From a virus, in the IMG/VR virus record IMGVR_UViG_3300021425_000143, positions 1 to 27,715 of that record: a stretch of DNA of 27,715 bases; one strand, written 5' to 3'. Shown piece after piece: positions 1 through 27,715 of this stretch (its first letter is position 1; each line of letters starts with the position of its first letter). The position numbers were made by a program, and so were the translations under genes. The notes beneath the pieces were generated by a model, which did no database searches, was not told the origin of the DNA, and was given only the letters and a program-made list of their open reading frames with translations.

Positions 1-1864
1 CACCATCTTCGTTTGCTTGGTACTTTTGTTTAAGCGCCTTGATTCCGTGATCTCTATATGAGCGTGTGTAATCAAGACCGTGCTTCTCTGCATCGATGAC
101 CACCATAGAGTGGCGCACCGCACGCGTTACTTCCTCAGTGCTAGCATTCTTAATCTGCATGTCAGTAATGAGGTTCGAGATGTTGCCCATCTCCGTTTGA
201 GTAAGCGTCTTACCCATCTCTTTCATTCCTGGCTGTCTAGCATACTCGCGTTTAGCGTCAAAGTTTTGCAACCGTTCAATGGGCTTGGCCGTTTGGATAT
301 TTTTCTTGCTGTTGGGGATGACAAGAACGGTGTCACCATCAAAGTCTGCACCAGAGAGAATATCTGCGACAGACGGATGGATGCCGACGGCGTCCTTAGC
401 ACCACCAAGCATGGCCTTAGCTTTGGGGTTGCGGTTGTTAACTACTAGTTGCGGGATCTCAAACTTACCGCCATGAGGATATCTTACTAGGGCAACGACT
501 TCGCCGTTCTGATAGTTTGGTGCATAGATTTCTCCAGGGTTGCTGTCTGGTGTGGGCAACAACACTTGCCACCTTTGGCGAGGAAGAGCATGTGCTTTAA
601 GACTCACCGCTTGCGCGTCAAGCGTACGAGCGTAGTCCTCAAGGAGGGCCTTCTTAACAGTCGGATTGGTAAGCTCTAAAATATCTTTTAGCTCATTGTG
701 TCGACTTTCAAAGGCCATGTCTAGTTGTTGCTTAGCTAGCTTCGGTGGTTGTTTGGATAGAACCTGTGAAGCAATCGAGTTGCTCCAACCACCCCAGTCG
801 CCTTCCTCGTTTACGAGGTTTACGGCAGAAGTGACTTCTCTTGTCCCATCAGCGTTGGTTTTAAATATCTGTCTCTTGATCTGAGTACCAAAGGGATTGT
901 CGGCATCATCCTTCAACGGTTTTAAAGTATCAAGCTTGTCTGGCGCTTGCTCTTTGGTCTTGTTTGTGTTGAAGAGAATATCTGTGCCTTCTGGAAGACC
1001 GTCTTTGTAGATAGCCATACCCTTGAGGTAGTGACCAGGACCAACCTGAATTCGAACTTGCGCATAAGACTTTCCGCCCAATGACAGATCGTCAACGCCT
1101 GGTCGAATGTACATAACGCCATCAGCGTCAGCGCCGCCATCTTCTGCGTAATTGACACCAACACGCGATGGGTCAACAGCCTTTGGTGGTAACATCCCTA
1201 AAAATGTTTCACCTAAGTCTTCGCTGGCAACGTTGATCGTACGCACTTGGTCGTTTTTGACTGCTGTAAGTACGTCGCCAAAGGTCGTGTCTGGTTGGGA
1301 CAATACTTTCATCTTAGTGAATTTGTCTCCAGCATTCTTGACCTTTGGGTTGCTTACAACAAAACCCTCATCCTTTAGGATGCTGACTGCAGCACTAAGC
1401 TTTTGATCGCTAACCCCCATGTAGTTAGAAGCACCACGACCAATATCTAGGAAGCCTTTTGAGTAAACTTCCATACGTAGGGTGTCAACGGTGTTCTTCA
1501 AGGTGCTTTGTGTGTACTTGTCGGGATCCTTTAAGTAATTACGAACAGTAGCCTCCGGAACACCCATGCGATTTGCAATGGCATTCGTGGACATACCCTT
1601 CGATTTATACTTGACGGCTTCGCCGACTGTAGCTGCTCTATCTTCTGCGATAGCAACAGTCTTGGTTTCACGGAGTTGTCCGACAGTCATTCCGACGCCT
1701 TGGGCAATATCTTTCTCCGAGAGACCCTGATTCTTCATGTTTTGCACGTAGTCTAAGAAGCTTTTGCTTCGTTGAGGAACGTTACCGCCCGAGCCCCAAG
1801 GGTATCGGCCGGACAACCTCAAGATTCCGTAATGTGATAGGTAGTCGGATTCTTCCATAATCAT
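1..1864 (-). CDS. Two-barrel (DFDGD-type) RNA polymerase-like protein with N-terminal helix-turn-helix segments, 3' part outside window
   Basis: An uninterrupted minus-strand frame runs from a start at 1864 (ATG-ATT-ATG; a second ATG lies at 1858) to the window edge, giving about 621 codons without a stop. AGGAGGG at 1883-1877 is the ribosome site and favours the 1864 start. The first ~110 residues hold two helix-turn-helix-like stretches (LSEKDIAQGVGMTVGQLR and STNAIANRMGVPEATVRNYL). Residues ~430-450 contain LPRQRWQVLLP. Residues ~507-511 are DFDGD inside ILSGADFDGDTVLVIPN, preceded by GIHPSV, much like the HP...NADFDGD context of bacterial beta-prime. Further on, MVVIDAEKHG resembles the VD-x-x-K-x-G segment of single-chain QDE-1/YonO-type polymerases. 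Known of the family: the DxDGD aspartates bind the catalytic magnesium. Inferred: a phage transcriptase for some gene class, or a virion-delivered one. The 3' end is missing, so length and completeness are unknown. Confidence 0.7.
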   Translation of the reverse strand, partial: MIMEESDYLSHYGILRLSGRYPWGSGGNVPQRSKSFLDYVQNMKNQGLSEKDIAQGVGMTVGQLRETKTVAIAEDRAATVGEAVKYKSKGMSTNAIANRMGVPEATVRNYLKDPDKYTQSTLKNTVDTLRMEVYSKGFLDIGRGASNYMGVSDQKLSAAVSILKDEGFVVSNPKVKNAGDKFTKMKVLSQPDTTFGDVLTAVKNDQVRTINVASEDLGETFLGMLPPKAVDPSRVGVNYAEDGGADADGVMYIRPGVDDLSLGGKSYAQVRIQVGPGHYLKGMAIYKDGLPEGTDILFNTNKTKEQAPDKLDTLKPLKDDADNPFGTQIKRQIFKTNADGTREVTSAVNLVNEEGDWGGWSNSIASQVLSKQPPKLAKQQLDMAFESRHNELKDILELTNPTVKKALLEDYARTLDAQAVSLKAHALPRQRWQVLLPTPDSNPGEIYAPNYQNGEVVALVRYPHGGKFEIPQLVVNNRNPKAKAMLGGAKDAVGIHPSVADILSGADFDGDTVLVIPNSKKNIQTAKPIERLQNFDAKREYARQPGMKEMGKTLTQTEMGNISNLITDMQIKNASTEEVTRAVRHSMVVIDAEKHGLDYTRSYRDHGIKALKQKYQANEDG

Positions 1865-1881
1865 GAATATCTTTGTCCCTC

Positions 1882-2370
1882 CTATGTAAACCTAACGCTA
1901 ACTCCTGCTACATCTTTATTTGTTTTAATTGCACGCGATAGTTGTTTTGGGGAAATATCTAGTCGCATGGCACAGCGGTTGATGCTATCAAAGCGTTCAC
2001 CGGTTTGTATAATGCGGACAGGTTTTGCGTTAGAAAGCAGTCTACCTCTTGTGTACGCCAACTTAATATTTTCGCTAGCACTAACGAGCCGCAAGTTCCA
2101 TATAAAGTTGTGTGACTTAACACTGTTAATGTGGTCGACTTGCTTGTCCGAAATATCTTCCTCAAAGAAAGCCTCTGCAACAAGTCGGTGAACTAAGTAG
2201 GATGTTCCTTGACCCCTATTCCAAAGTTGGACTCTCAAATATCCGGTTCCTATAATGCTTGGATTTAGCGTTGCACCAGACTTGCGATTCCTAACTCTAC
2301 CATAGTTTGATACAGCATAATTTGGGTAGTCCCTAACAGGCGCCCAAACCTCCTGCATGTTGTTACTCAT
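1882..2370 (-). CDS. HNH homing endonuclease with NUMOD4 domain
   Basis: The 162-residue protein begins with a NUMOD4-type DNA-binding motif (W-x2-V-x-DYPNYAVSNYGRVRN, residues ~8-29). An HNH nuclease core follows: VHRLVAEAFF at ~60-70, then VDHINSVKSHN and NLRLVSASEN at ~78-103. A C-terminal NUMOD1-like segment (GERFDSINRCAMRLDISPKQLSRAI) probably reads specific DNA. Such free-standing enzymes cut intron- or gene-free alleles and spread themselves. The start overlaps the stop of the upstream exonuclease gene by 4 bases (ATGA), and its own stop abuts the ribosome site of the polymerase-like gene downstream. Its position next to that gene suggests the RNA polymerase gene or the nuclease cluster as the homing target. 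The core histidine and asparagine residues are present, so it looks intact. Confidence 0.88.
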   Translation of the reverse strand: MSNNMQEVWAPVRDYPNYAVSNYGRVRNRKSGATLNPSIIGTGYLRVQLWNRGQGTSYLVHRLVAEAFFEEDISDKQVDHINSVKSHNFIWNLRLVSASENIKLAYTRGRLLSNAKPVRIIQTGERFDSINRCAMRLDISPKQLSRAIKTNKDVAGVSVRFT

Positions 2371-2927
2371 TCGCCTAGCTCGGTCTTAGCACTCTCGATA
2401 AGTTGGTCAAAATAAACAATTTTGTCCATGATTTCTGAGATTGCTTCGGGATAAGGTATGTGTTCTTGAATTTCGTCGCTCTGGTAGATACGCAACGAGA
2501 ACTCAATGTCAAACGGAAGGACTCCGTACTCGAGACAAAAGAGTGCTGCGTAGATTTCCAATTGTGTGAACGATGCTTTTGTGGTGCCAGTCTTTAGGTC
2601 GTGTATATGAAGTACTCCGTTCCTAAAGCTAAGTGCGTCAACGTGTCCAAAACAGTTGTCGCTGTAGTACAAAGGAATCTCACATTTCATCTTGTTGTCA
2701 ATTGCATCGTTGACATATAAGCTTAGTGTTGTCTGATCGTCCGGCAAGCGGACCCCAAGCTTAATGGCTTGTTCACAGAAGTCGTGTAGCTGCGTTCCCA
2801 GGCGTGCTGCGTTGTGTCTAGAATAACCAGACAACAATTTCTCGTCGTCGTAGTTAACCCAGTGGTACTTGGAGGGCGATAAGAATGCGTGCTTACCACC
2901 CAGATTCGAGCGTTCGTTGAAGATCAT
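2367..2927 (-). CDS. PD-(D/E)XK exonuclease, Cas4/RecB-like
   Basis: This 186-residue protein carries the ordered motifs of the PD-(D/E)XK nuclease fold: GTQLHDFCEQA (~44-54), a GHVDAL aspartate (~94), then LHIHDLKTGTTKAS (~107-120), giving the D-x-K pair, and TQLEIYAALFCLEYG (~121-135), matching the Q-x3-Y motif of RecB/Cas4 nucleases. The known role of such proteins in phages is 5' or 3' resection feeding recombination. No four-cysteine iron-sulfur cluster is visible, unlike classical Cas4. The start overlaps the upstream VRR-NUC gene by 35 bases, and no clear ribosome site is seen, so translation is probably coupled. It is followed by an overlapping HNH gene. Confidence 0.8.
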   Translation of the reverse strand: MIFNERSNLGGKHAFLSPSKYHWVNYDDEKLLSGYSRHNAARLGTQLHDFCEQAIKLGVRLPDDQTTLSLYVNDAIDNKMKCEIPLYYSDNCFGHVDALSFRNGVLHIHDLKTGTTKASFTQLEIYAALFCLEYGVLPFDIEFSLRIYQSDEIQEHIPYPEAISEIMDKIVYFDQLIESAKTELGE

Positions 2928-3189
2928 CTAAAACCGTACTTTCAATAGCTGGATAAATATACGAACACCAGGACATGCTGTCCAGAAGGTGTACATAGTA
3001 GTCTTGGTTCGGTTGATGCTTCGCTTGTTGGCTAGTCTTAACTTCAAGCATGGCCCACCGTTCGTTGAATAGAATCAACAAGTCGGGAATACCCTGCAAA
3101 TATCCAGAGTCATTCTTAAGGACCACACAGCCCGGGAACATGAGCTTGAGGCGTTTAATCAATTGTGCTTGATAGGCTGCTTCGCGCAT
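2893..3189 (-). CDS. VRR-NUC domain nuclease
   Basis: The 98-residue product is close to the size of a minimal VRR-NUC domain. It begins with an acidic/glutamine helix (EAAYQAQLIKRLK). KNDSGYLQGIPDLLILF follows, the characteristic G-x-PDL strand, then WAMLEVKTSQQAK, which supplies the E-x-K pair. The family is a branch of the PD-(D/E)XK fold that cuts branched DNA such as Holliday junctions or flaps. The start has a good GAGGAG site. It is the first gene after a hairpin-plus-T-run and leads a nuclease trio (VRR-NUC, Cas4-like, HNH). A role in resolving replication or packaging intermediates is inferred. Confidence 0.82.
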   Translation of the reverse strand: MREAAYQAQLIKRLKLMFPGCVVLKNDSGYLQGIPDLLILFNERWAMLEVKTSQQAKHQPNQDYYVHLLDSMSWCSYIYPAIESTVLDDLQRTLESGW

Positions 3190-3212
3190 GTTTCTCCTCT
3201 CGGAATGATAGT

Positions 3213-3252
3213 CAAAAAATATAAGGGAAGCAGTGCATAAATGCTGCTCCCC
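3213..3252 (-). terminator. Hairpin followed by T-rich tract
   Basis: Read on the minus strand, GGGAGCAG pairs with CTGCTTCCC (one bulged base) around a ten-base loop, followed by TTATATTTTTT. This is the form of an intrinsic terminator for the gene ending at 3297. A TATAAT hexamer lies directly upstream at 3261-3256, so the hairpin could instead be an attenuator at the start of the next transcript. Confidence 0.65.
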
Positions 3253-3255
3253 CCT

Positions 3256-3261
3256 ATTATA
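3256..3261 (-). promoter_or_regulatory. Possible -10 box upstream of the nuclease genes
   Basis: The minus strand reads CTTATAATAG here, a perfect TATAAT hexamer in an AT-rich gap before the VRR-NUC gene. No convincing -35 hexamer is visible at 16-18 bases. A start about 7 bases downstream would place the terminator-like hairpin at the very 5' end of the transcript. Confidence 0.35.
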
Positions 3262-3296
3262 AGCGATGTATACCGTACGATACTATACTATTATTG

Positions 3297-3902
3297 TCAG
3301 ACCCATTGGAATCCAACGTCTACGTACATGCAGGGCTCACCCTCGAGCTCGCACGATTCGTAGACTGCCTTTGCCATGATGCCGTGGTCCTTTGCTGCCT
3401 CGAAGACTGAGTCATACTCAATGTCCGACGGTTCGTCGTCACACAACTGAATGACTGGACCATGGTGGAACCATCGAGGAATATCTTCGAACTGTTCCCG
3501 ATACTTACGACCAAAGCCGCCTGGACGCCAAACAATGTTGTCAGCGTAAAGATCTGTTTGGACGTTGTTCTTGATCAGCGCCGTAGTGAAATATCCAGAA
3601 GGACATTCGACAAAGGCTTGAGCAACCGCGTTGCGCACTGAGATAGTCTTGTAGCCCGAGCCATCCGCCAAGCTAACGTTGGCACGAATATCCCCGTACT
3701 GGTTTGGACTAAGTTTAACTTCGCACTTTCGTACTGCGTCCCAAACAACGCCTTGATCGGAGATCAGATAGTCTTGTCGAATATCTGGGTCCCAGTAGAT
3801 GTTGCACCATTTAGGTTCAACGGGAACAGTTCTCTCTCTAAGAAGCTCTTCTCGTAGAGCCGCATGTCGCTTGTTAATGTCATAAACATTGTTGTAATCC
3901 AT
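3297..3902 (-). CDS. NUMOD4/HNH-like protein with degenerate nuclease core
   Basis: The 201-residue protein starts at an ATG with an AAAAGGAGA site. Its layout mirrors NUMOD4-HNH proteins: PKWCNIYWDPDIRQDYLISDQGVVWD (~30-55, split here as a W/DY/S/G pattern), a strand region about reproducing a template (YGDIRANVSLADG), then AVAQAFV (~87-93) matching the HRLVAEAF helix, and NNVQTDLYADNIVW (~112-125) matching the DH-x-n-N-x-n-DNLRW stretch. The catalytic histidines of the HNH core are not visible: AVAQAF has no preceding HR, and the DH pair is replaced. It may therefore be a non-cutting DNA-binding relative. A C-terminal half (GPVIQLCDDEPSD onward) could be a NUMOD-type module. It is isolated between a terminator and the repeat-rich gap. 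Confidence 0.6.
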   Translation of the reverse strand: MDYNNVYDINKRHAALREELLRERTVPVEPKWCNIYWDPDIRQDYLISDQGVVWDAVRKCEVKLSPNQYGDIRANVSLADGSGYKTISVRNAVAQAFVECPSGYFTTALIKNNVQTDLYADNIVWRPGGFGRKYREQFEDIPRWFHHGPVIQLCDDEPSDIEYDSVFEAAKDHGIMAKAVYESCELEGEPCMYVDVGFQWV

Positions 3903-4308
3903 GTGTCTCCTTTTTGTGCACTTTTTAATTGTCCCATAAAATTGATCTCGATTTTGACTTGATTGGCCATTTGGCCACCTAATTTCAAAAACTTTTTATT
4001 CTCTACAGATTCTGTGTATTCTCTATTATTTGTAGAAAGTTTTTAAAAAAGGGGTCAAAAGTGGCCAAATTGAAGAATTCCTATATGTACCAAGGGAATT
4101 CCGTGGCCACTTTTGTTTCAGAATTGGCCACTTTTACAAGTTTGTATGGGACAATTGGCCTTTTTGGGCACTTTTTGACCCTTTTTACAATTGTCCCATA
4201 ATTATGGGACATTTAGGATTTGGGTGCTTTTTGACCAATTTGGACACTTTTTGGCCACTTTTGGCCACCAAAAACCAATTGTCCCATACAATAACATACT
4301 ATTTTTCG
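3903..4308. repeat. 405-base non-coding block with iteron-like repeats (candidate origin or control region)
   Basis: No supported gene lies here. Several short elements recur. GTCCCATA occurs at 3931, 4193 and 4281, and inverted at 4145 and 4203. Units of the form GGCCACTTTT or GCACTTTTT occur many times (about 3918, 4106, 4127, 4168, 4243, 4254), with an inverted form near 4050. GAATTCC and GGAATTC form arms of an inverted repeat at 4075-4101. The block is AT-rich with G/C-run islands and contains no copy of the AATAT pentamer that is frequent elsewhere. Dense direct and inverted iterons in the largest intergenic gap, beside a helicase gene, suggest a replication origin or a multi-site operator. 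The function is inferred only. Confidence 0.7.
4193..4210. repeat. 18-base perfect palindrome
   Basis: GTCCCATAATTATGGGAC reads identically on both strands and joins two of the five GTCCCATA copies of the block head to head. This is the typical shape of a dimeric protein's binding site, for example an initiator or repressor. Confidence 0.75.
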
Positions 4309-5523
4309 CTAGTCTAACGCTATACCGTGTTGGTTGGCAAAAGCGTTCTCGTTGAAATTCTGTTTCATTCCTAGAATATCTAGGATGCCATTCTCGAGGC
4401 TTGTGTCAGTCTTCAAGACATAGTAGTGCAAATCTGTAAACGGCGAGTCAAGTCTATCGATCCTACCCTGTGCCTGCTCAAAAGTTTTGTACGAGTACGA
4501 CATTGAGTAGAATATCATTGTGTCCGTCTCCTGACAGTTCCAGCCTTCTGCTCCAGCTGTATACTGTACGAGGTACACCCAGGAATCGGCATCAGGGATT
4601 GGTGTCTTGCGAGAACCATTCCATTCGCCTACCTCCACACCTTCGTCACCGTAAAGCTGTCTTAGAATATCTAGCTCGTAGTTGAAGTTGTAATAGATGA
4701 CAATCTTGGGGTGTTCTACCAGTTTTTCGCGAATGAACCCCAATCGGCTAGGGTCCTCCGCCAAGACTCTACGACCCAAACGGAATAGCTCGCCGATGTC
4801 GGCAATTGGTTGGTCCTCAATTGGATTCCAGCGATTCTTCCAAACAGTCTTAAGCAAATCTACGTCATAGTCGACGTCAACAAACTCTACGTGTCGTTTG
4901 GTGTGGCTGAAGTAAGGCATCTCGACTAGCAACATATTACGATGTTTCTCAAGAGTTTGTTCGTCCAAATATCGCATGACCTTGGGATACGGAAGACGTG
5001 GGTAGTACACCACGTGCTCTTGTTTGAACTGTGTCTGGTTCTTGTACAGGTTGTTAGCAACAAAGACGGGAACGTAATCCAACCACACGTCGCCAGGAGT
5101 GGCGCTGAGTAATATCCAGCGGTTCTTCTTAGCTATCTCGTAGAAAGCTTTGACCCACGACCCCGACCCAACAAGACGTTGCTCGTCAAAGATGAAGAAA
5201 GAATTCTGAATATCCATGTACTTAGTGATGTTGTTCCAAGAGTCAACCGTAAGTGTCCCGTGTAACGTGCCGTCACGCTCTGCGCCAATACCTAGCTTTG
5301 CTGCGTCTTGTTGCCAGTCAAGGCTGTCACGCTTTTTAGCTGTAGTGATAACGTATATGTTCTTGGGCGCCTCGCGCTTAACGTAGTACGCAAGCGACGT
5401 AATTGTCTTACCAGTACCAACGCCACCATACAATATCTTACCCTTGCCCAACTTGTCGACGGCTTCCACCTGGTGCGGGTAGAGCATCGGTTTAACAATT
5501 GAGTTGTAGTGTTCTTCTGACAT
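4309..5523 (-). CDS. Superfamily 2 DNA helicase
   Basis: This 404-residue protein starts at an ATG at 5523 with a GCAGGAGG site; an upstream in-frame ATG at 5583 lacks one and would overlap a conserved upstream element. Motifs in order: a Q-motif-like LYPHQVEAV, Walker A GGVGTGKT (~32-39), Ia region VITTAKKR, motif II FFIFDEQR, motif III LLSATP, motif IV region IVIYYNFN, motif V VQYTAGAEGWNC and motif VI QAQGRIDR. This is the SNF2/DEAD-like arrangement of phage remodelling helicases that open or strip DNA with ATP. Motif II is DEQR rather than DEAD/DEAH, but the essential D-E pair is kept. Its stop lies at the edge of the repeat-rich block, so a role in origin opening or recombination is possible but inferred. 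Confidence 0.88.
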   Translation of the reverse strand: MSEEHYNSIVKPMLYPHQVEAVDKLGKGKILYGGVGTGKTITSLAYYVKREAPKNIYVITTAKKRDSLDWQQDAAKLGIGAERDGTLHGTLTVDSWNNITKYMDIQNSFFIFDEQRLVGSGSWVKAFYEIAKKNRWILLSATPGDVWLDYVPVFVANNLYKNQTQFKQEHVVYYPRLPYPKVMRYLDEQTLEKHRNMLLVEMPYFSHTKRHVEFVDVDYDVDLLKTVWKNRWNPIEDQPIADIGELFRLGRRVLAEDPSRLGFIREKLVEHPKIVIYYNFNYELDILRQLYGDEGVEVGEWNGSRKTPIPDADSWVYLVQYTAGAEGWNCQETDTMIFYSMSYSYKTFEQAQGRIDRLDSPFTDLHYYVLKTDTSLENGILDILGMKQNFNENAFANQHGIALD

Positions 5524-5556
5524 TATACCTCCTGCAAAATTTATAAGGGGTGTAGA

Positions 5557-5580
5557 CAGTTTAACGACATGTCCAGGTCG
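5557..5580 (-). promoter_or_regulatory. Upstream element type II, copy 1
   Basis: The minus strand reads CGACCTGGACATGTC then GTTAAACTG. The same pattern recurs at 11784-11807 and 20120-20143, each time 20-45 bases before a start codon. Here it precedes the SF2 helicase. A sigma-70 -35 box is not conserved, so it may be a phage-specific promoter, an operator (GACATGTC is palindromic), or an RNA leader element. Confidence 0.6.
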
Positions 5581-5592
5581 CATTCTTGTTAC

Positions 5593-5826
5593 TTACTCGG
5601 GTCCGCCAGTCCACTCGTCCACCCAGTTGCGCATGTCGGATTTACCCCGCTCGTGGGCCACATAGGCAATAGCGGCGCACACAGAGGCACACAGGAGGCC
5701 TACAGGCCACCCTAGACGCACCACTTTAACCTCCAATCCGTGGCGACTAGGCGCAACATCCGCTGCGTCCAGCCCCCAAGTACCTAGTCCCAGGCTTGTG
5801 TCAATACCAATATCGTCGTTATTCAT
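5593..5826 (-). CDS. Small single-pass membrane protein
   Basis: I do not recognise this 77-residue protein. Residues ~40-60 (GWPVGLLCASVCAAIAYVA) form one hydrophobic segment, preceded by an acidic glycine-rich N-terminus and followed by a charged tail, HERGKSDMRNWVDEW. The start has a GAGGAGG site and overlaps the upstream stop by 4 bases (ATGA), so the two are probably translated together. The downstream side holds the type II element. Cytoplasmic-membrane location is inferred. Confidence 0.7.
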   Translation of the reverse strand: MNNDDIGIDTSLGLGTWGLDAADVAPSRHGLEVKVVRLGWPVGLLCASVCAAIAYVAHERGKSDMRNWVDEWTGGPE

Positions 5827-6116
5827 GATTCCTCCTCAAGTTTGTTTACTGTTTCCATCAAACTTACTTCAATTTCTCGAAAGCGCTTGAACATCTCAAT
5901 GTTGTCCATCACGGCTACGTCGCTTTCCCACATTCGAATAAGGTTTTGAAGCGTGAAGTGAATCGAGCTAATCAAGAGCTTGAAGTCCTCTTCCGTGTCA
6001 ACATCTGTATTCTTCATGATTTCAGCGCAGGCTTCAAGAACCGTCCCGCTCATCTGCCAGTCGGCATAGAGTCGGTCGTGCTGTTCAAATTTCTCGTCAG
6101 TTTCCTCGTCGGTCAC
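5823..6116 (-). CDS. Acidic helical protein of unknown function
   Basis: This 97-residue protein is strongly acidic, with many D/E and few hydrophobic strands. It is predicted mostly helical by its pattern (FKLLISSIHFTLQNLIRMW, then MFKRFREIEVSLMETVNKLEEE), with heptad-like spacing at the C-terminus that could form a coiled coil. It starts at GTG, with AGGAG about nine bases upstream, and follows the repair-type gene within three bases. No family is recognised. Confidence 0.7.
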   Translation of the reverse strand: MTDEETDEKFEQHDRLYADWQMSGTVLEACAEIMKNTDVDTEEDFKLLISSIHFTLQNLIRMWESDVAVMDNIEMFKRFREIEVSLMETVNKLEEES

Positions 6117-6118
6117 GT

Positions 6119-6610
6119 TTAAATACTCCTAGCTGTAGGGTCTGGTGGCCAAACGTATTCCAGAGAATCTGGTACGTCAGGCCAATAATGTTTGTAGTGT
6201 TCGGGGTCCTTGCGGATCAGGTTTGATCGGTGTGAAATATAGACGTCTTCACAGTCAATCCATGGTGGAGGTTGGAGGTTCCACGTCCCAGGTTCAAGGA
6301 TGTTGTCGCATGCCATCGACTCCATCGCTTCGCAGAACCTCCAACTCATCGTGTCTTTATAGCCACGACTTATCCACTCTAGTGAGCACAAATATCCGTA
6401 ACGAGCTAACTCATAAGCGTGCCCACGCCACATGACTGTACACGGATGATTAGACCAACCCTTGTGGTTTTTGTAGTCGCCGTTCTTGTCTATACCGCGC
6501 AAGACGTTTAGAATCTGAAATGTCTCTACACGCTGTTTACCGAGTCTTTGTCGATCAAGCCGTTCGAAACCTAACTCTAGATTGGCACCCTCTGGTAAGA
6601 AGGTCTGCAT
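6119..6610 (-). CDS. MSMEG_6728-like / pyrimidine-dimer-glycosylase-related protein
   Basis: The 163-residue protein opens with MQTFLPEG and continues LDRQRLGKQRVETFQIL, then WSNHPCTVMWRGHAYELARYGY and EWISRGYKD. This order is what I recall of the actinobacterial MSMEG_6728 family, related to the T4 endonuclease V (pyrimidine dimer DNA glycosylase) superfamily. The conserved R/K/Q residues near the N-terminus fall where endonuclease V contacts DNA, and the threonine after MQ could be the counterpart of its catalytic N-terminal threonine. That assignment is inference. A role in repairing UV-damaged phage DNA is plausible. A GGGGG-type site precedes the ATG, and the stop is followed within three bases by the next GTG. 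Confidence 0.65.
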   Translation of the reverse strand: MQTFLPEGANLELGFERLDRQRLGKQRVETFQILNVLRGIDKNGDYKNHKGWSNHPCTVMWRGHAYELARYGYLCSLEWISRGYKDTMSWRFCEAMESMACDNILEPGTWNLQPPPWIDCEDVYISHRSNLIRKDPEHYKHYWPDVPDSLEYVWPPDPTARSI

Positions 6611-6616
6611 AGATAA

Positions 6617-6880
6617 TTACCCCCTACGTTTTCGGATAACGGTAAGGCGCTTGCCTCGTCGGATCTGTGCGTAGTGTGTACCACACAACCCTCGTGCATC
6701 TTTTGGTCGACCGCAGTCCGGATAAGCACATAGCTCTGAATATCCATCTGCGTGTTTGTAGGACCTGATCGACGTAAGCTCTTCACCACGCTGTTTCTGT
6801 TTGTAGTGAGTGCCGCATAATCCCTGAGCTCGCGGTATTCGGTTACACTCAGGAAATATGCAGTCGGTCCAGTCGATCAT
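6617..6880 (-). CDS. Protein with two tandem Cys-His zinc-binding modules
   Basis: This 87-residue basic protein consists of two copies of one module: C-x4-C-x8-C-x2-HY-x-Q-x2-RG. The first is CIFPEC...GLCGTHYKQKQRG at ~7-32, the second CAYPDC...GLCGTHYAQIRRG at ~51-76. The C4/C2H spacing would bind one zinc each, and the RG-rich tail of each module is suitable for DNA contact. Similar modules often accompany HNH nucleases, but no nuclease core is present here. The start overlaps the upstream stop by one base (TAATG). Nucleic-acid binding is inferred. Confidence 0.72.
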   Translation of the reverse strand: MIDWTDCIFPECNRIPRAQGLCGTHYKQKQRGEELTSIRSYKHADGYSELCAYPDCGRPKDARGLCGTHYAQIRRGKRLTVIRKRRG

Positions 6881-7149
6881 TAGGTAGAGCTATGGGGGTT
6901 GTAGTAATCTTCCTTGAGAATTTCCCTAGTCGCACCGTCCTCTACACGCCACCGACGCGTAGGCTTGAACCTGGTCGGACCAAAGGACAAGATGCCACCA
7001 TTAGCGTGTTTGCCACGGAGGTGACTTTCACAAGCACTGAATGCTCCCTCTCCTTCCTTTGCGTATTCTTTGAATCCGCAATCGCAGGTGAGTTTTAAAT
7101 AACCTTCTGCAAAAGCCGTGTAGTCTCTAGTTACTCTTAGGGTTCTCAC
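6880..7149 (-). CDS. Small putative zinc-binding protein
   Basis: This 89-residue protein is not recognised. LTCDCGFKEYAKEGEG followed by SACESHLRGKH gives C-x-C...C-x2-H-x4-H, a plausible zinc finger at ~20-49. The tail is basic and aromatic. It starts with GTG in a GTGA overlap with the upstream gene, so translation is probably coupled. No ATG is available in the frame. Confidence 0.65.
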   Translation of the reverse strand: MRTLRVTRDYTAFAEGYLKLTCDCGFKEYAKEGEGAFSACESHLRGKHANGGILSFGPTRFKPTRRWRVEDGATREILKEDYYNPHSST

Positions 7150-7358
7150 CTGTCTACGCCATCCTTAATATTTTGTTGTCTGAAAAATTCCTTTGCTGGC
7201 GGTACAAGATCGATGAGTTTTGTTGACTCACGAGCCAGGTGTGGCGCTACATGGCCGTAGCCATCCCGGTATGCCTTGTGGGCATCCGGCACAGCCTTAG
7301 ACCAATTGCAGGTACAAACACACCCAGCAGGAGTGATGTAGCAAATATGTATACTCAT
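7146..7358 (-). CDS. Small cysteine/histidine-containing protein
   Basis: The 70-residue product has CVCTCNW near residue 13-19 and HKAYRDGYGHVAPH at ~27-40, which could form a zinc site. Otherwise it resembles nothing I recognise. It overlaps its neighbours at both ends (TAATG at the start, GTGA at the end), sitting in a run of five tightly coupled small genes. Confidence 0.62.
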   Translation of the reverse strand: MSIHICYITPAGCVCTCNWSKAVPDAHKAYRDGYGHVAPHLARESTKLIDLVPPAKEFFRQQNIKDGVDR

Positions 7359-7588
7359 TAGGATACTCCCAGTGCCTCTTTGGCTACCAGAGGAACGGTG
7401 TCTGCATAGACGGTTAAACCCATGGCACCGTAGCCAACCTTAGCAAGATGGATTAGTTTACCGTCAGTTGAGGGCGTGCCAAAATATTGAGGTGTGTTGC
7501 CGTATCCTGCACGTTTTCTTAGAGACACCTGTCGCCAGATGTACTCACGCAAGCCACAGTCTTCGAACGACGTTGTTTCTAGATTCAT
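7358..7588 (-). CDS. Hypothetical protein
   Basis: No family is recognised for this 76-residue protein. It is neither strongly hydrophobic nor charged, and has a glycine/tyrosine-rich middle (RAGYGNTPQYFGTPSTDGK). Its ATG overlaps the upstream stop (ATGA) and its stop overlaps the next ATG. Coupled organisation on both sides is the main evidence that it is real. Confidence 0.6.
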   Translation of the reverse strand: MNLETTSFEDCGLREYIWRQVSLRKRAGYGNTPQYFGTPSTDGKLIHLAKVGYGAMGLTVYADTVPLVAKEALGVS

Positions 7589-7926
7589 GACTCGCCTTCC
7601 ACCTTCTTGTAGATACGCTCAAATTCGCCAGCTGGGAGGGAGGACACCCCCACATTATCACCGTCGCCGGTCACGACCACAAGATATGTGTCATGCGGAA
7701 CGTGCACCCACGTGTCTTCGCCACCTTCTTCGGTAGGAGCAGCTAACATTTCAAGATAGTACTGCTGTTTGTCGCTGTGATCTGGGTTAGTGATCCTACC
7801 AATACGGTAGTTCAGTTTGTGGTTGTCGAGCAGCGCCATGAGATCAGAAACGTCCCATGGGAATTCTAGGTCTAAATATGCAGCAATCACTTCTTGTGTT
7901 GCAGTGTACTTGTTAATCTTTGCCAT
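7585..7926 (-). CDS. Hypothetical protein, first gene of a coupled cluster
   Basis: This 113-residue mixed alpha/beta protein begins with a helical segment (YTATQEVIAAYLDLEFP) and continues with strand-rich sequence ending in an acidic tail. I recognise no family. A weak purine site (GAGAAAGA) precedes the ATG. The gene follows a 107-base gap and leads the coupled run down to 6617. Confidence 0.62.
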   Translation of the reverse strand: MAKINKYTATQEVIAAYLDLEFPWDVSDLMALLDNHKLNYRIGRITNPDHSDKQQYYLEMLAAPTEEGGEDTWVHVPHDTYLVVVTGDGDNVGVSSLPAGEFERIYKKVEGES

Positions 7927-8033
7927 ACTTTTATCTTTCTCTTAGATGCTCGACCGATGACACGATCGAATCAATTGTTATAATACAAAATGCGCTTAAA
8001 ACGCAGACTATGTTAATGTGTTGGAATCATCCA

Positions 8034-8360
8034 TCACGTCATCGTCTTGCACATTTGACGAAATATCTTTCTCATTATGGAATCTTTCAACTCCTGAGGT
8101 GGGAGTTGATCGACGTGCAGAACAGGGAGCTCCATCGCCCTACTGACGGCTAAGAAAGCGTCATCGTCAACGAAGTGGTCGACTGGGTCGACTTGGGCGA
8201 GGCCTTCTGCATCAAAAGGCTGGCTTTCCTCGCTATATGCGAGGAGGCGATCCCCGTTCCAATAGGTTTCACACAGTTTCAAAGTTCCGTCATTAAGCAG
8301 CACAAACCGCCACTGCCACATGGTCGGAATGTCCGGAGAATCATCATCTAGAAAGTTCAT
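8034..8360 (-). CDS. Hypothetical acidic protein
   Basis: No family is recognised for this 108-residue protein. The N-terminal half is rich in W/D (MWQWRFVLLNDGTLKL, a likely beta hairpin). The C-terminal 25 residues are basic and helical (LKDSIMRKIFRQMCKTMT). The start overlaps the stop of the upstream gene by one base (TAATG). It ends the cluster before a 107-base gap. Confidence 0.6.
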   Translation of the reverse strand: MNFLDDDSPDIPTMWQWRFVLLNDGTLKLCETYWNGDRLLAYSEESQPFDAEGLAQVDPVDHFVDDDAFLAVSRAMELPVLHVDQLPPQELKDSIMRKIFRQMCKTMT

Positions 8361-8677
8361 TAGTAATCCTTATCTTGGTCGTAAATATCGTAAATAGAAA
8401 GCGATCCGTCCTCGTGTACGTAGTTTACAAACGAGACCGGACTGGTCTGCAGTCTTCCATGTTTGGTCCAAAACACCCATCGCTCTCCTGGAACTGGAGG
8501 GTCGATCATGTCTGTAATCGGCTCTCGTGCAAGGTAGTTGTTGATGTCATCGATTACGGTTTTGGAATTCAAGTTGTAGACTTCAGCGTCAGAGTCTCGA
8601 GTGACACACATTTCGTCAGTAAGACCATTTGCTTGGATCTCGTAACGCGACCCAGTCTGTGTTGTGACAACAATCAT
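8360..8677 (-). CDS. Hypothetical protein
   Basis: An open frame extends to 8731, but the start at 8677 is preferred: it forms an ATGA overlap with the upstream gene and follows a GGTGG site. The resulting 105-residue protein (MIVVTTQTGSRYEIQANG...) is strand-rich and acidic, with WVFWTKHGRLQTSPVSFVNYV near the C-terminus. No domain is recognised. Confidence 0.62.
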   Translation of the reverse strand: MIVVTTQTGSRYEIQANGLTDEMCVTRDSDAEVYNLNSKTVIDDINNYLAREPITDMIDPPVPGERWVFWTKHGRLQTSPVSFVNYVHEDGSLSIYDIYDQDKDY

Positions 8678-8883
8678 GCAACACCACCTTCGTAAATTTC
8701 GTTGCGGTTTTTCCTGTTGAATGGGGTCCAACGTGAGTCCAGCGCGTTAGCTAGAATTCCACGCACTTTCTTAGTGTCTACAAATATCAATCCCACGAGT
8801 ACCACTTCAGCGGCAACCACAAGGGCTGCGCCAGTTCTCATACCAGCGCGTTCGATAGCTACAATATCTTTAGGGTCGTACAT
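8674..8883 (-). CDS. Small single-pass membrane protein
   Basis: Residues ~17-36 of this 69-residue protein (GAALVVAAEVVLVGLIFVDT) form a clear hydrophobic segment. A basic C-terminal tail (KKVRGILANALDSRW, NRKNR) is probably cytoplasmic. An AAAGGAAAAG stretch lies upstream of the ATG. It is coupled to the next gene by an ATGA overlap. No family is recognised. Confidence 0.66.
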   Translation of the reverse strand: MYDPKDIVAIERAGMRTGAALVVAAEVVLVGLIFVDTKKVRGILANALDSRWTPFNRKNRNEIYEGGVA

Positions 8884-8928
8884 TATGATTCTAACTCTTT
8901 TCCTTTTAGTAGTGCTAATGCTTCGGTA

Positions 8929-9267
8929 TTAAATTGCTGTGCGGACAACGTTAATGAAGTCGATCTCTTGAAAGAGTTTATCCATAGCCTCATCGGGATT
9001 GCCTCCACCAGCAATGGTGTTGGCAAGATTGTCGTACGCATTAATCGTAAGCGTCTGAATAGAGTTACGATGCGTTAGCGTGCGAGTAAGTTTCTCGTAA
9101 GACTTTATGTTGTCTCTCAAAATATCAATGTAAGCCTCGGATTGCTTGTTGGCACGAGAAACACCACGCCAGTCGCCAACGAGGCACCCGGCAATAAACA
9201 CTGTTGTTACACCCCAGATCTTGGGGTTTTTGAGTACTTCGATGGCTTTGTTCTTTACGTTTTCCAT
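8929..9267 (-). CDS. Membrane-anchored hypothetical protein
   Basis: The 112-residue product has one hydrophobic segment near the N-terminus (IWGVTTVFIAGCLVGDW, ~18-34). A long polar helical domain follows (SEAYIDILRDNIKSYEKLTRTL) that could form a coiled coil. The ATG has a strong TTAGGAGG site. It is the first protein gene after the tRNA-like structure. Confidence 0.68.
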   Translation of the reverse strand: MENVKNKAIEVLKNPKIWGVTTVFIAGCLVGDWRGVSRANKQSEAYIDILRDNIKSYEKLTRTLTHRNSIQTLTINAYDNLANTIAGGGNPDEAMDKLFQEIDFINVVRTAI

Positions 9268-9306
9268 AGTTGCCTCCTAATGGCTGTTTTGTATTAAAAT
9301 ATAGAG

Positions 9307-9399
9307 TGGTGCCCCAGGTGGGTAATGCTCCCACGTAGCGCCAGGCTGAATGGCTTGGCGAGTACAATCGCCGTGCACCAAACAGTGTACGTCCTGGGC
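9307..9399 (-). ncRNA. tRNA-like cloverleaf with CCA end, non-canonical
   Basis: On the minus strand this 93-base stretch can fold into four arms. The acceptor is GCCCAGG with CTGGGGC (one mismatch, one wobble) followed by A-CCA. A D-like arm has an eight- to ten-base loop. GGCGA/TCGCC closes a six-base loop. A long variable-type arm is GCCA/TGGC, and GTGGG/CCCAC has a seven-base loop. The size fits a class II tRNA. However, the T loop reads AGCATTA instead of TTC-R-A, and the anticodon loop has six bases, so no anticodon can be assigned. It may be a decayed tRNA or a tRNA mimic. It lies just upstream of a gene, with no gene inside it. Confidence 0.4.
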
Positions 9400-9435
9400 A
9401 AGAGCCTACATCAACTAGGCCGGGGCTTGAGCTTG

Positions 9436-9543
9436 TTAGTTCTTTCGTGTAGAAATGCTTAGTAGTAGGACTACTACTAAGAAGAGTACCCCCAACACAA
9501 CCAACTGTGATGGAACAGTGGAAGCGGCTAATTGTTCTTGCAT
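9436..9543 (-). CDS. 35-residue single-pass membrane peptide
   Basis: An ATG at 9543 opens a 36-codon frame beginning MQEQLAASTVPSQ, followed by an unbroken hydrophobic run (LVVLGVLFLVVVLLL) and a short basic tail, STRKN. It starts two bases after the stop of the upstream zinc-ribbon gene, so coupling is likely. The codons of the hydrophobic run create a striking inverted repeat (CTTAGTAGTAG and its complement at 9459-9482). It could be a holin- or antiholin-like peptide or a small membrane regulator; the function is unknown. Confidence 0.6.
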   Translation of the reverse strand: MQEQLAASTVPSQLVVLGVLFLVVVLLLSISTRKN

Positions 9544-9545
9544 TA

Positions 9546-9677
9546 TCAGTCTTCTACCGCAACTAGTTCTCTCGTCTTCCCAGCGATTTTGCACGTGTGT
9601 TTAATGTAGATCCACCGTGCAGCCATAGCTGGTTGTTCTTTGGTAGTGTAGCCGCATCGCGGGCATTGAAATTTCAT
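9546..9677 (-). CDS. 43-residue zinc-ribbon-like protein
   Basis: The ATG at 9677 has a CAGGAGA site. The product starts MKFQCPRCGYTT, a classical C-x2-C knuckle, and has a later HTC (~31-33) that could complete a zinc site. The tail is charged (KTRELVAVED). It is followed directly by the 35-residue membrane peptide gene and preceded by the tRNA-Tyr. A function as a small nucleic-acid-binding or adaptor protein is inferred. Confidence 0.65.
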   Translation of the reverse strand: MKFQCPRCGYTTKEQPAMAARWIYIKHTCKIAGKTRELVAVED

Positions 9678-9712
9678 TGTTTCTCCTGTGTAATGGTTTA
9701 TGTGAAGGACCG

Positions 9713-9795
9713 TCCCCCGGGTAGGAATCGAACCTACCTAGCCGTACGGCGTCTGGTTTACAGCCAGATTCTGGTCCCAGCCAGCACCGAGGGGG
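9713..9795 (-). tRNA. tRNA-Tyr (anticodon GTA), class II
   Basis: On the minus strand an anticodon arm TCTGG-CTGTAAA-CCAGA gives anticodon GTA (Tyr). GCC-GTAC-GGC forms a long variable arm, as bacterial tRNA-Tyr has. The T arm GTAGG-TTCGATT-CCTAC is canonical. The 3' acceptor strand is CCGGGGG with discriminator A, and CCA is not encoded. The 5' strand CCCCCTC pairs for five bases and then mismatches twice, and the D arm is hard to draw canonically, with one extra base. The 5' half is therefore atypical and the exact ends may shift by a base or two. Confidence 0.78.
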
Positions 9796-9806
9796 GTTGT
9801 AAATAT

Positions 9807-10223
9807 CTAGGGTGTCACTGAAGATGGGTTGTTTGGACGAGTTACAAACATCTCGCCAGAAATGCCAAGTCGAACGCACTGTTCAAACCATTTGTCTCCG
9901 TGACCGTCTGCTTTACCAGCAAATACATGTGCTACCTCGTGGTAGATCAATTCAAGACAGTCTTCAATACTTGCCTGAAGAATGAAGTCTTTTGAAAATA
10001 TGATTGTAGGCTCCGTAGGATGATACTTGGTGATGCCTGCTGCCATGTCGCCAGTCCATCCGATACTGACGTTCCAGACTTCTGATGTCTGGGCGTTGAT
10101 TAGACGACCAACTTCGATAGCCAACTTAGTGAGTAACCAAGTAGTTCTATCCTCGATTACGTTTGTTTTAATTGCACGTAGCGCTGAGTCCACGTAGTTT
10201 TGTCTAACAACTAAAGGTTCCAT
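9807..10223 (-). CDS. SprT-like zinc metalloprotease
   Basis: The 138-residue protein contains LIYHEVAHVFAGKADGHGDKW at ~95-115, shown here as the two pieces HEVAHV and GHGDKW. This is an H-E-x2-H zinc site followed by the third ligand, in the spacing of SprT/wss1-type peptidases. The start at 10223 is chosen because GGGGA lies six bases upstream; an in-frame ATG at 10235 has no ribosome site. In cells, SprT-like proteases degrade proteins crosslinked to DNA. In phages the role is unknown. The gene lies directly upstream of the tRNA-Tyr. Confidence 0.8.
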   Translation of the reverse strand: MEPLVVRQNYVDSALRAIKTNVIEDRTTWLLTKLAIEVGRLINAQTSEVWNVSIGWTGDMAAGITKYHPTEPTIIFSKDFILQASIEDCLELIYHEVAHVFAGKADGHGDKWFEQCVRLGISGEMFVTRPNNPSSVTP

Positions 10224-10288
10224 TACGTTCCCCATATTAGGTTTATTAGTAAATATGATTATAGTCGTTCTCTGTCGGCAAGTGCCGA

Positions 10289-10510
10289 TCAGATGCTCGA
10301 GTCTAGACCTTCGTAGAGATCTGCTTCTGCTTCTCTCTCATTGCGTGAGCTACGCAGATTGAACATGCCAAACCCGTGGAGAGAAAGGACCCATGCAATA
10401 ATCAAGAATGGGAACCTGATTGTGAGCCATACCATTACGGCCCAGATAACAAAAACGACGGCCGTAACCAAGACGGCAATAGTGTATGCGCTAAAATCTT
10501 GCTTGTTCAC
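10289..10510 (-). CDS. Two-pass membrane protein, paralogue of the gene at 10987
   Basis: The 73-residue protein starts at GTG with an AAGGAG site. It has two hydrophobic segments (~10-31 and ~35-48), then a polar acidic tail. Its alignment with the gene at 10987-11187 is visible without gaps around VWLT-x5-P-x5-W-x-L/F-x2-H-x-F and the following N-x-R, so the two are duplicates. Both form a short membrane protein with a cytoplasmic tail. Function unknown. It is preceded by a terminator. Confidence 0.72.
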   Translation of the reverse strand: MNKQDFSAYTIAVLVTAVVFVIWAVMVWLTIRFPFLIIAWVLSLHGFGMFNLRSSRNEREAEADLYEGLDSSI

Positions 10511-10530
10511 GTTAACTCCTTATGGTGGTA

Positions 10531-10583
10531 ATAAAAAAAATTAAAAAGCCGTGTAAACGCGGTTAAGCGCCTGCACGGCTTTC
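10531..10583 (-). terminator. Intrinsic terminator
   Basis: On the minus strand AAAGCCGTG pairs with CACGGCTTT, with a smaller GCG/CGC hairpin inside the loop, and is followed by TTTTTAATTTTTTTT. It sits between the genes ending at 10597 and starting at 10510, and is the clearest terminator of the window. Confidence 0.88.
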
Positions 10584-10596
10584 TAAGTAATAGTGG

Positions 10597-10797
10597 TTAA
10601 ATCTCGCTGAATGTAATCTCGTCAAGGTTCGGTTTGATACTATACTCGGAACGACGGTTGATCAGTTTTCCAACGGCGTATCCTCCAGCATAGCAAGCTG
10701 CGAAATATGCTGCAACAGCAATTCCGAAACCAACTTTGGTTTTGGTGGATACTTCCTTAGGAACAACGATCGAGTCAATAGTGAGTTCTGTGTCCAT
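10597..10797 (-). CDS. Small membrane protein
   Basis: The frame is open further upstream, but the ATG at 10797 with an AAGGA site is the best start, giving 66 residues. It has a polar N-terminus, then a glycine/alanine-rich transmembrane segment (VGFGIAVAAYFAACYAGGYAVG) broken only by small residues, and a basic-then-acidic tail. The A-x-Y...G-x2-IG-R/K-x-L pattern resembles the membrane segment of the gene at 21082. Both follow a type I upstream element. The terminator lies directly downstream. Function unknown. Confidence 0.7.
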   Translation of the reverse strand: MDTELTIDSIVVPKEVSTKTKVGFGIAVAAYFAACYAGGYAVGKLINRRSEYSIKPNLDEITFSEI

Positions 10798-10842
10798 AGT
10801 CTGGTCCTTAAAAATAAGTATTATTCTAGCGGGGTATTTCCC

Positions 10843-10873
10843 CTCCGTTATAACATGTGTATGCGTTGCGAAC
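10843..10873 (-). promoter_or_regulatory. Upstream element type I, copy A
   Basis: The minus strand reads TTCGCAA, thirteen bases, then TATAACGGAG. Copies with identical spacing lie at 21427-21456 and 21892-21923. TGT before TATAAC gives an extended -10 look, but no TTGACA lies at the right distance. About 50 bases separate it from the ATG at 10797. It is probably a promoter, possibly for a non-host polymerase. Confidence 0.62.
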
Positions 10874-10990
10874 TCAGGTACAAGACTCGCAAATATCGGG
10901 GTTCTCAAGGTCACACGACGGTGCTTCGAGAGCCTCATCATCCCACTCGATGTCGTCGCTACAATCCTTCTCGGGTTCTGGGTTGCTCAT
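10874..10990 (-). CDS. 38-residue acidic cysteine-containing protein
   Basis: The ATG at 10990 overlaps the upstream stop by 4 bases (ATGA) and has a GAAGGAG site. The product begins MSNPEPEKDCSDDIEWDDEA and ends with CDLENPDICESC, so four cysteines are present in a very acidic chain. No family is recognised. The stop touches the type I element. Confidence 0.6.
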   Translation of the reverse strand: MSNPEPEKDCSDDIEWDDEALEAPSCDLENPDICESCT

Positions 10991-11187
10991 TTGGCTCCTT
11001 CAGTTTCTGTATTTGGCATATTGCGACGCATATTGTGTCGAGAAAAGCTGTGACACAAAAAAGCCCATACAACCCACATCAATGGCGCTTGCATTGTAAG
11101 CCAAACGCCAAAATATGCTACAAGCATGACCGTAGCTAGTGCTAGGAAACCCGTAAGGTACCATGTCACTAAATCACTCTTCTTCAT
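10987..11187 (-). CDS. Two-pass membrane protein, paralogue of the gene at 10289
   Basis: The start at 11187 (MKKSDLVTWYL) is chosen because AGGAG lies 11 bases upstream; a longer frame to 11217 lacks a site and overlaps the upstream gene more. The 66 residues hold two hydrophobic segments and a polar tail with MRRNMP. VWLT, P, W, H-x-F and N-x-R are shared with the paralogue at 10289. It overlaps the end of the upstream gene by 14 bases. Function unknown. Confidence 0.7.
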   Translation of the reverse strand: MKKSDLVTWYLTGFLALATVMLVAYFGVWLTMQAPLMWVVWAFLCHSFSRHNMRRNMPNTETEGAK

Positions 11188-11548
11188 TAGTGTATCCACT
11201 CCTGTCGTCGTATACACCGTAGTGTTCGTAATTGCTCATAAAATATAACATGGCAAACGCGTGCCAAGCCACAGATGCCATGTGTGCAATTTCTGTTTCT
11301 TCGTCGTAGTCTTCGCCTGACCAAAACTGGTTAGCGTGTCGTTGCATTGCTGCATAACTAAGAGACCAAGAATATCCCCGCTCCCAGTTACGATCGGCAT
11401 ACTTTTTTGCACCAACACCGTATGCTTCGGCAAGTTGCCAAAGTGCTTCTGGTGGAATAAGATCAAAGCGAGCTAGTTTTTGTCCTTTCTCGCCACCCGT
11501 TGGGGAGACCATGCGGACCTCTTTGTCGTTTTCGTCATAGTCAGTCAT
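11174..11548 (-). CDS. dATP/dGTP diphosphohydrolase-like protein (DUF5664-type)
   Basis: From the ATG at 11548 (MTDYDENDKEVRMVSPTGG), which overlaps the upstream gene by 8 bases, the product has 124 residues. ARFDLIPPEALWQLAEAYG-x-GAKKY, NWERG-x-SW, AAMRH-like AMQRHANQFW and a metal-ligand-like EDYDEETEIAHMASVAWHAF follow in the order I recall for a phage family annotated as dATP/dGTP diphosphohydrolase N-terminal or DUF5664. The HAF/AWHA histidines fit a helical metal-dependent nucleotide hydrolase. Adjusting the dNTP pool for replication is inferred from the name and from its position just after the replication genes. Confidence 0.6.
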   Translation of the reverse strand: MTDYDENDKEVRMVSPTGGEKGQKLARFDLIPPEALWQLAEAYGVGAKKYADRNWERGYSWSLSYAAMQRHANQFWSGEDYDEETEIAHMASVAWHAFAMLYFMSNYEHYGVYDDRSGYTNEEE

Positions 11549-11744
11549 CAAGGTATTCGCCTTCTTCGTTAAGAATATCAACACTGTAGGTGTCAAGATT
11601 ACACTCGTCTAATGGTCGCTCGCTGCATTCGCATAGCTGGTTAATCAAGTTTTTGAAATCTTGAACTACAGAAAGAACATAAACCTCGTCTGCGTGAGGT
11701 CGGAATCTGACTTTTACGTCAATGCCTGTTGTCTTTTCTTGCAT
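11541..11744 (-). CDS. Hypothetical protein
   Basis: The 67-residue protein has an ATG with a strong ATAAGGAG site. It begins MQEKTTGIDVKVRFRPHADE, has a mid segment with four cysteine/acidic residues (CECSERPLDECNLD) and an acidic tail. No family is recognised. It is the first gene after a type II upstream element and overlaps the next gene by 8 bases. Confidence 0.65.
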   Translation of the reverse strand: MQEKTTGIDVKVRFRPHADEVYVLSVVQDFKNLINQLCECSERPLDECNLDTYSVDILNEEGEYLDD

Positions 11745-11783
11745 TTTGACTCCTTATGGTTAGTTGGGTTTTGGGGTGCGGGG

Positions 11784-11807
11784 CAGTTTATAGACATACC
11801 CCAGGTC
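11784..11807 (-). promoter_or_regulatory. Upstream element type II, copy 2
   Basis: The minus strand reads GACCTGGGGTATGTC then TATAAACTG, with one base more than the other two copies. It lies about 40 bases before the ATG at 11744. TATAAA here is the closest of the three copies to a -10 box. Confidence 0.58.
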
Positions 11808-11814
11808 TCAGCAG

Positions 11815-12144
11815 TTAGTCTTCGCTGTTCTGCTTATCGCTTTCTTCAATGAGAATACCCCACCCTTGCTCAACACGATCGTTAAGCTTGATGAACTGCT
11901 CCTCAAAGATGCGCTTCGAGTAACAACGAATGTTGTTGCCCATCCTTGTCATGTAATATCCAGGGTAAACACGCACAATGTTCGGTACGAGGTTGCGGTC
12001 TACAATGATGTATTGTTGACCTTGTGGCGTGGTCTCAAGAGTGCCAATCAAAGCTGCTGCTTCGTGGATGTTCTCGGTCGTAATCTGGACAGCGTCAACC
12101 TCGAATGGTCGACGAATATGGGAAGTAAAGTCAAGCTCACTCAT
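11815..12144 (-). CDS. Small phage protein of the PGYY/PGDY type, function unknown
   Basis: The ATG at 12144 has an AGGTGA site and overlaps the upstream gene; a GTG at 12153 is also in frame. The 109 residues open with RRPFEVDAVQITTENIHEAA and contain VYPGYYMTRMGNNIRCYSKR followed by IFEEQF. This resembles widespread small phage proteins with a P-G-D-Y/W...F-E-x2-F/Y pattern, which have no assigned function. It is coupled to the DNA-binding protein gene upstream. Confidence 0.62.
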   Translation of the reverse strand: MSELDFTSHIRRPFEVDAVQITTENIHEAAALIGTLETTPQGQQYIIVDRNLVPNIVRVYPGYYMTRMGNNIRCYSKRIFEEQFIKLNDRVEQGWGILIEESDKQNSED

Positions 12145-12625
12145 CGATGTCACCTAGGTTGCCATGAATACCTTCGTCAGGAACAGCGTACTTGGCGTCC
12201 AGTTCGTCCTCCACAATGGTGACAAACATGGTTTGCAAATATGCCTTGGTACCGGTCTTACCGTTAACCTCCCAGTCGTAACCTGTAATGATCAAGTCAA
12301 CCGTCTCGAAGTCTGCATAGTCAAGCATTTCTACGGTGTCCTCACCGAGACCTGTACGGGTCGTGCTAGTGAGCATTGTGATCCGAGGGGGACGCACTCC
12401 GTACTTAACAGCGACCTGGACGTAAGGCGTAGGTGTATCGCCCTCGTCACGGGGCTTTAGCTCCTTGACGTTCCAGCCGTCAGCAAGCATCTGCTCAGCG
12501 ACGTCTTCCTGCAGAATAACCGAGAAGTTGCGAGAGCCTGCAGCGTTGTACTTGTCTTCGGCACCTTTGAAGTTTCGGAATACAATTTGCGCATCCTCAA
12601 TTGTTACGGTTTTCTTATCAGCCAT
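12137..12625 (-). CDS. Single-stranded DNA-binding protein-like
   Basis: This 162-residue acidic protein resembles actinophage proteins annotated as ssDNA-binding proteins. The shared features I recall are an early FRNFKGAEDKYN, then SRNFSVIL, GWNVKELKPRDEGD, YVQVAVKYG-x-RPPRI, LDYADFETVDLIITGYDW and a final AYLQTMFVTIVEDEL. The strand-rich, acidic-tailed layout fits an OB-fold protein covering exposed strands and recruiting partners through its acidic C-terminus. It starts with a GGAGAT site and lies just downstream of the replicase gene in the same transcript, as expected for a replication partner. Confidence 0.72.
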   Translation of the reverse strand: MADKKTVTIEDAQIVFRNFKGAEDKYNAAGSRNFSVILQEDVAEQMLADGWNVKELKPRDEGDTPTPYVQVAVKYGVRPPRITMLTSTTRTGLGEDTVEMLDYADFETVDLIITGYDWEVNGKTGTKAYLQTMFVTIVEDELDAKYAVPDEGIHGNLGDIDE

Positions 12626-12639
12626 GTTATATCTCCAAT

Positions 12640-12861
12640 TCAGTGAATATAGGGTAAAGTGTTAAACTGGTCATCATCTAGATTCAGACCATCTGGTGAC
12701 GAGGCAAACTCTTGTGCTGCCCCGACAGTTTTGTGTTGTTTTGCATCCCGAATATCGAAAGACCAAAACCCGTATGAATCAAGACCAGACTTGATCACAG
12801 ACCAATACAGGTCTTGGTTTCCGACATTCGTATGGATGATGTATGTGATGCTACTAGACAT
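12640..12861 (-). CDS. Hypothetical protein downstream of the replicase
   Basis: A start at 12861 (MSSSITYIIHTNVGN) overlaps the end of the replicase gene by 8 bases and is preferred over an in-frame ATG at 12894 deeper inside it. The 73-residue product begins strand-rich and includes YGFWSFDIRDAKQHKTVG. No family is recognised. It is coupled to the replicase. Confidence 0.6.
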   Translation of the reverse strand: MSSSITYIIHTNVGNQDLYWSVIKSGLDSYGFWSFDIRDAKQHKTVGAAQEFASSPDGLNLDDDQFNTLPYIH

Positions 12862-15800
12862 CGGTGAACACCGAAATATCCATGTACTGTCCAATAGCTT
12901 CTGAAGCTTTAGTCTTCAATGCTTCATAGTAGTCCATGTCAACAAACAACTCGTATTCCTCATCACGCTGTCTTGCCACGTCAGACAAGACCCAAAGGTA
13001 GCCCTTGGTTCCTGCGACTGCGTGCTGCTTTCCGTCATCGTCAATGCGTAGAAGCTTTCCGCCATCCTGTTTAACTGGAATATAAACCCCAGTCTTACCG
13101 ACGTGCACCATCTCCTCGACAATCTCTGTACCGTTAAATGCAAGGTACTGTGCGCCCTTGGTGACATTCCGGGACTCGAAGAGGTCCTCGATGAGAACTG
13201 GTTCTTTGGTGAACAAGGTTTTGTAAACATACGGGTGTTGGAATTGTGACCCAACAGCAGTCCACTTGTTTCCGTCGTAGGCAATATAGACAGCTTCGTT
13301 CACCAAAGCAAGGCGCTCATAGGTAGCCTCATGTTCAAAGTCGTAGCCGTACTTCTTACCATACTCGTTGACAAATGTAATGATCTTTTCGTCAGCGTTG
13401 ACAATCTTGACTGAGTCAGTCTTCACGTGGCACACAGTGTAACCTTGTGCTTGGATCTCGTGCTTCAAGTCGATCATAAACAATGATCCACGCTTAGCAA
13501 CGATGTTGTCAACGTTACGCTTGTCTCGGAATGGGTTCTCAAAGCGAGCGCTAGTCAAGCCGTACACAATGTTGATGACAATCTTCAGAGCGTAGCTAAG
13601 AGCTTCCGCATCGTCTTCCGACTCCAAATATGGAGCCAGCTTGCCACCAATCATACTGCGAGCCTTGTCGTAGTCTCGGTGCTTAATAGCCATACGAGCA
13701 TCCTTCAACATGGTGAAGTTCTCAGTGTATGGACCAAACAGGTTTAGCTGCTCAATCGTAGTTGGGTGCATTGATGCAATATCAAGCAGTGCTACGTTCT
13801 CATAGACGCCAGGTTCTGCGTAGACATAGCCACCTTCGCCGGTAACTTCATCACGGTATGTGCTTTTGCCATCATACATGTGAAACTCGTACCCAGGGAA
13901 CTCTTCTGCAAGATCCTTGTACACGAATTCTGCTTGTGGGTTCTTGTTACCCTCAAATATGATTGCTGCGGTATGTTTCTGCGTAGAGTCGTTGACCGAA
14001 AGGCCTGAGATGTCCGCAAGAATCTTGCGTGCGACAAAGTCCTGACGACGATCATTAAATACCGCTTCAGTGGCAATAACGTCGTTCTCGCAATACTCAA
14101 TTACCTTAGGCCATTGGTCTTCTGGGCAAGGTTGATCCCAGGGTAGGTCCATCTCCATGTGAGTAATCCCAAGTTCGATTTGGAACTTCTTCAAACCCTG
14201 CTTCTTTGAGCTAAAATCGTAAATATCCGCATAGGACATTCCGTATGCAGCTGCAAAACGAGCATCCGTTTTGTTGTCAATAATACCTTTACTCACGTTA
14301 TAGACAGCTTCGTTATCAAAGCCCATGTAGCGTGCGTACAGAATATGATTGTCATAGCGACGGTTGTTGAATCCAACTAGCTTCATGTCGAAGAGAACTT
14401 CAACTTCTGCGGGCGTTGGGTTAACCATAGTGGTAACGCCGTCTACGCCTTCCTTCTTCCAACAAATAAGGAGAAGGTTTGGATAGACCTCGACGTCAAA
14501 GAAGACGATAGCATCGTCGTTGTCGTCGACTGGGTCTACGGATACGTGGGTGTCTTCACTTTGGAACTTCATGTCCTTTACAACCTTAAGCGCAACCAAA
14601 GATTGGTTTGAGCTCTTTGCTGCAAAAGACATAATGTCTGGACGCATGTCTTGTACGTCATACGTCATTCCGGAGTCGTAGGCGTCCTGCAGAATTTTAG
14701 CAATGAAGTCGACCGAGGATTTAGTTCCCGGATGAATCTCTTTGCGCAAATTGCTGCCAATTAGCCTACGAACCGAAGCTTCACTTGTCATTTGACTTTT
14801 ATCAATCACTTTAGCTTCTTTCTTAGGTAGTCCGCCTGAAATATGTGCAATTGGTAGATCGTTGCACTTCCATAGCTTCCTTCTTAGAGATGCGTCGCCC
14901 AAGAGCGTCTTCACCTCAATACCCACATCGTAGATAGATGCAAGTTCTTCCACATTGCCTGCGTAAATATAGTGCAGGTGTAGTCCGCAACCACTCTTAC
15001 TTGTTTCGGTGTAGGTGGGAGGCCACTCACTAGCAGCCGCTAGGTTGACTTCCAGATCCTTCTCGCCATCTTCGTCCGTAAGATCGAAGTCAATGACAAT
15101 ATGATGCTCAGGGACTTTAACAAAGTGTAGATCTGTGGTAACAATCTGTGAAAGCGTGCAATCTACGTTGACCCACTTCTGTCCTGGAAACCCACTTTCC
15201 TTAGCGACTTGTGCTGGTTGGTCTGGGTATGTTGCGTCAAACACCGATTGGTCATAGATGGGATCCATGACGGTTAGCTCTAACCATTCAAATGTGTCCA
15301 CTGGTACTTCCTCTGCGTCGTTAGATTTTAATGATATACCCTTAAAGCCCAGGAAGACGCTGCGTTGACGCTCACCGTTGATCATGTACCGGTCGTGATA
15401 GCCATCAAAATATGCCAATAGCTCTTCACGGAACTGCATACGACGAAGCACATAGGTTTCCCCAGCTTCTTCGCACCACTGTTTGTACAAGTCATAGGCT
15501 CGTGTCAGCGTTATGCCCTCTTGGTCCTCTAGGTAGTCTTGGTTGTCGAACACAAAGTTGTAGAATGCATTCGTCTTAGCCATCATCGCTGTAGAAATAT
15601 ACTTGTCATACACATTGCGCCCAAGGTCGTTAAAGACCTCTGCACAGTGGTAGGCGATAGCACCCAGCTCAAAGTCGATCTGAGTGTCCATCAAATATAG
15701 ATAGCGATCCGGAGCGATACGTTTGCCCGTAGGGTGTACGTCAATCAAGCGTCGCAGAATACCAGCATTAGCATCCGTGATTCGAATCGGTGAGTTAGTA

Positions 15801-16651
15801 GCTACGAACAATAGTGCAGCTAGGCTAACCTCGATAGGTGTTTGATACTTTTGCTTGAGTAGAATGGGTTCGTGTGACACAATCGAGTTCAACAATGTGT
15901 TGTCATTAATCTTAGATAGGTCACCGTCATCTTGAATAGCAACGAGAGGATTGTTTCGAAACACTTCCGTTGAGAAAGAGTCCTGTCTATTCCCTAAAGC
16001 TGCAGCATCAAATGCAATGATGTATCCAGGGAACAGCTTCTCCATGATTCTAAATATAGTCGACTTACCAGTGCCTGGTGCACCAAACAAAGCAAAGAAC
16101 TTCTGCAAGTTCTGCGCTTCGTTAGTGACTAAGGCGCCAATAGCCCACTCAAGCTTCATGCGTTCGTCAGGAGAATATAGAGTCCCAACAATCTCATTCC
16201 ACGCACGACATTCACCAGGACCAAGAGCGTAAGGCACTTTCCTAGTTACAAAGTCTTCTCGCCCAACAACATCATTTGCGAACATCATCTTGCGGTCGAA
16301 CAGTTGAAAACGGTTTCCGGAATATCGAAAGAATTCGGCAGACTTGCGCCACAAGTGGTTGCTGTTACGAACCTTGGTTATTTTGATCTCGCAATCAGGA
16401 CCGTAGATGTCGTTAACTGCTCTCTCAACGTACTCGTCAGTGAGTCTGTAGAACTCTTGCTCAACGCTGGTGTTTGCGTTTTGTGAGAGGCTGTCTGCAG
16501 TTACCCACAACCCCGTGTTTTCGTCCCAGATAGCGTAAATATCCTTGCCTTGCGTCATCACGTACTTGGTGTAGTCCATGTGAAACTGTGGCTCTATAGT
16601 TTCGATACCGGTAGACTTGTCTACAATTTTCATTGGGTAGAAGTAATCCAT
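12854..16651 (-). CDS. Fused SF3 helicase / primase-polymerase / family B DNA polymerase
   Basis: The 1265-residue protein has three modules. Residues ~130-420: a D5/P4-type superfamily 3 helicase with Walker A GAPGTGKST (~190), Walker B region PLVAIQDDGD and sensor LLFVATNSPIRI. Residues ~520-620: an archaeo-eukaryotic primase (PrimPol) core, with VIDFDL (hDhD), SGCGLHLHY (the SGxGxH motif) and IEVK as a third-motif candidate. Residues ~710-1250: family B polymerase with exonuclease motifs FFDVEVYPN, LVGFNNRRYDN and YCENDV, then motif A LLDIASMHPTT, motif B KIVINIVYGL and motif C VKTDSVKI. All catalytic acids look present. It would unwind, prime and extend DNA with proofreading. The start has a GAGGAGG site and the next gene overlaps its end. 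A three-part fusion of this order is unusual to my knowledge. The primase part is the least certain. Confidence 0.85.
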   Translation of the reverse strand: MDYFYPMKIVDKSTGIETIEPQFHMDYTKYVMTQGKDIYAIWDENTGLWVTADSLSQNANTSVEQEFYRLTDEYVERAVNDIYGPDCEIKITKVRNSNHLWRKSAEFFRYSGNRFQLFDRKMMFANDVVGREDFVTRKVPYALGPGECRAWNEIVGTLYSPDERMKLEWAIGALVTNEAQNLQKFFALFGAPGTGKSTIFRIMEKLFPGYIIAFDAAALGNRQDSFSTEVFRNNPLVAIQDDGDLSKINDNTLLNSIVSHEPILLKQKYQTPIEVSLAALLFVATNSPIRITDANAGILRRLIDVHPTGKRIAPDRYLYLMDTQIDFELGAIAYHCAEVFNDLGRNVYDKYISTAMMAKTNAFYNFVFDNQDYLEDQEGITLTRAYDLYKQWCEEAGETYVLRRMQFREELLAYFDGYHDRYMINGERQRSVFLGFKGISLKSNDAEEVPVDTFEWLELTVMDPIYDQSVFDATYPDQPAQVAKESGFPGQKWVNVDCTLSQIVTTDLHFVKVPEHHIVIDFDLTDEDGEKDLEVNLAAASEWPPTYTETSKSGCGLHLHYIYAGNVEELASIYDVGIEVKTLLGDASLRRKLWKCNDLPIAHISGGLPKKEAKVIDKSQMTSEASVRRLIGSNLRKEIHPGTKSSVDFIAKILQDAYDSGMTYDVQDMRPDIMSFAAKSSNQSLVALKVVKDMKFQSEDTHVSVDPVDDNDDAIVFFDVEVYPNLLLICWKKEGVDGVTTMVNPTPAEVEVLFDMKLVGFNNRRYDNHILYARYMGFDNEAVYNVSKGIIDNKTDARFAAAYGMSYADIYDFSSKKQGLKKFQIELGITHMEMDLPWDQPCPEDQWPKVIEYCENDVIATEAVFNDRRQDFVARKILADISGLSVNDSTQKHTAAIIFEGNKNPQAEFVYKDLAEEFPGYEFHMYDGKSTYRDEVTGEGGYVYAEPGVYENVALLDIASMHPTTIEQLNLFGPYTENFTMLKDARMAIKHRDYDKARSMIGGKLAPYLESEDDAEALSYALKIVINIVYGLTSARFENPFRDKRNVDNIVAKRGSLFMIDLKHEIQAQGYTVCHVKTDSVKIVNADEKIITFVNEYGKKYGYDFEHEATYERLALVNEAVYIAYDGNKWTAVGSQFQHPYVYKTLFTKEPVLIEDLFESRNVTKGAQYLAFNGTEIVEEMVHVGKTGVYIPVKQDGGKLLRIDDDGKQHAVAGTKGYLWVLSDVARQRDEEYELFVDMDYYEALKTKASEAIGQYMDISVFTDV

Positions 16652-16662
16652 TCAACCTCCTC

Positions 16663-17190
16663 TCACAAATCGTTGTCTGATAAATATGCATGAAACTGAT
16701 ACCAGATCTCAACCTTCGTTTGGTCTTGTTTAAAGTTGCGCAGGGGGAACAAGCCCCCAAACCCATCCGGTTCGTACTGTCTCCATATAAACTGGTCTAA
16801 AATATCAGCAACTAAAGAATCGCTATTAGTCGTTGCGTCATTCATTTCAGAAAGTCCCAGGTTGCCAAGCATTAACCAAAACCAATCAGACATAGACTCG
16901 TCCATTTGGAATTCGATGTCGTAAGCCAAGGCAATCAGCATCTCTAAAACTGAAACTCCAGTGTTGTCAAAATATGGATCACCCACCTCTTGAATCTCGT
17001 ATAGAAACTCATCACGTAGCTCCAACCCCTTCGCTGCACGATTGTCATCCCCAGAAATAGTCCACACAAACTCGGTTGAGTGGAGTTTCCGAAGAAGATT
17101 ATCGTGTTTTAGCGAAGGGGTTGGCACTGCTACATAATCAACTTTGTTCGAAAGCCAAGTGAAGTACGAGTCCTCAATTGGCCCGTACAT
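16663..17190 (-). CDS. Conserved phage protein upstream of the replicase, function unknown
   Basis: The 175-residue acidic protein matches a family I recall from many siphoviruses: a YF-x-WLSNKV opening, RKLHSTEFVWTISGDDNRAAKG, LRDEFLYE, SVLEMLIALAYDIE, SDWFWLMLGNLGL and finally EPDGFGGLFPLRN plus VEIWYQFHAYL. Its function is not known to me. It is probably helical and soluble. It lies four bases after the upstream membrane-protein gene and twelve before the replicase, whose ribosome site it nearly touches. Confidence 0.72.
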   Translation of the reverse strand: MYGPIEDSYFTWLSNKVDYVAVPTPSLKHDNLLRKLHSTEFVWTISGDDNRAAKGLELRDEFLYEIQEVGDPYFDNTGVSVLEMLIALAYDIEFQMDESMSDWFWLMLGNLGLSEMNDATTNSDSLVADILDQFIWRQYEPDGFGGLFPLRNFKQDQTKVEIWYQFHAYLSDNDL

Positions 17191-17194
17191 GTTA

Positions 17195-18043
17195 CTACTC
17201 TTCCCAATCTTTACTACGAGTGAGGCGCCGTTCAGGAAGTTCTACATCAGACGCATCTACGCCAAGAATTTCCTCAGCATAGGTCCCATTTACAAGCACA
17301 ACCTCGTACTCTGCTTTGAGAGTCTCGTTTCGAATATACAGAACGTCTTCTTGGTTTGTGCCCTTACCAAACTCGTTCATGAAGTCTGTACCTAACACTT
17401 CTGTTGTGTTATAGATAGGACGGTCATGCGGGTCAACTAGTGTGTAGTCTCCAGAGTAATACATCAGGGTGTCCTGGGTGTAGCCACGCTCGTCCTGGAA
17501 GAATTCGTCTTCGTGAAGCACGTAGACGCTCTTACCCTTACGCTCTTTGGCTACCTGCTGATGATCCCATTCTACCTCTGCAAATATAGAATGCGTTTCC
17601 TCAACTTCCTCAACCTCGACACGGCTCATGAGAGCTTCGTCTAGCTGTTCTTCGGTCATACCCATGATGGTATTTACCATCTCAGACTTAAGGACCTCTA
17701 CAACTTCAGCTTTGAATTCGTCGACACTCGTGTAGTTCCCTGGGTCGTTTCCTGGAGGGATTGGATCCACGTATGCATCTATGGTGGGCGGATCGTGTTT
17801 AACTGCATCTTTGTTTGCCTCGGCAACTAGCGCTTTGGTACGCAAGATGTCCTGCATAATCTCTGAGTCTTCTGCAAGCGGCGGAACGACTTGTTCAACA
17901 CGAGAATCCTGGTAACGCCTAAACGCTTTCTTGCCGAAATATGCGACAGCGCCAACAGCAACCACCACTGCCCCTATGGTGACTGCTCGTCCCTTAAGGC
18001 TTTTTGTTGTCTCCAACGTTTCTTCTAGAGTTTCCTCTTCCAT
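17195..18043 (-). CDS. Membrane-anchored acidic protein
   Basis: The 282-residue protein has one transmembrane segment at ~20-36 (VTIGAVVVAVGAVAYFG) after an acidic start, then a basic stop-transfer (KKAFRRYQDSR). A long acidic, probably disordered stretch follows, and a C-terminal domain with VYVLHEDEFFQDERGYTQ, TLMYYSGDYTLVDPHDRPI and VLGTDFMNEFGKG. Similar C-terminal domains occur in proteins of many phages without known role. The start has AGAAAGG. It belongs to a row of membrane-anchored proteins (17195-22287). Confidence 0.7.
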   Translation of the reverse strand: MEEETLEETLETTKSLKGRAVTIGAVVVAVGAVAYFGKKAFRRYQDSRVEQVVPPLAEDSEIMQDILRTKALVAEANKDAVKHDPPTIDAYVDPIPPGNDPGNYTSVDEFKAEVVEVLKSEMVNTIMGMTEEQLDEALMSRVEVEEVEETHSIFAEVEWDHQQVAKERKGKSVYVLHEDEFFQDERGYTQDTLMYYSGDYTLVDPHDRPIYNTTEVLGTDFMNEFGKGTNQEDVLYIRNETLKAEYEVVLVNGTYAEEILGVDASDVELPERRLTRSKDWEE

Positions 18044-18074
18044 GATTACCTTCTTTCTAAATATAGATGTTGTA

Positions 18075-18923
18075 TTAACCTAGGTGTTCGGCAATAGTAC
18101 CCTTGTCCACGTTGAATGTGAGTAGTACTGCTTGTTCTGGCCCATTGACAAATTCACGGTTGTAAGGCACCTCGATGCCGAAGTCTACGTAGTTGTCGCC
18201 AAGGTCGTTACCATCTGGTACGTATCGCCAACCGACAATTTGACCTGCAGCGGAACGAGGCAAGCCAAGGTTGTCGTAGACCTCATTGAGGAACAAGTGA
18301 CCGCGTGACTGCAGAATATCGTTGAAGTAGTTCTGCTGACAACTCAAGAACAAGCGGTTGTGCTCATTGTTGCGCTGGTATTGCAAAGAGTGCTCGTCAA
18401 AGAAACGAGAGTGAGGCGACGCAGGAGTCGTGCGAACTACACCACGCTCGTTGCCGGCCTCATCCAAGATTGACTCTTCTTCAACGTTGAGGAACAGTTC
18501 TTGCTCTTTCTCTTCGCCAATCTCATTTCGCACACGATCACGATACTCTTCGAAAGCCACGGAAAGGCTAGAATACGCTGCTGTAAGCGCTGCGTTCCGG
18601 CGAGTCAGCTCGTTGTGTGAGTTGACCAGAAGCGAAACACCCGCTGCGCCAGTGACGACAGCAGGCGCATACAGCTTGGTGATCTTCATTGCAGCACGGG
18701 TATACGCCATAGCCAAATCTGAATGCTTTTCTGCGGTTTCCCTAGTGTGCGCAATGTCTTGCTCAATATCTTCAATTGTTTCCTCGAGCTTGAGCGTGGA
18801 CTTACAGGCCCACACACCAGCAACGACCACAGCAGTAAGGCCAAAACCGAAAGTAATGTGCGGTCGATTCTGCTTAAGCGAAGCGCTTTTGTTTGCTACT
18901 AATTGTGTAATTTTGTTCTTCAT
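18075..18923 (-). CDS. DUF6353-like phage membrane protein
   Basis: The 282-residue protein has an N-terminal hydrophobic segment (FGFGLTAVVVAGVWACK, ~24-40), a helical linker, and a second hydrophobic stretch (LYAPAVVTGAAGVSLLV, ~86-102). AAYSSLSVAFEEYRDRVRNE and IGEEKEQELF follow, then a C-terminal domain with SPHSRFFDEHS, LFLNEVYDNLGLPRS and GWRYVPDG. The pattern fits the family I know as DUF6353, membrane proteins of phages with unknown function. The protein at 20152 shares the AAYxxxxxAYxEYRxxVxxxIGE block and the late ...DxLGL...GW block. The start has AAAGGGGA. Confidence 0.75.
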   Translation of the reverse strand: MKNKITQLVANKSASLKQNRPHITFGFGLTAVVVAGVWACKSTLKLEETIEDIEQDIAHTRETAEKHSDLAMAYTRAAMKITKLYAPAVVTGAAGVSLLVNSHNELTRRNAALTAAYSSLSVAFEEYRDRVRNEIGEEKEQELFLNVEEESILDEAGNERGVVRTTPASPHSRFFDEHSLQYQRNNEHNRLFLSCQQNYFNDILQSRGHLFLNEVYDNLGLPRSAAGQIVGWRYVPDGNDLGDNYVDFGIEVPYNREFVNGPEQAVLLTFNVDKGTIAEHLG

Positions 18924-18950
18924 AGAATCCCCTTTCTTAGGTAAATATAA

Positions 18951-19595
18951 TCAGATAGGTTCTGCGTTTGGCAGCTCGATAAGCCAGCCTTCACGGACCT
19001 GTGCAATTCCAGGACTTGGTAGTACTCGCCACCCCCACTTATTGTCCGTCATAGACGTGGGCATGTTAAGCAAGTCGTAAAGATCTGCAACAGACACTCG
19101 CTCGTATTGATCGAGAATATCGGACATACGCTCCACGACTAGTTCTGCATCATCACGAGAATGTAAGATGATGTCAGATCCGATGCCATGCCCACGAGGC
19201 ATTAAACGAGGCGGTTGGTCGGGAAGAACCTGATACGCATCTCTAGGATATGGAGCTTGCTGGCGACGCACAGGGTGTTGGTATGTAGTACGTGACCTAT
19301 ACCTGTCACTGCCAGGTCCGCTAGGCGGAAGTCGATGTGCATGTTCTCCATAAACTATACGCCTGATGCCCTGGTTGGCAGAATCGACGATGAGGTTTCG
19401 AATCGCAGGGAATATAACCTCGGCAGCGACCGTGGAAGCAGCTTCCTTAGCGTCCCCACCAAAGAAGATCTGCTTGATGCGAGAACCAAGACTTCGCTTC
19501 TTCCTAGTGACCCCTTGTGTGACTACCGGATCGAGTTTAACCCGTTCTGTGTCTTTGGTTGCAGGAGTCTTTTCTTTTTGTTTACTGTAATCCAT
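18951..19595 (-). CDS. Conserved phage protein with C-terminal TDNKWGW domain
   Basis: The 214-residue protein starts with an AGGAG site. A basic N-terminal half ends in a proline/arginine-rich linker (~95-140). The C-terminal part has VVERMSDILDQYERVSVADLYDLL and TDNKWGWRVLPSPG, ending REGWLIELPNAEPI. This C-terminal arrangement is common in phage proteins encoded beside DUF6353-type proteins and a tail-chaperone-like gene, as here. No biochemical role is known to me. IKQIFFGGDAKEAASTVAAEVIFPAI at ~40-65 may associate with the membrane but is not a clear transmembrane span. Confidence 0.7.
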   Translation of the reverse strand: MDYSKQKEKTPATKDTERVKLDPVVTQGVTRKKRSLGSRIKQIFFGGDAKEAASTVAAEVIFPAIRNLIVDSANQGIRRIVYGEHAHRLPPSGPGSDRYRSRTTYQHPVRRQQAPYPRDAYQVLPDQPPRLMPRGHGIGSDIILHSRDDAELVVERMSDILDQYERVSVADLYDLLNMPTSMTDNKWGWRVLPSPGIAQVREGWLIELPNAEPI

Positions 19596-19609
19596 AAATG
19601 TCTCCTATC

Positions 19610-20098
19610 TCAGTCTTGCCGCATTGGGTTTGCTGGTTCTGGCGGAATATAGCTTGGGTCTACCATAGCAGGTTGTGCAGGCACGTTGGGTGTAGGCATC
19701 GGTCGAGTCTGATTAATCTCGCTTTGGATCTGTGATGTCAATTCTGCAGGCATAAGCCCCAGAATGAAGTCAGAAGCTTTTTGATCGTCCTGAGCAAGCT
19801 CCATGAAGAGTGCGTCAAATGCCGCAGTCTGAGAAAAAGCTTCCCGAATATCGTCTGACTTGACGAAGCGGTCGCCGTCTTCGGAGCGCTCACCGTATGC
19901 CAACAAGATGATCTTCTTGAATTCAGCAATGAGTGCAGAACTTTCCTGTGAGTCAACGATGCGCTGAAGTGAAGCCGCAAGGCCGCCTTCGGCAGAACCG
20001 TCCAACTCGAGAAGCTCGGTCTTTGTAAGGTTGAAGTAGAACGTTTTGTTCTTAGCTTCACCGTCAAAGTTAGTGTAGTTAACTGATCTTTTCAACAT
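19610..20098 (-). CDS. Phage tail assembly chaperone-like protein
   Basis: The 162-residue protein follows a CTAGGAGG site. YTNFDGEAKNKTFYFNLTKTEL, then GGLAASLQRIVDS, FKKIILLAYGERSEDGDRF, FSQTAAFDALFMELAQDDQKASDFI and LMPAEL match the tail assembly chaperone family I recall from siphoviruses; these coat the tape measure before tube assembly. A proline-rich tail (TRPMPTPNVPAQPAM) follows. Its place is odd: chaperone genes normally lie just upstream of the tape measure gene, but here it is about 4 kb downstream. I see no frameshift product; the next gene has its own start. It has its own type II element. Confidence 0.72.
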   Translation of the reverse strand: MLKRSVNYTNFDGEAKNKTFYFNLTKTELLELDGSAEGGLAASLQRIVDSQESSALIAEFKKIILLAYGERSEDGDRFVKSDDIREAFSQTAAFDALFMELAQDDQKASDFILGLMPAELTSQIQSEINQTRPMPTPNVPAQPAMVDPSYIPPEPANPMRQD

Positions 20099-20119
20099 GG
20101 TGCCTCCTAGGCAAAAAAG

Positions 20120-20143
20120 CAGTTTAATGACATGCCTAGGTCG
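20120..20143 (-). promoter_or_regulatory. Upstream element type II, copy 3
   Basis: The minus strand reads CGACCTAGGCATGTC then ATTAAACTG, 23 bases from the ATG at 20098. CCTAGGC within it (20134-20140) is complementary to GCCTAGG at 20106-20112, which overlaps the ribosome site, so an RNA form could mask the start of the chaperone gene. Confidence 0.58.
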
Positions 20144-20151
20144 TGAATAAG

Positions 20152-20910
20152 TTACTTGAGTGGCTTAACGTAGTTATACGAGAAAGCAAGAACGGGTTTT
20201 CCGCTCTTGTCTAAAACTGGCGCAAACTGTAGATCAAGTTGTTTGTCTGAGTCCCAGCCCAGATTGTTCGATTCTGTAGTGCTTGCCAGTCCAACAAGAC
20301 CATAGAATTCGTCTAATGTTACATAGAACTCATGATTGATCTTGTAATTAATTGTGTTCACTGCAGTCTTCAACTTTTCTATGTCGCAGACAAAATATCG
20401 CCCAGTGTACTCTTCGAGACACAGGGTGTTATCGGCAGAAGCAATGAGCATTGACGCCCCAGGCGGGTTCTCAACAACATGTTTCTCCGAGATAGCTGCA
20501 CGAATCTTCTCTTCACGTTTTTCGCCGATCTCTCCAGCAACGTGCTCCTTGTACTCAGAATATGCACGGTCAACCATTGCGTAAGCTGCTGTAGCTGCAC
20601 TAACACGAGAAGAACTAACACGATTGCTGAGAACCATTAACGTGATTGTACCAGAACCGTATAGCATTGTGGGCACATAAAATCGCCAACAAGCCCTCAA
20701 AGCTTCTTTTGGTTCTATGATGTCAAATATAGCCACATCGGCCTCGTCTTCATGTCGCAGAAGGTCGAGGTGTTTGTTAGCACGCATCGTTGCTTTGGCA
20801 GCTTCGTATGATGTCAGTACGACTCCAAATATAGCTGCACCCACAAGGATCTCGGGTAGTCCGTCGCTGACTTTCTTTTGTACATTGCTAGCAAGAATGT
20901 CAAGCTTCAT
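20152..20910 (-). CDS. DUF6353-like phage membrane protein, paralogue of the gene at 18075
   Basis: The 252-residue protein has hydrophobic segments at ~19-35 (PEILVGAAIFGVVLTSY) and ~73-95 (FYVPTMLYGSGTITLMVL). AATAAYAMVDRAYSEYKEHV and AGEIGEKREEKIRAAI follow, then TGRYFVCDIEKL, FYVTLDEFYGLVGLAS, NNLGWDSDKQ and a final PVLAFSYNYVKPL. The order matches the gene at 18075 across both membrane and C-terminal regions, so the two are duplicates kept side by side. Function unknown; the family is found in many phages. It starts three bases after the stop of a 37-residue membrane gene. Confidence 0.73.
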   Translation of the reverse strand: MKLDILASNVQKKVSDGLPEILVGAAIFGVVLTSYEAAKATMRANKHLDLLRHEDEADVAIFDIIEPKEALRACWRFYVPTMLYGSGTITLMVLSNRVSSSRVSAATAAYAMVDRAYSEYKEHVAGEIGEKREEKIRAAISEKHVVENPPGASMLIASADNTLCLEEYTGRYFVCDIEKLKTAVNTINYKINHEFYVTLDEFYGLVGLASTTESNNLGWDSDKQLDLQFAPVLDKSGKPVLAFSYNYVKPLK

Positions 20911-20913
20911 AGA

Positions 20914-21027
20914 TCACCCTCGCATTTCACGTACAAATATGTAGATGAGCCAAAGCCCACCCGTGCAGATAGTCAAGAGTGCGTCAAACGAAAACTTGAA
21001 GATTCCGTAACTTTTTGCTTGTGCCAT
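20914..21027 (-). CDS. 37-residue single-pass membrane peptide
   Basis: The ATG at 21027 has a perfect TTAGGAGG site. The product starts MAQAKSYGIFKFSFDALLTI, continues with a hydrophobic segment including CTGGLWLIYIFV, and ends with a short charged REMRG. It stops three bases before the next start, so translation is coupled. A single-span membrane helper of unknown role; it could be a lysis peptide. Confidence 0.68.
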   Translation of the reverse strand: MAQAKSYGIFKFSFDALLTICTGGLWLIYIFVREMRG

Positions 21028-21053
21028 AATAGGCCTCCTAATTATTGTTGGTG

Positions 21054-21083
21054 TGAAAAAAAATGAAACCCGTGTGGGGCTTC
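21054..21083 (-). terminator. Intrinsic terminator
   Basis: On the minus strand GAAGCCC pairs with GGGTTTC around CACAC, followed by ATTTTTTTT. The hairpin begins within the stop codon of the gene ending at 21082. Confidence 0.78.
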
Positions 21084-21327
21084 AGGACGTAGATTCAGTT
21101 GCTAGCTCGATTGCAGCCTTGGCAGTTGCTTTGTCAAAAAGATACTCCCCCACACGAGTTTCTGCGCTACGCAAGATTCTGCCAATAGCAAAACCTACAA
21201 CATACGTCGCAGACGCAACTACGACTCCCGAAATAATCGTGTATCGATCGGGTTGCTCCTCCAGAAAAGCTTCGATCTGAGAAGCCTTGTCTTCTGACGG
21301 TGTGTAGTTAAAAATGTTTTTAATCAT
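21082..21327 (-). CDS. Small single-pass membrane protein
   Basis: The ATG at 21327 with a TTAGGAGG site gives 81 residues; the frame is open further upstream but runs through the leader without a ribosome site. The middle (IISGVVVASATYVVGFAIG, ~31-49) is a transmembrane segment, followed by a basic RILRSAETR and an acidic-alanine helix. The membrane segment resembles the one in the gene at 10597. The gene has a ~100-base leader with mutually exclusive hairpins and a terminator at its end, so it is a single-gene unit. Confidence 0.7.
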   Translation of the reverse strand: MIKNIFNYTPSEDKASQIEAFLEEQPDRYTIISGVVVASATYVVGFAIGRILRSAETRVGEYLFDKATAKAAIELATESTS

Positions 21328-21363
21328 TGGTCCTCCTAAGGAAAAAATTATTAGGTGTGTTTG

Positions 21364-21389
21364 GTTGGAGTCCCAACGACGAATCGTTG
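21364..21389 (-). promoter_or_regulatory. Two mutually exclusive leader hairpins
   Basis: In the leader of the gene at 21327, CAACGA-TTCG-TCGTTG (a stable UUCG tetraloop) and GTTGG-GACT-CCAAC share GTTG, so only one can form. Closer to the gene, CCTAA and TTAGG could pair and cover part of the ribosome site. The layout suggests an RNA switch, but no effector is apparent. Confidence 0.45.
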
Positions 21390-21426
21390 AGAGCGGGCTG
21401 TTGTTTAAAACATTTAGGTTTCCCTC

Positions 21427-21456
21427 TCCGTTATAAGACGTGTTTCTTTTGCGAAC
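21427..21456 (-). promoter_or_regulatory. Upstream element type I, copy B
   Basis: The minus strand reads TTCGCAA, thirteen bases, then TATAACGGAGAGGG. The middle differs from copies A and C, so conservation is concentrated in the two outer blocks, as in a promoter. It lies about 100 bases before the ATG at 21327. Confidence 0.62.
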
Positions 21457-21514
21457 CCGTTTTGGTTTCACAAATTTTCCCACCGCGAATTTTTTAAGAA
21501 TTGCAATTTTTAAA

Positions 21515-21558
21515 GTAGATGTATGAGCTAGCGTTCTTCTGCTAACCCATACACCTAC
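21515..21558 (-). terminator. Long imperfect hairpin, possible terminator
   Basis: On the minus strand an 18-base arm beginning GTAGGTGTATGG pairs with its partner ending CATACATCTAC, mostly Watson-Crick with a few G-U pairs, around an eight-base AGAAGAAC loop. The flanks are AAAAATTTTT and TTTAAAAATT. It lies 18 bases after the stop at 21576. The T run is short, so it may be a terminator or an RNA-processing site. Confidence 0.6.
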
Positions 21559-21575
21559 CCTAAAAATTTTTGTGG

Positions 21576-21881
21576 TTACTTCAAATCCAATTCTGGTTTC
21601 TTAACGAAGTTGAAACCCTTAGACGTGATTACGTTGGTGTGCTCGTAGCCAACAACGATTAGAATGCCGAGGAGCGAAACGCTTGCAGATAGGATTGCAT
21701 CGGATGAAAGTTTGCGACGCTTTTGACCATTGTCAATTGCATCGAACTTTTCGATGTGTTCCAGAATCTTAGCGAATTCTTCGGAATCGGTTTCGTGTTG
21801 TTCTAATGAGACCAAGCAACGATCGATCTGATCGTCATATCGGGTGTCTTCTTCTTTACGTGAAAACGGATTACTGAACAT
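21576..21881 (-). CDS. Conserved phage single-pass membrane protein
   Basis: The 101-residue protein has a charged N-terminal half with acid-rich helices (DDQIDRCLVSLEQHETDSEE). A transmembrane segment follows at ~67-81 (SVSLLGILIVVGYEH), then NVITSKGFNFVKKP. The GYE-x-x-N/H-VITSKA/G-x-x-FV ending is a pattern I recall from a common phage family of unknown function. GGAGG of the type I element lies 9 bases before the ATG, so the element and the ribosome site overlap. Confidence 0.72.
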   Translation of the reverse strand: MFSNPFSRKEEDTRYDDQIDRCLVSLEQHETDSEEFAKILEHIEKFDAIDNGQKRRKLSSDAILSASVSLLGILIVVGYEHTNVITSKGFNFVKKPELDLK

Positions 21882-21891
21882 TGTAATATAC

Positions 21892-21923
21892 CTCCGTTAT
21901 AACACGTGTATACGTTGCGAAAG
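21892..21923 (-). promoter_or_regulatory. Upstream element type I, copy C
   Basis: The minus strand reads TTCGCAA, thirteen bases, then TATAACGGAGG, almost identical to copy A. TATAAC is so close to the ATG at 21881 that a start 7 bases downstream would give a nearly leaderless transcript. Confidence 0.62.
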
Positions 21924-21930
21924 AACTTTT

Positions 21931-22287
21931 CTAAACGTTTTCTCGACGAACGTCAAACCGAATCGATTGAAGTCCGGCAAGCTCTTCCGGAGTTTTTTCC
22001 AACTCAAGACCGACCGTAGGTACACCGTCGTCGTCAACTTTGACCACCATAGAACCAACGCCCGAAGGGTTGATTGCATTGAATCGGCGTCGGTTTGCTC
22101 GAAGAGCTACACCAAGGAAGAACATGGCCAACACCAGAACGCCAACAACATTGTGGTCTCCAAAGAAGTCCCAGATCAAAGAGGCTAAATATAGAATAGC
22201 CGCAACAGCTGGGAGAAGAGATTCCACCAGCCACTGAACTCGATCGTATGTTGCTTGACTCATTCTTGGCATCTTTACTTCATCCAT
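21931..22287 (-). CDS. Phage holin
   Basis: The 118-residue protein has an AAGGAG site. After MSQATYDRVQWLVE come two close membrane segments: LLPAVAAILYLASLIWDF (~24-41) and VVGVLVLAMFFLGVALRA (~46-64). A basic turn, NRRRFN, follows, and a polar C-terminal domain ending FDVRRENV. The YDR-x-n-LPA...VVG...FLGV layout resembles holins of actinobacterial and firmicute siphoviruses. They form holes in the cytoplasmic membrane to release the lysin. No lysin gene lies in the window. The gene follows the tail genes at 12 bases. Confidence 0.75.
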   Translation of the reverse strand: MDEVKMPRMSQATYDRVQWLVESLLPAVAAILYLASLIWDFFGDHNVVGVLVLAMFFLGVALRANRRRFNAINPSGVGSMVVKVDDDGVPTVGLELEKTPEELAGLQSIRFDVRRENV

Positions 22288-22299
22288 GTTAATACTCCT

Positions 22300-23412
22300 T
22301 CAGATTGAGGATAGTGTAGGGAACCCACTGTATCCATTGTTATCAAATATAGTAGCGTACTCAACCACACGCATCTTTTTACTTATGCCATAGTTCGCGT
22401 GTACGTTAACCAAGTCACCTATACTGTAGTCCAATTCATAGCGATACATAGAGCTTTCTGAAATATCAACTTCAACTAACTCAGTTGTGTTGTTACCAAA
22501 AACCTCTTCGTGTCCACGCATAATCATTTGGTCTATTATGTCGGTAAGCGCATCGCCCGTTGGTGCCTCGCTTAACTGTTCGTCCAGGTATACCGCATCA
22601 ACAATTGAGTAAGATTTATCTAGGTCGTTAACCACGCCATGATCGACTAAAACAGAGCAAAACTTGCTTTTGACAAAAACAGAACTTGTATTGCTCTTTC
22701 TGCTCCACAAGTAATTTGCTTCTTCGATGTCTCCCTGATAATACGAGAACCCTACTCGTGTCGAAACGTCTTTACCCTTATGAATGAACAACGTCGGAAA
22801 AGAAGGGTTTTGTTCCCATAGTGAGGTAAATTGGTGAGGCCTTACAGACCTTAGCCCCAGGTCGTCTTGCGCTAATAGCTCTGCAACCGGCGTTGACAAA
22901 AAGGTGCGTTCAATAACCTTTGGGCTAGAATACACAGTTCCATCGTTGTGTAAGTTGACCACGCGTAAATTTTCCACAACATCACTGGCGCTAGTGTTTA
23001 CAAGTTCGTTATCTAGTAATTCTTTAACTAGTTCAGAACCGTAGTTAACTCCAGTTTGGTTGACCACATAGTCGCTTAGAAGACCCGACGTGGGGCTGCT
23101 ACTTGCTCCCGCAACTCGAGAACTCGTGATTGAGTCAAGCGATCTTCCAGTTATGACAACTTTAGCATCTGTGTCAGCACTTTCGATAACTTCGTGGTTC
23201 TCAACAATCATTAGTTCTAATCGTCCCTCGTGCCCAATTACAGAACCTAGTGGTAGTTGGTCAAGAATGCCAGTGTATAGTTTCCCTTCAATTTTAAATG
23301 TCCCAAAATCTCGATACTTCTCAACCCATGTACTTCGGTCAAGTTGGTCAACTGGGACACCGCCCGTAAAGTCTAGAGGCGAATCACCTTTAGAGAATCT
23401 AAATATAGCCAT
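22300..23412 (-). CDS. Gp37-like siphovirus tail protein
   Basis: The 370-residue protein fits the ReqiPepy6 Gp37-like family. The signs are LDRSTWVEKYRDFGTFKIEG near residue 25-44, GHEGRLELMIVENHEV at ~60-75, VVITGRSLDS at ~84-93, and a C-terminal region with YSIGDLVNVHANYGISKKMRVVEY. These proteins form the tail tip or baseplate hub, near the distal tail protein. TGATG overlap with the upstream gene and a GGGGA site set the start. A lytic domain is not visible. Confidence 0.78.
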   Translation of the reverse strand: MAIFRFSKGDSPLDFTGGVPVDQLDRSTWVEKYRDFGTFKIEGKLYTGILDQLPLGSVIGHEGRLELMIVENHEVIESADTDAKVVITGRSLDSITSSRVAGASSSPTSGLLSDYVVNQTGVNYGSELVKELLDNELVNTSASDVVENLRVVNLHNDGTVYSSPKVIERTFLSTPVAELLAQDDLGLRSVRPHQFTSLWEQNPSFPTLFIHKGKDVSTRVGFSYYQGDIEEANYLWSRKSNTSSVFVKSKFCSVLVDHGVVNDLDKSYSIVDAVYLDEQLSEAPTGDALTDIIDQMIMRGHEEVFGNNTTELVEVDISESSMYRYELDYSIGDLVNVHANYGISKKMRVVEYATIFDNNGYSGFPTLSSI

Positions 23413-24293
23413 CAGATCCCCCAGTAAGTAGCGTGGTGCTTAAAGGTCAACAGTGTCCACGCATTGTATGTAGAACCGTCTGTAAACGCAAGTTCTAATG
23501 GGTTTGGTCCCGGATAGATTGTCGGCCATGTGGAGTCAAGCGAGATAGCATTCATCAAATCAATTCGCTCGGCCCCGCGAGTAACAAATATAGCTCGTTT
23601 TCGCGTTCTTGTGTCAACCGTGAGTACATCATCAGCTTCAAAAGCGTGGTTGATTTCAAAACGCCATTCGTGAACATCACCGCTTTCTTGGTTGTCCTGA
23701 ATATAGAACTTGTTCATACCAGTTTGGTCAACCTTGGCAGTAATAAGTAAACCGTGTGGCGCCGTAGACTCTGAGTCAGTAACTTTCCCCACAAAAGGAG
23801 TTGAGAAACTTTCGTTTGTAAAGTCTTCGGGATAGACGTCCTGTGCTTCCGGAGCCACAAGCATGGCTTCAGGGCACCTAATTGTAATTTGTAGTTCTGG
23901 TGTGCTAGAAAACAACGGGACTTCCACCTTGGTAATTACTCCTGTAATTGTTGCAACGTAGACCCCTTCATCCTTAAACCAGAGTTTAACTGCACCCTCT
24001 CTACCTTTTGAAATCCCGCGATAAATATCGTCGCGCAATGTAGAGTAATCCTCCCTTAGTCCCCAGTTTGGATTCAGGACAACCCTAAGAACAACTTCGC
24101 GATCAGTAATCGCTTGCGTTACAAAGGGTTGTCCTGAATATAGCCCAAAACCAGTAGACCGAGAGACAATGTCGGTTGCATCCATACCAATCATGGCTCG
24201 GATGTAAAACCGATCATTGTCTTTCGGAGTACCAAGTGAGAAGCACAAAATCTCGCTGCCGCCAGCGGTCATGGATACTTCTGAAATTTTCAT
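23412..24293 (-). CDS. Distal tail (Dit-like) protein
   Basis: The 293-residue protein is strand-rich. It opens with a beta domain including DNDRFYIRAMIGMDATDI, then REVVLRVVLNPNWG, DYSTLRDDIYRGISKGREG, VKLWFKDEGVYVATITGVITK and a second half with PELQITIRCPEAM. This order matches phage distal tail proteins in the position between the tape measure and the Gp37-like gene. The Dit hexamer joins the tube to the tail tip. ATGA overlaps the tape measure stop. Confidence 0.72.
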   Translation of the reverse strand: MKISEVSMTAGGSEILCFSLGTPKDNDRFYIRAMIGMDATDIVSRSTGFGLYSGQPFVTQAITDREVVLRVVLNPNWGLREDYSTLRDDIYRGISKGREGAVKLWFKDEGVYVATITGVITKVEVPLFSSTPELQITIRCPEAMLVAPEAQDVYPEDFTNESFSTPFVGKVTDSESTAPHGLLITAKVDQTGMNKFYIQDNQESGDVHEWRFEINHAFEADDVLTVDTRTRKRAIFVTRGAERIDLMNAISLDSTWPTIYPGPNPLELAFTDGSTYNAWTLLTFKHHATYWGI

Positions 24294-27200
24294 CGTACGT
24301 CCAATTCCTCCTTGGCAATCGTGATTTGGTTTCTCGTTTGTCTGTAGATTTCAGACGCTGAAAGCTCCTTAGGCGAATAGATGTTCTGTTCGAACACCAC
24401 GTCTCCGCCCGATTCACCTGAACTACTAATAGGAGCCGGTTGGTTGCGGGCCCGAGCAATGCCCTTTGCCGTAACTTTCTGGTCTCCTATAAGTCCATTT
24501 AGGCCGGAAGCATCCTTCTTAAATTGGTCCATGTCTAGGATCGGAGTAATCTTAGGACTGTAGGTTAGGTTTTCACCCTCGTCGGCTATAATATCGCCGA
24601 CCTTACCCATAGTGGTCTTAAGTTTGCGCAGATCTGGTGTCATGTTAGCCAGTGCAGTGTTGGCTATACCTATACTGGATTTTTTCACCATACTCGAACC
24701 ATCGTCGATGCCGACCGCAAGACCTTCGGCGAGATATACGCCAAGTTTCTTAGTCTCTCGCGACGGCGAGAATATTGAAGCAGCCCATTTAATCGGTCCC
24801 AGAACCCAGTCATTAACCCAGCCTGTGAGTTTGCCCCAAAGCCAGCTGCTCATGCTGACGACACCGTTCCACAAACCAATTATTAGGTTTTTGCCAACGT
24901 GAACTAACGTTGTGTATCCATTACCAATCCAACCCAAAATCTTACCAAGAAGGCCAGAGAACCAAGGTATAAGTCTTTCGTTAACAAAACTAATTGCTCC
25001 GTTGTACAACCCGACAATTAGGTTCCAACCCTTAGTAGATAGACTCTCCGCTGTATCGCCGACCCAACCCAACACATCACCAATAAGTCCTGTGAAGAAG
25101 TTTGATACGGTCTTAACGCCTTCTTCTATGCCGCTAAACATACCGTCGATAAGGTCTTTACCCTTGTTGTAGAGCGACGTAAGCACGTCACCAATCCATC
25201 CAAGTACGCTGGACACGAAGCCCGTAAAGAACTCTAGAATTGGTTTGATGCCTTCTGTAACGCCCTCAAATATAGCATCCAAAACGTCCAGACCAGCGTC
25301 AACTAGATCGCTACGATTCTCTCGGATGCTATCTGCTAATCCTTCAAGGAATGATATGAGGGTGTTAAAGCCTGCGTCAACAACCTTGAGTGCGTTCTCA
25401 CCAATACCCTCAATGAAGGAGATGATCAGGTTTGCACCTGCCTCAATAATACGGCCAAGGTTGTCCGAGATGCCGTCAATGAATGCAACAATCAAGTCGA
25501 CAACCGCAGTGACAAACTCAGGGATCTTTTTAGCAATGCCTTCGATAAAGGCTATAACCAGGCCTGCACCAAGGGTGACAATCTCGGGTAGCCGCTCCGT
25601 CATAGTTTCCATGAATGACGTAATAAGCGTAAACGCTGCATCAATCAACTGCGGAACAAGAGTCAGAGCGATGGCAATAACCTCTTCAACAAAGGTCGTA
25701 AGTATGGCCCCAAGAGTAGGAATATACTCAATGATAAGTTGACCGAGACCTGCCATGAACTCAGAGAGGAACTCAAAGAATTCGGGTAGCAACTCGGTAC
25801 CCTTAGACAGAAGGACCCTAAAGCTGTCAACCAACGCTTCGACAAAGTCATCAAACAGACCAAATAGAACCTGCATGATTAGGCCGATTGTCTCTCCGGC
25901 AGTACCAAAGAGACGGACAAATGTCTGTAGTCCACTAGCAATGGCTTTGAAACCAATACCAATACCAGCCATACCAATGCCAATTGCGGCCATAGCAACA
26001 CCAAGAAGAACCATAGCCGGAAGGACCGGCGAAAGCAGGTTAGCAGCAACAGCCAAGATGACAATTGCAGCAGCTAGTCCAATAAAGGCCTTGATCATGT
26101 CAAACAGACCAATTGACGCCATCTTTGCTACGGCTCTTGCCAGAACAAATATAGCTGCCGAAGCAACACCCAGCGCAAATGCCCCTCCAATACTACCCTG
26201 CATGATTTTCATAGATGCAGCCAATATAAGAAGAACAGCCGCTAGTCCGCCTAGGCCTTTAACTAGCTCTGTAATATTAAGCGCACTAAGGGTTACAACA
26301 GCGTTAGCCATCGAACCTATAGCCAGAGCAAGCGCAAGCAGACCAGCAGCCTGCAATGCCATGTTCTTAGGCATGAGTCTGAGCGTAACAATCAAACCTG
26401 CTAGCAGGGCCACAATACCTGTTAGACCCTTACCCAATTCCTCCCAACTCAAAGTTGCTAGAATCTTCATGGCAATCGACAGAATCAACAACGATCCCGC
26501 CATTACACCAATAGCTACAGCCGACTTAAGAACTTCTTTTTCTTTCGGCATGCTGTTTAGCGCAAGCACAAATGCTGTTAGCGCAACCATTACTGACCCA
26601 AGCCCCTTGGCAAGTTCTTCCCAAGACATTGATGCCATGATCTTCATAGCTATAGATAGCACAAGCATTGCACCAGCCAGAAGCCCAATTGCTGCTGCAG
26701 ACTTGATGATCTTTGCATCTTTAGGCATCAACCTAAGAGCGGCAATCATTAATCCAAGTGCAACGCCAACAGCACCTAGTCCCTTAGCCAGTTCCTCAAG
26801 CGACATGCTTGCCATGATCTTGACCGCAACGGACAGAACTAATATGGCAGAAGCAAGTAGAATCAGGGTTGTGGCAAGAGCTGCAAGCTTAACCGTACCG
26901 GCGCCAAGACTGACTTTCGACATGACGACCATTACTGCCACAAGTTGTCCAAAGCCAACTGCCATAGCAGCCAATGCTTTAGTTAGTGAGGCAGAGTCAA
27001 TTGTTGACAGAACAAACATTGAAGCGGCTAGCAGAGCAACTGCAGCGCCAATCTTCATAAGCGCAGTGGCTTTTAGATCGGTTTGCATTGCTTCTAGAAC
27101 ACCAGTTAGTTCACCAATGCTTTCGGTAAGGCCACCAAAGATGCCATCGCTTGATACAAACCTAACGGCAGCGGCAGCTATAGCTGCAAATATACCTGTG

Positions 27201-27715
27201 TTGAGTACGTCAAATGCCGAATCGTAGTCCGCGTCAGCAAACGATGACGTCAATGCTTCAAATATACTACTAACAAAGTCTGTAATCTGCTTGACAATTG
27301 CACCACCCGTTTCGAAAAGCGAGCTAAGGTTGAATTCGGGAAGAAGGTCTGATAGGAACGAGAACCGGCGGTTTAATGCACCACCCATTGCTCCAGCAGC
27401 ATCTGTACCTAACTTAAAGAAGTCGAGCACTTTCTGACCAAATATAACAAACTTATCGAACATCTCTTTGGCCGTGTCCCGAACACCCTCGAGCTTCTTA
27501 CGAAGCGATTCGATTTTGTCCTTGATTGGGTCAATTTTGTCTCGAAGCCCGTCAAAGAAAGTGGCAATCCCGCCTTCATCAACCAAAGCTTCTTTAAGAG
27601 ATGTAACTTTTAATGCTAGGTCGCTAGCCTTATCCAATGCCGACTTAGAAGACGATCCGGAAAAAACTTTAAAGAAGTCAAATGCAAACTTAACGGCTTC
27701 GCTAACAATCGTCGA
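24290..27715 (-). CDS. Tape measure protein, 5' end outside window
   Basis: At least 1141 residues are in the window, and the frame is open beyond the right edge, so the TTG at 27637 is not the start. The N-terminal visible part is a helical coiled-coil region (DKIDPIKDKIESLRKKLEG). Residues ~240-500 hold four or more repeats of ~65 residues with a hydrophobic LSIAMKIMASMSWEELAKGLG unit, and ~700-800 a set of FIEGI/LIISFI repeats. The C-terminal region has the SPSRETKKLGVYLAEGL motif common to tape measures, then a helical tail. Long helical repeats and membrane-like spans are typical; the protein sets tail length and enters the host. The next two genes are its partners. Confidence 0.93.
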   Translation of the reverse strand, partial: STIVSEAVKFAFDFFKVFSGSSSKSALDKASDLALKVTSLKEALVDEGGIATFFDGLRDKIDPIKDKIESLRKKLEGVRDTAKEMFDKFVIFGQKVLDFFKLGTDAAGAMGGALNRRFSFLSDLLPEFNLSSLFETGGAIVKQITDFVSSIFEALTSSFADADYDSAFDVLNTGIFAAIAAAAVRFVSSDGIFGGLTESIGELTGVLEAMQTDLKATALMKIGAAVALLAASMFVLSTIDSASLTKALAAMAVGFGQLVAVMVVMSKVSLGAGTVKLAALATTLILLASAILVLSVAVKIMASMSLEELAKGLGAVGVALGLMIAALRLMPKDAKIIKSAAAIGLLAGAMLVLSIAMKIMASMSWEELAKGLGSVMVALTAFVLALNSMPKEKEVLKSAVAIGVMAGSLLILSIAMKILATLSWEELGKGLTGIVALLAGLIVTLRLMPKNMALQAAGLLALALAIGSMANAVVTLSALNITELVKGLGGLAAVLLILAASMKIMQGSIGGAFALGVASAAIFVLARAVAKMASIGLFDMIKAFIGLAAAIVILAVAANLLSPVLPAMVLLGVAMAAIGIGMAGIGIGFKAIASGLQTFVRLFGTAGETIGLIMQVLFGLFDDFVEALVDSFRVLLSKGTELLPEFFEFLSEFMAGLGQLIIEYIPTLGAILTTFVEEVIAIALTLVPQLIDAAFTLITSFMETMTERLPEIVTLGAGLVIAFIEGIAKKIPEFVTAVVDLIVAFIDGISDNLGRIIEAGANLIISFIEGIGENALKVVDAGFNTLISFLEGLADSIRENRSDLVDAGLDVLDAIFEGVTEGIKPILEFFTGFVSSVLGWIGDVLTSLYNKGKDLIDGMFSGIEEGVKTVSNFFTGLIGDVLGWVGDTAESLSTKGWNLIVGLYNGAISFVNERLIPWFSGLLGKILGWIGNGYTTLVHVGKNLIIGLWNGVVSMSSWLWGKLTGWVNDWVLGPIKWAASIFSPSRETKKLGVYLAEGLAVGIDDGSSMVKKSSIGIANTALANMTPDLRKLKTTMGKVGDIIADEGENLTYSPKITPILDMDQFKKDASGLNGLIGDQKVTAKGIARARNQPAPISSSGESGGDVVFEQNIYSPKELSASEIYRQTRNQITIAKEELDVR

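What the first reader, a model, noticed from the sequence alone, without database searches (positions are those of the whole stretch)
359..27444. Heavily over-represented, strand-polar AATAT pentamer along the whole window
About 110 AATAT lie on the plus strand but only about 11 ATATT, when about 27 of each are expected by chance. Examples start at 359, 864, 1442, 2957, 4967, 6391, 7875, 9120, 10703, 12874, 14221, 16052, 18943, 20825, 22345, 24136, 25268 and 27440. Both enrichment of one orientation and loss of the other are seen. Codon use alone should not do this. Possible roles: primase start sites for the phage's own primase, an orientation signal for packaging or recombination (Chi-like), an RNA motif (AUAUU in the transcript), or a modification or restriction-related site.
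Basis: seen in the sequence. Interest (0 to 1): 0.9.

Follow-up and report, generated by a model that had tools for sequence, protein, structure and literature searches.

The report
One-way five-letter signal carpeting phage genomes
A family of bacterial viruses that make their own unusual RNA polymerase has sprinkled the five-letter word ATATT, always pointing the way its genes are read and almost never closer than about 60 letters apart, through genes that could easily avoid it, which points to an undescribed start or guide signal for one of the virus's own DNA- or RNA-handling machines.

Summary
The + strand holds 111 AATAT and 10 ATATT. All main genes lie on the minus strand, so the signal is ATATT in the sense strand. 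With proteins and codon usage held fixed, 104 are seen against 30.2±4.8 expected, in all three codon phases. The motif is [CGT]ATATT[CT], with nothing else conserved within ±45 nt.

It is a family trait. Complete relatives (Gordonia, Rhodococcus, Streptomyces, Microbacterium phages) show counts such as 136/1, 176/6, 102/1 and 61/1. Unrelated phiC31, T7 and SPBc2 show none. Three rules emerge. (1) About half of the positions where the protein allows ATATT carry it in dense regions, but 0 of 184 within 30 nt of another site do. (2) The reverse orientation is purged in the high-GC phages. (3) It fills the early/middle half and, in prophage relatives, stops at the late operon, after same-direction arrays beside the RNA-polymerase gene.

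The window encodes a single-chain two-barrel RNA polymerase with an HTH region. Best guess: ATATT is its minimal start signal (0.42). Primase sites or an mRNA motif remain possible. Against it: no gene-start preference, and RNAP-bearing relatives without the motif.

The parts
359..27445 (-). 111 sense ATATT sites (AATAT on +), first bases at 359, 680, 864, 977, 1442, 1706, 1866, 1954, 2065, 2152, 2238, 2956 ... 26841, 27189, 27261, 27441; mean spacing 246 nt, smallest 50
297..26278 (+). 10 reverse-orientation sites (ATATT on +) at 297, 2066, 4934, 7168, 7484, 10234, 11018, 11030, 24772, 26274; five of them are half of a palindromic AATATT
2..1864 (-). N-terminal 621 aa of a single-chain two-barrel RNA polymerase (DFDGD at residues 507-511, HTH matches around residues 40-130); cut by the window end; proposed reader of the motif
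   Evidence: phrog_4291 E 1.7e-253, Pfam RdRP E 5.4e-5, just below its cut-off, Foldseek QDE-1 E 1e-11 and P74-26 gp62 / P23-45 gp64 E 3-6e-8
12854..16651 (-). fused primase/helicase-DNA polymerase, 1265 aa; 18 of its 33 protein-permissive positions carry ATATT; candidate reader in the primase rival
   Evidence: phrog_4210 E 0, DNA primase and DNA polymerase profiles
2367..2927 (-). exonuclease
   Evidence: phrog_3953 E 1.7e-72
4309..5583 (-). DNA helicase
   Evidence: phrog_62 E 9.8e-56, Helicase_C
12137..12625 (-). single-strand annealing / ssDNA-binding protein
   Evidence: phrog_4787, Phage_ssDNA_bind E 8e-62
24290..27715 (-). tape measure protein gene, upstream end of the window; also carries the motif
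   Evidence: phrog_4372 E 1.2e-180

Best explanation
Shown: [CGT]ATATT[CT] is a selected, orientation-specific and spacing-regulated nucleotide signal of this phage family, independent of codon phase, dense in the early/middle genes and (in prophage-type relatives) stopping at the late operon, where arrays of it lie beside the RNA-polymerase gene. Inferred: it is the minimal start (promoter) sequence of the phage's own single-chain, HTH-bearing, two-barrel RNA polymerase. The enzyme would start at any ATATT read in the gene direction, so the phage carpets its early/middle genes with co-directional starts about every 200 bp. It spaces them by more than one complex's footprint (about 60-80 bp), removes reverse copies because they would drive antisense transcription, and in prophage-type relatives places arrays just ahead of the late operon. 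The confidence given is for the promoter step; that the signal is real and selected I hold at above 0.95.
For: Nucleotide-level selection: z=15.3 in the window, all phases; 12 genomes pooled, [CGT]ATATT[CT] 965 against 145 expected with codon usage taken outside the motif, reverse 46 against 152, palindrome AATATT near neutral 74 against 85, as if gain and cost cancel. Footprint-like spacing: 0 of 184 permissive positions used within 30 nt of another site, 3% at 30-45, 8% at 45-60, 45-59% at 80-300 nt; flat at about 25% in motif-less relatives. Class boundary in 61 prophage-type loci: about 3/kb upstream, 3-6/kb in the interval 0.3-1.3 kb after the RNAP stop, about 0.5/kb in structural genes; same-direction arrays in that interval. 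The candidate reader is in the window and has HTH matches and a polymerase fold. A precedent for so short a start signal exists: phiKZ non-virion RNAP needs only TATG overlapping the start (PMC7598289). YonO, a distant relative, transcribes the SPbeta late operon from a start next to its own gene, and its promoter sequence was left undetermined (PMC5467207).
Against: Sites are not enriched just upstream of gene starts beyond other AT-rich pentamers. RNAP-bearing relatives without the bias exist: Cheesy (RNAP 51% identical to the window's), P118, MT835495, G014, G019, and no replacement motif was found in the three searched. No gene tracks the trait perfectly. SPbeta shows no ATATT bias or array. 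The reverse word is not clearly depleted in the Clostridia loci. Over 100 starts inside genes would be without precedent. No transcript data.
Confidence: 0.42

Rival explanations
1. Lagging-strand primer start sites read by the primase part of the fused primase/helicase-DNA polymerase during one-way replication.
For: The fused enzyme is in all 17 motif-bearing genomes tested and has no match in MT835495, which lacks the bias. Primase sites need not respect gene starts, in agreement. Spacing near 200 nt could set fragment length. One constant polarity over 77 kb in ReqiPepy6 fits one-way replication.
Against: Structural genes must also be replicated but carry no excess. Purging of reverse sites is not an obvious need. 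Cheesy, G014 and G019 have the enzyme and no motif.
Confidence: 0.2
2. An RNA-level signal: AUAUU in early/middle transcripts, bound or processed by a phage factor, for example to protect or mark phage mRNA.
For: Strictly sense-oriented, restricted to one gene class, independent of codon phase, spacing like that of a bound protein.
Against: Does not predict removal of the complement AATAT, which is 1 against about 27 expected in Gordonia phage Perkunas. Needs an unidentified factor.
Confidence: 0.2
3. A polar guide for a DNA-tracking machine other than RNA polymerase (Chi-like recombination signal, KOPS-like translocation or packaging signal) pointing towards the RNAP/cos end.
For: In ReqiPepy6 and Gordonia phages density is highest 5-30 kb upstream of the RNAP/cos end and decays with distance. 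Reverse copies are nearly absent in high-GC phages.
Against: Streptomyces phages CricKo and HotFries do not follow that gradient. Such signals have no known 60-80 bp exclusion rule. The sharp end at the late operon in prophages is unexplained.
Confidence: 0.1
4. A by-product of codon or dipeptide preference or of strand composition.
For: All genes are on one strand, so any codon effect would look polar.
Against: Protein- and codon-preserving shuffle z=15.3 with all three phases enriched; motif-free codon usage makes the excess larger; spacing rule; unrelated phages show none.
Confidence: 0.01
5. Escape from a Type III restriction enzyme that needs two opposed sites, so that one orientation is lost (as recalled for T7 and EcoP15I; own knowledge).
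For: Explains loss of one orientation.
Against: Does not explain four- to sevenfold enrichment of the other orientation, the spacing rule, or the same word in phages of hosts from several genera and two phyla.
Confidence: 0.02

Closest known systems
YonO of Bacillus prophage SPbeta (PMC5467207)
   Same: Single-chain two-barrel phage RNA polymerase; late operon start next to its own gene; a 1.7-kb interval without annotated genes between yonN and yonK.
   Different: No ATATT polarity and no ATATT array in SPbeta; promoter sequence reported as unknown.
phiKZ non-virion RNA polymerase late promoter TATG (PMC7598289)
   Same: A four-base sequence overlapping the start is the only conserved element.
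   Different: Multisubunit enzyme; mapped late promoters lie in front of genes; a carpet inside genes is not described there.
P23-45 / P74-26 RNA polymerases (PMC10770324)
   Same: Two-barrel phage polymerases found by structure search with the window protein; motif-defined promoters for each polymerase.
   Different: A limited number of mapped starts (23 transcription start sites) with longer AT-rich or GC-rich motifs.
Chi (RecBCD/AddAB) and KOPS/SRS (FtsK/SpoIIIE) polar oligomers (own knowledge)
   Same: Short, orientation-dependent, over-represented words whose polarity follows a DNA-tracking machine.
   Different: Here there is a 60-80 bp exclusion rule, use of about half of the protein-permissive positions in dense regions, and a stop at the late operon.

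Membership tests
Promoter of a phage single-chain (YonO/QDE-1-like) RNA polymerase | Genome encodes such a polymerase | tested here: met
Promoter of a phage single-chain (YonO/QDE-1-like) RNA polymerase | Motif oriented with the genes and avoided in reverse | tested here: met
   the reverse is not clearly depleted in the Clostridia loci
Promoter of a phage single-chain (YonO/QDE-1-like) RNA polymerase | Motif placed preferentially upstream of gene or operon starts | tested here: inconclusive
   No preference at single gene starts beyond control pentamers; arrays ahead of the late operon in prophage-type relatives
Promoter of a phage single-chain (YonO/QDE-1-like) RNA polymerase | Present wherever the polymerase is present | tested here: not met
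   Cheesy, P118, MT835495, G014 and G019 carry the polymerase but no ATATT bias; specificity may differ there but no other motif was found in the three searched
Promoter of a phage single-chain (YonO/QDE-1-like) RNA polymerase | Transcripts start at the motif | not testable with these tools
   Needs RNA data
Chi-like recombination signal | Over-represented and orientation-biased | tested here: met
Chi-like recombination signal | Arrests or redirects a helicase-nuclease | not testable with these tools
Primase recognition site of a one-way replicon | Present along the whole replicon on one strand | tested here: not met
   Structural half at background in prophage-type loci and low in Gordonia and Rhodococcus phages

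The most novel reading that the evidence does not exclude
A phage RNA polymerase whose whole promoter is five bases, used not in front of genes but as a genome-wide one-way carpet of starts written into the coding sequence by synonymous choice, spaced by the enzyme's footprint and, in prophage-type relatives, ending in start arrays ahead of the late genes.
Probability: 0.35. Interest if true: 0.92.

Novelty: new variant of a known kind. Interest (0 to 1): 0.8.

Why it matters
The promoter used by YonO-type single-chain RNA polymerases was not known in the paper that described the enzyme. This family offers more than 200 phage genomes in which a candidate signal can be read off by statistics and tested on phages already isolated on laboratory actinobacteria. 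Whatever reads it, a five-base word that shapes about half of the protein-permissive positions, with a footprint-like exclusion, shows a strong non-coding constraint written across phage coding sequence. It would also explain part of the codon choice of these phages.

Tried and rejected
Codon/dipeptide artefact: rejected. Classical promoters at gene starts: not supported. A host -10 element: not supported, since ATAAT is not enriched likewise and positions within ±45 nt carry no second box. Strand-specific nicking: would predict removal of reverse copies only near sense copies, but Perkunas keeps 1 in 59.6 kb. Type III restriction escape: does not explain enrichment. One gene that tracks the trait: none. 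Clade-specific trait on the RNAP tree: scattered, 10 changes against 13.3 in shuffles. Alternative motif in motif-less relatives: none for Cheesy, P118, MT835495; a CATAT[TC] variant in Curtobacterium phage Eevee. A site-free zone in the 3' RNAP gene looked meaningful but is largely a shortage of permissive positions in the conserved core plus the regional decline. A periodicity in gaps could not be separated from detrending and shared ancestry. Gene-direction flip test: the family is almost wholly one-directional, so no test was possible. Enterococcus PolB hits as RNAP-less controls: too distant to be useful. ATATT array in the SPbeta yonN-yonK gap: absent. Rfam on the window and three array loci: nothing.

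Full report
What was checked. The window (27,715 bp, a viral contig) holds 111 AATAT and 10 ATATT on the + strand. Every main ORF is on the minus strand, so the signal is ATATT in the sense strand. Under a shuffle that keeps each protein and the codon usage, 104 coding-sense ATATT compare with 30.2±4.8, all three codon phases are enriched and the reverse is low (9 against 20.1). ATATT stands alone among 1024 pentamers; the nearest runners-up mostly overlap it. Context shows only two extra preferences, not-A before and C/T after. Avoidance of A before would follow if AATATT, a palindrome carrying both orientations, is unwelcome.

What the window is. It is part of a siphophage with a tape measure gene, a fused primase/helicase-DNA polymerase, a helicase, an annealing protein, an exonuclease and, at 2-1864, a polymerase of phrog_4291. 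AlphaFold (pLDDT 80, pTM 0.59) and Foldseek place this polymerase with QDE-1 and with the RNA polymerases of Thermus phages P74-26 and P23-45. The three aspartates of its DFDGD motif are invariant in 34 homologues and its N-terminal part holds helix-turn-helix matches. In ReqiPepy6 the homologue is annotated as similar to a structural protein of Lactococcus phage 1706, so it may be a virion polymerase; I did not test this.

It is a family trait. 250 phage records carry the polymerase. Whole-genome ATATT/AATAT counts in the gene direction include Gordonia Perkunas 136/1 and Vardy 148/9, Rhodococcus ReqiPepy6 176/6, Streptomyces DrGrey 102/1 and pSt2402 108/2, Microbacterium Damascus 61/1, and Faecalibacterium FP_oengus 106/47. 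Several uncultivated contigs agree, for example 44/0 and 36/0. The GC content of most of these is 50-61%. phiC31, T7 and SPBc2 show nothing. Relatives without the bias exist: Arthrobacter Cheesy and Lactococcus P118 (both read over their first 50 kb), MT835495, G014, G019. The trait is spread over the polymerase tree rather than confined to one clade. That fits an old trait lost several times, but it also means polymerase and motif are not strictly tied.

Selection works on the nucleotides. With codon usage taken from outside the motif, twelve genomes give 965 [CGT]ATATT[CT] against 145 expected and 46 [AG]AATAT[ACG] against 152, while AATATT is near neutral at 74 against 85. In the DNA-polymerase gene of the window 18 of 33 positions where the protein allows ATATT carry it. 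Between phages at about 50% amino-acid identity, sites coincide more than stratified chance (203 against 127).

Spacing rule. Over fourteen genomes, 6 gaps below 30 nt are seen where about 123 are expected from local density. Normalised for protein: 0 of 184 permissive positions within 30 nt of another site are used, then 3% (30-45 nt), 8% (45-60), 23% (60-80), and 45-59% from 80 to 300 nt. Motif-less relatives are flat at about 25%. A second copy nearby is therefore counter-selected, not merely unneeded. This is the behaviour of something with a footprint of some 60-80 bp.

Where it is. Sites show no preference for gene starts once other AT-rich pentamers are used as control. By region the picture is sharp. 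In 61 prophage-type loci from bacterial contigs (mostly Clostridia) density is about 3/kb up to the polymerase gene, 3-6/kb in the interval 0.3-1.3 kb after its stop, then about 0.5/kb in the structural genes; the used fraction of permissive positions falls from 40-47% to 19-26%. In several of these loci that interval holds arrays in one direction, each with its own 5' extension: GGGTC-ATATTT in L202, CTGC-ATATTTG in L254 (36 sites in 1.5 kb), TTAAAG-ATATTTC in L217. In Gordonia and Rhodococcus phages density is highest some 5-30 kb upstream of the polymerase end and decays to nearly nothing over the head-gene arm. CricKo and HotFries deviate. A dip in the 3' part of the polymerase gene is largely due to few permissive positions there. 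The window itself runs from the tape measure gene to the polymerase and is rich throughout (30-47% used); the array interval would lie outside it.

Mechanism. The signal is short, stands alone, works in one orientation, is harmful in the other (at least in the high-GC group), needs a footprint of space, and belongs mainly to the part of the genome outside the head genes. A start sequence for a directional phage enzyme fits best. I favour the phage's own RNA polymerase because antisense starts explain the purge, because the arrays sit between the polymerase gene and the late operon, and because a related phage polymerase is known to start at four bases (PMC7598289). YonO's promoter was left open by its discoverers (PMC5467207). 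The weak points are real: no gene-start placement, polymerase-bearing phages without the motif, and an unprecedented density. A primase reading explains the indifference to genes but not the empty late half. An mRNA reading explains the class limit but not the loss of AATAT.

Limits. Gene calls in most relatives are ORF-based; annotated genes were used for ReqiPepy6 and CricKo. Expected counts depend on codon-usage pools. Relatives share ancestry, so pooled counts are not independent. In the Clostridia loci the reverse word is not clearly depleted. The host of the window's phage is unknown. My searches of the paper library found no transcript data for a family member and no report of this motif; the library lacks most subscription papers.

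Noticed in passing
window 2-1864 (minus), residues 9-26: The RNA polymerase begins with a conserved LxHYGxxRxSGRYPWGSG tag in most homologues; ReqiPepy6's copy is annotated as similar to a structural protein of phage 1706, so it may be packaged in the virion.
   Followed up: partly
L254 12700-14080; L202 12800-13570; L217 12810-13740: Noncoding arrays of ATATT in one direction after the RNAP gene, each with a phage-specific 5' extension; no Rfam match.
   Followed up: partly
L095 (ReqiPepy6) 39938, 40474, 41906, 48746 and L098 (CricKo) 24944: A recurrent intergenic element with ATATT 10 or more nt upstream of a TATAAT-like box followed by gagacccctac, ahead of small genes.
   Followed up: no
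L127-L129 (Curtobacterium phage Eevee): A shifted motif CATAT[TC]: CATATC 36 against 6.2 expected, CATATT 25 against 1.3; a chance to co-map specificity with protein changes.
   Followed up: no
window, whole: CGCG is under-represented (29 against 64) and GAATTC over-represented (17 against 7.2) by Markov expectation.
   Followed up: no
window 18075-18923 and 20152-20910 (minus): Two DUF6353 proteins of unknown function; relatives of both are present in all 17 motif-bearing genomes compared and without a match in P118 and MT835495.
   Followed up: no
L274 3153-4833: SPbeta has a 1.7-kb gap without annotated genes between yonN (beside yonO) and yonK, comparable in place to the array interval of this family, but without an ATATT array.
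   Followed up: yes

Follow-up and report, generated by a model that had tools for sequence, protein, structure and literature searches.

A predicted single-chain two-barrel RNA polymerase of phages, with helix-turn-helix modules on the chain and a promoter-like element that it probably reads

Two-barrel enzymes include all cellular RNA polymerases, and how the single-chain members encoded by phages locate their start sites without a sigma factor is the question addressed here. QDE-1, of the eukaryotic RNA-dependent RNA polymerases (PF05183), is an RNA-interference enzyme, and we know of no N-terminal helix-turn-helix (HTH) segments in it. YonO of the Firmicutes phage SPbeta of Bacillus (PHROG 8308), a single-chain two-barrel enzyme with a DxDGD triad, serves the late genes, and in 2017 neither its promoter nor any helper factor was known (PMC5467207). 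Thermus phage P23-45 has two single-chain RNA polymerases with promoter motifs of their own, of which gp64 is a non-virion protein and gp96 is a virion protein fused to the tape measure (PMC10770324). As summarised in PMC7886860, gp66 of the crAss-like phage phi14:2 is a virion RNA polymerase, also single-chain and two-barrel, which is injected with the DNA and transcribes early genes.

The window, that is, the whole stretch of viral DNA analysed here (27,715 nucleotides of IMG/VR record IMGVR_UViG_3300021425_000143), ends within a gene that appears to belong to this group. A partial open reading frame on the minus strand begins with an ATG at position 1864 and is still open at position 2, the contig end, after 621 residues. 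It corresponds to about the first two thirds of a predicted phage RNA polymerase; the ~250-300 residues missing at the 3' end were read in relatives, which are ~870-1030 residues long in full and usually carry another HTH at the C-terminus. The PHROG 4291 profile matches residues 2-620 (E 1.7e-253), and the protein thus belongs with the PHROG 4291 members of actinophages and of lactococcal phages 1706 and P078, a family annotated by similarity only. The peptides on which the original prediction of a polymerase was built, SGADFDGDTVLVIPN, HPSV and VIDAEKHG, were all found in the reading frame, with DFDGD at 332-346. The gene contains the following features.

2..1864, minus strand: N-terminal 621 residues of a predicted single-chain two-barrel RNA polymerase (PHROG 4291), cut by the contig end.
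1655..1759, minus strand: HTH1, residues ~36-70 (helices 36-45, 50-56 and 61-88 in the model; phrog_664 and phrog_1033; alignment).
1526..1618, minus strand: HTH2, residues ~83-113, recognition helix PEATVRN (Sigma70_r4_2, HTH_23, PHROG HTH families, model).
1295..1453, minus strand: third, winged-helix-like segment, residues ~138-190 (model secondary structure).
953..1135, minus strand: putative barrel with basic residues (DPBB-B-like), YAQVRIQVGPGHYLKGMAIYKD, with invariant R271 and K281 (alignment).
314..532, minus strand: predicted catalytic barrel (DPBB-A-like), R.PHGG.FEIP..VNN...GI...VA..LSGADFDGD (alignment, model, fold match).
332..346, minus strand: DFDGD metal-binding triad, residues 507-511 (D507-D511), invariant in 53 of 53 relatives.
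80..211, minus strand: post-barrel helical segment, MG.VSNLITDM...AVRHSMVVID.EKH, in the bridge-helix position by its order.

The fold was addressed by structure prediction because a search of the PDB by sequence alone returned only HTH-like and designed helical chains and no polymerase. With an AlphaFold model of the window chain (pLDDT 82.9, pTM 0.70), the best 26 PDB matches in Foldseek were all two-barrel RNA polymerases (E 3.6e-11 to 8.1e-5, probability 0.99-1.00). QDE-1 was at the top (E 3.6e-11), together with P23-45 gp64 (E 1.1e-8) and P74-26 gp62 (~1e-8); plant RDR2 and P23-45 gp96 (E 1.6e-5) were also matched, then bacterial beta' at ~1e-3, and a separate model of a full-length relative led to the same fold families. 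The original prediction had assigned the protein to the two-barrel, single-chain type and proposed a structural comparison with YonO, QDE-1 and beta/beta-prime types, and the comparison bears that assignment out. The whole-chain TM-scores are low (0.35-0.41); therefore, the two-barrel claim is based on fold-level matches and the active site, and not on close superposition. Besides the triad, R271, K281 and K315, candidate basic residues of the other barrel, are invariant among the 53 relatives, and so are the key residues of the YAQVR...KGMA segment. The order of the segments and the fold match suggest that 953..1135 corresponds to DPBB-B. The Pfam RdRP profile (PF05183) matches the window protein near the triad with 22.5 bits (E 5.4e-5), and the phage 1706 homologue with 22.1 bits, both under the cut-off of 23.8, while no T7-type RNA polymerase domain was detected in the window protein by Pfam up to E 1. 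The predicted structure and the conserved active site support the assignment of the window protein to the single-chain two-barrel RNA polymerases.

With YonO the relation is distant. The YonO PHROG matches residues 444-594 of the window protein weakly (E 1.4e-4), and hhalign gave no significant result either against the single YonO sequence or against a YonO alignment (probability 1.5%); yet in the latter case the catalytic triad and the following helix are in register. Both families line up after the triad in G.[IV]SN.IT and [IV]D..K, so that the post-barrel segment has a counterpart in the YonO family (G.ISNNIT ... IDYAK). YonO belongs to another PHROG and has no Pfam HTH match, whereas the window family has HTHs on the chain and a defined element before early genes and its own operon. 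By these sequence comparisons, the window protein is a relative of YonO and not a member of its family. The P23-45 enzymes are among the top fold matches, but no sequence relation to them was found; gp64 has ~600 aa, in contrast to a family with HTHs at both ends, and the window family is encoded by a separate gene, not by a tape-measure fusion as gp96 is. The phi14:2 enzyme comes from a different phage group, its chain is far larger, and it is absent among the fold matches listed; injection would be a shared trait only if orf75 of phage 1706 is really in virions.

Approximately 250 phage records match the window protein over at least 80% of its length (tblastn), and among the matches listed the coverage is 99-100% and the identity below 60%, mostly ~50%. 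The carriers are phages of Arthrobacter, Gordonia, Streptomyces, Lactococcus, Curtobacterium, Rhodococcus, Microbacterium and Faecalibacterium, phages of the human oral cavity, and others. The family is also present on 75 IMG/VR contigs and in many genomes or prophages of Firmicutes (Lachnospiraceae, Ruminococcus torques, Hungatella, Faecalibacterium, Blautia). Its members are deposited as 'helix-turn-helix DNA-binding domain protein', as 'RNA-dependent RNA polymerase' or as hypothetical. The PHROG 4291 gene probably encodes the phage's own RNA-making enzyme and would then be wrongly labelled in hundreds of phage genomes.

Two HTH segments had been proposed to precede the core, and both are confirmed: PHROG HTH families match residues 39-114, Pfam Sigma70_r4_2 matches residues 89-112, and the model has helices at 36-45/50-56 and 93-100/104-112. 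The recognition helix of HTH2 has the family consensus ESSVR and is nearly invariant as [ED]SSVR. The segment 138-190 (winged-helix-like around 145-190 in the model) may represent a winged HTH, as the modelled secondary structure suggests. Of the proteins encoded by genes common to six divergent genomes, no other than the polymerase has recognised HTHs. In Arthrobacter phage Qui, a separate HTH protein of 95 aa (BFVD A0A5B8WIH5) resembles a portion of the polymerase model (TM 0.74 on the target, 35% identity) and might be a reader that has become detached, or else a regulator in competition for the same promoters.

Repeats in six genomes are one motif, TCGC-N5-TTACA-N5-TATAATGA, in which the blocks are exactly 10 bp apart. 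At least 120 IMG/VR stretches have this exact pattern, versus none at N7/N7 spacing, and positions outside the search pattern are informative as well (211 sites). In the same 211 sites there is no signal of a TTGACA -35 box at 17 +/- 1 bp before the -10 box, as expected of a sigma-70/sigma-A promoter. In the training DNA (1.95 Mb) a PWM found ~795 sites, where ~3 are expected by chance, and in 80 genome-contig loci never in training it found 157 sense sites and one antisense site, with one in shuffled DNA. When trained without the window, it located four sites in the window, all on the minus strand (17.8-26.7 bits); no score on the plus strand was above -1.4 bits, and 300 shuffled versions of the window together gave a single site of at least 13 bits. 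One repeat family (D1) has three copies in the window, and the non-host-like upstream elements of the original prediction are real. The four sites are as follows.

3250..3281, minus strand: class II element, ATCGTACGGTATACATCGCTTATAATAGGGGG (24.0 bits), upstream of the polymerase operon.
10841..10872, minus strand: class I element, TTCGCAACGCATACACATGTTATAACGGAGGG (17.8 bits); the start codon that follows is the ATG at 10797.
21424..21455, minus strand: class I element, TTCGCAAAAGAAACACGTCTTATAACGGAGAG (26.7 bits).
21890..21921, minus strand: class I element, TTCGCAACGTATACACGTGTTATAACGGAGGT (22.8 bits); the start codon that follows is the ATG at 21881.

The sites lie on the coding strand, a short distance before small genes that follow the tail module. 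Of the 144 loci whose upstream sequence is long enough, 117 have a class II site before the VRR-Nuc/exonuclease/polymerase operon, ~0.6-1.5 kb ahead of the polymerase gene. All class I sites of two Streptomyces phages have a nearly unchanging GAGACCCC behind them, though the -10-like box varies, and the initially transcribed sequence may therefore belong to the signal. In the saliva phage D_HF5_2C, a promoter-like element stands directly before a tRNA-like sequence (~19851).

The genes of the compared genomes are on one strand and in a largely conserved order: terminase, structural genes, (lysis), small genes, primase-polymerase, helicase, VRR-Nuc, Cas4-like exonuclease, RNA polymerase, a small open reading frame of PHROG 4303, and the genome end. 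The corresponding features of the window, with a tRNA gene, are these.

2893..3189, minus strand: VRR-Nuc gene, first of the polymerase operon (homologue of annotated VRR-Nuc genes).
2367..2927, minus strand: Cas4/RecB-like exonuclease gene of the polymerase operon (homologue of annotated exonucleases).
1882..2370, minus strand: NUMOD4/HNH (homing-type) endonuclease gene, between the exonuclease and polymerase genes.
9712-9793, minus strand: tRNA-Tyr(gta) gene.

In RosaAsantewaa and Mudcat the exonuclease and polymerase genes abut, unlike those of the window with the HNH gene between them. The PHROG 4303 frame, ~86 aa and conserved 3' of the polymerase in the genomes compared (e.g. 42276-42545 in a Streptomyces phage), encodes a candidate partner of the polymerase. 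The 406-bp intergenic stretch 3903-4308 of the window, from the helicase to the next gene, contains many direct and inverted AATTGTCCCATA and GGCCAAAAGTG-like units, an arrangement reminiscent of a replication origin or of an operator with multiple sites. The leader immediately behind the class II element (3200-3250, minus strand) includes a potential GGGAGCAG...CTGCTTCCC hairpin and then a T-rich stretch; it may function as an attenuator, or form a hairpin at the 5' end of the transcript of the polymerase operon.

Element and gene occur together. Among motif contigs of at least 30 kb, 33 of 41 have a strong PHROG 4291 match and one more has a weak match, while control contigs of the same minimum length, picked by TTGACA-N17-TATAATGA, have a strong match in none of 27 and one weak partial match. 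The seven motif contigs without the gene, together with the one with the weak match, are 31.8-46.5 kb long, and four of these eight have the primase-polymerase; being short, with the primase-polymerase in half of them, they are taken as fragments and not as counter-examples. The primase-polymerase itself is found in 252 records over 80% of its length, nearly the same count as the polymerase. Since gene and element are co-inherited in one phage lineage, the linkage alone is weak evidence, which points to a shared system and not to the reader.

The reader is better approached through the differences between phages. Lactococcus phages 1706 and P078 infect the same host, L. lactis, but 1706 (twelve sites, found out of sample with a relaxed threshold) has TATAGT in 11 of 12 sites versus TATAAT in 10 of 10 in P078. 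In P078, HTH2 reads SPGSVT, and the ten sites are without TCGC altogether. From this comparison the idea was drawn that Glu/Arg of HTH2 is linked to the TCGC block, and it was then followed through all loci, their sites being located with a PWM that ignores that block. The HTH2 Arg is absent in nine alignment tips; two of them are truncated, and the others represent five independent losses. None of the five lineages has a site with the CG core of TCGC, and the other blocks are mostly kept. At anchored sites, CG is present in 103 of the 121 loci that keep the HTH2 Arg and in none of the six that lack it (Fisher p 2.6e-5, a value that ignores kinship), and the remaining 18 of the 121 retain the Arg without CG. 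As the idea came from one lineage, only the other four are a fresh test, for which the chance is ~0.15^4, assuming the 18/121 rate of CG absence at Arg-keeping loci. When mutual information between all polymerase columns and promoter positions was scanned without a prior choice, the clade structure governed the outcome and HTH2 was not singled out; the targeted Arg/CG test was relied on instead. Contact of a recognition-helix Arg with guanine is standard HTH chemistry. The joint loss of Arg and CG in five lineages suggests that the polymerase itself probably reads the element, in agreement with the earlier proposal that promoter recognition is carried on the same chain. The proposal of a private transcription system likewise gains support from a group-wide element whose spacing is unlike that of host sigma-70/sigma-A promoters.

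The family as a PHROG and the two-barrel superfamily are already known. Apparently undescribed, by contrast, are the promoter element, how widely it is spread, and the way it covaries with the polymerase HTH: in the main texts of the open-access papers searched, no description of the element or of the function of the PHROG 4291 family was found. Chaban et al. place 23 two-barrel families in supplementary data, and an earlier catalogue entry for this family may be among them.

An alternative reader is the host RNA polymerase with a phage activator, for which the T4 MotA/AsiA middle promoters are a precedent; the phage polymerase would then be restricted, like YonO, to late genes, whose promoters have gone unrecognised. 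TATAAT, a perfect sigma-A -10 box, does occur in about half of the sites, neither the polymerase gene nor the ~9 kb of late genes downstream of it showed an element (nine loci), and YonO is a late polymerase (PMC5467207). However, a -35 box is absent and the block spacing is rigid at 10 bp; the -11 A is replaced by T in 46% of class II sites (a mixed set), and the boxes are TTAAAT-like in most sites of RosaAsantewaa and TTTTAT in many Firmicutes prophages. The six genomes compared have no second protein with a recognised HTH in common. The box differences within one host species, the lack of a -35 box with the rigid spacing, and the covariation of HTH2 with TCGC favour the phage polymerase over host sigma-A, and we regard the activator scheme as unlikely.

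The nature of the enzyme could also be read differently. PHROGs and RefSeq label it as an RNA-dependent RNA polymerase, in keeping with QDE-1 and plant RDR2 among its closest folds and with the sub-threshold Pfam RdRP match. But the carriers are double-stranded DNA tailed phages, the related phage enzymes of SPbeta and P23-45 are DNA-dependent (PMC5467207, PMC10770324), and the chain has DNA-binding HTHs with a matching DNA element in the genomes, so that this label is almost certainly wrong. A virion structural protein with an inactive polymerase fold, as the deposited name of 1706 orf75 ('structural protein') might imply, is very improbable: the triad and the basic residues of the barrel are invariant across very diverse relatives, which argues for activity, and a location in the virion would equally fit an injected polymerase, as in crAss-like phages or P23-45 gp96.

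We therefore prefer, as a likely reading, a phage single-chain two-barrel DNA-dependent RNA polymerase that would start at blocks spaced by a helical turn, recognise them with its own HTHs and drive its own operon; the homology, the predicted fold, the invariant triad, the element with its strand and position bias, its linkage to the gene and the covariation are observed, and promoter activity, use by this polymerase and the way it starts are deduced from them. With promoter-reading HTH modules on the chain, a sigma factor would not be needed. The blocks, one helical turn apart, would be TCGC at ~-30, (T/A)(T/A)ACA at ~-20 and TATAATGA or a variant at ~-10. HTH2 would read TCGC from the major groove through its conserved Glu/Arg recognition helix, another HTH might, judging from the spacing, read the ACA block, and the A/T-rich block would be melted. 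Class I promoters would act on the small early genes that follow the tail/lysis module, and the class II promoter would drive the VRR-Nuc/exonuclease/polymerase operon, by which the enzyme would amplify its own expression. For the late genes, which are without the element, our guess is read-through from the class II promoter across joined genome ends; no terminators were detected between the polymerase and the late genes in 14 loci, but the finder detects few anywhere, and read-through therefore stays a guess.

Since the polymerase operon itself has the element, the first copies of the polymerase must come from elsewhere, and entry with the virion would remove this bootstrap problem. For orf75, the homologue in phage 1706, the deposited name is 'structural protein' though the gene is located among non-structural ones; the label is probably based on the virion mass spectrometry reported by Garneau et al. 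in 2008. With this hint, entry with the virion is conceivable, but the balance lies slightly against it. Two small proteins encoded among the early/replication genes of 1706, orf62 and orf71, are also deposited as structural proteins and may travel in the virion with orf75.

The present data bring together a likely promoter, the module that likely reads it and a series of natural covariants, in a system that occurs in phages of cultured hosts (Lactococcus, Streptomyces, Arthrobacter, Gordonia). The widest view is a tentative one, for which we claim a little less than an even chance: a row of HTHs would act as a built-in 'sigma', with a code conserved from phages of Streptomyces and Arthrobacter to those of Lactococcus and to Lachnospiraceae prophages, a virion-borne enzyme would transcribe the early genes and its own operon, and the covariation of HTH2 would show how such a code evolves. 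If true, the finding would call for a new label in ~250 phage records, where the gene is now an 'RNA-dependent RNA polymerase' or 'HTH protein', account for how the early genes are laid out in a large group of phages, and provide a new orthogonal polymerase-promoter pair for Gram-positive hosts.
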